Source: Anaerolineae bacterium (GTDB taxonomy: Bacteria > Chloroflexota > Anaerolineae > B4-G1). Taken from it: a DNA stretch of 49,649 nucleotides. The translations under genes and the position numbers were made by a program. Each line of letters opens with the position of its first letter. The first letter of the stretch is position 1. Below the pieces are notes generated by a model. The model had not been told where the DNA came from. It was given only the letters and a program-made list of their open reading frames with translations, and searched no databases. The DNA is taken from positions 1 through 49,649 of the forward strand of contig JAFGED010000202.1 in the NCBI GenBank assembly GCA_016931785.1. Reading direction: 5' to 3'. Shown here in pieces: positions 1-49,649 of this stretch.

Positions 1-800
1 CGTTCGAGCTGTACCTCAAGCGGCTCCTGGTGGGAATGTACGACCGGGTTTACGAGATTGGCCACGACTTTCGGAACGAAGGCATCTCACAGAAACACAA
101 CCCAGAGTTCACCCAACTGGAATTCTACGCCGCTTACTGGGACTATAACGACGTCATGGCCTTCTGCGAACAGATGGTCGCTTACGTCGCCGAGCAAGTG
201 CTGGGCACTACTGTGATCCAATACCAAGGCCACGAGATCGACCTCAACCCGCCCTGGCGGCGGGTCACACTGCGCGAGGCCGCTATCGAGGTCACGGGCA
301 TTGACTATCTCGACCACCCCACCGCCGATGAGTTGGCTTCTGCGCTCAAGGCCAAGGGCCTCGAAGCAAAACCTGGCGCAACTTGGGGGCGCTTGATCGA
401 CAAGGTGCTCTTGGATGCAATGGACCCGACACTTATCCAACCGACATTTTTGATGGATTACCCCCGCGACATCTCCCCATTTGCCAAGGTCAAACCCGAC
501 GATCCGACTCACGTCGAACGCTTTGAGTTTTTTATCGCGGGAATGGAGATGGGAAACGCCTTCAGCGAGCTAAACGATCCTTTCGACCAGGAACAGCGCT
601 TCCTCGAAGCAGGCCGGCTCTACGTAGCAGAAGACGAGGAGGCACACCCAATGGATGAAGATTACCTGCGGGCGATGAAGTACGGTATGCCGCCTAATGG
701 GGGTTTTGGCATGGGAGTGGACCGACTGACCATGCTCCTCACGGACAAAGCGACGATCCGCGAGGTCATCCTCTTCCCGCATCTTCGGGCCAAGGAGTGA
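1..800 (+). CDS. lysS: Lysine--tRNA ligase, class II, C-terminal part (5' end outside window)
   Basis: Frame open from the window edge; class II motifs 'YEIGHDFRNEGISQKHNPEFTQLEFY' and C-terminal 'GGFGMGVDRLTMLLTDKATIREVILFPHLR'. Confidence 0.95.
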   Translation, partial: FELYLKRLLVGMYDRVYEIGHDFRNEGISQKHNPEFTQLEFYAAYWDYNDVMAFCEQMVAYVAEQVLGTTVIQYQGHEIDLNPPWRRVTLREAAIEVTGIDYLDHPTADELASALKAKGLEAKPGATWGRLIDKVLLDAMDPTLIQPTFLMDYPRDISPFAKVKPDDPTHVERFEFFIAGMEMGNAFSELNDPFDQEQRFLEAGRLYVAEDEEAHPMDEDYLRAMKYGMPPNGGFGMGVDRLTMLLTDKATIREVILFPHLRAKE

Positions 801-939
801 TCCAATCCCTCGTATCCCCACAAACCCGAGGGCAAAAATCAGCGCTTGCCCTACAGATGATACGGCCAATCCGTGGCGTAAAAGGTTTGAATTCGGTTTG
901 AGCAAGATGCGGCTATCCCCTCTTGGTACTGCCATACTA

Positions 940-968
940 TTGACTGCCTATGTAAAGTAGTGTAAAAT
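940..968 (+). promoter_or_regulatory. Putative sigma70-type promoter (TTGACT-17 bp-TAAAAT)
   Basis: TTGACT at 940-945 and TAAAAT at 963-968, 17-bp spacer, ~60 bp upstream of the ATG at 1029. Confidence 0.6.
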
Positions 969-1028
969 GAAATAGGCTGGTAAAAAACGAAAGGCAGGTA
1001 ACAAAACCAGCACGAAAAAGGAAAGGGG

Positions 1029-2036
1029 ATGGAAAAAAGGGGGGCGGGAGTCGCGCGATCTCTCCCAATAATAGCCATAGTAGTTATCCTCCTTGTAGGA
1101 AACGTAGCTGCCACCCATCCACAAGAAACCCCTAGCGGGAAATGCGAATACTTCACTGAGACCGGTCACTACGTATGCAACGAGTTCCTTGATTTTTTCA
1201 AGACACGAGGCGAACGAGGGACCTTTGGCTATCCTCTCACGGAGGCATTCGACGACCCCGCACGCGGGCTACGGGTGCAGTACTTCCAGCGTTCCCGCAT
1301 GGAATGGCACCCATACAACCCCGACCCTTACAAGGTCCAGCTTGGATTGCTAATCGACGAGTTGGGCCACATCGATCCCCCGGTCGGCGAAGCAGAGCGC
1401 CCAGCCTTTAACAGCTCTGTCCACCATTATTTCCCAGAAACCGGCCACGTCGTATCCTATGCGTTCCTCAAGCACTTTCGTGAGCACGGCGGGCTAGATA
1501 TATTTGGTTATCCCCGCACCGAGTTTATGTATGAGGATGGATATATCGTCCAATATTTCCAACGGGCGAGGATGGAATGGCATCCCGAGGCGGCATCCGG
1601 GCCGGAAATGCGCCTGACCGATATGGGGGAAATTTACCTCGAGGAATTTGGCCTCCCTGGTGATTACGATCAACCTCTACCACCTCCCGCCGCACCGGGA
1701 GCCACTCCCGGTCCGCCAACAGGGCCGCATACCAAGCTAGACGTAAGTGCGTCAGTACGCTACGCCATTATGGGGCGTCAGGGCACCCAGACTGTTTTTA
1801 TCTACGTGAACGATCAGCGGCACGAGCCAGTCCAGGATGTCAACGCCCAAATCGTCATACACTACCAGTCAGGAGATCAAACACACACCTGCGACCCTAC
1901 CAACACCAGTGGTTTTACCAAGTGCAGCTTTGATATCCAACTGTCACCCCCGGGAGAAAAAGTGGTGATCGATGTGATGGCAGTCTATGGTGACCTGAGG
2001 GCTACGACCCAGACCTTTTTCTTGCCATGGTGGTAG
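1029..2036 (+). CDS. Secreted/anchored protein with two 'YF.ETGH..C..FL.FF...G...FGYP.TE...VQYFQR.RMEWHP' repeats (LGFP-like)
   Basis: N-terminal hydrophobic segment; two internal repeats visible in the translation; purine-rich RBS 'ggaaagggg' upstream; terminator downstream. Confidence 0.75.
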   Translation: MEKRGAGVARSLPIIAIVVILLVGNVAATHPQETPSGKCEYFTETGHYVCNEFLDFFKTRGERGTFGYPLTEAFDDPARGLRVQYFQRSRMEWHPYNPDPYKVQLGLLIDELGHIDPPVGEAERPAFNSSVHHYFPETGHVVSYAFLKHFREHGGLDIFGYPRTEFMYEDGYIVQYFQRARMEWHPEAASGPEMRLTDMGEIYLEEFGLPGDYDQPLPPPAAPGATPGPPTGPHTKLDVSASVRYAIMGRQGTQTVFIYVNDQRHEPVQDVNAQIVIHYQSGDQTHTCDPTNTSGFTKCSFDIQLSPPGEKVVIDVMAVYGDLRATTQTFFLPWW

Positions 2037-2069
2037 CTCTTATCAACATGGTGGTAGCCCACCCACGAG

Positions 2070-2102
2070 AAAAAAAAGCCCGCCGCGTGCGGGCTTTTTT
2101 TT
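2070..2102. terminator. Rho-independent (bidirectional) terminator
   Basis: aaaaaaaagcccgc-cgcgt-gcgggctttttttt hairpin 34 bp after the stop at 2036. Confidence 0.9.
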
Positions 2103-2119
2103 CGAAAGCATCATATCGC

Positions 2120-2270
2120 GTAACTACTCAGGCTACTCGCCCGAGCAGTCTCTCTCGCTCGAAAAAGGGAGGGGGCGGGGGTTGGGAGAGCGGCGAAGCC
2201 GCTCTCCCAACCCCCGCCCCCTCCCTTTTCACACGCGAAAGGCAACTGCGAAGCAAGGCTGAGTAGTTAC
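2120..2270. mobile_element. MITE-like element: 12-bp perfect TIRs, 8-bp flanking direct repeat, 32-bp perfect internal hairpin
   Basis: GTAACTACTCAG (2120-2131) / CTGAGTAGTTAC (2259-2270); CATATCGC at 2112-2119 and 2271-2278; hairpin arms 2163-2194 and 2198-2229 with a GAA loop. Confidence 0.85.
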
Positions 2271-2284
2271 CATATCGCTAAACT

Positions 2285-3139
2285 CTACGGAACCACATTG
2301 ACCGCGACCAGCGTGACATAGTCCACCCCAGCGCTGGTCGTTACGCGCTCACCAACCGCTTCCGGGTTGTACAGGCCGACAATGATCGTCGCCGGGCCGG
2401 TGTAGCCACGATACTCCTCGACAAACCCCATCGAATGCACGTCCACAACGGTCTCCCCAGAAGACCACTCCATCATAGGGCGATCCCCTCCACCAGGAAG
2501 CCCATCGTGCTGCGCGATGATGTTGCCGTCACTTGACCGAAGGTGGGTGAAAACGACATAGTTCACCGGGCTGCGCCCCTCCAAGGCCCGCCAGGTAAGG
2601 GTGAGCTGTATGGGCTGTGCAGTGGTGACCTCGACTGCCGACAGGCTATAGCTGACCAACTCCACAAAAGCGGGATTGCCGAATCGGACTCGCACGTCAC
2701 CCGACAAGGCCCCTACAGGCACCGAGGTCGCCGGAACAGCGGTCGACCGAGGCTGCGGCGTAGGAACCGAAACGGCAGAGGTCGGCGCAACAGTCGGCAC
2801 TGCAAAGGTCGGCGTAGGACTGGGAGTGAGATCAACGGTAGGAGTGACAGAGGCCAATGGGATTGGCGTAGGAGTGCCGATGGACATCTCGTCATAAAGG
2901 TCGGGCAGGATGAAATTCGCACTGATAAAGATAGCCGCGCCGATAAAGACGAGAATCAGAACCATCGCCCAAGCCCGAACCACACGCGATGTCGCGGTCT
3001 CACGCTCGAGCGTGAACAGAGCTAGACCCCGGTCCCGATGTGCAATCAACGCTCGTACCGTATAAAAAATGGCCCCAAAAATGCATCCAATGTAAAAGAT
3101 CCAGGCGTAATCTACCAACCAACGTAGAAGAATCGTCAT
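2285..3139 (-). CDS. Membrane-anchored protein with two N-terminal TM segments, P/T-rich linker and C-terminal extracytoplasmic beta-type domain
   Basis: 284 aa ORF; hydrophobic N-terminus, 'PTPIPLASVTPTVDLTPSPTPTF' linker; overlaps the upstream PNP gene by 4 bp. Confidence 0.75.
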   Translation of the reverse strand: MTILLRWLVDYAWIFYIGCIFGAIFYTVRALIAHRDRGLALFTLERETATSRVVRAWAMVLILVFIGAAIFISANFILPDLYDEMSIGTPTPIPLASVTPTVDLTPSPTPTFAVPTVAPTSAVSVPTPQPRSTAVPATSVPVGALSGDVRVRFGNPAFVELVSYSLSAVEVTTAQPIQLTLTWRALEGRSPVNYVVFTHLRSSDGNIIAQHDGLPGGGDRPMMEWSSGETVVDVHSMGFVEEYRGYTGPATIIVGLYNPEAVGERVTTSAGVDYVTLVAVNVVP

Positions 3140-3975
3140 AGCGCCCTCAACACCCCACGAATGATTGCTCCCAACCTTGGCACCAACACCCGGCCAGCTT
3201 CAAGCACCTCCTCGTGGGTTGTCTCCACCGCCGCACCCTCTACCGGTGCGATGTTGCTGATACCAGAGAGCCCCAGCACACGCGTACCGCCGTGGCGAGC
3301 AATCGCGACCTCGGGTACGGTCGACATGCCGACGGCGTCCGCACCAATCAAGCGCAGGAACCGCAGGTCGGCCCGCGTCTCGAAGCTGGGACCCGCCAGG
3401 CAAACATAAACCCCCTCGCGCAGAGGCACGTCCGCCTCAGCGGCTGCCCGCCCGGCAAGCTCCCGCAGGCGCAGGTCGTACGGTTCTGACATGTCCGGGA
3501 AACGCGGCCCGAAGGCGTCCAGGTTTGGACCACGCAGCGGGGTCAGCCCCCCCATTCCAATCAGGTTAATGTGATCGGTGATGAGCATCACGTCACCCGT
3601 GTTGAACCCTGGATTGAGACCCCCCGCCGCATTGGTGACGATCAGCGTCTCAATTCCCAAGACCTGCATCACACGAACGGGAAAGGTGACCTCAGCCATC
3701 GAATAGCCCTCATAGTAATGAGCGCGTCCCTGCATCACGGCCACCGCCTGCCCCTCCAATCGCCCGACGACCAAACGGCCTGCGTGTCCTTCTACAGTCG
3801 TGGTGAAAAAGTGAGGAATGTCTTCATAAGGAATGGCCACGCCATCCAAGACGGCATCCGCCAACGCGCTGAGACCAGAGCCAAGAATGAGGCCCACCCC
3901 AGGCTGTAGGGCAGTCCGCTCCCGCACCACGGCAGCAGCGGCTTCAAAATGCGACATCATGAAGGATTCAGGCAT
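3136..3975 (-). CDS. punA: Purine nucleoside phosphorylase (PNP/MTAP family)
   Basis: 'LILGSGLSALAD', 'VMQGRAHYYEGY', 'VTNAAGGLNPGFNTGDVMLITDHIN', 'VGMSTVPEVAIARHGG'. Confidence 0.93.
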   Translation of the reverse strand: MPESFMMSHFEAAAAVVRERTALQPGVGLILGSGLSALADAVLDGVAIPYEDIPHFFTTTVEGHAGRLVVGRLEGQAVAVMQGRAHYYEGYSMAEVTFPVRVMQVLGIETLIVTNAAGGLNPGFNTGDVMLITDHINLIGMGGLTPLRGPNLDAFGPRFPDMSEPYDLRLRELAGRAAAEADVPLREGVYVCLAGPSFETRADLRFLRLIGADAVGMSTVPEVAIARHGGTRVLGLSGISNIAPVEGAAVETTHEEVLEAGRVLVPRLGAIIRGVLRAL

Positions 3976-3985
3976 CCGGGAATCT

Positions 3986-4630
3986 CTAGATCCTATCCAG
4001 CAGCTTGCGTCTCTTCTCCTGGAACTCGGCGTCCGTCAGCAGACCCTTCTTGCGCAACTCATCCAACTCCGCGATCAACTCCGGGATATCCGCTGCACTC
4101 GGCGCTCCGCTCTCCGCCTGCCACTTGGAGTCTTTGGACGCTCCTAGCTGATCAAGCCCGGTTTTCTGATCAAGCAAATCTTTCTTGAATTCGATCGGGT
4201 CGGCAAGGCGATAAAAGACATCGGCGCCGCTATCCGAGCCGGCGATGACCTTGACGTCGCCATACTTGAGGAGGCGTCCCATCGCGGTCTGCTCCGTCAC
4301 GATGTCGTTGATCTTTTCCAGCAGGGTGTCAGACACCCGCTTTTGGACCATCCCGCTGACCTGGATAATGCGACGATCGGTAATGACGTAGCGCTTGTTC
4401 CACCAAATCCACAAGCGGTATAGAAAATGACCAACGGGCACGAGCAGCAATAAGAGGCCCAATAACGGCACAGCCCATCCAGAAAATACGGCTCCCACTA
4501 TCGAAAGGGCAAGAATGATAAAGCTGACCACCCCGTCAACCAGAATCGTGGGCAGCAACACGATCCAGTGGTCACGAGAAGTCCTCACCACACGCTCGTT
4601 CTTCGCCAACAATTTCTCCACGTAACTCAT
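3986..4630 (-). CDS. PH-domain membrane protein with C-terminal SHOCT motif
   Basis: Two TM segments, 'KRYVITDRRIIQVSG', C-terminal 'LIAELDELRKKGLLTDAEFQEKRRKLL'; ATG at 4630 preferred because of upstream 'gaaagggg'. Confidence 0.8.
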   Translation of the reverse strand: MSYVEKLLAKNERVVRTSRDHWIVLLPTILVDGVVSFIILALSIVGAVFSGWAVPLLGLLLLLVPVGHFLYRLWIWWNKRYVITDRRIIQVSGMVQKRVSDTLLEKINDIVTEQTAMGRLLKYGDVKVIAGSDSGADVFYRLADPIEFKKDLLDQKTGLDQLGASKDSKWQAESGAPSAADIPELIAELDELRKKGLLTDAEFQEKRRKLLDRI

Positions 4631-4653
4631 GATGCCCCTTTCAGCGCCCCAAC

Positions 4654-5544
4654 TCAAGCGCGTGGATGAGCCTTATCGTAGGCCTCTCGCTTGCGGCGGG
4701 TAGAGACCTTGGTGTAGATTTGTGTACTGGAAATATTGGTGTGACCCAGCAGTTGCTGAAGCTCGCGCAGTCCTGCGCCGCCATCCAGCATGTGAGTAGC
4801 AAAGGAGTGGCGCAGGGTATGAGGAGTGACATCTTGCTCGATACCAACGGCCGTGGCGTATTCTTTGACGATCAGCCAGAGGCCCTGCCTGGTCAAGGGA
4901 TATCCACGGCGATTGACAAACAAAGCCGTCTCCCTCCGCCCGTGCAACAACCTGGGCCTACCGCTCTCCAAGTAAGTTTCAAGTGCTCCACGAGCGCGTT
5001 CATGGATCGGCAGGATGCGCTCCCTGTTTCCCTTGCCCAGGCAACGCACCGTTTCATCCTTCAGATCGACTGCGCCTACGTCGAGCTGGATAACCTCGCT
5101 GGCCCGCATACCGGTTGCATACATTAACTCAAGCAGCGCCCGGTCTCGTAGCCCTTTGGGGGTATTGGACCGAGCCGGCTCCGCCAGCAACCGGGCCACT
5201 TCCTCCAGACTCAAGGGATGTGGAAGATGTCTGTCAACCGACGGAGAGTCCACCAAGACGGTGGGATCATCCCCCAGCACGCCGTCGGCGACCAGGAAGT
5301 GAAAAAAAGACTTGACAGCCGCGACCTTGCGTCCCACCGTCGAAGGGGCATACCCGCGCTGCTTAAGATACAGGACGTGGCTCCGAATGCGCTCTCGACC
5401 CACGTCCTGCCAAGAAAAGACCCCCTCACCTGCCAGGTAGGACAGGAACTGGGTTAGGTCGTTGCGATAAGCAGAAACAGTATGGCTAGAATAGCCCTTT
5501 TCTACCACCACAAAACGGAGAAATTCCTCAATTTGCGCTTGCAT
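4654..5544 (-). CDS. xerD: Site-specific tyrosine recombinase XerD
   Basis: 'ELMYATGMRASEVIQLDV', 'TPHTLRHSFATHMLDGGAGLRELQQLLGHTNISSTQIYTKV' with the R..HxxR..Y catalytic set. Confidence 0.92.
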   Translation of the reverse strand: MQAQIEEFLRFVVVEKGYSSHTVSAYRNDLTQFLSYLAGEGVFSWQDVGRERIRSHVLYLKQRGYAPSTVGRKVAAVKSFFHFLVADGVLGDDPTVLVDSPSVDRHLPHPLSLEEVARLLAEPARSNTPKGLRDRALLELMYATGMRASEVIQLDVGAVDLKDETVRCLGKGNRERILPIHERARGALETYLESGRPRLLHGRRETALFVNRRGYPLTRQGLWLIVKEYATAVGIEQDVTPHTLRHSFATHMLDGGAGLRELQQLLGHTNISSTQIYTKVSTRRKREAYDKAHPRA

Positions 5545-5622
5545 TCTATCCTCTCAAAAAACCCTCTGTCCCGTTCATTATAGCATACTTTGCATAAACT
5601 CAAAAACGCAGGGGCCAAAAAA

Positions 5623-5719
5623 CGGGTGCATTTGCCCCCTGGGGCAGCGGACGCTCGGTTTCCAGTGAAATAGGCATAACACACGCTTTAGCGTTCATCA
5701 GACAGGAGCAAATGCCCCC
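5623..5719. repeat. ~97-bp intergenic repeat with imperfect inverted ends (family 2, copy A)
   Basis: 'cgggtgcatttgcccc...aggagcaaatgcccccc'; first ~75 bp match the copy at 9266; trailing similarity 'gccccaaggaacaagcacaccc' continues to ~5810. Confidence 0.65.
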
Positions 5720-5842
5720 CGGCAGCTTGGGCTTGCGCCCCAACTACACCTTGGTAACACCATTTCCTCACAAGCAGCGTATACGCCCCAAGGAACAAGC
5801 ACACCCTAAAAAACAGCGCGCGGGACGTCCGCCAGCGAAACG

Positions 5843-5873
5843 AAAAAAGAGTGAGCCTTTCGACCCACTCTTT
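5843..5873 (-). terminator. Putative terminator of the beta-propeller gene
   Basis: On the minus strand aaagagtg...cactctttttt, ~30 nt after the stop at 5902. Confidence 0.55.
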
Positions 5874-5901
5874 CCATCGCTGTTCGAGCTGGATTCAACC
5901 C

Positions 5902-6849
5902 CTACAACCGCAACACGTCCCCTCCAACAAGTCCGACCAGCAGTGGCGCGCCCGGCGCGAGGCCTTGCGGGGCAACCACAGTGGATACTCCCTGTGCCAG
6001 ATCTAGGTCCGCTTTCCAATCAGCCCAAGTTTGGCCCCCGTCGCGGGAAATAAGCAAGGTTGTGCCAAGCACCGCCAGGACGTCCGGAGTATCAGGAAAC
6101 TCGGGCGAGAGCACAATAGCATTCACAACATCCTTGATAACATCTTCCCCCAAACGTGACCAGGTTTTCCCCCGATCCTCAGAACGAAAAAGGCCAAACG
6201 CTTCTGTACCGGCAAACAAGACGCCGTCGTTGGCATAATCCGGCGACAGGGCGAGACTGATCACTGGCGCATAGTCGATGGGGAAACTCACCTCTCGCCA
6301 AGCGCGACCGCCGTTCGTGCTGCGGAAAACGCCTGTCTCCGTGCCTAGGAAAAGCGTCTCGTCGTTGGCAAAAGCAGGAGAAATAGCCATAGACAAGACG
6401 TTCAAATCTAGCAGCCCAAAGTTCCACCGCCGGAAACGTTTACCCCGATCGGATGAGAGAAAGACGCCGTCTTCCATCGTCCCCACGAATAGCGTGCCGT
6501 CTTGGACAAAATTCGGCGACACGGCGATGGCCGAGACAGCAGGGGGTGGCGACGCCAAAGAAGCCACTTGCCAATTCTCGCCGCTGTCCAATGAATACAG
6601 CACGCCCCCTAACGCACCTGCAAACACGCTCCTATCCGACTCAAAATCAGGCGAGACGGCGACTGCCATCGCCGCCAGTGCCTCCTCCAACTCTAGCGAA
6701 TTGTACGCATAACTCCAGCTAGCAGCCCCCCCATCCTCGGAGCGATAAAGGCCGCTTTGCCGCGCGGCAAAGCAAATACCATCCTGTGCAAAGTTGGGCG
6801 AGATGGCCAGGCCATAAACGATATCCCCAACCTCTGTTTCTTTGCTCAT
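5902..6849 (-). CDS. BNR/Ycf48-like beta-propeller protein
   Basis: Repeated units 'SP.F..D..LF.GT..GV.RS.DGG..W'; no clear signal peptide. Confidence 0.8.
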   Translation of the reverse strand: MSKETEVGDIVYGLAISPNFAQDGICFAARQSGLYRSEDGGAASWSYAYNSLELEEALAAMAVAVSPDFESDRSVFAGALGGVLYSLDSGENWQVASLASPPPAVSAIAVSPNFVQDGTLFVGTMEDGVFLSSDRGKRFRRWNFGLLDLNVLSMAISPAFANDETLFLGTETGVFRSTNGGRAWREVSFPIDYAPVISLALSPDYANDGVLFAGTEAFGLFRSEDRGKTWSRLGEDVIKDVVNAIVLSPEFPDTPDVLAVLGTTLLISRDGGQTWADWKADLDLAQGVSTVVAPQGLAPGAPLLVGLVGGDVLRL

Positions 6850-6920
6850 CTTTGCCTCCTAATCGTTCTCAAGGGGCAAATTATACAACGATCTCCAAAT
6901 TACGCCAAGCCACAATGGTT

Positions 6921-7016
6921 TGAATCCCCCGCTTGGCGACAATCCCTTGGATCGCGCCTCACCCCCGCCGCAATTGCCAACCGCTTCGCGTTTGGACGCT
7001 CTCCGGCTTTTCCCCA
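6921..7016 (-). repeat. Composite palindromic element (family 1), partial intergenic copy
   Basis: Minus strand begins ATGGGGAAAAGCCGGAGAGCGTCCAAACGCGAAGCGGTTGGCAAT..., matching one half of the copy at 26702-26931. Confidence 0.7.
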
Positions 7017-7022
7017 TAAAAA

Positions 7023-7053
7023 GAACAAGACCCCGCGATGCGGGGTCTTGTTC
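7023..7053 (-). terminator. Rho-independent terminator of the pilin gene
   Basis: gaacaagaccccgc-gat-gcggggtcttgttc perfect 14-bp stem; followed by a T-rich run on the minus strand. Confidence 0.8.
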
Positions 7054-7095
7054 GGCAGTGCGGTCCATTCGTGCAATACCACCGTCACTCTAGGC

Positions 7096-7242
7096 CTAGA
7101 TGGAATTCACGATATTGCTGAAGATGTTGCCAATGGCCGGGCCTAGCAGCGCCAGAATCACGATAACCACAATAGCCACTAGAACAAGAATCAACGCGTA
7201 CTCGACCAGTCCCTGCCCTTCCTCACGTGGTAAAAACAGCAT
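7096..7242 (-). CDS. Flp/Fap-type (type IVb) pilin, 48 aa
   Basis: Not in the ORF track (too short). Translation MLFLPREEGQGLVEYALILVLVAIVVIVILALLGPAIGNIFSNIVNSI; strong SD GGGAGGTGATAGGG before the ATG. Confidence 0.9.
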   Translation of the reverse strand: MLFLPREEGQGLVEYALILVLVAIVVIVILALLGPAIGNIFSNIVNSI

Positions 7243-7304
7243 CCCTATCACCTCCCTTCAATAGAATGATGGACACTTAGACAATGCTTTATACCACTAA
7301 ACAA

Positions 7305-7333
7305 ATTATACTGGATTCACACATGTACGGCAA
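7305..7333 (-). promoter_or_regulatory. Putative sigma70-type promoter of the pilin gene (TTGCCG-17-TATAAT)
   Basis: Minus strand TTGCCG (7328-7333) and TATAAT (7305-7310), spacer 17. Confidence 0.65.
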
Positions 7334-7381
7334 TAGGACGTTGGTACTAATCCTTCTGGTACCAATCCTCATTTGGCTGCA

Positions 7382-8449
7382 CTATATGGGTAACTCGAGA
7401 CTGACCCTTGTACCACGGCCCACGCTGCTGTCGAAGTGGATCCGCCCTCCCAGCATCTCTACTCGCTCACGCGTCACCGCCAAGCCCAGCCGGTCCGCAT
7501 CGGGTGAGGTAAGCGCTTCGGTGAGCTCAAACCCGCTGCCATTGTCCTCGACCGACACCCGGGCCAGATCATCCCCCAGGTCGAGGCTGATCTGAATACT
7601 GCTGGCATGGGCATACTCAGCCGCATTGTTGAGCAGCTCCTGAATAAGCCGGAAGATGGCCACTTCCTTATGTGGTTCCAGTCGCCGTTCCTTACCCGTG
7701 ATAGTCAAATTGGTCACTATCTCGCTGTTTTCTGCAAAGCCGTCCACATAACGTCTCAGGGTAGGCACTACCCCAAGATCATCGAGCATCATCGGGCGTA
7801 GATTGAGGATGAATCCCTTCACTTTCTGGAAGGTACCCGCCACCGCATTCTTCAGATTGACCAGCTCGGTTCGTGCCCTATCGGCATCGGTATCGAAAAG
7901 ACGCTCGCAAATTTCTGCCTGAAGGATAAGGTTGGTCAAAGACTGTGCCGGGCCGTCATGCATCTGCCGGCTGAGCCGCTGCCTCTCACGCTCCTGTGCC
8001 TCAATGATGCGCACGGCAAGCGGCTGCAAGGGCCCGCCCGCACCCGCCGCCTCATCTCCATCCTCTCCAGCACCCCGAGATCCGTACTGTGCCTGATCGG
8101 CGACATCGAGCACGCTGTGTAGCCTGTCGAGATAGCGCGTTAGGCTGCGCTGGTTGCTCTGCAGTTTTTCCAACTGCCCGCGCATAGTAAAGAGCCGTTG
8201 CTGTGTATCCGAGACGGCCACGTACGCCTCACGAATATCCTCCCGCGGCACCGTGTCCAACGACGCTTCAACTTGCCGCAGCTTGTTGGTCACCTGCGTA
8301 TTGCGCTGCGAGAGTCGCTCCACCTCGGAAGTCGTCTGTTGAATGAGCAGGTCGACCTCCTTGAGCTCGCTCTGGGTCTGCTTGTAATCTTTGCCGATCT
8401 CGTCCAACAACTGCTCAAATGTTTTGCCGGTCTGCGCTGTAGTCACCAT
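7382..8449 (-). CDS. Sensor histidine kinase, DegS/NarX-like (HisKA_3 + HATPase_c) with N-terminal coiled coil
   Basis: 'RERQRLSRQMHDGPAQSLTNLILQAEICERL', 'FRLIQELLNNAAEYAHAS', 'VEDNGSGFEL'. Confidence 0.9.
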   Translation of the reverse strand: MVTTAQTGKTFEQLLDEIGKDYKQTQSELKEVDLLIQQTTSEVERLSQRNTQVTNKLRQVEASLDTVPREDIREAYVAVSDTQQRLFTMRGQLEKLQSNQRSLTRYLDRLHSVLDVADQAQYGSRGAGEDGDEAAGAGGPLQPLAVRIIEAQERERQRLSRQMHDGPAQSLTNLILQAEICERLFDTDADRARTELVNLKNAVAGTFQKVKGFILNLRPMMLDDLGVVPTLRRYVDGFAENSEIVTNLTITGKERRLEPHKEVAIFRLIQELLNNAAEYAHASSIQISLDLGDDLARVSVEDNGSGFELTEALTSPDADRLGLAVTRERVEMLGGRIHFDSSVGRGTRVSLELPI

Positions 8450-8469
8450 GTGTTCACTCCTGCGTTCGT

Positions 8470-9174
8470 CTAGTGTCGGCTATACCCCTTCTCGCGCAGG
8501 GGTACCCAGCCATGCCGAAGTGCATAGACAGCTGCCTGCGTCCGATCCGCCACCCCCAGCTTACCCAAGATAGCAGTCATGTGGTTCTTGACCGTCTGGT
8601 GGCTGATTCCCAAGTAATACGCGATTTCCTTATTGCTCATCCCCTGAATGACCAGCTCTAGAATTTCCATCTCGCGGGGAGAGAGCGGCGCAAAACACGA
8701 CTCATCCTCCTCAAACCCACCGCCGCCGAAACGCCGAAACTCCTCCAAGAGCCAATCGCCGATGCCATCTTCATCGAGCACCTTGCCGCCGATGACGTAT
8801 TGCCCCTGACTGACTTGACGGATGACGTCCACCAAACGCTCTGGGCTGACGTCCTTGGCGTGAAAAGCCGAAGCCCCTGCTCGAACCGCGTGATAGACCT
8901 GTTCTTCATCGTCGTAGGCGGTGAGCATGATGACGGTGATCTCGGGACAATTCGTCTTGACCTTGCGCGTGGCCTGCAGGCCATTCAGTTTCGGCAGATT
9001 GATGTCCATCACCACAACGTCAGGAAGAAGCTCCTGCGCCACCTCAACAGCCTCTTCGCCATCGCCAGCCTCACCAATGATATCCAGATCGCCGTGGGAA
9101 GCCAAGACGTTCCGCAAGCCTTGCCGGAAGACCGGATGGTCGTCCACAATCACTACCTTGATCTTGTCTGCCAT
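8470..9174 (-). CDS. NarL/FixJ-family response regulator
   Basis: Receiver 'KVVIVDDHPVFRQGL...VVMDINLPKLNG' and LuxR HTH 'LSPREMEILELVIQGMSNKEIAYYLGISHQTVKNHMTAILGKLGV'. Confidence 0.93.
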   Translation of the reverse strand: MADKIKVVIVDDHPVFRQGLRNVLASHGDLDIIGEAGDGEEAVEVAQELLPDVVVMDINLPKLNGLQATRKVKTNCPEITVIMLTAYDDEEQVYHAVRAGASAFHAKDVSPERLVDVIRQVSQGQYVIGGKVLDEDGIGDWLLEEFRRFGGGGFEEDESCFAPLSPREMEILELVIQGMSNKEIAYYLGISHQTVKNHMTAILGKLGVADRTQAAVYALRHGWVPLREKGYSRH

Positions 9175-9265
9175 GTGCCGCCTGCCCTCCCGCGCAAAAC
9201 ATCTCCTCGCTGTTCATCATAGAGTATACCACATGATGGGGAAGATGCGCAAACAAGGAAAAGGA

Positions 9266-9390
9266 CCGGGGTGCATTTGCCCCTGGGGCGGCGGGCAATC
9301 GGCTTCCAGCAAAATAGGCGCAACACACGCTTGCGAATCTCGTTTTTGTGCAGCGGGCTTGGATGCCCCAAAGGACAAACACACCCAAAG
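9266..9390. repeat. Intergenic repeat (family 2, copy B)
   Basis: 'ggggtgcatttgcccctggggcggcggg...tcggcttccagcaaaataggcgcaacacacgctt...gccccaaaggacaaacacaccc' parallels 5623-5810. Confidence 0.65.
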
Positions 9391-9424
9391 GACCGGGGCG
9401 CCTTTCGAATGGAGCAGCAACCCT

Positions 9425-9552
9425 GTGAAGATCCCCGGCGCTTTGCGCCGGGGATCTTCCTAAGGGAAAAGCCCTTGGGGACCGCCGCCCCAAAATCCCC
9501 CGCTTTGCCATTCACCCCCACCACAAGCAGTGGGGTTTCTAGCTTTTCCCCA
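9425..9552 (-). repeat. Composite palindromic element (family 1), intergenic copy directly after the DUF2079 stop codon
   Basis: Minus strand ATGGGGAAAAGCTAGAAACCCC...GGGGTGAATGGCAAAGCGGGGGATTTTGGGGCGGCGGTCCCC...TTCCCTTAGGAAGATCCCCGGCGCAAAGCGCCGGGGATCTTCAC. Confidence 0.85.
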
Positions 9553-11232
9553 TCAAGGCCAACAAGGCCGATCTTGCTCGACTAGATCAGCCACGTAGGC
9601 CAACACGGCCTCTGTTTCTCCCTCAGCAGGTTCTCCCCGCTCAAGCAGTAGAATGCGCCCAGCCCAGTACCGCACACGAAAGTCGCCAGTGCCCATAATC
9701 TGTGTAACGATCTCCCCGTAGCTTGCGCGCGGGTCTGGAGCCGGGACGACCCTGCAATCCACCAAGTCAAATAACACATAGTCCACCATCTCCAGGTGAT
9801 CCAGCCGAAGCGGGGCAGGATACTCCAAAGCCACCAACACGCGGCGGTCAGCGAGTTGCGGCCCCAAGCGATTGACCGTGGCGACACCTGCATCGGGAGG
9901 AATCTGCGCCAGCGCCTCCGCAATCTGATCGTGGTGGGGTTCAGGCTGGAACATCCCCTCTCGAGCGTAGAGACAGATCGGGTTGAGGGCAATGTTGATA
10001 CCCAGCGTACCAAACACCATAAACGCAAGCCCCAAACGGTAGAGGCGGAGTCTGCCAGGGCGATGCAGTCGCCGCAAACCCTCAGACACCGCCAAGAAAA
10101 ACCAGGGGATCAGCACCGCAGGGTACTGGTAACCGACAGAGTGGAACGCCGGGCGCTCCCCCAGCAAGAGATAGGCCAGTGAAGGCAACGCCACTAGAAA
10201 GGAAGTGAAGCTCCCCGGCGCTTTGCGCCGGGACTTCCTAAGGGAAAAGCCCTCGGGGGCTGCCGCCCCCAAATCTCTCGCCTTGCCATTCACCCCCACC
10301 TCTTGCGGTGGGGTTCTCTGGCTTTTCCCCGTAGACCCCAGAAAAGGAAGAAATCCCAAGGGTAGAAACAGGTGAATCAAGTAGAGGGCAATCGTCTCAA
10401 AAGACGCGCTTCCTATGGGCTGCGCGGTTCCTCCTTGATCAGAGCTTACTCCTCCCAACAGCTTGATCCATAGCTGCCAGAAGCGATACGGCTGCCCCTC
10501 GTTGAAGGTGGGGATAATCAAGCCAAAACACAAAATCGCCCAGACTCCAGCCAGGATCACGAGCCCCAGTCCAACCCGCCGTCTCTTTCCCCACAAAAGA
10601 TTGACCACTCCCCACACTGCTATGGGGATCACCAACTCCTCCTTGACAGACAGGGCCAGCAACACGGCAACCCAGAAAAGGGCCGTTCGCTCTTCATGCA
10701 AAGCCCAATAAGCCAAAAGTATCAGAGGGACGGAAAAAGCGACAGGATGAAAATCCACCAGGTTGAGAAAGCCCAACGCAGGATAGGCCAGATAGCAACA
10801 AGAGACGATGAACGCCGCCCACGCATCCCCCGTCTGCTTGTGGACGACACAATAGAGCGGGAAAGCCGCCAGACCGAGAGCCACGCTCTGCAGGATGAGC
10901 AGCAAACGCGGATCCGGCCACACCCGATAGAGGGGCGCCAAGAAAAGCAGGATCGGGCGAACGTGGTTGCCCAAATAGCTGCCGATGAGCCCTGCGTTTG
11001 TCGCCCGATCTATGGAGGTCTCGAACCAGCGCCCGTGGGCCGTGTTCCAGGTCACCTGGGCCATGATGCCCAGGTCGAAAGTTGAGGAATAGAAATTGTT
11101 GTGCCTGACGACAGACAGCGCGCTGAAAGCAACCACATAAACCAGAATCAGCGGCAAAAGCAAGAGCCAAACTCGAGCTTTATGGCGAAACACAGCACCC
11201 CTTTGCGATGAATCTACTAACCACAAAACCAT
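9553..11232 (-). CDS. DUF2079 family membrane protein carrying an in-frame repeat insertion
   Basis: Paralog of 32941-34473 ('ALSVVRHNNFYSSTFDLGIMAQVTWNTAHGRWFETS', 'GYQYPAVLIPWFF', C-terminal 'RPCWP'); extra segment TGKSQRTPPQEVGVNGKARDLGAAAPEGFSLRKSRRKAPGSFT. Confidence 0.88.
   Translation of the reverse strand: MVLWLVDSSQRGAVFRHKARVWLLLLPLILVYVVAFSALSVVRHNNFYSSTFDLGIMAQVTWNTAHGRWFETSIDRATNAGLIGSYLGNHVRPILLFLAPLYRVWPDPRLLLILQSVALGLAAFPLYCVVHKQTGDAWAAFIVSCCYLAYPALGFLNLVDFHPVAFSVPLILLAYWALHEERTALFWVAVLLALSVKEELVIPIAVWGVVNLLWGKRRRVGLGLVILAGVWAILCFGLIIPTFNEGQPYRFWQLWIKLLGGVSSDQGGTAQPIGSASFETIALYLIHLFLPLGFLPFLGSTGKSQRTPPQEVGVNGKARDLGAAAPEGFSLRKSRRKAPGSFTSFLVALPSLAYLLLGERPAFHSVGYQYPAVLIPWFFLAVSEGLRRLHRPGRLRLYRLGLAFMVFGTLGINIALNPICLYAREGMFQPEPHHDQIAEALAQIPPDAGVATVNRLGPQLADRRVLVALEYPAPLRLDHLEMVDYVLFDLVDCRVVPAPDPRASYGEIVTQIMGTGDFRVRYWAGRILLLERGEPAEGETEAVLAYVADLVEQDRPCWP
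10205..10332 (-). repeat. Composite palindromic element (family 1), 128 bp, in frame inside the DUF2079 CDS
   Basis: Minus strand ACGGGGAAAAGCCAGA...GATTTGGGGGCGGCAGCCCCC...TTCCCTTAGGAAG...GGCGCAAAGCGCCGGGGAGCTTCAC; absent from the paralog. Confidence 0.88.
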
Positions 11233-11261
11233 CGCGCTTGATTATCAGCCTTTAACAAATC

Positions 11262-11399
11262 CTAACAAGCTTTCTCAATCCTCATCCCCAGGTCGAAAGT
11301 AAACGAGTAGAAATTGTCGTGCTTCAAGACGGACAACGCACTGAAAGTCACGATGTAGATCAAAACCAGTGTCCAGAGCCAGCCCGGCGATTTGTTCAT
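11262..11399 (-). pseudogene. N-terminal remnant of a third DUF2079 gene
   Basis: MNKSPGWLWTLVLIYIVTFSALSVLKHDNFYSFTFDLGMRIEKAC*; matches the N-termini of both DUF2079 proteins up to 'FDLG', then stops. Confidence 0.8.
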
Positions 11400-11404
11400 A
11401 CGAC

Positions 11405-12973
11405 TCAATCGATACGGCGGTAGACTTCCTGTTCGTCAATAACGGTCTCTAAAGCGTACTTTCCCTCCAGTTCCGTGTAAAGCCAATCAGCCCTTGGAAT
11501 GTTATTGCTCTCTCCAAGAATAACGTACTTTGTTCGCGGTGAAAAGATACGTTGATACGGCCCAGTAGCATCCGCGTAAATAGGCCATAGTACATCAATA
11601 GCACAGCGACGATCCGCCAGGTAGTAAATCTGAGTGTCCCCAGACCAATAATAGATGTAGTCAGATGGCGAGGTGCGCGCCGCTACATAGTCGGCCAATT
11701 CTTGCACACGTATCAAGCCCTTTCCACCAATTGCCCCTTTAAGCACAAAGTCATGCCATGTGTCTGGGCCAAATTTATACGCAAGATAGCAATAGTAGTA
11801 GTTATAGTTCAACACCACGCTAAAGGACAACACCAACACCACCGACAGCATCAGAAACGCCAGCACAGCGAAGCGGGTCACCCGCGAGCGGCTTTTTCCA
11901 ACACGATACAACCTGAGCAAGAACCACGCTGCTAGCAGCACCAGGGGTGGAAGTACGAGCAAATAGTAATGGGAAAAGTAAGTGCGCGTAATACCTGCCT
12001 CTAGAAAAGAAATCGCATACCACGCCACGACGTAGAATTCAGTCAAACACTGCCTATACTGCTTATAACGCCCAAGAAGCAAATTAGCCGCCGCCATGAC
12101 CGAGCCGGTGATGCTGAATATCACAAGCGCGACGTTGTTTTCGGACAAGCCGACAAAGGGGAAAAGAAACATATACTCAGGCCCAGGGGAAGCGGCCGTG
12201 CGAAAACTGACATACCCCCTACCCAGCGTGAATACCGCCAGAAACCGGGGCAACAGCCCCACCAATCCAAAATAGATGACGACGGGCAACAGGCCAATCA
12301 CGGCCCCTCCCGCCACCCATAGACCACGCACCACGGTCTCCCGCCACACAGCCCGCTTCGACCTAGCCAACCAAAACTCTACAAACAACACGACGCCAGC
12401 CAGCGCCCAAGGCGAAACATAGACCGCCTTGAATAGGAAGGCTGCCGAACCCAACATGCCCACAAACATAAATTTCCAAGCGGCGGCACGCCGAGCTATC
12501 AGACGTAGCAGGACCAAGACTCCCGCAATTCGCGGCAGGTTGGCAAACAGCTCTATCTCGGCTGTATGTCCAAGCAGATGCACGTGAGAGGAAAGCAAAG
12601 CATAAACACCCGCTGCCAACGCCCCTGCGATCTTGTGCCCTGTCATCAAAAGTCCCAACCGATACAACAAATACACCGTGACGATGGTCCACAAAAGCAG
12701 AAAGAACTTGACAGACCACAGACTGTCCCCAAACAGAGAAAAGGCCAATGCATAGAGATAGTATGTAGCCGGCATGTGGTGGTTGGAATGATGTGTGCCG
12801 TAAAGGGGATCGCCCCGCACGATTTGCCGAGCGTGATAAGCAATCGCCCCGCTATCATTGTCAAACGGCTGTTCCAAAGACGGCGCTCTCAGCAAGGCGA
12901 CCAACAACGCCAACGCAACGACGATGATCCATTCCCTGCTATATCCTAACCTTCCGATCAATTTCTTTATCAT
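11405..12973 (-). CDS. GT39/ArnT-like integral membrane glycosyltransferase
   Basis: Many TM segments; N-terminal 'RAPSLEQPFDNDSGAIAYHARQIVRGDPLYGTHHSNHHMPATYYLYAL' acidic-loop arrangement. Confidence 0.75.
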   Translation of the reverse strand: MIKKLIGRLGYSREWIIVVALALLVALLRAPSLEQPFDNDSGAIAYHARQIVRGDPLYGTHHSNHHMPATYYLYALAFSLFGDSLWSVKFFLLLWTIVTVYLLYRLGLLMTGHKIAGALAAGVYALLSSHVHLLGHTAEIELFANLPRIAGVLVLLRLIARRAAAWKFMFVGMLGSAAFLFKAVYVSPWALAGVVLFVEFWLARSKRAVWRETVVRGLWVAGGAVIGLLPVVIYFGLVGLLPRFLAVFTLGRGYVSFRTAASPGPEYMFLFPFVGLSENNVALVIFSITGSVMAAANLLLGRYKQYRQCLTEFYVVAWYAISFLEAGITRTYFSHYYLLVLPPLVLLAAWFLLRLYRVGKSRSRVTRFAVLAFLMLSVVLVLSFSVVLNYNYYYCYLAYKFGPDTWHDFVLKGAIGGKGLIRVQELADYVAARTSPSDYIYYWSGDTQIYYLADRRCAIDVLWPIYADATGPYQRIFSPRTKYVILGESNNIPRADWLYTELEGKYALETVIDEQEVYRRID

Positions 12974-14028
12974 TTTCCCTCAGACTTGAGTGACTCGCCC
13001 ACAGACACATCCGGTGCAAAGCCCCCATGCCCGCGCCAGCTGTTCCGGTTGCGCCAGGACAAATTGATGATCTCCATACCGGCTTCATGAAACCATGCCT
13101 CGAACTCCTCTCGCCGTATGTAGAACGCCACCGGTGCGACGAGGTGATCGAAGACAACGTGATGGTTATGTCGAAACCCAAACTGGCCCAGCCAAGCCAA
13201 ATAATCGTTGTATGGCAAAAGCCTGTAAAGCCAATTATCCCTGCCTAAAGCACGCAACGGACGATAGATCAGCCGGACGATCGGATGCAATACGACAGTG
13301 ATAAACCAGGAAAGGGCATAGAGTACGCGGCGGGGCAAACGAGAGGTGAGGAAAACGCGAATCGGGTTGACCACGTTCACTAACCACCCATTCCTCTCAC
13401 GCCCATACACCCACACGAAAATCGTAGCGCCACGTCTCAAATGCCTGACGAGGGCATCGAACCCGGCTTGCGGGCTATCCAAGTGGTGCAGCACACCAAT
13501 GCTGAACGCAAAATCCACTTGAGCGTCTCGGCCAAGTCGCAGCGGCAACCGGTGAATATCCCCTTGGATAACGTGAACGTTGGAGAAATCCCGCGCGTTC
13601 TCACGCGCAGCCTCTACAGCATCACTCGCGTCAACGGCCAATACTTTCGCCCCGAACGCGCTGCTCACAAGTGAAAAGCGTCCCATCCCGCAGCCAGCGT
13701 CCAGAACCACTTTCCCATCAAAGAACTCGGGCTGTATGGGGTGGATCCAATCCAGGAACTGCGCTCGATAAGTCGCCAAATCGTGCAGCTCCCTAAACTT
13801 TTGCCACTCCCACCCAAAGGCGTCCGCCGTCTGCACATTCTTACCGCTCAATGGCTCATCAACGGTTACAAACCGTGGGATGCCACGCAAGATCGGATAA
13901 GACTTCTCACAACGGGAGCAGCGCAATGAACCCGTTTCTATCTCGTCATCCCTCTCAACTTCCACGTGGCATTCGAATGAGGCATAGCATTCCGGGCAGA
14001 CGATATACTCAAGCAGGGCTCGCTTCAC
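12970..14028 (-). CDS. Class I SAM-dependent methyltransferase with N-terminal Trm112-like zinc-ribbon segment
   Basis: 'LLEYIVCPECYASFECHV...CSRCEKSYPILRGIPRFV', 'VVLDAGCGMGRFSLVSSAFGAKVLAVDAS', 'DFAFSIGVLHHLDSP'. Confidence 0.88.
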   Translation of the reverse strand: MKRALLEYIVCPECYASFECHVEVERDDEIETGSLRCSRCEKSYPILRGIPRFVTVDEPLSGKNVQTADAFGWEWQKFRELHDLATYRAQFLDWIHPIQPEFFDGKVVLDAGCGMGRFSLVSSAFGAKVLAVDASDAVEAARENARDFSNVHVIQGDIHRLPLRLGRDAQVDFAFSIGVLHHLDSPQAGFDALVRHLRRGATIFVWVYGRERNGWLVNVVNPIRVFLTSRLPRRVLYALSWFITVVLHPIVRLIYRPLRALGRDNWLYRLLPYNDYLAWLGQFGFRHNHHVVFDHLVAPVAFYIRREEFEAWFHEAGMEIINLSWRNRNSWRGHGGFAPDVSVGESLKSEGK

Positions 14029-14070
14029 GTTCTTCCTCTCCCATTGTGCACGTGTGCTTTTGGACTTGCG

Positions 14071-15648
14071 CTACTGCTTTCCCGCATACACATAAACAGG
14101 CCATTGCGCTTCCCCAATCCTTCGTTCCATTTCGTAATTGGCTTCCAAATATTCAAACACCTCTTCCATTTCTGGAAGTATGCCATAGTTCTCGTCAACC
14201 AAGCGCCAGTTACTCCTTTCGACAGAACTAATCGGTGGGATTAACTCGTTAGTCGGCGAGGTGTCAATGATCAAAACGGGCTTGTTTGTCACAATGTCAT
14301 CAAGAAACTCGCTAATCAAGGCCCCATTTTGATAACCAGATGTATACAAGGGGTATTGATAGACAAAGCGCGTAGGCGAGCGCCTGGAAGCCACAAAGTT
14401 GACGCCCGTTTCAGCTCCCCAAACCAAGACATAGTCTTGTGCAGTCGTACAACTCTTGACATATTGTGCTGTTTGATATGTCATAGTCTCACGATTGTTG
14501 GGTAACTCGATCATAATGCAAACGATCTCGAGCAGAAACGGCAAGATAAACACCAAGCTGAGCACGGAGAACACAAAGTTACTAAAGCTCGACCTCTTCC
14601 CTCGAGAAAAAGGATGCCTCGCAAAGCTGCTGCCTAAAAGCGCGTCAAGGATATATCGAAAGAAGCCCGCTAACACCCCAAGTATAGGCAAGCATGCTAT
14701 ATAGTAATGCCTATAAAGCCTGCCAGAAAAGGAACTCGACAAGAATTCAATGAAGAGACCGACGAGCAAAACATCTAGCAGAACTTTTTGTGCCCCGCCT
14801 ATTTTCCTGCCGCGCCATATGTAAAAAGCGACGAGAACATAGACCAAAAATGCCATGGCAGATAATCCAGGTAAGTAAATCAACCCCTCTATGGCAGCCC
14901 TGAATCTATCGGAGAGCGTCGTGCTAGCGTATGCAAAGTTATAGCGGAACACACTGTCCCAAAAATAACCCAGCGCGCCGTGAAGGGCAAAATAACCGAC
15001 GACCACAAGAATAACGCTCGACGCTCCTAGGGCTATCGCGGCGAAAGTCACGAACAAGTTGCGCCATCGACGTTCAAAAACCCGCGTCCACAACAGATAA
15101 ATCCCTACCACTAGCTGTATACCCAATAGATTAGGCTTCAAGAGGAAAGAGACGGCGGCCATTATCCCGATCAGGAATCCCCGCCAGGAGTAGCACCCCT
15201 GTTTCTCCGAAAGCCAGAATAAATAGAGCGTAGCAAATTGAAACGGCAATGCGAACTCTTCCGTGAAATTTCCCCCGCCCAAGACCAAGACCAAACTCGT
15301 CATCCACGCTATTGTCCCGAAAATCGCCGGCCCGAATCCAAGTACCTTTCTCATGAGAACGAATCCCAGCATGCCGGCCAGGTACAGTGACAAAAACTCC
15401 AAAAACCACACTCCCCAAAGAGAACCTCCTCCAATAAGCAACCCAAGCGCGTCGATGTAAAAGATAGCAGGCGGCTTGTGATCCCAGATGTCACGATAGG
15501 GAATTTCCCCCTCCAGGATTCGATCCGCTGTATAGAGAAATGCCCCTGAATCGCGACCCGGCATCACACCAGGTAGAGGCATACTTGGAGCCAAGACACC
15601 GGCGACCAGCACACCTAACATCACAAATAATATGGCTTGTCTGCCCAT
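14071..15648 (-). CDS. GT39-like integral membrane glycosyltransferase
   Basis: 'PGRDSGAFLYTADRILEGEIPYRDIWDHKPPAIFYIDALG' GT-C style first loop; many TM segments. Confidence 0.8.
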   Translation of the reverse strand: MGRQAILFVMLGVLVAGVLAPSMPLPGVMPGRDSGAFLYTADRILEGEIPYRDIWDHKPPAIFYIDALGLLIGGGSLWGVWFLEFLSLYLAGMLGFVLMRKVLGFGPAIFGTIAWMTSLVLVLGGGNFTEEFALPFQFATLYLFWLSEKQGCYSWRGFLIGIMAAVSFLLKPNLLGIQLVVGIYLLWTRVFERRWRNLFVTFAAIALGASSVILVVVGYFALHGALGYFWDSVFRYNFAYASTTLSDRFRAAIEGLIYLPGLSAMAFLVYVLVAFYIWRGRKIGGAQKVLLDVLLVGLFIEFLSSSFSGRLYRHYYIACLPILGVLAGFFRYILDALLGSSFARHPFSRGKRSSFSNFVFSVLSLVFILPFLLEIVCIMIELPNNRETMTYQTAQYVKSCTTAQDYVLVWGAETGVNFVASRRSPTRFVYQYPLYTSGYQNGALISEFLDDIVTNKPVLIIDTSPTNELIPPISSVERSNWRLVDENYGILPEMEEVFEYLEANYEMERRIGEAQWPVYVYAGKQ

Positions 15649-15731
15649 TTCTCGCTCAAACTAAGCCGCCACCCCGCCCTAATCATCATCTTCACAGCTC
15701 AGGCGCGGCCTACCCCTATCATCCGACCAAT

Positions 15732-17624
15732 CTAGCCCACATATGCATCATACCACAACTGGAAAACCAACAACGTCCAAAGTAGCTTGCGATTGTCCTG
15801 CCGATGGGCAAAGTGCTCGTCCAGCAAATGCTTCACGTAGTCGTATCTAAAGAACCCCTGCCGGTTGATGTGTTCCTCAGAAAGCATATCAAGCACCAAA
15901 TCGCGCAAATCGTCGGTCAACCAGCGCGCTACAGGCATGTTGAACCCCTTCTTGGGGCGCCTGATGATCTCTCGAGGCAGCGCGCGCTCCATGCTCTTTT
16001 TCAGCAGGTATTTTCCTGTGAACCAATGCAACTTGAGTTCCATGGGCAAAGCGGTGACGTATTCCACGACATCCCGGTTCAGCAAGGGCACCCTCACTTC
16101 CAGAGAAGTAGCCATGCTAGCCCGGTCCACCTTGAAAAGAATATCCCCCTCCAGGTACATTTTTATGTCATCGTAGAGCACCTGATTGAGCTCTTCGTGC
16201 GCATCACATTCGCGCGCGTGTGCGTAGGCCTGTGCATACGTCTCACGCAACACTGGCTTGATCCAATCCTGCAGCAGGAGATCTTTTTCCTTCTCAAAGA
16301 ACGACCCCAGCCAGCGGTGATGCCGGGCCTGCAGCGGTATCCCACGCCCCGCCAGGAAGCGACGCAGCCGGAAATCGAGACTGATGTTGCTGAAAGAGAC
16401 AGGCATCCAATCGAGCAGCTTGGGAGCTACATAAGCCCGCACACCCCAAGGGACGATCCGCTCGTAATACCCGATCAGCCGGTGAGCGACCAGCGTGGGG
16501 TATCCGGCGAACAGCTCGTCGCCGCCATCTCCACCCAACACCACCTTCACATGCTCCCTGGCAAACTTGGACAAAAGATAGGTTGGAATAAGCGAGGAAT
16601 CGCCAAAGGGCTCATCGAGAAAATCGGTGATTGAAGGTACCATCTCGGCAGCCATCCCACTGGTCAAGGTCAACGTGTGATGTCGAGTACCCAAGTACTC
16701 GGCCACCCTTCGGGCGTAGGGCGATTCGTCAAAGGACGCTTCTTCAAAACCGATGGAGAAGCTATCGACGGTTCCAGGATATGCCTGGACCATCATCGCC
16801 GTAACAGTGGAGGAATCAATCCCGCCGCTGAGCAACACGCCAACGGGCACATCGCTGACCAACTCCTGCCTGACGGTCTGCTTGAGCGTCTCGTAAAGTT
16901 CGGCCGAATAGTCGCGCCAATTCATAGGAGGCCGGCTCTCGCTACGCGCCAGACCGACGTTCCAGTACCGTTGTCGATAAAGTCCCTGGGCATCATAGCG
17001 AATGAAGTATCCCGGCTCCAGCCGGTACACGCCACTTATGATGGAACGGGGAGAAGGTACATATTCATACGAGAGATACTCATTCAATGAGATAGGATCG
17101 ATGTCGCGCTCTACATCAGGGTGGGCCAACAGGACCTTCAATTCAGACCCGAAAATGAGCTGGTTCGCGACTTGGGTGTAATACAACGGCTTTACGCCCA
17201 TCCTGTCGCGAGCGAGGAATACTGCGTTCTGCTTAGTATCCAATATTGCAAAGGCAAAGATGCCATTCAGGTGTTGGACACAATCCTCGTCAAACTCCTC
17301 GTACAGATGCAAGATCACCTCGGTGTCGGTATGTGTACGAAAAGTATGCCCCCTTTTCTGAAGGTACTCCCGCAATCCCTGGTAATTGTAGATTTCGCCG
17401 TTAAAGACGATCCACATCGATTCATCTTCATTGGAAATAGGTTGTCGTCCGCCAGCCAGGTCGATGATGGACAGACGGCACGACCCCAGTCCGACCCGTC
17501 CATCGTTGTAAATCCCCTGCTCGTCCGGCCCCCGGTGTTTCATCACCCGAACCATCTCGAGCAAAGTATCACGGCTGACCGGCTGCGTTGTATTGATCGC
17601 CACAATTCCACAAATGCCACACAT
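15732..17624 (-). CDS. asnB: Asparagine synthase (glutamine-hydrolysing)
   Basis: N-terminal MCGICGIVA (class II amidotransferase Cys), 'RLSIIDLAGGRQPI', 'GVLLSGGIDSSTVTAMM', 'LGGDGGDELFAGYP'. Confidence 0.95.
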   Translation of the reverse strand: MCGICGIVAINTTQPVSRDTLLEMVRVMKHRGPDEQGIYNDGRVGLGSCRLSIIDLAGGRQPISNEDESMWIVFNGEIYNYQGLREYLQKRGHTFRTHTDTEVILHLYEEFDEDCVQHLNGIFAFAILDTKQNAVFLARDRMGVKPLYYTQVANQLIFGSELKVLLAHPDVERDIDPISLNEYLSYEYVPSPRSIISGVYRLEPGYFIRYDAQGLYRQRYWNVGLARSESRPPMNWRDYSAELYETLKQTVRQELVSDVPVGVLLSGGIDSSTVTAMMVQAYPGTVDSFSIGFEEASFDESPYARRVAEYLGTRHHTLTLTSGMAAEMVPSITDFLDEPFGDSSLIPTYLLSKFAREHVKVVLGGDGGDELFAGYPTLVAHRLIGYYERIVPWGVRAYVAPKLLDWMPVSFSNISLDFRLRRFLAGRGIPLQARHHRWLGSFFEKEKDLLLQDWIKPVLRETYAQAYAHARECDAHEELNQVLYDDIKMYLEGDILFKVDRASMATSLEVRVPLLNRDVVEYVTALPMELKLHWFTGKYLLKKSMERALPREIIRRPKKGFNMPVARWLTDDLRDLVLDMLSEEHINRQGFFRYDYVKHLLDEHFAHRQDNRKLLWTLLVFQLWYDAYVG

Positions 17625-17703
17625 GTGCACCACCTACATTTCAAGCACTGCCACATCAAATATGATACCAGAAACAATAGAATTGCCAAACTTGCCCCTT
17701 GTA

Positions 17704-19158
17704 CTAATCGTATCTGTATACACTCAAAAACTCCCACTCCCACGAATCACCCAGCTGCCGCTCTTGCTCAATCTGTCCCAGAAACCCCTCCCACGGCTGG
17801 CTGCTGCGGCCGGCGACCACCAACCACAGCCGCCCCTCCGCTTCCAGTGCCTCCTCCGGCGTGACCAGGCGCCCGCCGAGAACGCGGTACGTCTCCGGTC
17901 GCATCCTCCAGGCGTCAATGTGCCAAAGCGCCGGCCCAAGCACCGGCTCGTAGACCAACGCCGTGAGGTAAGTCTCGTCGACGTGCAGGCAGAGATCCCC
18001 CTCGCGAAAGTCCGCCGCCACAACCGCCATCGCCTCACGCACGGGCGGCTTGGCGATATCGGGCGCCGCAAAATGGACCCCGCCCCCGATTGCCAACAGT
18101 CCCGCCAGCAAGATCCCCAGCCAAGGGGTAGGAGAGACGCGGGATGGTGCCATCGCCGCCCCCTGCGCGATAAAGAGCACAAGGAACGGCGCGAGCATCG
18201 CAAACGACCGCTCCAGGTAAATCGGCGCGGCCAGCCACGAGATCGCGACGACGGCAAAGAGCGGGAAGAGCGTGGTCAGCAGCGGCAGCGCCCCCCATCG
18301 ACGCCTGGCCCGGTCCCGGCGACGCATCAGCTCCAGTGCGACGACGGCCGCCACGAGCAGCACCACCGCCACCCGCACGCCCCACCACCAGAGCGCCCCA
18401 CCCGCCGAGTGACCGAACAAAAGATACTCCAGCGTCGTCAAAGGCAACAGCGGATGAGGCCGCGCCTGCCAGGCCATCTCGCCGCCCAGGTAATCGTCCG
18501 TCTGCCCAATGAACTGCACCACCTGGGGCAAAAAAACCAACCCGACCAAAAGATCGGCGAACAGGATAGGCCGCCACGCGCCGCGAAACCGGCGGCCCGC
18601 CAGCAGCAACCACAGATGCAAGCTCAACACCACCCAGGCGACGAAATAGTGCGTGTAGAGACCGAGCGTGGTGCAAAGCACGTAACCCATGCAGGCCCCC
18701 ACAACGCTCGACTGTTTGACCATACGGATGAAACACCACGTCGATCCCAGCGTCAACGCAGTCGCCAGGGCGTACATCCGCGCCTCTTGGGCGTAATAGA
18801 CCTGAAACGGCGCCAGCGCCATCCCAAAAGCGGCCAACAACCCGGCCCGCCTATCAAACAGGAGGCTCCCCACCCGATAGACCAGCGCCACAGAAAGCAA
18901 GCTGGCAAAGACCGACGGGTAGCGCAAAAGCCAATCGTTGCTCCCCATCCCTGCCGCCTGCCAAGCGTGCAGAAGAAGATAGTAGCCCGGTGGATGGGAA
19001 CTGCCCGCCGCGCCGGTCAGCACCTGCCAGAGCCTCAAGCGTCCGATCAGGACGCTCAACGCCTCGTCGAACCACAGGCTACGCGCGCCGAGCCGGAAGA
19101 AACGCAGCCCCGCCGCCAGCAGGAGAATCAAGAGAAGCCACCATCCTTGACGCTTCAT
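17704..19158 (-). CDS. GT39-like membrane glycosyltransferase ('YYAQEARMYAL' subgroup)
   Basis: True start MKRQGWW at 19158 (the ORF-track extension to 20268 is rejected); 'GARSLWFDEALSVLIG...HPPGYYLLLHAW...FQVYYAQEARMYALA'. Confidence 0.85.
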   Translation of the reverse strand: MKRQGWWLLLILLLAAGLRFFRLGARSLWFDEALSVLIGRLRLWQVLTGAAGSSHPPGYYLLLHAWQAAGMGSNDWLLRYPSVFASLLSVALVYRVGSLLFDRRAGLLAAFGMALAPFQVYYAQEARMYALATALTLGSTWCFIRMVKQSSVVGACMGYVLCTTLGLYTHYFVAWVVLSLHLWLLLAGRRFRGAWRPILFADLLVGLVFLPQVVQFIGQTDDYLGGEMAWQARPHPLLPLTTLEYLLFGHSAGGALWWWGVRVAVVLLVAAVVALELMRRRDRARRRWGALPLLTTLFPLFAVVAISWLAAPIYLERSFAMLAPFLVLFIAQGAAMAPSRVSPTPWLGILLAGLLAIGGGVHFAAPDIAKPPVREAMAVVAADFREGDLCLHVDETYLTALVYEPVLGPALWHIDAWRMRPETYRVLGGRLVTPEEALEAEGRLWLVVAGRSSQPWEGFLGQIEQERQLGDSWEWEFLSVYRYD

Positions 19159-20318
19159 TGCGCTCCACCTCGCCGGTCCCGCCACCGTAGCGTCAGCAGA
19201 GCGCCCAACGCCAAGGGAATCACGATCTGCTCCAACCCCGTGGGCAACAGGCATCCGGTAAAGAAAAACCCCCAGGGAAGCGCCAGAACGACCAGTATCG
19301 GCAACCAAGATTGCCATCGCTCCCCACCCGCCCACAGCACGACCCAGGCGGGCAGTAGAGACGCGACCAGCGTATAGACGTTGGTCTGCGGCAAGACGAT
19401 CAACGCGACCAAGATGGCCGTGGAAAGCTCCCAGGGCAGCCGATCCCCGGCCGGCAGACGCCGAGAGCCGAGCCACACCCACACGCCCCACGTCAAAACG
19501 CCAGCAGTCACGAGTGCGGCCAGCCAGACGGGGCCGAGAACGAGCGGGGGCCAACGCAGGAAAGAAGTGCCCGCGTAATCCCCCACTCCACCCAGAAATC
19601 CCCCCACCCAGGGGCCAACGCGCAGCCGCGTCAGCAGCCACAGGCAGATCATCAGCCCCGCCCATACCAGCACCACTTCGCGCCGCCCCATGCGCCAGGC
19701 AGCCAGAAGCAGCACAAATAAAGGCAAGATCGCCATCTCTGGACGGATCGTCACGCCGAGCAGCGCCAGCGTCGCCACCAGCGGATGGCCCCGCGCCAAA
19801 CCCCACCAGGCGACGACCAGGCAGGCCAGCGTAAAGGGCGTGAACTGCCCCAGGATGTAGGACGTGATGGGGTAGCGATAGAAAAACACGGAGAAAAGAA
19901 GCGTCACCGCCAGGAGGATGGGAGGTATCCGCCACTCCAGCAAAGATACCAACAGCAGCGGCAGCGCCAGCAATATCAAGAGCTGCAGCCCGCACCACAG
20001 GCTGACCGCCAGGGGAAACGGCAAAAGCCAAAAGGGCAGCAACAGCCAGGTGATGAAAGCCGGATAGGCGAACCGCTGGTGAATCTCCTCCGCCCCTCCG
20101 AACCACTGGCCAAACATGCCCTCGTGGATGCGCCGGACGACCTCTGGCGAGTAGGGGCTCTCCCCGGCCAGCACCGCCCGAGCCCCCACCCAGCAGTGAT
20201 AAAAATCGAACCGGTTCTGGCGTGGAAGGGCCAGCAGAAAGTAGGACGCCGCCGAAAGCAGAGCCCACAGGAGCAGCATCAGCGCGACCAACTGCCAGCG
20301 GCGGGTCCTTCCAATCAT
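19155..20318 (-). CDS. GT87/DUF2029-like membrane glycosyltransferase
   Basis: 'DFYHCWVGARAVLAGESPYSPEVVRRIHEGMFG...RFAYPAFITWLLLPF'; start MIGRTRR overlaps the upstream stop by 4 bp. Confidence 0.8.
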   Translation of the reverse strand: MIGRTRRWQLVALMLLLWALLSAASYFLLALPRQNRFDFYHCWVGARAVLAGESPYSPEVVRRIHEGMFGQWFGGAEEIHQRFAYPAFITWLLLPFWLLPFPLAVSLWCGLQLLILLALPLLLVSLLEWRIPPILLAVTLLFSVFFYRYPITSYILGQFTPFTLACLVVAWWGLARGHPLVATLALLGVTIRPEMAILPLFVLLLAAWRMGRREVVLVWAGLMICLWLLTRLRVGPWVGGFLGGVGDYAGTSFLRWPPLVLGPVWLAALVTAGVLTWGVWVWLGSRRLPAGDRLPWELSTAILVALIVLPQTNVYTLVASLLPAWVVLWAGGERWQSWLPILVVLALPWGFFFTGCLLPTGLEQIVIPLALGALLTLRWRDRRGGAQ

Positions 20319-21883
20319 CGCACGATCACCTCGTACAAAACGACCTGCAACGCCCCCTCCCCCCACTCTGCAACCCGCTGCAGCCGGGGATGAACCAGCC
20401 CATCCGGCGGCAGCGGCCAATTGCGATCCAACACGACGTAGGTAACGCCGTATCGATCAGCCGCAGCCAGCAGCGCCTCCACACCTCCAGTGTGCGCGGG
20501 CACGGCGACGGCCGGGTGTCGGGTGTAATACCAGAAAGCGGGCGCGTTGTTTGCCATCACAACCGCTTCCTCCCCAATGCGCGCCTGCTCCATCCAATCG
20601 CCCACCCTCTCATAGGCCCGGTCAACCCCCTGCCAGGCGCGCACCTTTGCCCTGCCCGCATAGAGGCCGAACACGACCGCTCCAGCGACCACCGCCACGG
20701 TAAACACCGCCGTCGCTTGCCGGATCTTCCACCGCCGGCGCTGCCCCACCCACTTCACTGTCGCCTCCAGCCCGTCCATCGCTGCGGCGAAAAGGAACGG
20801 CAAGACAGCCGAGCTGGCGTGAAAAAAGCCGCCACGGACGCCCGGATACGTAAATGCCAACGAGTGGGCCAGGTAGACAAGGACCAAGTAGATGAGAGAG
20901 AGCGGAAAGGAGGGCTTGCGACGCAGGCGGTAGAACCCGATAACGGCCAGGGGCAATAAAAAGACCAGGCAGTTCTCCCCCAGAAACCGCTGCAGGTTCA
21001 CACTCAGCGCCGACAGCTTGGCCTGTAGAATGTTCCCCCAGCCCCAGGCGAGATAGGACTGGAGCGAAAGGTCGCACCCGTAGCAATACAGATCGTCGTA
21101 ATGGGTGAGCCACAGGGTCTTGGCGCCGCCGGGGGCAAGCGGCGATCCGACCGCGACACTATTGCGGATGAACCAGGGTCCCATCGCAAACAGATACCCC
21201 AGGACTACAAACAGACTATGATGAAGCGTAAGGCGTAAAACGTGAGATGTGATCCGTGAGGAATGATCCGTGATGCTCGGCTTTTGAAGAAATAAAGGCG
21301 CAAGGGCGACCACCGGCAGCAGCATGACGCCATCGGCGCGCGTGAGATGTGCCAGCCCAACCAACAGGCCAACAAGCAAACTCACCCACCCATTGCCGCC
21401 CGCCAGCCACAGCGCCAAACTCCCGAAAAGGGCAAACGGCGCAAACGTCTCGGGCAGCGTCCAGTGCGGGAAAAAGAAACCGCTGAACAGCGTGATCAGG
21501 CCCGCAGCCCAGGCAGACCGGCGCGAGCCTACAGCCCGCCGGGCAACGCCGTAGCCGACCAATGGCAGGAGGGCGGAGAGAAGGGCAAACGGAATCTGAA
21601 GGGCAAAGAAAGAACCCGGAAAGGACGCCGCAAAAGGCGCAGCCAAGAGAGAGGGCAACGGCATCCAATACAAAAAGCCCGGTTGGGGGATTTCCTCCGG
21701 CTCGCCCAAATAGTTCCAGATGTAAGGCTCGTCCAGACCGCCGCCCTCTGCCAGGTTCACCGCCCCGGCAGCGTAATAGGCCGGGTCCATATAGCCGGCG
21801 CGGGAGATGAACGCGGCGGTCGCCAACCGCACGACCAGAGATAGGAGAAACAAAACCAACAGGTCGCGTCGCTCACGGCTCAC
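20315..21883 (-). CDS. GT39-like membrane glycosyltransferase with an in-frame heptamer-array insert
   Basis: 'YMDPAYYAAGAVNLAEGGGLDEPYIWNYLG'; insert 'SITDHSSRITSHVLRLTLHHS'. Confidence 0.8.
   Translation of the reverse strand: MSRERRDLLVLFLLSLVVRLATAAFISRAGYMDPAYYAAGAVNLAEGGGLDEPYIWNYLGEPEEIPQPGFLYWMPLPSLLAAPFAASFPGSFFALQIPFALLSALLPLVGYGVARRAVGSRRSAWAAGLITLFSGFFFPHWTLPETFAPFALFGSLALWLAGGNGWVSLLVGLLVGLAHLTRADGVMLLPVVALAPLFLQKPSITDHSSRITSHVLRLTLHHSLFVVLGYLFAMGPWFIRNSVAVGSPLAPGGAKTLWLTHYDDLYCYGCDLSLQSYLAWGWGNILQAKLSALSVNLQRFLGENCLVFLLPLAVIGFYRLRRKPSFPLSLIYLVLVYLAHSLAFTYPGVRGGFFHASSAVLPFLFAAAMDGLEATVKWVGQRRRWKIRQATAVFTVAVVAGAVVFGLYAGRAKVRAWQGVDRAYERVGDWMEQARIGEEAVVMANNAPAFWYYTRHPAVAVPAHTGGVEALLAAADRYGVTYVVLDRNWPLPPDGLVHPRLQRVAEWGEGALQVVLYEVIVR
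21227..21275. repeat. Degenerate heptamer array inside CDS
   Basis: cgtaagg cgtaaaa cgtgaga tgtgatc cgtgagg aatgatc cgtgatg. Confidence 0.7.
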
Positions 21884-23478
21884 GGCTCTTCCTCCAACAC
21901 CACCCGGTAGACCGCCACCTCGCCCGATTGAAAAGCCAGCTTCAGCCAGGCTACCGCGGCGGGGTCAAAGTCTCCCAAGGCGCGCTCCTCCGCGCTGTGA
22001 AACACATAGACCACGCCCCATTCCTCCAACAGCGCCCGCCGCTCTGTGTCGAGCGTCGCAGCATCGTAAAAGCGGGCGACCGCGGCCCGCTTCTCTTCGA
22101 AATCCACCGTCTCCATCCAATGCCCCAACACGACCCGGTGGCCGATGAGCGCCGGGATCAGATTGCCCGTCCCAAACCCCGATAGCACCGTCTCGTCCCA
22201 CTCGCCGTTCTCCCCCAGCCAATCCACCGCGGCGGACAAATCGGCCGATTGAAACATCGCCGGGGCGCGCTTCCCCGCCGCCAGCGTCAGGCCCGCCGTC
22301 ACGTAGAGATTGCTCGTCGAAGCCAGCGCCACGACCAACGCCATCGCCAGCCAACACCAACGGAGGCGCACCCGCCTGCAGCAAAAGGGCAGCAATCCCT
22401 CCGCCAGCCCGACCCCGGCCAGCAGCCCCATCGGCGCCTGCACGCCCTCCAGGAACCGCCGCTGCAAGTTCCACGGCAGATGAGCCAGCGCCGCCACCAG
22501 GCCAACCCAGAGCAGAGGAAAGGTAACTCTCCACTCCCTCCTGCGCGCATAGACCGCCGCGCCGACGCCCCCCAGCGCCAACAGCACGCCGTATCCCCAC
22601 AGGTACACCCCCGGCGGCGGAGAAAGGGTCACGTTCTGCGCCGACCATCCGGCAAAGACCGGCCGGCGAAACACCCACAGGTCATAGATCAGCAACGGAA
22701 GCTGCGCCGCTCCCATCGCCGCCGCCGCCGCCAGCCCGCGCCACACCACTCGCCGCGTCCGCAGCCACTCGATAGCCCAGTAGAGCACGGGCAAAAGATC
22801 GGCCAGAAGCATCGCATACGGATGGATAACGCCCAACGCCAGCGACACAACGACGACCAGCATCCCCTCAGCCAACGAAGGCCCATCGGGGCGGCACAGG
22901 AGCAGCAGAAAAACGACCAACAGCAAGCCGATGGCCGCGCAAAAGTGCGGGGACGTCAGCAGGGCCAGGTAGGTGAACCCATCCGACAGCCAAAAATCCA
23001 TCGGAGATACCCCCCCGGGCGGAGTGGGAGCAATGACCTCCGTGAGCCACCCCAGGCCAGAGGCCGCCGTCGCCAGCAAAAAAGCCACCTGCCGCGCCCG
23101 AACAGATGTGACAAAGTGAGCGATGAAGCGATACACGGCCAGCAACATCACAAAACCAAACCCCACCCGCGCGAGCTGGTAGGCCAGCGGCAGCCCCAAC
23201 CCGAACAAGCGCGCCAGGTGCCCCAGAGCGACGTAAAAGGTCTGCACAAAGACCCCCTCGTGCTCCTCGGAGGTAAAGAGCAGGCGATACCGCCACCCTC
23301 CCCGATATCCCTGCCACATCTTGGCCAGGTGGCTGTGGTAATCCACCGGGTTCATCACCACACCGCCAAAGCGCTCCTGCGGCGTCTGCGCCAGGCAGCC
23401 CGCCAGGTACGGCACTGTCGAAGCAAGTACGATCAAACCCGCCACGATCGAAACCCACACCCACTCCCTCCGCGTCAC
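21880..23478 (-). CDS. Multi-TM membrane protein, GT-C-like
   Basis: Probable GTG start at 23478 overlapping the preceding gene; 'DYHSHLAKMWQGYRGGWRYRLLFTSEEHEGVFVQTFYVALGH'. Confidence 0.75.
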   Translation of the reverse strand: MTRREWVWVSIVAGLIVLASTVPYLAGCLAQTPQERFGGVVMNPVDYHSHLAKMWQGYRGGWRYRLLFTSEEHEGVFVQTFYVALGHLARLFGLGLPLAYQLARVGFGFVMLLAVYRFIAHFVTSVRARQVAFLLATAASGLGWLTEVIAPTPPGGVSPMDFWLSDGFTYLALLTSPHFCAAIGLLLVVFLLLLCRPDGPSLAEGMLVVVVSLALGVIHPYAMLLADLLPVLYWAIEWLRTRRVVWRGLAAAAAMGAAQLPLLIYDLWVFRRPVFAGWSAQNVTLSPPPGVYLWGYGVLLALGGVGAAVYARRREWRVTFPLLWVGLVAALAHLPWNLQRRFLEGVQAPMGLLAGVGLAEGLLPFCCRRVRLRWCWLAMALVVALASTSNLYVTAGLTLAAGKRAPAMFQSADLSAAVDWLGENGEWDETVLSGFGTGNLIPALIGHRVVLGHWMETVDFEEKRAAVARFYDAATLDTERRALLEEWGVVYVFHSAEERALGDFDPAAVAWLKLAFQSGEVAVYRVVLEEEP

Positions 23479-23479
23479 G

Positions 23480-24988
23480 CTACTGCCCCTCCCGCAGGTA
23501 AAGCGCAACTGTTAGATCATTGAACTGCCCTTGCTCCGCCTCGATAAAGTGACTCTCCTCCAGCCAAGTCAGCGCCGGGTGCTCGCCCCCCATCTGCCCC
23601 ACCTCGCGGGGGAAATAGACCAACCAGACCCGCCCCGCCGTCCCCACCGCTTCCGCCATCGTGGGTGTGGCAAAAATATCCAACGCCTCCTGCGTCGGGC
23701 GCGCGAGGGTGTCCTCAGGCGAGCCGGGCCGGTCCGCCAGGAACTCGCCAGCCAGGTCGGGCGCGTAAACGCGCATCGGGAAACAGGTCAGCTTGTTGGT
23801 ATGGACCACAGCGTCGCCATCCTCAACCCGATCCTGCAAGTAAGTGACTACCTCCTGGAACGGCGGGCGGGGAAAGCGTGCGTAGGCATAGTGCCCCGCC
23901 AGCGACCCGACCACAGCCACCAGCAGCAACACGGCCAATCCCGCATTCAAGAACCGCGGCAGCCCGCCACGGGCCAGCAGCCACCCGGCCGCCACCAGGT
24001 AAAAGAGCGCCGAGGGCAGCAGCGCCCGCTCCAGGTAGACGGGCCGCCATTGAGCGACGGCGAACAGCGTCACCACCGGCACCCAGCACAGCAGGAGGAA
24101 CCAGGCCGCACGCGAGCGCGTGCGCCAGACCCGCAGAAGCAGCAGCACCAGCAAGAACAGGCTCACAAAGAGTCCCAACCCCAATAGCCAGGGCGCAAAG
24201 ACCTCCTCGTAGAACGTGAGCACCGGCAGCATCAGGGCGCGCACGGCCTCGCCAGCGCCCGGCGGTGCCAGCCAGTACGCCCGCTCGATAAAGCCCAGTT
24301 GGCCCGGCAGCACGCCGATCAGCCACGGGGCAAAGAGGGCCAAAGCGGCCAGGTCGGCCAGGGCGAGGGCGGGCAACCTGCGCCACCAGCGGCGGCGAGC
24401 GACGGCCAGCAGGTTGAAGGCCAACACGACGAACGCCCCCAGGTTGTGGGCATAGAGGGCGAGGGCCGCCCCCACCGCGTAGAGCGCCCACCAGCGCCAC
24501 CGCCCACCCTCCAGCGCGCGCAGCAGTCCCCAAGTCGCTATGACTGCCGCCAATCCCAACAGGGCATACATGCGCGCCTCCTGCGAGTAGGCCACGTGAA
24601 AGGGGTTGATCGCCGCGAGCAGTCCCACGGCCAGCCCAACCCGGCGGTCAAAGCACCAGGCCGCCATCCGCCACAGCAGCGCCACGGTGACCATCCCCAG
24701 GATCACAGAGAAAAAGCGCGCCGCGAGAGGGGACCGCCCCACCAACCCCATCCAGGCGTGGAGGAAAAAGTAGTAAAGCAAGGGATGCACGTCGGCCGCG
24801 CCCGCGCCCTCGACCGGCGTTACCGTCCCGTAGATCATCCCCTCGTGGTCGAGTGAGGCGTACAGCACCGCAAACGCCTCATCGTACCACAGGGCGCGTC
24901 CCTGGATGCGCGCCATCCGCAGGCCAAAGGCCAGCAGAAGGATCGACACCGACGCCCACAGCACAACCCGCTTGCTCACACGACGCAC
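23480..24988 (-). CDS. GT39-like membrane glycosyltransferase ('YSQEARMYAL' subgroup)
   Basis: GTG start at 24988 with SD GGAGGTG; 'GRALWYDEAFAVLYASLDHEG...NPFHVAYSQEARMYALLG'. Confidence 0.85.
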   Translation of the reverse strand: MRRVSKRVVLWASVSILLLAFGLRMARIQGRALWYDEAFAVLYASLDHEGMIYGTVTPVEGAGAADVHPLLYYFFLHAWMGLVGRSPLAARFFSVILGMVTVALLWRMAAWCFDRRVGLAVGLLAAINPFHVAYSQEARMYALLGLAAVIATWGLLRALEGGRWRWWALYAVGAALALYAHNLGAFVVLAFNLLAVARRRWWRRLPALALADLAALALFAPWLIGVLPGQLGFIERAYWLAPPGAGEAVRALMLPVLTFYEEVFAPWLLGLGLFVSLFLLVLLLLRVWRTRSRAAWFLLLCWVPVVTLFAVAQWRPVYLERALLPSALFYLVAAGWLLARGGLPRFLNAGLAVLLLVAVVGSLAGHYAYARFPRPPFQEVVTYLQDRVEDGDAVVHTNKLTCFPMRVYAPDLAGEFLADRPGSPEDTLARPTQEALDIFATPTMAEAVGTAGRVWLVYFPREVGQMGGEHPALTWLEESHFIEAEQGQFNDLTVALYLREGQ

Positions 24989-25008
24989 GATCCTACACCT
25001 CCAGGCCG

Positions 25009-26958
25009 TCAAGGCTCCCTCGGCACGTAATCGGCGATCACCAAGGGCGGTATGGTAGGCACCCTGGATACCGTCCCGGCTTCCACCTGCCAACCTGCAG
25101 AGATGCTTCTCACCAGCGGCGTCTCCTGATCGGCCAGCCGGGCCACTCGCACGCGCCCCACACCCTGCGCGGCCAGCCGCTCGTCCAACGCGCTCCATTC
25201 GTCCGGCGTGCGCACGACGAGGAACGGCACCTCGCCGTACACCTCCGGCGCGATCTGCGGCACGAACCAGAGATCGGTGACGACGACGGTCCTATCAGGC
25301 GCGCGAAGCAGCGTGCGCGCGAGCACGTCGTTCCCGGCACGGACGTGCCACAGCTTCATCACGCCCACCGCCTGTACCGCCGCTCCGGCCAGCAACAGCG
25401 TCACTAACGCCCCGCGCACCGCGTACCGCTCCATCGAGGAACGCGCGCCCCGTTCCAGACGATCCCAGCGCTCGACGGCCAACAGCACGAGCGGCCCCAG
25501 TAGCGGCGTCAAATAGCGCGGTCCCCACTGCCACCCGCCGGACTGGCGGCCCAGCACGACCGATAATACCACGACCCACACACACCAAACTGCCAGCTGC
25601 CGCCGCCAACGGCCCCGGGTCGCTACGCTCTCGGCTCGCTCTCCGAATCTCAAAAACGCCAGGCAGGCCACCGGCGCTCCGAACAACAGGTCAATCGGGT
25701 GGTAGCCGCGCGACACCAACACCACCGCGCCCACAGCCACCAGCACGAGGCCGAGACATTCGACCGTCGAACCCAATCGCCCGGCCAGGGCCGGACGCAG
25801 CCTGCGATAGGCATACGCCATCCCGAAAACCGCCAGCCCGCCGGCCAGGATCACCAGCACGCCCAGCTGCCGGCTCTCCACGACCATCTGGCTCATCTCG
25901 AACAAACGCCTGAACGACCACACGCGGGTCTCAAAAGCCGATGGGGCAAAGTTCATCGCGGCCTGGCCGCCGATCGCTTGGCCCACGACGGCGGCCTGAT
26001 ACGCCCAGCCTACCAGGCCTGCCAGGCCCAGTCCGGCCGTCACCCAACCCAGCGCCGGCCACATCGAACGCCGCACGACCAGCACGGCCAGCAAGGCCAA
26101 CACAGAAGTACCCGCCTCCGGACGGGTCGCCACCGCCGCTCCCAGGCACAACCCCGCCGCGATCCCCGACAGGACCCGCGACTGGCGCATGTCTGGAATC
26201 ACCAGCGTCAACGCCCCCCAGATCAGCACGCTGGCGAGCGTGTGCCCCCAAAACGTCACACTGTAAAACAGCCACGACGAGGCCAGTCCCAGCGCCAGCA
26301 CGACGAAAAAGGCGACCCGTCCAGAAAACCGGCGGCCCACCCAAGCCGCCAGGGCCAGCCCCCCCACCCCCGCGATCAGCGGCGGGGCGTAGAGCGCTGG
26401 CAGTCCCCCAGCCGACAGCAACAGGCTGGACAGAAATATGTAGGGCAGCGTATAGATCGTGAGAACGCGATCTCCCTCCCACACGGCAAAGGGCGCGCCC
26501 AGCGGGGCCAGAGCGTGATCCGGATCGAGGACGGCATTGGCCCCGGCGTAGGAAGCCCAGGGCGTGCGCCAGCCGTTGGCGATCCAGGCCTCCATCTGCC
26601 ACAGCTTGACGCCGGCATCTCCGCTCCAAAAGCCGCGACAGGGCGACAGCGCCAGCACGATCCCCACGTACAGCGCGCCAACGATCACGACCAGCACCCA
26701 CGTGAAGCTCCCCGGCGCAAAGCGCCGGGGCTTCCGGGAAGACTCCCCTTCGGGGAGCTTCCTAAGGGAAGAAGCCTGTGCGAGCTTCGCTCGCGCGGGG
26801 GCGGCCGCCCCCAAATCCCCCGCTTTACGGCAATCCTGCGGATTACGGCAATCCAAGGGATTGCACCTCATCCCCACCGCAATGCGATTGCCAACCGCAA
26901 AGCGGTTGGACGCTTTCTGGCTTTTCCCCGTCAAGCGCAGGAGATTTTCACGGTTCAT
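25009..26958 (-). CDS. Multi-TM GT39-like protein with an in-frame repeat element right after the first nine residues
   Basis: ATG at 26958 (ATGA overlap with the upstream gene); MNRENLLRL followed by the 230-bp element, then 'WVLVVIVGALYVGIVLALSPCRGFWSGDAGVKLWQMEAWIANGW'. Confidence 0.8.
   Translation of the reverse strand: MNRENLLRLTGKSQKASNRFAVGNRIAVGMRCNPLDCRNPQDCRKAGDLGAAAPARAKLAQASSLRKLPEGESSRKPRRFAPGSFTWVLVVIVGALYVGIVLALSPCRGFWSGDAGVKLWQMEAWIANGWRTPWASYAGANAVLDPDHALAPLGAPFAVWEGDRVLTIYTLPYIFLSSLLLSAGGLPALYAPPLIAGVGGLALAAWVGRRFSGRVAFFVVLALGLASSWLFYSVTFWGHTLASVLIWGALTLVIPDMRQSRVLSGIAAGLCLGAAVATRPEAGTSVLALLAVLVVRRSMWPALGWVTAGLGLAGLVGWAYQAAVVGQAIGGQAAMNFAPSAFETRVWSFRRLFEMSQMVVESRQLGVLVILAGGLAVFGMAYAYRRLRPALAGRLGSTVECLGLVLVAVGAVVLVSRGYHPIDLLFGAPVACLAFLRFGERAESVATRGRWRRQLAVWCVWVVVLSVVLGRQSGGWQWGPRYLTPLLGPLVLLAVERWDRLERGARSSMERYAVRGALVTLLLAGAAVQAVGVMKLWHVRAGNDVLARTLLRAPDRTVVVTDLWFVPQIAPEVYGEVPFLVVRTPDEWSALDERLAAQGVGRVRVARLADQETPLVRSISAGWQVEAGTVSRVPTIPPLVIADYVPREP
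26702..26931 (-). repeat. Composite palindromic element (family 1), long 230-bp copy, in frame inside CDS
   Basis: Minus strand ACGGGGAAAAGCCAGA...GATTTGGGGGCGGCCGCCCCC...TTCCCTTAGGAAG...CGGCGCTTTGCGCCGGGGAGCTTCAC; peptide TGKSQKASNRFAVGN...AGDLGAAAP...SSLRK...APGSFT. Confidence 0.88.
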
Positions 26959-28169
26959 CGTTCGACCACGAGCCAGCGCCGCGCTAACACAAAGACAGCC
27001 AGCAGCCCAAAAGGCAGCGGCAGGTAGACGGACGGGTGCTCGAACTTGCCCTGCAACGTGGTCAGGAACAGCACCCACAGCCCCACCAGCAGCGCGACCT
27101 CGATCAGCAAAATCCACCACACGCCGACGCGCCTGCGTTGGAGGGCGCGAAACACCATCGCCAGGGGCAGGAGCAGGATCACGTAATTCGTCGTCGCGGT
27201 GCGCACCGCCACCAGGTTGGTGACGACCAGGCACAATCCCACCGCCCAGTCGAACCAGTTTGACTTGCCCTGTCGCAGCGCCCACCAGGACGCCCAAACC
27301 AGGCCGGCGACGGCCAGGCCGGAGAGCGCCCACTCACCCCAGGTCCCCAGGAACGGGAACGGGATGTGCGTTATGATCCACATCGGAGAGCCGATGGCCG
27401 TGTAGCTCGTGTAACGGCCCACCTGGCCCAAAAAGGCGCCAAGCCACCCCGGCTCGACGACCCACGAAGCCCCCAAAAACAATATCATCCAGCCCGCGGA
27501 ACTCGCCACAAAGCGCCAGCGCCGCTCACGCACTGCCCACCAAAGCAGCAAGGGGATGAGCAAAAAGATCATCTGCGGCTTGAAGGTGGAGAGTGCCATG
27601 CAGAACCCGGCCAGGACGTCCCTTTCCTCTTTCAGCGCCCACAGGGCCAGCGCGACCACGGCAAAGACAAAGATCGCAAACTGCCCCAGCAGCAGCGCGC
27701 GGGCGTGCGGGTAAAAGACAAACACCCAGACCGCCGTGCCGAGCAGCAGCCAACGCGGCGGCCGCCAATCGTAAAGACGCAGCGCCAGCAGCAGCCCTGC
27801 CAGCAGGCAGACCTCCAGCACCACCAGCCAGATCGCCTCCGCCCACGGGTACGGCATCCAGACGATCGGAAAGAGAAGAAACACGGTGTAGAACGGGTAC
27901 GCGAAAGGCCCGGGGTCGAACTCCTGCTCCTCCTCCGGCGGGATCGGGCGGCCGTAGATGAGCATCTGGATCTGGCGCGTCGCCTCGTCAGAGTAGGGGC
28001 TAACGCCATCGACCCAAAAGGCCCGCGCGCCGGCCCAGCGGGAGGCAAAGTCGTTAGCGCCAGGATAGCGGGAGGTGAAAAAGTGATAGGTCGCCACCAC
28101 GTCGGCGGCCAGCAGCAACACCACCAGGAACAGCAAAATCAAACGGCCTGAAAGCGAACGCGCGAACAC
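26955..28169 (-). CDS. GT87/DUF2029-like membrane glycosyltransferase
   Basis: 'NDFASRWAGARAFWVDGVSPYSDEATRQIQMLIYGRPIPPEEEQEFDPGPFAYPFYTVFLLFP'. Confidence 0.85.
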   Translation of the reverse strand: MFARSLSGRLILLFLVVLLLAADVVATYHFFTSRYPGANDFASRWAGARAFWVDGVSPYSDEATRQIQMLIYGRPIPPEEEQEFDPGPFAYPFYTVFLLFPIVWMPYPWAEAIWLVVLEVCLLAGLLLALRLYDWRPPRWLLLGTAVWVFVFYPHARALLLGQFAIFVFAVVALALWALKEERDVLAGFCMALSTFKPQMIFLLIPLLLWWAVRERRWRFVASSAGWMILFLGASWVVEPGWLGAFLGQVGRYTSYTAIGSPMWIITHIPFPFLGTWGEWALSGLAVAGLVWASWWALRQGKSNWFDWAVGLCLVVTNLVAVRTATTNYVILLLPLAMVFRALQRRRVGVWWILLIEVALLVGLWVLFLTTLQGKFEHPSVYLPLPFGLLAVFVLARRWLVVER

Positions 28170-28171
28170 TG

Positions 28172-30220
28172 CTACGGCTCCCTCAGTCGATAGAGTATGT
28201 AGACGTCGCCGAAATTATGCACCACTTCCAGCTCGTCGCGCTGCAGCGCCTCCAGTGCGGCGGCGTCCTCTGGAGTGATCGGGTCGAACCCGCCCGTAAG
28301 AACGGCCTCGTACCCCGCCTGGTAGAACAGCACGTGCGTGATCCCCTCCGCGCGCCAGGCGTCGGCGATGGCTGCGGCAGCCCCATCGGGGCCCGCCGCA
28401 GTTTCGCGAGCGTAGAGCCGCTGCGTGGTGTGAAGCCAGCGGTCGAGCAGCGCGTCGGGCAGGCACTCGGGCTCGCAGTGATAGCTGCGCGGCTCCCACA
28501 GGAACAGGACGACGGCGTCCGGAGGCAGCTCCTGATTGATGGTATCCACGGCGGCTCGATACCATCCCAACTGGCGAGAGAGGAAATCCTCCTCGCCTTC
28601 AAATCCCAGCAACACGCGCAGCGGCCGTTCCTGTATGGTGAACAGGAACGTGCTGACGAGCGACAAGGCCAGCACCGCGATAGTGACCGCCCGCACCAAC
28701 CATCCCAAGTTGACGGGGTGCCGCGGCAACCTCCACAGCCCTTCCGCCGCCGCGCTTCCCAGCAGCGCCAGTAAGCCGAACGCAGGAAAGAGCAGACGCG
28801 TCTGGATCAACAACGCGCTGCGGGCCACGCCCCACAGCCAAAAAGCGTAGAGCACGCCGCAAAAGACCAACGCCGCCCGCAACCAGCGACGCTGCCCGAG
28901 CGACAGCCGCCGCCAGACGAAAGGCAAGAACGGCAGCAGCGCCAAGAGGAGCGGGCCAATGGTCGCGCCATAGCTCGGAAACCCCTCCAGGGCCGCCCCA
29001 TCGATGCTCCAGAGGGTCGCGTCCCACGGCGCGACGAGCAGCCGCCAGGGCTCGGTATAGGCCAGACCCGTGCCGGGACGGTCGTACCACGCAGCGCGGT
29101 AGCTATCCAAATAGACACCCTCGAAGAAGAAAGGATAGGTCGGGTTGCCGGTAAACGCCAGGTTCTTGAGCAGCCAGGGCGACCAAACAACCAGCGCGAT
29201 GAAGCCAAGCAGAAAGGCATCGCGGATCGCGGATCTCAGATTGCGGATTCGAGAGATCAGCAGGGCCAGGGCCAGGGCCGGCGGCAGCGCCAACGCGGTA
29301 TACTTGGTGGAGAGGGCCAGCCCGGCCAGCGCGCCGCTCAAGACCAACCACCGTTGCGCCTGCGGCCCGCTCCATAGAAAGTGGCCCAGCGCCCAAAAGG
29401 CCAGCGTCGCGTAGAGCAGCAGCGTCAGATCGACGTAGGGCTGGCCCGCCAGCACGACGACGGAATGGACCGAAAGCAGCACCGCCGCCGCAAGCCAACC
29501 CACCGCTCCCTCCAGCCAACGCCGCCCGACCACCACCAAAGAAAACGCCGCCAACGCCCCATAAAACCAATGGACCGGAGCAGCCGCCCGCTCCCCCGCC
29601 AGCCCCATCCCCCATGTGAAGATCATACCTGCGAGCTGTGGGAAACCCAGGTACGGCAGATCCAGCGGGTGAGAGACCCTCCCCGTCTCCAGGTAGAGCT
29701 TGGGGCCGGTCAGGTGATAGACCAAGCCATCCCAGGCGGTAGGCGGCGCCAGCGCCCAGAGCAGGGCGAGCACCAGCATGATCCCGCAATAGACGGCCAG
29801 GAATCCCTCAAACCGCCCCTGCGGCCGCCATGCAAAATCGGCCCAGGCCGCCGCCAGCGCCCGCCACAACGGCCCACTGGTCGCCAACAACCCCGCCAGC
29901 GTCAGCGCCCACAGCACCCACGGACACAGGAGCCCTGCCAGTCCCAATCCCAGCCCCACCAGCGACAGCACGCCCAGCCCCACCGCTGCCGCCAGGATCA
30001 GCCGGTCGGCGCGCGCCACCGTCAATCCCTGCAGCAGGCGCACCCCCACGCCGGTCCCCAGCGCCACCACCAGTGTCGCGCCGCCCAGGCCGGCCAGAGC
30101 CCGGCCTACAGCCAGAAGGTTAGCGGCTGTGAACGGCTTGTGGGCCACGTAGTAGAACGCGACGACGGCGAACAGCCAGACGACGAGGAGCCCTCCAAGC
30201 AGCAGTTTCCCGTGCTTCAC
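28172..30220 (-). CDS. Large multi-TM GT39-like glycosyltransferase
   Basis: GTG start at 30220 favoured by SD AGAGGAGG; 'PPTAWDGLVYHLTGPKLYLETGRVSHPLDLPYLGFPQLAGM'. Confidence 0.78.
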   Translation of the reverse strand: MKHGKLLLGGLLVVWLFAVVAFYYVAHKPFTAANLLAVGRALAGLGGATLVVALGTGVGVRLLQGLTVARADRLILAAAVGLGVLSLVGLGLGLAGLLCPWVLWALTLAGLLATSGPLWRALAAAWADFAWRPQGRFEGFLAVYCGIMLVLALLWALAPPTAWDGLVYHLTGPKLYLETGRVSHPLDLPYLGFPQLAGMIFTWGMGLAGERAAAPVHWFYGALAAFSLVVVGRRWLEGAVGWLAAAVLLSVHSVVVLAGQPYVDLTLLLYATLAFWALGHFLWSGPQAQRWLVLSGALAGLALSTKYTALALPPALALALLISRIRNLRSAIRDAFLLGFIALVVWSPWLLKNLAFTGNPTYPFFFEGVYLDSYRAAWYDRPGTGLAYTEPWRLLVAPWDATLWSIDGAALEGFPSYGATIGPLLLALLPFLPFVWRRLSLGQRRWLRAALVFCGVLYAFWLWGVARSALLIQTRLLFPAFGLLALLGSAAAEGLWRLPRHPVNLGWLVRAVTIAVLALSLVSTFLFTIQERPLRVLLGFEGEEDFLSRQLGWYRAAVDTINQELPPDAVVLFLWEPRSYHCEPECLPDALLDRWLHTTQRLYARETAAGPDGAAAAIADAWRAEGITHVLFYQAGYEAVLTGGFDPITPEDAAALEALQRDELEVVHNFGDVYILYRLREP
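29219..29260. repeat. Degenerate heptamer array (6 units, 42 bp) in frame inside CDS
   Basis: atcgcgg atcgcgg atctcag attgcgg attcgag agatcag; encodes 'LISRIRNLRSAIRD'. Confidence 0.75.
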
Positions 30221-30290
30221 CGGGACGCCTCCTCTGGGCGGAGCAGACGCAGAGATAACCACCCGCAATTGGCGTTCCAGCTACCGATTC

Positions 30291-31439
30291 TCACCTTAGC
30301 CCTTTTCCCTTCAAAAAGCGCCACAGGTCGATCACCAGCAAAACGAATAACGCCGTCCGCACGGGCACCGTCAGATAGAGCCACCCGTTGAGGCCGCGGG
30401 AGAGCAGCACCGGCCACTCCGCTATATTGATAAATGTCAGCACGATCACGTACAACACGGCCCGTTCCAAGGGCAGCGAGAGCAGCAGCAACGGGACCAG
30501 TATCCCCAGCCACTGCGGGCTCCAGCCCCGCAACCAGAGGAAGAAAAGCATCACCACCAACGTGGCGAACCTGAGCACCCGTCGAGGCTCCGGTTCCGAT
30601 GGCATCTTCCACCACAGCCACAGGCCCAAGGCGCCAAAGAGAAGCGTCGTCAGCCAGGTTGGGATGACGGCCGGGTTGCCCAGGGAGAACGTGGCGGCGG
30701 CGGGATCAAACCGGTTCCCCTCGACTACTCCCGTCGACAGATTCCCGTCCAGCAGCGCCCACACCGTCTGCCAGGAGTTGCGGCTGGAAAGCGAGCGCAG
30801 CGAGGCCCAGGTGTACGTTGGACCGAGTGCCGCCAGTAGGCCCAGCACCGCCGCGACGACGGCCAGCGCCACCGCGACATAGATCGCGGCCTCCCGCCAG
30901 TTGCGGCGGAAGCGGACGGCCACGGGAAGAAAGAGCAGGGGGAACCACTTGACCAGCCCGCCCACCCCCAGGATCAGCGCCGACTGCACCCGGCGCCCCG
31001 CCAGCCAGCGCTCGACGGCCAGCAGCAGGAAAAAGGCGGTGATGGCATCGAAACTCAACCACCACATTGCAACCGGTGCAAACAACAGGGCATACACCCA
31101 CGCCACCCGCTCAGCCTGTGCTTCGCCCAGCAGTCGCTCGGCCAAACGGTAGAGCAGCAGCAGCACTCCGAGGTCAAAGAGTAATAGCACCAGCCCCAGC
31201 GCGCTTGCGTAGGCCACATAGTGTGGCGTGAGCAGATACAACAGCACCGATAGAAACGCAAACAGGGGCGGATATTCGACCCAGTAGTGGATGTAAGGAA
31301 GCTCCCCCTCGTCCACCCAGGAGGAGATCTTGTAGAAGTAGACATAGTCCTCCCACGCCAGTTGGTCGGCGGGCCAAAAGGCCAATAGGCTCAAGCGGAA
31401 AGCGATAAAGAGCAGTAGAAGCAATCGCAGCCGTTTCAT
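30291..31439 (-). CDS. GT87-like/mannosyltransferase-like membrane protein
   Basis: 'DYVYFYKISSWVDEGELPYIHYWVEYPPLFAFLSVLLYLL'. Confidence 0.8.
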   Translation of the reverse strand: MKRLRLLLLLFIAFRLSLLAFWPADQLAWEDYVYFYKISSWVDEGELPYIHYWVEYPPLFAFLSVLLYLLTPHYVAYASALGLVLLLFDLGVLLLLYRLAERLLGEAQAERVAWVYALLFAPVAMWWLSFDAITAFFLLLAVERWLAGRRVQSALILGVGGLVKWFPLLFLPVAVRFRRNWREAAIYVAVALAVVAAVLGLLAALGPTYTWASLRSLSSRNSWQTVWALLDGNLSTGVVEGNRFDPAAATFSLGNPAVIPTWLTTLLFGALGLWLWWKMPSEPEPRRVLRFATLVVMLFFLWLRGWSPQWLGILVPLLLLSLPLERAVLYVIVLTFINIAEWPVLLSRGLNGWLYLTVPVRTALFVLLVIDLWRFLKGKGLR

Positions 31440-32953
31440 TCGCCGTCTACCTCCCGTAAGTCACACAGCAAGAGACTCACACCATACCACACTCTCGCAT
31501 CCTCGCAGTCGTAGCTCCTCGCGGCCCGTTCCACGATCCCGCGATGGCGCTCGGCAAGCTCCTGCGACATCTGCACGTCGGCGGTGACGAGCCACAACCG
31601 CTCCCGCCCGGCGATGGCCTCGTCGAGTGACTGGATCCGCTGCCCGGCCCAATCCCACGTATAGGGTGGCAGCCAGATTTCTGGGTCATTGTTCAGCAAA
31701 TAGCTCTCCGCCCCCGGCGCATAGTAGCGCAGCGGCAAGTAGGTGCTATCGTGCAGATGAAAGAGAACGTCCCCCTCCCGCCAGCCCTCCCGCACCCCCC
31801 CGCCAACCTCGCGAAACGGCGGCTTGGCCGGGTCGGGGTTGAGATAATAGTTCCCAAGCGAGATCGCTATCAAGACCGCCAGAACCCCGTAAAGAACCCG
31901 CACCGGAGAGCCCTTGGGCGGATGCGCCAATCCCCATCCCAGCAGCAGCACGTAAGCCGGCGCGACCAGGCTGAAGGAACGGTCCAGGTAAACGGGCTTG
32001 GCCAGCCAGGAGATCACCAGAGCGATCAAGTTTGGAGCCAGCACCAACGCCAGCAGCAAAAGCGCCCGCTGGCGCGCCTCGCCACGGGCGCGGACGCCAG
32101 CCCAAGCCACGAGTGTGATGATGGACAAAGCCATGAAAAGCGCCACCGGATTCAGGAACACGGGCGTCGTATGGCTAAAGAGCAGATAAACCAGCGTCTT
32201 GACGAGTTCCAGCGGGGAGGGCGTGGAGAGCCAAAAGCCGGTCGCCACCTGCTGAGTTTGCGCCAGCGCCGATGGCGCGTGCGGCCCCCACAACACCAGG
32301 GCCACCCCATCGGCCAGGAGCAGGCCCCACCAATAACGCCGGTCTTGCGGCCATTTCAGCAAAACAAAGGCGTGGAGCACCAGCAGCGTGAACGCGGTAA
32401 AATAGTGCGCGCAAAGATTCAGGGCGAACAGAAAACCCAGCACGACCCAGCGCCACCCACTCGCCTTCTCGCAAGCGCGGGCGAACCCCCACAGCAGCAA
32501 CGCCGATAGCAAGATGACGAGCGCGTACAATCGGGTCTCCTGGGCAAAGTAAACCTGGAAGGGCAGCACGGCCGTCAGCAGCGCGGCAGCCAGCCCGGTG
32601 GCGGGGGTAAACAGCTCGCGGCCGAGCGCGTATATCACAGGAACGGTCAGCAGCCCACACAGCGCCGAAAAGCCGCGCAGCACCGTTTCACTCTCGCCCA
32701 ACCGAATCCAGAAATGAAGCAGAAAGTGATAAAGCGGGGGTAGAATTGGCTCCAGCCGCTGGGCGAGAATAGCCCAGGCCGGTTGCCGCGCCACCAGCCA
32801 ACTGAATGCCTCGTCGGCCCACAGGCTGCTGGCGCCGATGTGAAGCAGGCGCAGGACGCAAGCCAACACCAGAACCGCCAGCAGCCAGACCGGGCTTTCC
32901 ACACGCGGGAGACGGCCCAGAAGAGAACGCAGACGAGAGCTTACGGCCAGCAC
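31436..32953 (-). CDS. GT39-like membrane glycosyltransferase ('YFAQETRLYAL' subgroup)
   Basis: 'GASSLWADEAFSWLVARQPAW...FQVYFAQETRLYALV'; clear paralog of 17704-19158 and 23480-24988. Confidence 0.85.
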   Translation of the reverse strand: MLAVSSRLRSLLGRLPRVESPVWLLAVLVLACVLRLLHIGASSLWADEAFSWLVARQPAWAILAQRLEPILPPLYHFLLHFWIRLGESETVLRGFSALCGLLTVPVIYALGRELFTPATGLAAALLTAVLPFQVYFAQETRLYALVILLSALLLWGFARACEKASGWRWVVLGFLFALNLCAHYFTAFTLLVLHAFVLLKWPQDRRYWWGLLLADGVALVLWGPHAPSALAQTQQVATGFWLSTPSPLELVKTLVYLLFSHTTPVFLNPVALFMALSIITLVAWAGVRARGEARQRALLLLALVLAPNLIALVISWLAKPVYLDRSFSLVAPAYVLLLGWGLAHPPKGSPVRVLYGVLAVLIAISLGNYYLNPDPAKPPFREVGGGVREGWREGDVLFHLHDSTYLPLRYYAPGAESYLLNNDPEIWLPPYTWDWAGQRIQSLDEAIAGRERLWLVTADVQMSQELAERHRGIVERAARSYDCEDARVWYGVSLLLCDLREVDGE

Positions 32954-34473
32954 GGTCGCCCTTCCTCCACCAGGTCGTCCACATAGGCCCGCACCTCGTC
33001 CACCTCTTCCCCTGGCGGAAGGCCGCGTTCCAAAAGAAGGATGCGATCAGACCAATAGCGCACGCCAAAATCCCGCGTGTCGAGAATCTCGTATGTCATT
33101 CGCCCATAGTCGCCTCTCGGGTCCTGCGTGTGAAACAGGCGACAATCCACCAGGTCCAACAAGACATAGTCCACTTCGGCCATGTGGTCCATATTCAAGC
33201 CGGTCGTGTATTTTTCAAGGCCAATCAAGCAGCGCCGATTGGCCAGGTGAGGTCCAAAAGGATTGACGGTGGCGACACCGGCCCGGGGAGGGATCAGCGC
33301 CATCGCCGCTTCGATCTGCTCGTGCTGAGGCATGTGCATAAAGTAACCGCTCAGCCAACTGGTTCGGACCGGGTTAAAGGGCAAGTTTGCGCCCAATGTC
33401 CCTATCAACAGCAAACTTACAGGCAGCCACTTTTTCAAATCGTGCCGCAGCCGCAAGCGTCTTTCCAGCCTGGACAATCCCTGGATGGTGGCTAGGAACA
33501 GCCAGGGAATCAACACGGCAGGATATTGAAAACCGACTTGGTGCAAAGCAGCTCGGTCGCTCAAAAGCAAATATGCAAACGAAGGCCAAGACACGGCGAA
33601 TAATTCGGGCCCGAACAGAGGCAAAAACCCCAAGGGTATTAAGAGATGGGCAACAAAGTAGGCCGAGTCAACGGAAAACAAAGCCCCTCCAGAGCCCCCA
33701 CCACTACTCCCCAATTCTCCCAAAAACGGCAACCGAGACCATAGATCAAAGAAACGATAGGCGCGTCCTTCGTTGGCAGCGGGGATGATCACGATGAAAC
33801 AAAGAAACGCCCAGGCGATGGCCGTTCCCAGCAACCACACCCCTCTCCTGCGCCACGCTGAAAAGAACAGACAATAAACACCAAAGGCTGCTACAGGAAC
33901 GACCAACTCCTCCTTGGTCGATAGGGTAAGCAAGATCATCGCCCAGAAGAGAATCTTACGCTCTTCCAACAAAGCCCAATAGGCAAAAAGCAATGCAGGG
34001 ACACAAAAAGCCACGGGGTGAAAATCAAACAGGTTGATAAAGCCCAAGGCCGGATACAACAAATACACAATAACCAGGACGTAATGCAAAATAGGGCGCT
34101 TTAAATTTCGCCGTGCAATCCAGTACAACGGTACAGCCCCCACTGCCAGCACAATCGATTGCATGCTCAACAACACGCGAGGGTCGGGCCACAGCCGGTA
34201 CAGCGGCGCCAGAAAGAGCAGCAGGGGCCGCACGTGATTGCCCATATAGCTGCCGATCAGTTCTGTATCCATCGCTCGATCCAGCGACGTCTCAAACAGC
34301 CGCCCATGTGCCGTATTCCAGGTGACCTGGGTCATGATGCCCAGATCGAGCGTAAAAGAATGAAAGTTGTCATGCTTGACTATCGACAAAGTCGCATATG
34401 TCGCCACGTAAACCAACATCAGCACACAGAGCCATATCGGCACAGCCTTACTCAGCTTCGGAACGAACGTCAT
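32941..34473 (-). CDS. DUF2079 family membrane protein (without insertion)
   Basis: Paralog of 9553-11232; 'LSIVKHDNFHSFTLDLGIMTQVTWNTAHGRLFETSLDRAMDTELIGSYMGNHVRPLLL'. Confidence 0.88.
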   Translation of the reverse strand: MTFVPKLSKAVPIWLCVLMLVYVATYATLSIVKHDNFHSFTLDLGIMTQVTWNTAHGRLFETSLDRAMDTELIGSYMGNHVRPLLLFLAPLYRLWPDPRVLLSMQSIVLAVGAVPLYWIARRNLKRPILHYVLVIVYLLYPALGFINLFDFHPVAFCVPALLFAYWALLEERKILFWAMILLTLSTKEELVVPVAAFGVYCLFFSAWRRRGVWLLGTAIAWAFLCFIVIIPAANEGRAYRFFDLWSRLPFLGELGSSGGGSGGALFSVDSAYFVAHLLIPLGFLPLFGPELFAVSWPSFAYLLLSDRAALHQVGFQYPAVLIPWLFLATIQGLSRLERRLRLRHDLKKWLPVSLLLIGTLGANLPFNPVRTSWLSGYFMHMPQHEQIEAAMALIPPRAGVATVNPFGPHLANRRCLIGLEKYTTGLNMDHMAEVDYVLLDLVDCRLFHTQDPRGDYGRMTYEILDTRDFGVRYWSDRILLLERGLPPGEEVDEVRAYVDDLVEEGRPCWP

Positions 34474-35951
34474 GGCCCCTCCCGCACCCAGATCACCGCC
34501 ACGTCATCCCGGTAGGCCTCCTCCCACTCACCCACGCACTCTAGTTGGAGAGAGAGCATGTCGTCCGGATAGGTGAGGACGAGATTGACGTCGTACTCGC
34601 CCAGCACCTCTTCAAAACCAGGCTGCCCCAGCTGCACCTCCAGGTACCGGCGCAGGAACGCATCCCCGTACAGATCCGTCCGTCCATCTGCAAACACGCG
34701 ATAATGGGGATACAGCGACCAGATGAGGTATCCCCCCCAGTTGTAGGGATTGAACATCTCCCCCTCGGGACGGTTCTCGAGAATCCAGGCCGCGGCATCC
34801 ACCGGCAGGCTCTCTCGCTGCTCCCGCTCGTTGAACGCGGGGGTCAGCGGCGTCCACACCCTCACGACCGCCAAGGCGAAAACGGCCCCCAGCAGCACCA
34901 AATTGACCACACCCGACACGGCGCGCAAGCGGCTGGCACGCCTCGCCCCGCCGCTCCATAGCCGCCTAAGGATCGCCGCCACGTGCCGGCTGAGCACCGG
35001 CGCGACCACCAACGCAAAGGGGGCCAGGTTGCGCCAGGCCAGTAGGGAGGCATAGGCGAACATGCCGACCAGCGCCAGATCGGTCCCATCCACCCGCCGC
35101 CCGGAAAGTCCCATCGCCGCCAGCGTCCCCAGCAGCAGCCAGATGAAGGGATGAGTGTACAAGAGATGAAAGTCGGGCGACCGCCACTCCTGGATGAAAT
35201 CACGCAAGGCGCCGATCCCCACCGTGTCCAGGTAATAGGTCCACATCCGCGCGCCATAGGGGTTGAGCACCAGTAGGACGGCGGAAAGCACCGCCACCCC
35301 AATCACCATGCCGATGCCCCGCCAGCTCGCCGCCGCGTCGTCGCCCTGAACAACCAACCCCAGCAAACGGTTGAACGCCTCCCCGATGACAAAAGCGACC
35401 AGCACCATAAACCCCAAGGCATATCCGGCGTGCAGGTTGGCCCACAGGATAAACAAGGGCGGCAGGAGCCACAGCCGGTTCACGCCGCGCCATTTGAACA
35501 GGTAAAGGATATAGGTCACCACGGCGGTCAGCAAGAAGGAGAACACCTGCGGGCGCGCCGCCCAAATCGCCGAAGACGTCGCCGCGGCCAGGACGACGAT
35601 GAACGCCCGGCTGAAGGGATCCCCCTCCATCTGCATATAGACGAAGGCGAAGGCAAACGCGACGATCACACCGATCAGCAGCCCTAACCCGGCGTAGGAA
35701 AATGTGCGGAACAGCCAATAGAGCACGACCTGGCTGAGCCAGCTGTGGTTGACCCAGGTAGAGGCATAGCGCGTGTGGGAGAACAGATCGGTTTGGAGGA
35801 CCTGGCCGCTCTCCAGCATCTCCTGGCCGGCGCGAAGGTGCCACCAGGTATCGGTGTCCGCCGGCGCGCGGACCGCCATGGCGAACAGCGCCACGAAGAG
35901 AATCGCCACCGCCAGGCGGCGCGCGTTGAACCACAGCAAAAACCGCCTCAC
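34470..35951 (-). CDS. Multi-TM membrane protein, tandem paralog of the next gene
   Basis: GTG start in a GTGA overlap; 'NARRLAVAILFVALFAMAVRAPADTDTWWHLRAGQ' almost identical to the neighbour. Confidence 0.82.
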   Translation of the reverse strand: MRRFLLWFNARRLAVAILFVALFAMAVRAPADTDTWWHLRAGQEMLESGQVLQTDLFSHTRYASTWVNHSWLSQVVLYWLFRTFSYAGLGLLIGVIVAFAFAFVYMQMEGDPFSRAFIVVLAAATSSAIWAARPQVFSFLLTAVVTYILYLFKWRGVNRLWLLPPLFILWANLHAGYALGFMVLVAFVIGEAFNRLLGLVVQGDDAAASWRGIGMVIGVAVLSAVLLVLNPYGARMWTYYLDTVGIGALRDFIQEWRSPDFHLLYTHPFIWLLLGTLAAMGLSGRRVDGTDLALVGMFAYASLLAWRNLAPFALVVAPVLSRHVAAILRRLWSGGARRASRLRAVSGVVNLVLLGAVFALAVVRVWTPLTPAFNEREQRESLPVDAAAWILENRPEGEMFNPYNWGGYLIWSLYPHYRVFADGRTDLYGDAFLRRYLEVQLGQPGFEEVLGEYDVNLVLTYPDDMLSLQLECVGEWEEAYRDDVAVIWVREGP

Positions 35952-37438
35952 CGTCCCTCCCGCACCCAGATCACTGCCACGCCGTCTCGATAAACCTCGG
36001 CCCATCCCCCAGCGCACTCCAATCGGGCCGACAGGGCGTCATCGGGATACGTCACGATCAAGTTGACGTCATACGCCAGCAGTGTATCCTCAAAACCTGG
36101 CTGCCCCAACTGCACGCGCATGTGCTCGCGCAGGAAGGCGTCCCCGTACATGTCGGTCCGCCCGTCAACAAAAACACGATACTCGGGCCACAAGGCCCAC
36201 ATCAGATAGCCGCCCCAATTGTAGGGGTTGAACATCTCCCCCTCAGGACGGTTCTCGAGAATCCAGGCCGCTGCGTCCACCGGCAGGCTCTTTCGCTGCT
36301 CCTGCACGTTGAAATCCAAGTTCAGCGGCGTCCACACCTTGACGACCGCCAGGCCGATGACCAGCGCCAACAACGCCCCATTGATCGCACCGGCAATCGG
36401 CCGCCCACGCGCTAACTTGCGACTCAACCAACCGGATAGACCAAAGCGCTTCAGAGCCGCCGCCACGTGCCGGCTCAAAACCGGCGCGGCCACCAAGGCG
36501 AAAGGGCCAAAGTTGCGCCGGGCCACGAAAGAAGCGTAGGCGAACATCCCCACCAAGGCCAGATCGACGCCGTCCACCCGCCGTCCAGAAAGCCCCACCG
36601 CCGCCAGCGTCCCCAACAGCAGCCAGATGAAGGGCTGGACGTAAAGTGGGTGAAAATCCGGCGACTGCCACTCCTGAATAAAGTCCTGCAGGAAACCAAC
36701 ACGCACGGTGTCGACGTAATACGTCCACATGCGGACCGTATTGGGGTGGATCGCCAGAAGAAGAAAAGAGAGAACGGCCAGGCCAACGACGAGGCCGATC
36801 TTGCGCCACCCCAACACGGGATCGTCAGTCGGGGCGATCAATGCCAACAGGCGATTGAGCACCTCGCCAGCGACAAAGGCCGCCAAAACCATAAACCCCA
36901 GAGCGTACCCGGCGTGCAGATTGACCCACAGGACAAACAGGGGCGGCAGGAGCCACAGCCGGTTCACGCCCCGCCACTTGAAAAGATAGAGAATGTAAGC
37001 CAAAACAGATGTGAGCAGGAACGAGAACAAATGCGGGCGGGCGATCCACACCACCGCCGACGTCGCCGCCGCCAGGATGATGATGAACGCCCGGCTGAAC
37101 GGATCCCCCTCCATCTGCAGTGTGACAAAGGCAAAGGCGGCAGCGACCATCACGCCGATCATCACCCCCAGCCCGGCGTAGGAAAAGGTGCGAAACAGCC
37201 AATAGAGAATGACCTCACTGAGCCAGGAATAGGCGACCCACGGGGACCCATAGAAGGTGTGAGAGAAAGGGTCGCTGCGGATGATCTGGCCTCGCTCCAG
37301 CGTCACCTGGCCGGCTTTCAGGTGCCACCAGGTGTCGGTATCGACCGGGGCGCGGACGGCCATGGCAAACAGGGCTACGAAAAGGATCGCCACCACCAGA
37401 CGACGGGCGTTAAGCCAAATCAGAGCACGTCTCACCAT
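35948..37438 (-). CDS. Multi-TM membrane protein, tandem paralog of the previous gene
   Basis: 'NARRLVVAILFVALFAMAVRAPVDTDTWWHLKAGQ'; C-terminal 'EVYRDGVAVIWVREGR' vs 'EAYRDDVAVIWVREGP'. Confidence 0.82.
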   Translation of the reverse strand: MVRRALIWLNARRLVVAILFVALFAMAVRAPVDTDTWWHLKAGQVTLERGQIIRSDPFSHTFYGSPWVAYSWLSEVILYWLFRTFSYAGLGVMIGVMVAAAFAFVTLQMEGDPFSRAFIIILAAATSAVVWIARPHLFSFLLTSVLAYILYLFKWRGVNRLWLLPPLFVLWVNLHAGYALGFMVLAAFVAGEVLNRLLALIAPTDDPVLGWRKIGLVVGLAVLSFLLLAIHPNTVRMWTYYVDTVRVGFLQDFIQEWQSPDFHPLYVQPFIWLLLGTLAAVGLSGRRVDGVDLALVGMFAYASFVARRNFGPFALVAAPVLSRHVAAALKRFGLSGWLSRKLARGRPIAGAINGALLALVIGLAVVKVWTPLNLDFNVQEQRKSLPVDAAAWILENRPEGEMFNPYNWGGYLMWALWPEYRVFVDGRTDMYGDAFLREHMRVQLGQPGFEDTLLAYDVNLIVTYPDDALSARLECAGGWAEVYRDGVAVIWVREGR

Positions 37439-37556
37439 CTCAACTCTCTTTCGGCAGTTCGGAGGCAAAAACGACTACCACAGGTACTTTGCACAGGGTC
37501 TATTTCACTTTGGGAGAGCGGGCCTTTATTGTGCTTGACATTCTGCTTGGTCTGCG

Positions 37557-37580
37557 GAAAAATCGGCTTGCCGATTTTTC
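37557..37580. terminator. Perfect 11-bp stem hairpin, possible bidirectional terminator
   Basis: gaaaaatcggc-tt-gccgatttttc. Confidence 0.45.
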
Positions 37581-37582
37581 GA

Positions 37583-37677
37583 AGGGGCATTTCAGCCGTG
37601 CTTGACAAGAGTATGGCCTTTGGGCCCCAGATTTGTGAATCGAACGGCATCTTGCCCCCAGGCTGAAATGCGCCCCT
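37583..37677. repeat. ~95-bp repeat with terminal inverted repeats
   Basis: AGGGGCATTTCAGCC...GGCTGAAATGCGCCCCT. Confidence 0.65.
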
Positions 37678-37737
37678 TTGCACAGCCAATGGCGATTGCG
37701 CACCACTATAGCACAGATTTTACCTCTTGAGAAGCAT

Positions 37738-37833
37738 AGGGGCGTTTCGCTCATGGAGCGAATACGGCTCTGCAGGATTCGGCGCCTGGTTTACACGGTA
37801 CCACGCCTGTGCAGCTATCTGAAACGCGCCCCT
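37738..37833. repeat. ~96-bp repeat with the same end architecture
   Basis: AGGGGCGTTTC...GAAACGCGCCCCT; flanked by GAAGCAT / GAAGAAT. Confidence 0.65.
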
Positions 37834-37862
37834 GAAGAATAGGTCGGCTACGGCAGACGCAT

Positions 37863-39485
37863 TCACCTTCTCGCCGACTCCCACGTCTGTGGAGAAAGGC
37901 GGAACACCTTCAAGATAGGCGCACCATCCACCTCGATGACGTAAACAGGGGCCAGGTTTTCCTGGCAATACCCTTCTATAGCGCCGTACTCCGTGGGGCG
38001 GGTGGTATACATCACATAGACTGGCCCGCTGGCCGGCCGGGGCTCATCCGCCGAGATCACTATCACATCCGGGCGTATCCACAAACCGTGCACGGCTTCC
38101 GCCAAATGGCGCTGCCCCTCGGGCAGGTAAAGGGCCGCACCATCCGGCGCAGCCCCGTTCACCCATGCAAACCCCTGCCGGTAAGACGTTCCCCAGTAGT
38201 CGGTGGCATCCCTCACACCTGCCGCCTGCGCCCCCGGCAGCCCACCGATCAATCGATTGAAGAAGGCGATCTCGTAGGGCGCAAAACGCACGACGCAGAG
38301 AAAAGCGGGAAAGACGAGCAACACGGCCACGACATGCGCCAGCCAACGAGGCGCTCGAACGGCCTGCCTCACGAACCACGCGACCTCCCCTCCTCCTAGC
38401 GCGGCCAAGATCGCCGCCGCCGGCACGACTTCCATAAAGTGCCGGATGCCATCGTACACGTTCATCCCCGGCATGCTCGCCCGCATCACCGGAAGAACGA
38501 TCCACAACCACAGCAACAGCACAGAGCGATGTCCGTCGTGACGCCACAGGCGTATAGAGCCAACCGTTCCCCAGCACGCCAACAACAACGTCGAAAGGGG
38601 CGTCGTGAAGGCGATAGCCAGCACAGGGTACAGCGTCCATCCTGCCCGCCCGGAAATCCCGACCCAGCGCCAATACACCCACAGCCCCCTCACCGTATCC
38701 AACGGCCTCAACCACATCGCCGGCCAGGCCACGATAAAGCCAGCAAGCGCAGCTAGAGGAAAGGCTATGAGCGCCGGCCAGGCCCGCCGCTCATGCGCCG
38801 ACGCCGTCCGCCAATGGGGATGCCGCACCGCGACCCACAACGCGCCAGCAGCAGCGGCCAGCGCCAAATTGGGCCGCACGCTGAAACCCACGCCAAGCGC
38901 CAAACCGGCTCCGAGAATCCATCCGGGGCGGCGAAAAGTGACACCCCGCCAAAGTGCCCACAAGGTCACACAGAACATCAAGGTTTTTGGAATGTCCTTC
39001 AGGTTGTAATGGGCATGGCCCACAAAACGCGGGAAAGAAGCCAGGGCCAACGTCGCCAGCAACGCCGCCGACCGGCCAAAGGCCTCGCGCGCAAAGAGGT
39101 ACGTCACAGACAGGGTCGCTCCACCCATCATCACCACAGCCGCATGGCGGGCATCCACCGGGTCCATCCAACCCGTCCAACGCCCCAGCACCCGCCCGGT
39201 CAGCGCAGCTGCGATGTTGGGAAATGGAGGATGAACGTGACTGTCCAGGAGCCGCAGGTGGAGCCCATCAGGATTATCCACGCCAGGACACGGGCGACCA
39301 AAGTCCAAGAACGTGACATCACCCGTGGAGAAAAAAGCCAGGTACCGTTCCCCCACCACCAGGTTCTCCGGCTCATCCCACGTCAGGCCGTACCGGTCGC
39401 CGAAAAGCAAACCGATAACCACGAACAAAACCCCAACCAGTGCGGCTATCGCAACGTCCCTTCGAGAAGCGATGGTAGGCGTCAC
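37863..39485 (-). CDS. GT39-like membrane glycosyltransferase
   Basis: GTG start at 39485 (GTGA overlap); 'DRYGLTWDEPENLVVGERYLAFFSTGD...HPPFPNIAAAL'. Confidence 0.82.
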   Translation of the reverse strand: MTPTIASRRDVAIAALVGVLFVVIGLLFGDRYGLTWDEPENLVVGERYLAFFSTGDVTFLDFGRPCPGVDNPDGLHLRLLDSHVHPPFPNIAAALTGRVLGRWTGWMDPVDARHAAVVMMGGATLSVTYLFAREAFGRSAALLATLALASFPRFVGHAHYNLKDIPKTLMFCVTLWALWRGVTFRRPGWILGAGLALGVGFSVRPNLALAAAAGALWVAVRHPHWRTASAHERRAWPALIAFPLAALAGFIVAWPAMWLRPLDTVRGLWVYWRWVGISGRAGWTLYPVLAIAFTTPLSTLLLACWGTVGSIRLWRHDGHRSVLLLWLWIVLPVMRASMPGMNVYDGIRHFMEVVPAAAILAALGGGEVAWFVRQAVRAPRWLAHVVAVLLVFPAFLCVVRFAPYEIAFFNRLIGGLPGAQAAGVRDATDYWGTSYRQGFAWVNGAAPDGAALYLPEGQRHLAEAVHGLWIRPDVIVISADEPRPASGPVYVMYTTRPTEYGAIEGYCQENLAPVYVIEVDGAPILKVFRLSPQTWESARR

Positions 39486-41665
39486 GGCGATCTGCCTCTC
39501 TTCCCTGCGACCAAGAGTCCCAGCACCACGGCCACTGCCACCACCGTCAGTACGATGCCGACCGTCAAGCCGGACGGCCAGTAGGCAAACGTCACTTGAT
39601 GCCGCCCCTCCTCCAAATAAACGCCTCGCAGAGTTCCTGCGACGCGCACCAGCCCCGCGCCTTTCCCATCCACTCGCACCTGCCAGTCGGGGTCGTACAC
39701 CTCGCTCAGCACCAACAGCCCCGGCCCTTCCGCCTCCACCCGGATGCGATTGGGCGTCCATTCGATGACACGCACCTCAATCACACCTGGACTTTTCAAC
39801 GCATCCTCGCTTTCGACGACAAAAGCCCGCGGGAACGCGCGTTCGTTTCGATAGAGATACACCCCGCCCTTTTCCCCAATCGGCACCAAATCGCGTGCCT
39901 CGATCGGGTAGGCCGCCGCCACGTAGCGCACGTTCAAAAGCCCCAGCAGGCGCGGATCGGGCGCCACGTCCCGGTGGGCCAGCAGCATGTCCTCCCCTTG
40001 AGGCACATCTGGGAATGCGGGCACCGTGACGCTGTAACCCGGCAGGTCGACGCCCGTAGCGGCGCGCATGAAATCGACATAGTCGGCCAACTGGAACGGA
40101 TCGACGCCATCGACCATCTCGACGCCGCAAACCGCGCCGGTGTGCTGCGGGATCGAGTAACTGGGAGAGTAGACGCGGAAGCGGCCAGGCTGCTCCGCCA
40201 GCCACGCCGCAGCAGCCTCTCCTTCGGCCGACACCTCGTCCGCCGGTCGCACCCGGTAGAGGGTAGACCCGACGTAGAACAGATCCAGCAACGCCAAAGA
40301 GAACGTCAAGCCGGCAAAGAGCGCCGGCCTCAATCGCCCGCCTATCCGCAGCGCAACCAACACCCCCGCCAAGGGCCAGAGCACCGCCGCCGCCACGACG
40401 TTAGCAGGCAGCCGCAGGACAACGCCCCCAATTCCTCCGGCCAACGCCGCGCCGGCCAGCCCAACCGCCACGCGACCCGTCCAACCACGCCTGAGAACCC
40501 CGGTTTTTTGGAAAAACCGGGGTTCTTCCAATGCGGTCAGTCCCCACGCAGCCAACACCGCCGCCGCCAGCACGACCAGGAACCAGGCGCGCGCCGGTCC
40601 GCGCAGCCATCCCAGCGGTGGCAGCACGCGATACAGCAGACCGTAGATAGGCGTGTTGGTGCCCAGCGAGTAGATGGCCGCGACCAGCGCCAGACCACCC
40701 CACCACCATCGCTCCCGACCCCGCCACAGCCCCAAGCCGACCAGCGCCAGCAGCAGCCCCGCCACCCCCAGGTAGGTCATCGTCTCCTGGAACCCCCCGT
40801 GATCCGCCACCAGCAAGCCCACCAGATAGCTCGGCGGGAGGGAAGCGATGCCGCTCTCCTCCAGCGTCAATCCACCGCGATTCAGCCGTCCCGCCACCGC
40901 CGCCAAAGGCAGCACCTGCACGGCCACCAATGCCCCCACAAGCGACGCAGTGCCAATCGCTGCCGCCATTTGCCATTTGCGATTTGAGATTTGAGATTTG
41001 AGATTTACTGCCCAATATCCCATCGCTGCCAGCCCGCCGTAGAACCCCAGACGCACGTCGGCCAGGATCAGCATCGCCGCCGTCGCCGCGGTCATCGCCA
41101 CGTCACCCGGGCCGCCACGCCTCGCCAGCCGCCGCGACGCCCAGAGCACCCACGGCAGCCACGCCCAGGCACAGTACAATCCCACGTGCCCCGAGGCCAG
41201 ATGGGCCAGCGCCTTGGGCGTGAGCATGATGACGAGGGCCGCCAACAGACCGCCGGCCTGAGAGGCCCCAAGCGACCGCGCCAACCGATACCCTCCCCAT
41301 CCGGCCCAGGCGGTGTGTAGGACAAAGAGCAGGTTGAAGGCCAGTGTCAGCGGGAGAATCAGGAGCAGCAGATTAGGCGGATACCAGAGGCCAGAAAGCG
41401 GATTAGCAGCGAAAGGCTCCCCGCCCAGAATCAGGTGACGCCACAATGGAACCTGCCCCCAGGTCGCCAGGGAATGGCGGATAAAGAATGCGTTGGGCCA
41501 GTGGGTTATCGTCAAGTCAGAGTAATCGCCGGCGGGACGATAGAGGAAACCGCTGGGGGTAAACCACAGTCGCCAGAAAAGGGCTGCCGCCGGTACCAGC
41601 AGCAACAAATAACCCCATCGCCGCATCAATATCCGCCTCAAAACCACGCTAGGAAAAGCCAACAC
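39482..41665 (-). CDS. YfhO-like multi-TM membrane protein with two in-frame repeat inserts
   Basis: 'PAGDYSDLTITHWPNAFFIRHSLATWGQVPLWRHLILGGEPFAANPLSGLWYPPNLLLL'; inserts 'NLKSQISNRKWQM' and 'EEPRFFQKTGVLRR'. Confidence 0.82.
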   Translation of the reverse strand: MLAFPSVVLRRILMRRWGYLLLLVPAAALFWRLWFTPSGFLYRPAGDYSDLTITHWPNAFFIRHSLATWGQVPLWRHLILGGEPFAANPLSGLWYPPNLLLLILPLTLAFNLLFVLHTAWAGWGGYRLARSLGASQAGGLLAALVIMLTPKALAHLASGHVGLYCAWAWLPWVLWASRRLARRGGPGDVAMTAATAAMLILADVRLGFYGGLAAMGYWAVNLKSQISNRKWQMAAAIGTASLVGALVAVQVLPLAAVAGRLNRGGLTLEESGIASLPPSYLVGLLVADHGGFQETMTYLGVAGLLLALVGLGLWRGRERWWWGGLALVAAIYSLGTNTPIYGLLYRVLPPLGWLRGPARAWFLVVLAAAVLAAWGLTALEEPRFFQKTGVLRRGWTGRVAVGLAGAALAGGIGGVVLRLPANVVAAAVLWPLAGVLVALRIGGRLRPALFAGLTFSLALLDLFYVGSTLYRVRPADEVSAEGEAAAAWLAEQPGRFRVYSPSYSIPQHTGAVCGVEMVDGVDPFQLADYVDFMRAATGVDLPGYSVTVPAFPDVPQGEDMLLAHRDVAPDPRLLGLLNVRYVAAAYPIEARDLVPIGEKGGVYLYRNERAFPRAFVVESEDALKSPGVIEVRVIEWTPNRIRVEAEGPGLLVLSEVYDPDWQVRVDGKGAGLVRVAGTLRGVYLEEGRHQVTFAYWPSGLTVGIVLTVVAVAVVLGLLVAGKRGRSP
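40494..40526. repeat. Perfect 15-bp-arm palindrome in frame inside CDS
   Basis: agaaccccggttttt-tgg-aaaaaccggggttct. Confidence 0.85.
40967..41008. repeat. Heptamer array (6 units, 42 bp) in frame inside CDS
   Basis: catttgc catttgc gatttga gatttga gatttga gatttac. Confidence 0.85.
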
Positions 41666-43275
41666 TATCTTTGAGAAGACAGCGCTACCACCGTGATGTC
41701 ATTCGTGCCCTCGAACGTCTTGACCACGGTAGCGCTCAGACCGGCCTCGCTGAATTTGGCCCGATGGAAGAATATGGACCACTCGACGAAATAATCTACG
41801 TCCTCGTTTGCCAGATAGATGGCAGTATCTCCACTCACATTGTAAGGTATTGCAGCGTAGTTGACGACGCCATCCAGATTGACGACCTGACGGTCAGAAT
41901 AGTAACCAAGTATTCCAGACTGAAAAGCGCCGATACGGGCATCTACAGGCGTGTTGCCTTTGAGCCAAGCAGCAGCATTGTACTGCGTCTTTGTAAACCA
42001 ATCCGCCGGATGAGCCAGCAGCGGGTTGATATCCGCCGGCAATGAGAAAGGCAGAGTCACCACAAAACCTATGCACAACAGTGCATAGACAATCGAACCC
42101 AACGGGCGATTTGCAAGGAAAACATTTTGAAGACTGCTATAAATCGCCTCTACCCACACGCTTAGCAAAATCAAGCCAAGCATACCCAGAGGATAAAAGT
42201 AACGTGGCCAGTTCCACATCGTGAATTGATAAAAAACGTACGCCCCTAACAACCCGACCCCATAGAACCACAGAAATGCCGAATCCTTTATAAAGGCCAA
42301 TACTTCAAACTGTATCTTTCCAGTCCTGTAAGCTAACAAATACACGCCCACCAAGGCCAAGACAGAGATGACAAAATACCTGAAAGGCATCATCGCAGAC
42401 CAAGGCAAGAACGACGTAACGGTCCTCAACTGAAGATACGGAATAAGGCCAAAGAGATGCGTGATAAATATGTTATCGCCCGCAAAGTGCGCTCTAGAAT
42501 AGAGCCTGGTTGCAGCGCCGCTATCAAATGCCAATCGACCTGTGTGGCCCCAACTTGCAGCAAACCATGGAAGCTGAGCCACAAATACGACGATCCCAAC
42601 AAGCGCTACTCCCCATAAAACTCGAACCCGCGTCCTATCGTGACGCAGATACAATACAAACCTCAAGATCAGGTCAGCCAGCAACATGGCCACAAAAACC
42701 AGCGAATCAACACGCACCAGCACCAAGAGCCCAAGCAAGAGACCCAACCCAAAAGCAATCCAAGACCGCCTCTGCGTCGACGTGTCAGGGTCGATCAAGG
42801 CAAATCGCCAGGATTCGAGATACAGGGTCACTATCAGGATCAGGAGGAACGCCTGAATAGGCGTTTCCAAACCGTTGACACCGCTAATGATATACGGAGA
42901 CAGACTCCAAGCCATTAAACTCAGCAAAGCGCCACGAAATCCTATCCGAGAATCAATGAGGCGAAATAAAAGCCAACCCGTGGCGACGTTCAAAATCGCT
43001 TCCATCACGAGAGAGAGCGCTGGCACCAGGTGATCGCTTCCCGGGAGCCCAGCATAGAAGGGAACCATGATAAAGACATACAACGGCTGGAATCCATTGG
43101 TCACGTGAATGCCATCGTGAGTCCACCCCTTACCCAGAGCGATATTGCGCGCGATGCCCAAGGAATAAAAGGAGTCATCAAGCCAAAGCACCTCCGGTTT
43201 CACCAACACGATGCCAATCCTGACGACCAATCCAACGATCGACACTCCAAAAGCCAACTTCCGTCGCAAAGTCAT
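41665..43275 (-). CDS. GT39-like membrane glycosyltransferase
   Basis: ATG at 43275 (ATGA overlap); 'VLWLDDSFYSLGIARNIALGKGWTHDGIHVTNGFQPLYVF'. Confidence 0.82.
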   Translation of the reverse strand: MTLRRKLAFGVSIVGLVVRIGIVLVKPEVLWLDDSFYSLGIARNIALGKGWTHDGIHVTNGFQPLYVFIMVPFYAGLPGSDHLVPALSLVMEAILNVATGWLLFRLIDSRIGFRGALLSLMAWSLSPYIISGVNGLETPIQAFLLILIVTLYLESWRFALIDPDTSTQRRSWIAFGLGLLLGLLVLVRVDSLVFVAMLLADLILRFVLYLRHDRTRVRVLWGVALVGIVVFVAQLPWFAASWGHTGRLAFDSGAATRLYSRAHFAGDNIFITHLFGLIPYLQLRTVTSFLPWSAMMPFRYFVISVLALVGVYLLAYRTGKIQFEVLAFIKDSAFLWFYGVGLLGAYVFYQFTMWNWPRYFYPLGMLGLILLSVWVEAIYSSLQNVFLANRPLGSIVYALLCIGFVVTLPFSLPADINPLLAHPADWFTKTQYNAAAWLKGNTPVDARIGAFQSGILGYYSDRQVVNLDGVVNYAAIPYNVSGDTAIYLANEDVDYFVEWSIFFHRAKFSEAGLSATVVKTFEGTNDITVVALSSQR

Positions 43276-44891
43276 GACAGCTCCTTCCACAGCCTTGAGG
43301 CCGCCCAGCCTGCCAGTATCGCCAGCGCGCCCCACACGACCACGAGCAGGCCCGGCGGCGCGCCCAACAACAGCCAAATGACCAACCACAGGTTGAGTGC
43401 ATTGAACGAAAGCAGCCCGGCCGTCTCGGTCAACACGTCCCAAGGGACGAGTCCCTCGTCGACGTTCCGCGCCGCCTGGGCGCGCGCCGCATCCGCCACC
43501 GCCGCACGCAGCGCGGGATCCCGCATCAGCACCGAGACCTCCAACAGGCTGCGCCACTGGTTCCACAGCGGCGAGTCGGCGGGATGGTAGAGCATGCGCA
43601 GCGTGTAATCCGTCGGCGAGGCGGAGCGATTATAGAGCACGTTGAGCGTCCGCGCAGGCTGCACCAGAAAGGCGGGCACCTGCACCACGAACCCCAGCAC
43701 CACGATCAATGCCAGCGCCAACCGCCCCCAGGCTCGATGCGGAGATCGCTGGAACCACTCTGCGGCCGGCAGAATCAACAGAGGCAAGATCGGCAGGATC
43801 AGGCGCGGTCCCCACGCCCCGCTGCCGTGCCAATGATTGTAAACTGAATGAACCAGCAGGTAAAGGCCCGCCACGCCGCCCAGGAGAATCATCGCGCGCG
43901 GCCTGCGCCGCATCAGAGGCACAAATCCCGCCAGTCCCAGCAACACCGGCGGGCAGTACCACAGCAACCCCTTGCCGGGACTCCAGAGCAACCCCGCCAG
44001 TCCCACCCAGGGCGGCACGCCCCAGGCGGCGGTGCGATAGCCGGTATCGAAGGGGGAACCGAACCTGGCGACGTTGTAACACCCCACCCCGGCCAGCGCC
44101 AGCGCCAGCGGCGAGGCCAGAAGCGTCACCGCCCGCCAGCGTCCCTCCTTGCGCAAAGCGGCAAAGACGAGAAAGGCAGGCGCAGCGACCGCGGCCACCG
44201 GCTTGACCAACACCGCAACCCCCAGCGCCGCCCCACAGTTGATCCACGCGCTCGCGGCCCCCTCGCTCCCGGCCAACGCCGCCCAAACGGCCACAAGCAA
44301 GGCCAGCGCCACCAGCGGCTCGCTGAAAAATGTCTCGCCATAGACCAAAAGGGGGGTCGCCAAACCCGCCACCAAAGCGACGCCCACCGCCGCGCCCCCG
44401 CCGTAGCCCAGCCGCCGGGCCAGGCAGTAAAGCACGCCACCCGCCCCGGCTAGCGCCACGGGGTTGAGCAGCATGACCGCCGCCCGCGTGACGAAACCCT
44501 CCGTCCCCCAACCTGTCAGGCGGTGAATGCCCCGCCCCAACAGGTAAAACGGCACCGCCAGCAGCGACTGCCCCACGCCGTACTGGGCATAGTAGCGGCC
44601 GTCGCTCCCCCACGCCCCATAGGGACCGCCGCCCCGCAGCTTTTCGGGAGGGATCGGCTCGCCAAAGGGGTCAAGCACCACGGCGTCCGGCGATGGCGGT
44701 GGGATGGCAAAACCACGCCCCTCCACGAAGGAGCGAGTCGCCTGGTAGATCGTCTCACCGTCTCCACTGCCGATGCGCAGCGAGGTCAGAAGCAAATAGA
44801 TCAACAACAAGAACAGCCCGACGAGACAGGCCGTCCGGCGATCATCCCCCACTACACCTTCGCCGTGTCGAACACCGCAAGAGTTGGTCAT
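43272..44891 (-). CDS. Multi-TM membrane protein, GT-C-like
   Basis: 'GDGETIYQATRSFVEGRGFAIPPP...GRYYAQYGVGQSLLAVPFYLLGR'; start MTNSCG at 44891. Confidence 0.75.
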   Translation of the reverse strand: MTNSCGVRHGEGVVGDDRRTACLVGLFLLLIYLLLTSLRIGSGDGETIYQATRSFVEGRGFAIPPPSPDAVVLDPFGEPIPPEKLRGGGPYGAWGSDGRYYAQYGVGQSLLAVPFYLLGRGIHRLTGWGTEGFVTRAAVMLLNPVALAGAGGVLYCLARRLGYGGGAAVGVALVAGLATPLLVYGETFFSEPLVALALLVAVWAALAGSEGAASAWINCGAALGVAVLVKPVAAVAAPAFLVFAALRKEGRWRAVTLLASPLALALAGVGCYNVARFGSPFDTGYRTAAWGVPPWVGLAGLLWSPGKGLLWYCPPVLLGLAGFVPLMRRRPRAMILLGGVAGLYLLVHSVYNHWHGSGAWGPRLILPILPLLILPAAEWFQRSPHRAWGRLALALIVVLGFVVQVPAFLVQPARTLNVLYNRSASPTDYTLRMLYHPADSPLWNQWRSLLEVSVLMRDPALRAAVADAARAQAARNVDEGLVPWDVLTETAGLLSFNALNLWLVIWLLLGAPPGLLVVVWGALAILAGWAASRLWKELS

Positions 44892-44912
44892 TGTGCCATC
44901 CACGTGTATAAT
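44884..44912 (+). promoter_or_regulatory. Putative sigma70 promoter (TTGGTC-17-TATAAT)
   Basis: TTGGTC 44884-44889, TATAAT 44907-44912; 18 bp before the GTG at 44930. Confidence 0.5.
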
Positions 44913-44929
44913 CATATCAGGAGAGACAA

Positions 44930-46522
44930 GTGACGGAACGTGAAACACGTCGCAATCGCCTCGATTGGCTGCTGCTCGCCGGGCTGGTGATCATCGCCCT
45001 GCTGGCCCGCCTCGTGCCCGGCGAGCGCACGGTGGACGACGCCTACATCACCTTCCGCTACGCCCGTAACGCCGTCGAGGGAGCCGGATTCGTCTACAAT
45101 GTCCCTTCGACAGGCTCAGGGCATGGCGAACGCGTGCTGGGCACGACGACGCCGCTCTACACGCTGCTAATGGCGGGGCTCTCGCTGCTGACCGGATCCC
45201 GCGACTTTCCCGCCATAGCGCTGATCGCCAACGCGCTGGCAGGCGGCTTCTCCGTCGGGATGCTCTATGGCCTGGGCAAGCGATTCGCCGGCCACCCTTT
45301 CCCCGCCGCGACCGTGGCGCTCCTGTGGGCCCTGGCCCCTTTTAGCGTCTCCTTCGCCGTGGGCGGGATGGAGACCGACCTGACCATCGGCCTGCTCATC
45401 GCCGCCGCCTACACTTATCTGGCGGAGCGTCCCCGCGCGATGGCCGTCCTATCAGCGCTGGCGCTCCTGGCCCGCCCAGACACGGCCATCTTGTTAGGAC
45501 CGCTCTGGCTCGGCCTCATCCTGGCAGAGCGCCGCATCCCCTGGCGAGAGGGACTGATCGGGCTGGCCATCCTGGCCCCCTGGCTGATCTTTGGCACGCT
45601 GTATTTCGGCAGCCCGCTCACCAACTCCGTCTCCGCCAAATCCGTCGTCTACCTCCTCCCTCCCGGATCAGCCTTCCTGCGCCTGCTGCAACACTACGCC
45701 ACGCCCTTCATCGAACAGAACGTCCTGCCGCCTGCAGGCATCTTTGTCGCCCTCGTCGTGTACTGCGGCCTATGCGCCCTAGGCTCTATCAACGCGTTCC
45801 ACCGCGACCGCAAGGCATGGCCGCTGATCGCCTACCCCTTCGTCTACTTTGGGGTCTTTGCCCTGGCCAATCCCCTCATCTTTCGCTGGTACCTCTCCCC
45901 GCCGGTGCCGTTCTACTTTCTGCTGATCGTCACCGGCGTGTGGACGGTGAATCAGGATATTGGCAAATTGGTAAACTGGGAATCGCGGCGCTTTCCCATT
46001 TATCTATTTGCCAATTTACCATTCACCATCTTCACCGTCGCCGCGCTCGCCCTCACGCTCAACGCCTGGACGCTGCATCCCGACCACGGCCCCGACCGGC
46101 CCGCCCCGGAGATGGCCTGGTTCGGCGGCGAGATCGTCTACCGCCAGATCGCGCTCGACCTCAAGGACCAACTTGGGCCAGGCGATGTGGTCGCCATCGC
46201 CGATATCGGCGCCTTTGGCTACTACAGCGAGGCGTATATCCTGGACCCGGTCGGCCTGATCTCGCCGGACTCTAGCCGGTATTACCCCGTCCCGCCCGAG
46301 CAGCACGCCAACGCCCTGGCGGTATCCACGCAGTTGATCCTGGATCGGCAGCCCAGCTACGTGATCATGCTGGAAGCCTACATCCGGCACACCCTGCTCG
46401 AATCGGACGCGTTCAGTGTCCAGTACGAGCTACTCGATACCATCGAGACCGACATCCTGGAGAGCTCGGCCTTTATGGTCTTTTGCCGATCCGACCTAGA
46501 TGTGGACGAAAAAGGCCAGTAG
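44930..46522 (+). CDS. GT39-like membrane glycosyltransferase with two in-frame repeat inserts
   Basis: 'VDDAYITFRYARNAVEGAGFVYN...GERVLGTTTPLYTLLMAG'; GTG start with 'aggaga' SD. Confidence 0.85.
   Translation: MTERETRRNRLDWLLLAGLVIIALLARLVPGERTVDDAYITFRYARNAVEGAGFVYNVPSTGSGHGERVLGTTTPLYTLLMAGLSLLTGSRDFPAIALIANALAGGFSVGMLYGLGKRFAGHPFPAATVALLWALAPFSVSFAVGGMETDLTIGLLIAAAYTYLAERPRAMAVLSALALLARPDTAILLGPLWLGLILAERRIPWREGLIGLAILAPWLIFGTLYFGSPLTNSVSAKSVVYLLPPGSAFLRLLQHYATPFIEQNVLPPAGIFVALVVYCGLCALGSINAFHRDRKAWPLIAYPFVYFGVFALANPLIFRWYLSPPVPFYFLLIVTGVWTVNQDIGKLVNWESRRFPIYLFANLPFTIFTVAALALTLNAWTLHPDHGPDRPAPEMAWFGGEIVYRQIALDLKDQLGPGDVVAIADIGAFGYYSEAYILDPVGLISPDSSRYYPVPPEQHANALAVSTQLILDRQPSYVIMLEAYIRHTLLESDAFSVQYELLDTIETDILESSAFMVFCRSDLDVDEKGQ
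45101..45124. repeat. Short dispersed-repeat-like insert (24 bp) inside CDS
   Basis: gtcccttcgacaggctcagggcat between codons for 'FVYN' and 'GERVLGTTTPLY'. Confidence 0.6.
45949..46028. repeat. Imperfect inverted, heptamer-like repeat in frame inside CDS
   Basis: ttggcaaattggtaaactgggaa...ttcccatttatctatttgccaatttacca; encodes 'NQDIGKLVNWESRRFPIYLFANLPF'. Confidence 0.65.
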
Positions 46523-47638
46523 CGCCAGAGAGAGAATCCACAACAGGCTGTAGTTGAGCACGCGCCCGCTGCGCCGCCATCCGCCGTACAGCACCATACT
46601 GTGCACCAGCCCGATCGAGAGACGCGTCGCGCCCGAAAGCTCGCGGTACGTCGAGTAGGGCAGCACGATCATCAGCAGAGCGTTCCCCAGCAGCATGAAC
46701 GCCAGCGGGTGCCACCGGCGCCGCCACAGCTCGCGCGCGCCCAGAATGACGGCAGCCAGCGACGGCACGACGGCCAGCGGCCCCATGATCAGCAGCCTGC
46801 CCAGCAGCAGATTCACGTCATCGCTGCCAGGCGCCATCAAGCCCCCAAAGGGGATCAGCGAGAAACTGGTCGTCGCCGCCCCGCCCGAGGCCAGGCCCAC
46901 CGATCCGAACCAACGATACAACAAAAGCCTGTAGGCGATAAAGGGCACGCCGTTCACCAGCAGCAGCCTTCCCACCTGCCTCCACTTTTTCCCCAGCACG
47001 TATGCCGCCAGGAACGCCCCGACGGCCAGTAGCGCCGTCTCTTTGGCAAACACGGCCAGCATCAGCATCGCGGCGCCGAGCCAGCTCCGCTCCTGCACGT
47101 AGAACCACATCCCCAGCAGGATCAGCGCGCAGGAGAGCGGCTCGTTGGTATCGAGGCGCAGCGCGATCAGCAAGCCGGCGTAGAGCCCGCACGGCAATGC
47201 GTACCAGGCGCTGACGCCATACCACGTCAGTATCCTTCCCGCGGCATAGGCGCACAAGCCAATAGAGACAAGGTTGACCAAGATGAGCGTGCAGGGGATC
47301 CAACCGGGTTGCCCCAATGCCGCCCAACGGGCCAGGAGGGGGTACAGCACACGCTGGTAGCGATAGGCCGGGTTATCCGTGTAGCGCCAGCCTTCCAGCG
47401 GGTCCAGAGCGATCTGATAGCTGTACTGGCCGTCGTACCCCCACTCGCCATGGGGGTCGCCTTCGGCAAAATAAGAGCCGAGGAGCACGAACCGCATCGG
47501 GTCCCATTCCTCGGCTCCCAGCGCGATCAGGACGTAGCACACGCACACGACAGCCGTCACCAGCGTCACGCCCCAAACGCCGCGCAGCCGTCTCAATGCG
47601 CCCGCTATGTCGTCCCAAGGTCGGCTGTTCCTTTGCAT
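46496..47638 (-). CDS. Multi-TM membrane protein of unknown function
   Basis: 'GEWGYDGQYSYQIALDPLEGWRYTDNPAYRYQRVLYPLLARWAALG'; 3' end overlaps the convergent gene by 27 bp. Confidence 0.75.
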   Translation of the reverse strand: MQRNSRPWDDIAGALRRLRGVWGVTLVTAVVCVCYVLIALGAEEWDPMRFVLLGSYFAEGDPHGEWGYDGQYSYQIALDPLEGWRYTDNPAYRYQRVLYPLLARWAALGQPGWIPCTLILVNLVSIGLCAYAAGRILTWYGVSAWYALPCGLYAGLLIALRLDTNEPLSCALILLGMWFYVQERSWLGAAMLMLAVFAKETALLAVGAFLAAYVLGKKWRQVGRLLLVNGVPFIAYRLLLYRWFGSVGLASGGAATTSFSLIPFGGLMAPGSDDVNLLLGRLLIMGPLAVVPSLAAVILGARELWRRRWHPLAFMLLGNALLMIVLPYSTYRELSGATRLSIGLVHSMVLYGGWRRSGRVLNYSLLWILSLALLAFFVHI

Positions 47639-47686
47639 ATACGGTGGAAAAAGTGACGATCGCTAGATGCGCTGGATGGAGCACGC

Positions 47687-48409
47687 CTACTTAATCGGTG
47701 ACTTGCGGGGCATGCCGGGCCGGCGGGGGTATTTATCCGGCGTCGCAGCCAGTTTGTCCAACACCACCAGGTAGCGCGTCTCGGCCAAACCGCGCAGCTC
47801 CACCGGCACCAACTGGCGCACCCGTCCTCCCAAGGTCGTGATGGCCGTCTCGGCGGTCTGCACCTCCGCAGCAGCGCCCTCCCCCTTCTGCGCCAACGCC
47901 GCCCCGCCCACGCGCACCAGCGGCAGGAGGTACTCTGCCAGCGTGGGCATCTCTGCCACGGCGCGGGCCAACGCCCAGTCATACCGCTCCCGGCGAGAGG
48001 AATCGCGTCCCAGCGCCTCTGCCCGCCCGTGCACGATCTCGACCTCCTCGAGCCCCAGCACGCGCACGATGTGCTCCAGAAAAGTCACCTTCTTGCGCGT
48101 CGCCTCCAGCAGCGTCAAGCGCATCCCCGGACAGACGACCTTGAGCACCAAGCCGGGGAAACCCGCCCCCGTGCCCACGTCGACCACGCGCGCCCCGGCG
48201 GCTAGCTCTTTGCGGGGCAGGGCCTTGAGACAGGAGAGGGAATCGAGAAAGTGGCGCACCAGCACCCCCTCCCAGTCGGTGATGGCGGTCAAATTAAAGC
48301 GCCGATTCCAGTCTACCAGCTCCCGATAGCAGGTCTCGAAAGCGGCCAGGTGGCTATCGGCGAGCGTGACCCCCAGTTCCCGAGTACCCGCGACCAGCGA
48401 TTCCATCAC
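47687..48409 (-). CDS. rsmG: 16S rRNA (guanine527-N7)-methyltransferase RsmG
   Basis: 'NLTAITDWEGVLVRHFLDSLSCLKAL', 'VVDVGTGAGFPGLVLKVVCPGMRLTLLEATRKKVTFLEHIV'. Confidence 0.95.
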   Translation of the reverse strand: MMESLVAGTRELGVTLADSHLAAFETCYRELVDWNRRFNLTAITDWEGVLVRHFLDSLSCLKALPRKELAAGARVVDVGTGAGFPGLVLKVVCPGMRLTLLEATRKKVTFLEHIVRVLGLEEVEIVHGRAEALGRDSSRRERYDWALARAVAEMPTLAEYLLPLVRVGGAALAQKGEGAAAEVQTAETAITTLGGRVRQLVPVELRGLAETRYLVVLDKLAATPDKYPRRPGMPRKSPIK

Positions 48410-48411
48410 GC

Positions 48412-49548
48412 CTATCCTATGCGACGCTCGCTCTCGGCATCAAAGAAATAGAGTTGATCGGCGGGAAAGACGACCGACACCTCGGCTCCGATATCCAGCG
48501 CGGGATCGAGCGGCCCACTCGCCGCGCAGGCAAACGTCCCCGTGCGGACGTACACGGTCTGCAGGCGATGCCCAAAATCCGGCTCGACGATCTCCACCAC
48601 GCCGCGCAGGTGAATGCCTTCCGGCACAGGACGGCCGCCATACGCCAGGCTGGCCGCCTCGGGGCGCACGCCAAGGATCAGCTTTTGCCCCGCGCCGCAC
48701 CGCGCCCTGACCTCATCTGGCAAGGGGACGGCTATTCCCTCGAAGCGAAGCTCGCCATCGACGACCGTGCCGCCAGCGAACAGATTCATCGGGCGAGCGC
48801 CCAGGAAGCTGGCGACAAAGGCGTTAGCCGGATTTTGCCAGACCTCCTGGTACGGCCCCACCTGCTCAATCTTGCCCGCGCGCATGATGGCGATCTGGTC
48901 ACCAAGAGCGATGGCCTCTGCCTGGTCGTGCGTGACGTACAATGAGGTGATCTGAAAGCGGTGCAGCAATCGCTTGATCTCGACCCGGGTCTGAACGCGC
49001 AGCTTGGCATCCAGGTTCGAAAGCGGCTCGTCGAAGAGAAAGAGACGCGGCCTGCGCACGATCGCGCGGGCGATGGCCACCCGCTGCCGCTCCCCGCCGG
49101 AGAGCGTGCCCGGCTTGCGCTTTAGCAGCTCCTTGAACCCGATCCCCATCATCTCCGAGGTGATGCGGATGCGCTCCGCTTCTTCCTCGGCCGGCGCCTT
49201 GTGCATCCTGAAGAAAAAGCTCAGGTTCTCCTGGCTTTTGAAGTGAGGGTACAGCGCGTAATTCTGAAACACCATGCCGATGTAGCGGTCGCCCGGGGGC
49301 ACCTCCATCATATCCACGTCGTCGTAAAAGACACGCCCGGTAAAATCCGTCTCCAATCCGGCAGCCACGCGCAGGAGCGTCGACTTGCCACAGCCCGAAG
49401 GCCCGACGACGGCAATCGTCTGCCCGTCGGGGACGGTCAAATTCAGGTGATCGAGGGCTGTCACGGGGTCCTGGGAGGCGAACGAATCGCCCACTTTTCG
49501 AGGGGCGCGAAAGTTCTTGGTGACGTCTTCCAATCGGATTGTGGCCAT
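48412..49548 (-). CDS. ABC transporter ATP-binding protein, UgpC/MalK/MsmX type
   Basis: Walker A 'GPSGCGKSTLL', 'LSGGERQRVAIARAIVRRPRLFLFDEPLSNLDAKLR', C-terminal TOBE-like region; SD 'TTGAGGAAC' before ATG at 49548. Confidence 0.93.
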   Translation of the reverse strand: MATIRLEDVTKNFRAPRKVGDSFASQDPVTALDHLNLTVPDGQTIAVVGPSGCGKSTLLRVAAGLETDFTGRVFYDDVDMMEVPPGDRYIGMVFQNYALYPHFKSQENLSFFFRMHKAPAEEEAERIRITSEMMGIGFKELLKRKPGTLSGGERQRVAIARAIVRRPRLFLFDEPLSNLDAKLRVQTRVEIKRLLHRFQITSLYVTHDQAEAIALGDQIAIMRAGKIEQVGPYQEVWQNPANAFVASFLGARPMNLFAGGTVVDGELRFEGIAVPLPDEVRARCGAGQKLILGVRPEAASLAYGGRPVPEGIHLRGVVEIVEPDFGHRLQTVYVRTGTFACAASGPLDPALDIGAEVSVVFPADQLYFFDAESERRIG

Positions 49549-49562
49549 TGAGTTCCTCAAAC

Positions 49563-49649
49563 GTAACTACTCAGGCTATTCGCCTGAGCAGTCTCCCTCG
49601 CTCGAAAAGGGGAGAGATGGGGGGTTTGGAGAGCGGCTTCGCCGCTCTC
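49563..49649. mobile_element. Second copy of the GTAACTACTCAG MITE-like element (truncated by window end)
   Basis: GTAACTACTCAGGCTATTCGCCTGAGCAGTCTCCCTCGCTCGAAAAGGGGAG... matches 2120-2165 at ~43/46 positions, then enters a hairpin 'gagagcggcttcgccgctctc'. Confidence 0.8.

Follow-up and report, generated by a model that had tools for sequence, protein, structure and literature searches.

The DUF2079 gene at 9553–11232 carries, in frame, a palindromic insert of 126 bp that is very probably one copy of a transposase-less, PATE-like derivative of IS200/IS605 transposons, with TnpA presumably supplied in trans. We assign it to such a derivative, and not to a family without known relatives, because the left-end (LE) hairpin and a TTAY-type target are shared with TnpB-encoding elements. 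Insertion into a reading frame is a minority outcome among the full-length copies in this genome (3/28), and a position exactly at a stop codon is commoner (7/28).

An in-frame insertion in a DUF2079 gene

The window, the whole 49,649 bp stretch of DNA that was analysed, contains the inserted gene, a paralog with an empty site, and several further copies of the element. The features of the insert and of the two genes are as follows.

9553–11232, minus strand: DUF2079 membrane protein with insert (PF09852, 3.8e-62)
32941–34473, minus strand: DUF2079 paralog with an empty site (56% identity, insert absent)
10205–10330, minus strand: in-frame element in the DUF2079 gene, 126 bp, 42 aa; the transposon strand is the minus strand
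10285–10330, minus strand: LE hairpin, GGGGAAAAGCCAGAGAACCCC..GGGGGTGAATGGC, a homolog of the left end in IS200/IS605 elements that encode TnpB
10205–10238, minus strand: right-end (RE) hairpin, GGAAGTCCCGGCGCAAAGCGCCGGGGAGCTTCAC, ending in TCAC, from the fold and alignment
10331–10334, plus strand: GTAG, the target tetranucleotide that is retained (on the transposon strand, CTAC), assigned by comparison with the TTAC preceding the LE of IS elements

The nested palindromes originally noted at 10205–10332 are present as described, and these 128 bp are read in frame within an ORF of 559 aa. They fold into a terminal hairpin and a stem enclosing two hairpins, with nested hairpins on either strand, and none of 200 shuffled sequences was as stable (DNA z = -4.9; RNA z = -5.7 and -5.65). 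The extra segment, first put at about 42 residues relative to the paralog, is exactly 42 aa, and its coordinates are corrected to a net insertion of 126 bp (10205–10330) adjoined by the 4 nt target GTAG. Taking it out of the gene yields FLPFLGSTSFLVALPS, where the paralog has FLPLFGPELFAVSWPS of equal length, and the paralog (P0002) lacks the insert while being 56% identical to the rest of the protein. With DUF2079 homologs in relatives the alignment stops at about residue 299 and, where it restarts, does so at 344/345. The insert is missing from all other DUF2079 matches found and so is not an ancestral domain, with the paralog and the homologs in relatives taking the place of a strain-level empty site. 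A peptide expected if the insert is translated is DLGAAAPEGFSLR; an AlphaFold model of the protein with the insert, built on a two-row alignment, has a pLDDT of 44 and was set aside as evidence. Just upstream of the inserted gene, at 11284–11382, lies a DUF2079 N-terminal fragment (58% identity over 42 aa), apparently the remnant of a tandem paralog.

Copies of the element and their anatomy

The element occurs elsewhere in the window, as had been noted, in the following places.

9425–9551, minus strand: second copy, directly adjoining the stop of DUF2079; its target, ATCA (9552–9555), holds the native TGA stop (minus strand)
26702–26929, minus strand: long form of the element (228 bp, 76 aa), inserted in frame behind codon 9 of a membrane protein gene, with GTCA (26930–26933) as target
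25009–26958, minus strand: membrane protein ORF (MNRENLLRL..) with the long-form copy; its start overlaps the upstream stop (ATGA); no Pfam match
6937–7015, minus strand: 5′-truncated copy, LE side only; target ATAA (7016–7019)

Across the source genome we find the element in at least 59 merged places, using two BLAST searches (with short and long window copies) and a pattern scan for the right end, so it is clearly not single copy. About 15 copies are cut by contig ends, as would be expected of a repeat that disrupts assembly, and 59 is therefore a lower bound. An exact 18-mer scan of the genome_contigs collection returned only three stray single matches in unrelated taxa, which we treat as chance, and there was no match to the element in viral_contigs, plasmids or phages.

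The 28 full copies are 93–230 bp long, too short for a transposase gene, and up to 95% identical, differing mostly by extra or swapped hairpins. The shortest is a 93 bp minimal copy (positions 1447–1539 of L042) that has lost the middle and kept the ends. At the left end 26 of the 28 begin with GTGA and two with GTAA. In 24 of the 28, the CCCC of the right end leads into R plus TAA (13 copies), TAG (six) or TGA (five), although only the last two of these letters are independent because the search pattern asked for the first two (with one mismatch allowed). There are no terminal inverted repeats, the ends being GTGAAG and CTTTTCCCC, with the GGGAAAAGCC/GGCTTTTCCC stem internal on one side. Nor is there a target-site duplication, as the left GTGA and the right tetranucleotide differ in most copies and the flanks have no common repeat. 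A classical MITE was considered and rejected, the element having neither terminal inverted repeats nor a target duplication. Folds and alignment place palindromes (the RE and LE hairpins) near both termini, and on the transposon strand the layout is TYAY followed by GGGGAAAAGCCAG..(LE hairpin)..TGAATGGC ... (RE hairpin)..TCAC.

The net length of an insertion cannot alone distinguish which side is the target. The copy at 9425–9551 is informative: the DUF2079 stop, read on the minus strand, lies within ATCA, the tetranucleotide to the right of this copy, and RPCWP is the C-terminus of the paralog too. The left GTGA was ruled out as the target, since the 9425 copy would then leave DUF2079 without its native stop at the paralog's position. 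This one copy in the genome, together with the IS comparison below, shows the right-hand tetranucleotide to be the probable target.

Several other features of individual copies and of the window were recorded. In the L003 and L005 copies the LE arm has turned into a long, perfect palindrome (GCCATTCACCCCCACCGCAAGCGGTGGGGGTGAATGGC), which looks like a copying of one arm onto its partner. At L061 (positions 186–226) a copy begins directly after a tRNA-like 3′ end (..GGTTCAAATCCCCGCGCCCCGACTAG followed by GTGAAAC..). The window also has a second dispersed repeat, CGTAACTACTCAGGCTA...GAGAGCGGC..GCCGCTCTC, in two copies (2119–2206 and 49562–49649) that are 86% identical, and a stretch resembling it comes after the element copy in L047.

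Relationship to IS200/IS605 transposons

The right-hand hairpin of the element is the left end on the transposon strand, and it matches the LE of TnpB-encoding IS200/IS605 transposons. The shared LE has the form TTAC followed by ...GCCAGAAAG-CCC..GGG-ATGAATGGC, with covarying pairs, and in G569/G548 elements a C-G pair of the closing helix is changed to G-C. An alignment of 16 left ends (five of IS type and 11 from mini-elements) has 96.4% of cells paired compared with 34–47% when slid, a control that flatters the structure because the structure was drawn from the same sequences. The alignment contains 31 double changes compared with 10.7 in shuffles, a control that is without this bias but ignores relatedness. 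At the RE both groups have a hairpin and a TCAC/TCAA-like end, with identity lower than for the LE (57% mean column identity); the relationship of the ends is thus strong for the LE and weak for the RE.

The transposon is defined by two 95%-identical TnpB transposon copies in one other genome (G722), with TTAC followed by AAGAAACGAGCCAGAAAGCCCCC..GGGGGATGAATGGC, then TnpB, then GAATCCCCC..GGGGGAGTGTCAA; both copies run from TTAC and AAGAAACGAGCCAGAAAGCCC... to ...GTGTCAA/GTGCCAA. Several weaker matches of a second covariance model fall where TnpB genes or a TnpB fragment begin. The source genome, with an assembly only ~90% complete, yielded no autonomous partner carrying these ends, and the TnpA and TnpB genes on four of its contigs (C111, C173, C445, C316) have no element-like ends nearby. 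On one of these (C173) a TnpA and TnpB pair of IS605 type (L185, 3586–4956), also without element-like ends, is ~3 kb from a copy of the element.

These ends qualify the original prediction of an independent family of selfish, peptide-tolerated repeats. The element does look mobile, palindromic and multi-copy, is absent from orthologs and is distinct from the Rickettsia RPE, but its IS200/IS605 ends mean that the family is not without a place. They also bear on whether this is a REP/REPIN element that depends on a domesticated TnpA-REP (RAYT) for movement, which we regard as hardly probable at all. A tetranucleotide tag does adjoin the terminal hairpin, and GTAG REPs too give stop codons to flanking ORFs and can sit within ORFs (PMC3733652); however, the tag here is GTGA and not GTAG, the element is 126–228 bp with two distinct ends and not a 20–40 bp unit, and the homology points to the ends of TnpB-encoding transposons.

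Related elements in other genomes

BLAST searches of 59 relatives found no copies of the element, but this absence is misleading because covariance models did detect copies in relatives. A model built from 14 copies matches the same architecture in four genomes (G119, G181, G070 and G040), and a cross-lineage model finds it in other classes, including in two single-contig genomes. Models built from mini-elements alone extend the family, within the phylum, to genera, families and classes different from those of the source genome. G119 has at least six near-identical copies, starting GTTAAC or GTAAAG, and part of the core (GCCGCCCCCAA..CCCCGCT..GCCATTC) is common to element copies of different lineages. 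An alignment of all model matches (A2) was spoiled by antisense palindrome matches. A different repeat family, in another genome of the phylum (G427), has a hairpin core resembling this one (CGGGGGCCTGCGGCCCCCAAACCCCCGCTAGGAATGGC; L156 and L172).

That the internal core (GGGGGCNGCCGCCCCCAA..CCCCGCT..GCCATTC) is kept between lineages with differing termini could suggest a family of structured non-coding RNA genes, similar to HEARO or omega-RNA, with a guide in the left flank and RTRAA as target-adjacent motif, whose spread would depend on an RNA-guided nuclease and not on passive transposon ends. The hairpin arms covary and the right flank resembles a target-adjacent motif, and the right end of TnpB elements of the IS605 group encodes a guide RNA. 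We nevertheless consider it improbable. The HEARO model (RF02033) has no match in four carrier genomes except one below threshold in G181 (E = 0.056), and Rfam, at gathering and relaxed thresholds, gives no credible match and none above cut-off at the element. TnpB is present in only two of five carrier genomes, not adjoining the element. The IscB RRXRR domain has no match in the genome, but controls of the same search were also silent. The HEARO/IscB idea was dropped on the RF02033 and IscB searches.

Positions of copies relative to genes

Three of the 28 full copies are in credible reading frames, all of them on the minus strand and in the same frame: those in the DUF2079 gene, in a beta-helix protein on C58, and in the membrane protein whose ORF begins at 26958 with MNRENLLRL. 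In the beta-helix protein (..VWYTITI, insert, TATGGVTQTVDV..) the flanks rejoin cleanly without the insert, whose translation would include AGDLGVAALEGFSLR. The case at 26702–26929 is less secure, since a later GTG, past the insert, could be the real start of translation. The net lengths of the coding copies are 126, 126 and 228 bp, all divisible by three, whereas non-coding copies are mixed modulo 3.

In seven copies the insertion point coincides exactly with the stop codon of a gene that has a Pfam match; the reading frame of the gene closes on GTGA from the element, and a stop triplet lies displaced in the retained target. The genes encode GAF, PALP, PCMT, glycosyltransferase 2, CBM96, histidine kinase and ammonium transporter proteins, and the PCMT, HATPase_c and ammonium transporter domains are near complete. 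This is a quarter of the copies (25%) compared with 14 of 903 RTRA sites in the window that are such stop codons (1.6%); if selection purges insertions inside genes, the expected share is ~13% (14/104), and target choice and purging therefore explain much of the excess. Mini-elements of other genomes were also examined for in-frame or stop-codon positions, with no convincing case. The predicted tolerance of the element as peptide thus holds in a few genes, but the stop-codon copies outnumber those in frame.

We consider it very improbable that the element is a coding repeat of the Rickettsia RPE type, selected for peptide insertion and with a peptide that is itself functional. Its size is similar, there are in-frame insertions, and a conserved peptide, MGKSQRTPPLAVGVNGKAGDLGAAAPKGFSLRKPRRFAPGSF, is open in many copies; however, few full copies are in a credible frame, the lengths of the others are mixed, and the ends are of IS605 type, without the 12 bp terminal inverted repeats given for RPE (PMC2229807).

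Proposed mechanism and significance

We propose that the element is a non-autonomous IS200/IS605 derivative in which left-end and right-end hairpins flank a short structured middle and a transposase gene is lacking. A Y1 (HUH) TnpA acting in trans would recognise the hairpins on single-stranded DNA, excise the strand and insert it on the 3′ side of a TYAY-type tetranucleotide, leaving the target unduplicated. A stop triplet is present at both ends in the same plus-strand register, on the left in the GTGA of the element and on the right in the target's R plus TAA, TAG or TGA, and for this reason insertion at a gene's stop codon is silent. The consensus is open in one minus-strand frame, such that a copy in the right frame and with a net length that is a multiple of three could add a peptide of 42–76 aa and leave the gene unbroken, presumably at little cost. 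Copies spared by selection would then be those lying between genes or at stop codons and, in rare cases, those in frame.

To our knowledge, it has stayed unclear how palindromic repeats that encode protein, RPE among them, are spread. A coding-tolerated family whose ends can be compared with known transposons suggests a specific chemistry: TnpA on single-stranded DNA, no duplication and a TYAY target. The element offers two entries into dense bacterial genomes without gene breakage, either substituting its own stop codon or adding a peptide in frame. A broader reading, which we think rather unlikely, is that this is a phylum-wide transposase-less IS605 lineage maintaining a structured core independently of any autonomous parent, that its end registers, with a stop triplet at either end, an open frame and lengths divisible by three, have been shaped for harmless insertion into genes, and that by analogy RPE-like palindromes might be single-strand transposons of IS605 type.

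Comparison with known systems

PATEs and IS200/IS605 transposons are already known kinds of element; what is new is a PATE-like derivative with coding-compatible insertions. As far as they are described in the parts of the source consulted, the PATEs of Haloquadratum walsbyi have no transposase gene or terminal inverted repeats, near-terminal IS605-related palindromes and no target duplication (PMC3119063). The element resembles them in these parts of the description in being transposase-free, with near-terminal palindromes, an IS605 relationship and many copies per genome, and differs in its bacterial Chloroflexota genome, its in-frame copies in proteins and its copies exactly at stop codons (PMC3119063).

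The TnpB-only IS200/IS605 transposons of the same phylum (IS1341-type; L177, L178 and L181) share with it an LE hairpin whose internal loop is GCCAGAAAG/ATGAATGGC, a TTAC target on the LE side and an RE hairpin before a TCAA-like end; where these transposons encode TnpB, the mini-elements have a short structured middle. GTAG REP/REPIN elements with TnpA-REP (PMC3733652, PMC8266576) likewise have a tagged hairpin, a link to an IS200/IS605-type transposase and a stop codon for flanking genes, and differ in unit size, tag and the lack of the two-ended architecture.

The Rickettsia RPE are also ~105–150 bp and palindromic, with some in-frame fusions and a conserved peptide, although nearly half of them are in ORFs (PMC2229807, PMC10969869) compared with 3/28 here. 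Their tabulated 12 bp terminal inverted repeats (PMC2229807) and the CGTC in which some end (PMC3733652) contrast with the GTGA and the CCCC plus RTRA at the ends of this element. RPE is a functional analogue and not a relative.

Follow-up and report, generated by a model that had tools for sequence, protein, structure and literature searches.

The locus and its host genes

The analysed stretch, referred to below as the window, corresponds to the 49,649-base contig C172. It belongs to a MAG of 4.81 Mb in 481 contigs that is about 90% complete, with about 5% contamination, and whose named relatives are Anaerolineae. All data used here are MAG-derived, and the gene calls were home-made throughout. 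Between 9.5 and 47.6 kb, the window carries about 20 multi-TM genes, which have DUF2079, PMT_2, GT87 or YfhO matches, or none. The structural model of one host protein of 530 amino acid residues has the GT-C fold, matching AftB, ArnT and PglB, and on the basis of this model the multi-TM genes of the window are regarded as GT-C-type membrane glycosyltransferases. The source genome has 55 PMT_2 matches, and its contig C177 carries a second array of PMT_2-type genes.

Several other features were found in the window. Two tandem paralogues of 515 and 506 residues without a Pfam match lie at 34470-37468, with DNA blocks that are 73-76% identical. The region at 11284-11382 resembles the start of the adjoining DUF2079 gene (74% to 11066-11164) and is, judging from this resemblance, likely the remnant of a third DUF2079 paralogue. 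An intergenic repeat that has many copies and forms long hairpins is present at 2119-2272 and again at 49562-49649, and since the second copy lies at the contig end, this repeat probably broke the assembly. A further dispersed intergenic repeat, CGGGTGCATTTGCCCC...AACACACGCTT, was found at 5623-5705 and 9267-9355. A search of the window for Rfam families gave no match.

Repeat inserts of the window

The original prediction held that at least eight in-frame repeat inserts lie in six GT-type genes of this region, and all eight were found there with their frames open. The inserts, named here by the start positions of that prediction, fall into four families: an element of about 129 nt (element A; 10205 and 26702), tandem arrays of 7-8 nt (21227, 29219, 40967 and 45949), a palindrome (40494) and the CCTTCGACAGGCTCAGG repeat (45101). 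They extend or replace the protein relative to its homologues while the frames stay open, and the evidence for them is of unequal strength. The encoded peptides had also been described as mostly hydrophilic and placed in loops; exceptions are 45949, whose peptide is overall not hydrophilic (mean KD +0.28), and 26702, which is an N-terminal extension. The inserts and one adjacent intergenic copy are as follows.

9425-9551, minus strand: element A copy, intergenic, directly downstream of the DUF2079 gene, its end adjoining the stop codon; 87% identical to the 10205 copy
10205-10337, minus strand: element A, inserted in frame in gene 9553-11232 (DUF2079, GT-like), where it encodes STGKSQ..GVNGKARDLGAAAPEGFSLRKSRRKAPGSF
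21226-21280, minus strand: degenerate period-7 array, NCGTGAK-type, in the 522-residue GT-C gene 20315-21883 (residues ~199-220)
26702-26934, minus strand: long variant of element A, N-terminal extension of the GT gene 25009-26958; blocks in common with the 10205 copy
29219-29253, minus strand: period-7 array, GCGGATT-type, in the 698-residue GT-C gene 28172-30268; score 13
40494-40526, no strand: perfect palindrome AGAACCCCGGTTTTT-TGG-AAAAACCGGGGTTCT, in the 727-residue YfhO/GT-C-like gene 39482-41665; encodes EEPRFFQKTGV
40965-41006, minus strand: period-7 array (CTCAAAT)n, in the same 727-residue gene; encodes NLKSQISNRKWQM
45102-45123, plus strand: CCCTTCGACAGGCTCAGGGC repeat, in the 530-residue GT-C gene 44930-46522; encodes PSTGSG
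45949-46032, plus strand: two degenerate 7/8-nt arrays inverted relative to each other, also in the 530-residue gene (residues ~340-368)

Array 40967 has 4.6 nearly perfect units with 33/35 matches at period 7, the highest value of 1.13 million genome windows, and it is nearly length-neutral, so that the array seems to have taken the place of native sequence in the loop. Arrays 21227, 29219 and 45949 are degenerate and each is weak when taken singly, as comparable period scores occur in about 3-6 per 10,000 genome windows (21227; 25/44 matches at period 7, reached by 6e-4 of genome windows; 45949, which is nearer to period 8; 37/71 matches at that period, 3e-4 of genome windows). The case for these three arrays consequently leans on the arrays found in the same loops of their homologues (see below). 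The protein with 21227 is 7-8 residues longer than several close homologues, and its model has a coil at residues 202-207 with pLDDT < 50.

The palindrome at 40494 adds 7 residues relative to two close homologues (L178 and L180), and a second copy was sought in 0.96 Mb of the source genome without success. Insert 45101 provides about 7 extra residues that are absent from 10/10 homologues shown. It interrupts FVYN(P)GERVLGTTTP, a conserved stretch near DDAY that forms a motif in what is predicted to be the first extracytoplasmic loop (EL1). Two further in-frame genic copies of the CCTTCGACAGGCTCAGG repeat family were found in the sample (L076, 7776, and L110, 4259). A CCCGAGCTTGCCGAGGGACGC stretch like this family also lies beside two heptad arrays in the loop of a homologue of the 522-residue protein (L211, genome G027).

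Element A has 50 matches in the source genome, many of them at contig ends, and has sharp ends, GTGAAGCTCCCC...GGCTTTTCCCCRTA, about 129 nt apart. At 10205, it adds 42 residues relative to the window paralogue 32941-34473. Three copies are intragenic, namely 10205 and 26702 in GT genes and one in a gene for a soluble beta-helix protein (L006), and all three are read on one strand and in one frame (TGKSQ..SLRK..SF); the 26702 peptide is in the same frame as that of 10205, with TGKSQ..GDLGAAAP..SLRK..RRFAPGSF. Element A is thus a dispersed element that lies in frame in unrelated genes, with strand and reading frame constant among the intragenic copies. A G+C hairpin at its terminus, with GAGCTTCAC-like sequence after it, presumably resembles IS200/IS605-derived MITEs, although ends in common with a Y1 transposase were not found at the loci examined (none seen shared at four Y1_Tnp loci of the source genome, of which the TnpAB locus L259 lacks its right end).

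Short arrays in the whole genome

Array density was determined in 1.14 Mb of the source genome, consisting of contigs C1-C100 and 19 contigs picked for carrying element A, and searches for exact patterns covered the whole source genome. In the 1.14-Mb sample, arrays with a period of 7 or 8 are prominent, against about zero at periods 4, 5, 10 and 11. At the lower threshold, the density per Mb is 126 arrays in intergenic DNA, 74 in genes with at least 6 TM and 12-21 in the remaining genes. The exact whole-genome search with one heptamer family gave 34 matches at about 27 places, against 0 for the backwards control, so that 7-nt tandem units, as in STRR-type repeats, are present at many loci. 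Among the 24 distinct arrays of this family with context, 19 are coding and 5 intergenic, and 18 of the 19 coding arrays are in the open, stop-free orientation.

Eight of the 19 intragenic copies are in membrane glycan genes, and GT-C genes account for 7 of the 18 intragenic host genes, compared with 4% of coding DNA as estimated from the 55 PMT_2 matches together with other families. With the window excluded, membrane glycan genes make up 6/17 host genes, while their share of coding DNA is estimated at 3.8% (P = 3e-5; an assumed share of 6% gives P = 3e-4), and strict PMT_2 genes give 4/17 against 2.1% (P = 4e-4). The GT-C enrichment is about tenfold. In the unbiased sample, genes with at least 6 TM showed a clear excess when arrays were counted (P = 0.003) but not when host genes were counted (3/17, P = 0.28). 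GT-C genes are therefore preferred but not exclusive hosts of the arrays.

The remaining intragenic copies of the heptamer family lie in HypF, CopA, chorismate synthase, a YprA-type helicase, GT4 enzymes and other hosts. Array hosts named by Pfam/NCBIfam also include AroQ, GH94, a penicillin-binding protein, a subtilase and FAD oxidoreductases. Since core soluble enzymes also carry arrays, the expectation that such inserts are confined to GT genes is refuted, and their predicted absence from housekeeping genes holds within the window and fails genome-wide. The HypF gene (L049:5655-7973) has three heptad arrays and the CopA gene (L059:505-3051) has four, with motifs intact in both. Among 60 relatives, 45 gave a HypF orthologue. 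Alignment to solved structures placed an array directly before VQHHHAH in HypF and another before GDGINDAP in CopA; with 45101 lying in the EL1 motif, these arrays beside catalytic motifs indicate that the supposed avoidance of catalytic regions by the inserts is not strict. Relative to PDB structures, the arrays are insertions in CopA (+18 residues) and HypF (+6, +10 and +21), and replacements in the YprA helicase (0 residues net) and chorismate synthase (+4).

The gene for the YprA/MrfA-type helicase (L108:7485-10073) also has an HNH match at residues 686-740, a stretch unaligned to the solved YprA structure. Coding period-8 arrays of the (CTTGCAAA)n type were found at L042:12286, L080:15791 and L054:1647 and in L188 and L190, and L190 (G002) has in addition a period-10 array, (CGCAGACAGG)n. 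In L221:676-2547 (G006, contig C93), the heptad array KISNLQSPISDLKSQL is at the junction of NadC (residues 12-276) and NadA (residues 274-623) within one ORF, and from its position it would act as the linker of a NadC-NadA gene fusion.

Recurrence of arrays in homologous loops

The loop with 21227 in the 522-residue family is filled with (GTCATTG)n in G003, with (GTCATTT)n and other repeats in G027, with an array of about 40 residues in G035 and with (CTCTTGC)n in G053, whereas other homologues have a short loop here. In G003, G027 and G035, a further loop of this family is filled as well, at residues ~162-168. Other arrays were found in the 45949 loop of L152, L153 and L155, a different array at the 29219 site of the homologue L169, and a period-8 array in the 40967 loop of L188. 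Altogether, 6 of the 11 arrays detected in homologues fall inside the windows around the homologue's counterpart of an insert described here, compared with 0.9 expected (P = 7e-5); a per-genome variant of this test was dropped because the arrays had been chosen after inspection. Some loop arrays of related genera may be inherited rather than independent.

The array units are genome-specific: ATCTCMA is frequent in the source genome and hardly occurs elsewhere, seven relatives have GTCATTK, which the source genome lacks, and the units differ even among Anaerolineae genera. When the helices of the models were counted on the assumption that the N-terminus is cytoplasmic, the recurrent loops (residues 160-165 and 200-207 of the 522-residue protein and 352-362 of the 530-residue protein) would be cytoplasmic, opposite the catalytic side with EL1. 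The orthologous loops of other genera, filled with arrays of other units, support the original prediction of a tolerant landing zone, which thus stands as enrichment in GT-C genes and recurrence in loops, and not as a zone restricted to GT genes.

Proposed spread of the arrays and alternative explanations

We consider it probable that short arrays particular to each genome spread, and that they persist wherever orientation and length leave the frame open, most of all in unconstrained loops of GT-C proteins. The genome holds several small dispersed repeat families, the main one being arrays of a 7-nt (less often 8-nt) unit and the second element A. These repeats would enter genic and intergenic DNA alike, either by clean insertion or by replacement of a native loop with little net change in length, and genic copies would be kept only if the strand is stop-free and the net length preserves the frame. 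Since 7 shares no factor with 3, a heptamer array gives one heptapeptide in all three frames of a stop-free strand (for example, KSQISNL and QSPISNL), which makes 7-nt arrays unusually easy to accommodate, provided that the net length is a multiple of three. Short inter-helix loops of GT-C proteins would be the most permissive hosts, which would explain why arrays recur there in different genera. The repeat-encoded peptides would be neutral.

We propose, from the sequence patterns, that the arrays are mobilised. An inverted partner is nearby for 26% of arrays, compared with 0.9% in the control, and the dispersal of units, the replacement of native sequence and the inverted pairs together fit template switching or gene conversion. 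Spread would most likely proceed by such copying from existing arrays.

Tetranucleotide or homopolymer repeats switch surface-glycan genes in Haemophilus and Neisseria, and the arrays might likewise be contingency loci, whose units slip and turn the glycosyltransferases on and off. A unit length of 7-8 nt is no multiple of three, GT genes are enriched and 40967 consists of nearly perfect units, as would be expected. However, the majority of arrays are short and degenerate, every host frame read is open, and HypF, chorismate synthase and AroQ, where loss of function is costly, also carry arrays, which makes phase switching improbable. The phase-variable simple sequence repeats in glycan genes of Haemophilus influenzae (PMC2651432) are similar in that their units are not multiples of three and lie within glycan genes, whereas the present arrays are mostly degenerate, in frame and also present in core metabolic genes.

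Purely local replication slippage could also form arrays de novo in loops, and the likeness among loci would then reflect base composition. Recurrence in unconstrained loops and the degenerate units are consistent with such an origin, but the occurrence of exact heptamer arrays at many places with none in the backwards control, the difference of units between genomes and the excess of inverted partners argue against it, and we think it unlikely. A dedicated diversity generator (a DGR or another reverse-transcriptase system) writing variable sequence into GT loops, the other role originally suggested for the locus, agrees with the sequence differences of one loop between genera, but it is highly improbable and was rejected, since the source assembly (about 90% complete) gave 0 RVT_1 matches while control genomes gave matches, the sequences are repeats and not adenine-directed variation, and the hosts, which include core metabolic enzymes, are not limited to one target type.

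Spread of genome-specific arrays with survival in open frames accordingly remains our preferred explanation. A broader version of it is tentative, and we would rather doubt than assert it: self-spreading arrays with units coprime to three (7, 8 and also 10 nt) might serve as frame-independent coding filler, with template switching overwriting loops, fusing genes (as in NadC-NadA of G006) and letting the arrays evolve in concert with the unit of the genome, as a general form of protein remodelling in Anaerolineae.

Relation to known repeats and significance

The arrays are best read as RPE-like in behaviour and STRR-like in units. Like the Rickettsia palindromic elements (RPE), for which PMC10969869 summarises the work of Ogata et al. 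(2000, 2002), the repeats here are small and lie in frame in unrelated genes, and element A is read on one strand and in one frame in 3/3 intragenic copies. On the other hand, RPE is a palindromic unit of ~150 bp from Rickettsia, whereas the repeats reported here are mainly tandem 7-8-nt arrays and come from another phylum, their genome being related to Anaerolineae and not to the Rickettsia lineage. The STRR heptanucleotide repeats of cyanobacteria and the GGGAATC heptamers of Xanthomonas and Nostoc are reported to be intergenic in the majority (PMC4692102). They are likewise dispersed, genome-specific tandem heptanucleotides, while one family here is mostly intragenic (19/24), in frame and recurrent in orthologous protein loops. 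The repeat strings of the source genome are absent from the papers searched; the literature covered included that on STRR, RPE and heptamers.

In-frame coding repeats of bacteria have hitherto been known chiefly from Rickettsia; the short-unit arrays of Anaerolineae are a different kind in this role, and they occur both in core enzymes and in membrane sugar-transferases. Annotation of such proteins calls for caution, as these peptides derive from repeats. The arrays also inform the spread of repeats without a visible transposase and the origin of gene-fusion linkers. The same loops, filled differently in different genera, amount to a natural experiment on which loops tolerate change, in a genome that carries repeats remodelling its proteins without breaking them.

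Follow-up and report, generated by a model that had tools for sequence, protein, structure and literature searches.

A short palindromic element in genes and at stop codons of an Anaerolineae bacterium: a probable miniature IS200/IS605-type element filtered by selection

The element and its copies in the window

The window analyzed here is a stretch of 49,649 nucleotides from an Anaerolineae bacterium (contig JAFGED010000202.1). On its minus strand, positions 25009-26958 encode a GT-like, multi-spanning membrane protein with no Pfam hit. Inspection of the reading frame from ATG 26958 reveals a repeat element in frame at the N-terminus, where MNRENLLRL is followed by TGKSQKASNRF...APGSFT and then by the first hydrophobic helix, as a preliminary description of this DNA had claimed. 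The element spans 26702-26929 on the minus strand (GGGGAAAAGCC...GGGGAGCTTCAC) and, read 5' to 3' on that strand from 26929 down to 26702, runs GGGGAAAAGCCAG...GGGGAGCTTCAC. Its ends were set from 32 full copies and its stops were scored by frame, with sense phase 2 stop-free across 76 codons. The preliminary description had assigned it 230 bp; the element is real, but its left boundary falls at 26929 rather than 26931, for a true length of 228 bp. The letters AC formerly counted as element are the end of the target motif, which is TTGAC at this copy (26930-26934, minus strand, from flank alignment, with no duplication on the right side) and GTCTAC at the sister copy discussed below. The reported length difference between these two copies, 102 bp and a multiple of 3, is right, the true lengths being 228 and 126 bp, both multiples of 3.

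Folding of the 228-mer and the 126-mer as single strands yields a long left stem (GGGGAAAAGCC with GGCTTTTCCC) that encloses nested hairpins, followed by a separate terminal hairpin. This right-end hairpin occupies 26702-26735 on the minus strand (GGAAGCCCCGGCGC/TTT/GCGCCGGGGAGCTTC, then AC) and is conserved in all full copies. Folding z-scores are -6.65 for the 228-mer and -4.85 for the 126-mer, and full-length BLAST matches elsewhere in the genome reach E values of 4e-90 and 6e-67, which together place the element match far above chance.

The sister copy, 126 bp at 10205-10330 on the minus strand, is located inside a DUF2079 (PF09852) membrane protein gene (9553-11232, minus strand). Relative to a paralogue without the insertion (32941-34473, minus strand), which provides the empty-site protein, it is a clean insertion of 42 residues. 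The sequence blocks common to the 26702 copy and the one described earlier at 10205-10332 do have the same orientation and phase. A 127-bp copy (9425-9551, minus strand) follows the stop codon of this gene at a distance of 1 bp, and its target, CTTGAT, includes the TGA stop of that gene. A left-end remnant of a further copy, with target TTTAT, is found at 6937-7015 on the minus strand. Another repeat family in the window, unrelated to the element, has a long hairpin (CGTAACTACTCAGGCTA...GAGAGCGGC) and lies at 2119-2229 and 49562-49649; at 2119-2229, its 32-nt arms are perfect (2163-2194/2198-2229). Similar long hairpins occur near several element copies elsewhere (L003, L006, L010).

Homologues of the gene hosting the 26702 copy have only a few residues ahead of the first helix, so the element has been added between this helix and the start codon. 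The same observation bears on where translation begins. The preliminary description had itself named an internal GTG start, with the element untranslated, as a reading that would tell against it, and for this gene such a start is possible on sequence grounds, though we do not favor it. The element would then be a leader, with the gene starting at the in-frame GTG directly downstream (26695-26697, minus strand) or at a second in-frame GTG at 26688, using GGGGAG from the right end of the element. This GGGGAG precedes both GTGs and places a GGAG-like sequence 10 nt upstream, while no Shine-Dalgarno sequence precedes ATG 26958. On the other hand, the overlap of this ATG with the upstream TGA at 26957 (ATGA) is the usual arrangement of a coupled start, and no stop interrupts the 76 codons in between, which is expected in only about one-third of sense phases. 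This ambiguity does not affect the internal 10205 copy.

Ends, target motif and class of the family

We searched the whole genome (4.81 Mb in 481 contigs) with the 228-bp query and obtained 60 matching pieces. End-motif searches and inspection of loci resolved 32 full copies of 91-228 bp, together with some fifteen half copies located where contigs end. Numerous contigs stop within 126-bp copies that are nearly identical (L061, L062, L056, L069, L081, L071 and L090; L024, L028, L030, L043, L045 and L046), so the assembly undercounts this young 126-bp subfamily. All full copies begin with GGGGAAAAGCC or a close variant and finish with the right-end hairpin and then TTCAC or a variant of it. Left flanks usually carry TTTAT, TCTAT, TTTAC or TTCAC (consensus YYAY), with A at -2 in 41 of 42 flanks and a pyrimidine at -1 in all 42; on the right, no base is strongly conserved. 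The target is not duplicated, since joining the flanks restores the reading frames of the DUF2079, endonuclease-like and PMT_2 genes exactly. Hairpins are subterminal at both ends, and terminal inverted repeats are absent.

The left-stem pattern was absent from 395 other genomes of the class, the right-end hairpin pattern had no match among 85,000 named genomes, and the element matched nothing in plasmid and phage collections. Some relatives in the class have the core sequence in common with different ends. At five such loci (L110, L111, L116, L117 and L119, in genomes G181 and G119) the core GGCGAGCGGGGGCTTGGGGGCGGCAGCCCCC is shared, with the ends being TCAT|GAAAAACC ... GCGGGGTGGTTAAC|; comparison of these sequences suggests that cores and ends are exchanged between element families.

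The ends, target motif and hairpins most probably identify a non-autonomous miniature element of IS200/IS605 type, similar to the palindrome-associated transposable elements (PATEs) of Haloquadratum walsbyi, which derive from IS605-type transposons (PMC3119063); its in-gene survivors would be filtered by selection, and its insertions at stop codons would be harmless. Like the element described here, PATEs are short, lack transposase coding capacity and terminal inverted repeats, have near-terminal palindromes, produce no target duplication and occur as heterogeneous lengths and decayed copies (PMC3119063). In contrast to PATEs, the present element offers open frames and occurs in frame within genes, and no parent with the same ends was recovered; it also undergoes the stop-codon swaps described below, for which we found no report for PATEs. 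IS200/IS605 insertion sequences likewise insert 3' of a short specific motif without duplication and carry subterminal hairpins at both ends (PMC7290912). The element differs from them in being non-autonomous, in its relaxed 4-base motif YYAY and in its very long left stem with nested hairpins. The hairpins of IS608 are short. By comparison, the present element has a right-end hairpin of extreme stability and a long left stem with multiple branches, which counts against the reading that we prefer.

Mobilization would presumably proceed as single-stranded DNA through a Y1 (HUH) TnpA acting in trans, with insertion predicted 3' of YYAY and without target duplication. Y1_Tnp genes are present in the same genome, one of them followed by tnpB. 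Among the recovered contigs, none carries a tnpA with the ends of the element: the two good Y1 loci lack these ends, and the contig with the tnpA-tnpB locus ends before that locus is complete. Given that no Y1 gene with these ends was recovered, we infer the mobilizing enzyme.

Two other classes of GC-rich or palindromic repeat invite comparison. REP/BIME sequences and their RAYTs also pair GC-rich palindromes with Y1-type transposases and lie mostly outside genes, but a REP consists of one short hairpin with a GTAG-type head, whereas the present element has two stems, defined ends and a target motif (PMC2817692). The Rickettsia palindromic elements, about 100-230 bp in length, are similarly found in frame in unrelated genes and lengthen the proteins (reviewed in PMC10969869). 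In contrast to these, in-frame genic copies are a minority here, the orientation varies, the encoded peptide shows no conservation, and the ends and target are IS200/IS605-like.

The strong hairpins and the TAM-like left flank could also describe a structured or self-splicing RNA (a HEARO/omega RNA, or a group I or II intron) rather than the remnant of a DNA transposon. Omega RNAs overlap the ends of IS200/IS605 elements. The HEARO/omega reading was considered for its flank and dropped. No Rfam covariance model matched: the window contains no Rfam family match at gathering thresholds, and 17 copy loci searched at E values up to 5 returned only sub-threshold chance matches, mostly to microRNA models. 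We regard a structured RNA as decidedly unlikely.

Genic copies, reading frames and selection

To place copies relative to genes, coding regions were scored by a codon model and not by annotation. The 126-bp consensus is stop-free in three of six frames (sense phase 2, antisense a0 and antisense a2), and the other three contain stops. The element can thus reside inside genes without breaking them. Five copies are genic. Apart from those at 10205-10330 (DUF2079 membrane protein) and 26702-26929 (between start codon and helix 1), a third at C58:7008-7133 lies near the C-terminus of a beta-helix protein, where the frame runs on to the native end VYLPIVLRGH. A fourth joins C154 and C389, which both end in the element and together encode a PMT_2 glycosyltransferase; homologues span both halves, and the gene has an extra scar of roughly 30 residues from another repeat at the same place. 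These four are all in sense phase 2, the phase reported in the preliminary description. The fifth (C206/C72; L043 and L062) is antisense, in frame a0, within an endonuclease-like gene. Copies four and five were each inferred from two contigs broken within the element, and their length of 126 bp was estimated by matching the contig ends to the 126-bp consensus.

The C206/C72 copy is informative regarding both frame and function. Its host protein weakly resembles a type II restriction endonuclease of known structure (6ekr, E = 1.4e-5), and homologues with 80% identity to it align without a gap across the junction GSVKTTSKDR|IDKVFLDKY. The insert splits the most conserved block of the protein while the frame stays open, and activity of the element-bearing protein is doubtful. 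The preliminary description had concluded that only one of six frames is tolerated. That conclusion is not supported: this antisense in-frame copy contradicts it, and half of the six frames of the 126-bp form lack stops. By strand and phase, the genic copies split 4:1 in favor of the phase first noticed, which is compatible with chance.

Two means of keeping a frame open had been proposed, namely selection and a frame-aware insertion process, and the copies argue for the former while leaving the latter unnecessary. Element length is divisible by 3 in 5/5 genic copies versus 10/29 other full copies (Fisher p = 0.011; p = 0.058 with only the three unbroken genic copies), which favors selection. 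Roughly 70% of target motifs fall in reading frames, yet just 3 of 32 full copies lie inside genes, so genic insertions are strongly depleted. The two old genic 126-mers carry 12 and 14 substitutions relative to the consensus, distributed over codon positions as 4/4/4 and 4/6/4, and have no indels, whereas non-genic copies of similar divergence show 2-5 gap columns. This flat spectrum without indels indicates that the frame was kept and the peptide sequence was not. An element or transposase that picks one coding phase and orientation would account for the four genic copies in sense phase 2. Its strict form is already refuted by the antisense copy, and the lengths and positions of non-genic copies bear no relation to frame. 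Given open frames and per-phase target availability, the occurrence of 4/5 copies in sense phase 2 has p = 0.085 and that of 5/5 in open frames p = 0.10. The phase split is compatible with chance plus selection, with n too small to prove a bias, and we consider frame-aware insertion highly improbable.

A further possibility is that selection acts on the encoded peptide as a functional module in its own right, as in a domesticated coding element resembling those of Rickettsia. The element is in frame in several membrane or surface proteins, and sense phase 2 is open in 19/32 copies, intergenic ones included. Antisense a2 is equally open (19/32), however, as GC-rich palindromes predict, and both the flat substitution pattern of the genic copies and the split of the most conserved endonuclease-like block argue against a selected peptide; domestication therefore seems unlikely. 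Under the preferred reading of a mobile element filtered by selection, most genic insertions would be purged by purifying selection, and survivors would be those with a length divisible by 3 in a stop-free frame (sense phase 2 or a0, with a2 also open). The host protein would gain a basic, Pro/Gly-rich spacer peptide that is not itself conserved. The coincidence of phase between copies is then explained without frame sensing, the GC-rich palindromic ends leaving several frames open and selection doing the rest.

Two loci were set aside from the genic class. The copy on C188, with coding sequence on both sides, was rejected because the element sits between two separate tandem genes, and C41 was excluded since the N-terminal half of the abutting gene is missing from the assembly. 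On C41 (position 4148; L027/L160), the element at the contig end adjoins a second, fragmentary methionyl-tRNA synthetase gene, and an intact metG is located on C148. Beside the element at the end of the C154 coding part (L148), a CCACAGAGACGCAAAGAGCGCAAAG-type repeat remains as a nested insertion that is also in frame.

Copies at stop codons

Flanking sequence sufficed for scoring at 27 full copies. In nine of them, as judged by coding score, a coding frame 230 codons or longer approaches the right end from the opposite side and ends at the element. Codon inspection identifies eight of these as clean stop swaps, in which R-TAA, R-TAG or R-TGA at the empty site becomes G-TGA with the element. 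The last codon is unchanged or synonymous in all eight, leaving the protein unchanged. The ninth candidate (C138) has its own TAA just ahead of the junction. Overlap with a stop is expected for 4.9% of all target motifs and for 12.7% of those outside reading frames. The observed 9/27 exceeds both expectations (p = 3e-6 and p = 0.005, respectively), and 8/27 exceeds the latter (p = 0.016).

Inspection of the right end suggests how these swaps may come about. Its TTCAC is GTGA when read from the complementary strand and so gives a convergent gene a new in-phase TGA; resemblance to the target motif is what allows the right end to replace the stop. YYAY is R-TRR, usually a stop, on the opposite strand, so insertion at the stop of a convergent gene would form a second harmless class in which the right end reinstates what was interrupted. 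A literature search for stop-codon insertion by IS200/IS605 elements found nothing directly on the subject, which is not proof of novelty. Stop swapping offers a simple, testable reason for the accumulation of such elements exactly at gene ends. More tentatively, a right end that mimics its own target motif, permitting protein-neutral insertion into stops, and palindromes that keep three of six frames open, making genic insertion tolerable, might together offer elements of the IS200/IS605 type a general means of persisting in genomes densely packed with genes.

Right-end hairpins also occur alone, with no left stem, as sequences of about 36 bp (AGGAAGC...GGGGAGCTTCAC) at C139:13931 (L034), C442:3991 (L097), C207:8276 (L086) and C12:6312 (L095). 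The hairpin on C442 also ends a convergent gene, and that on C207 is positioned 3' of a tRNA-like stretch and ahead of a terminator-like T-run.
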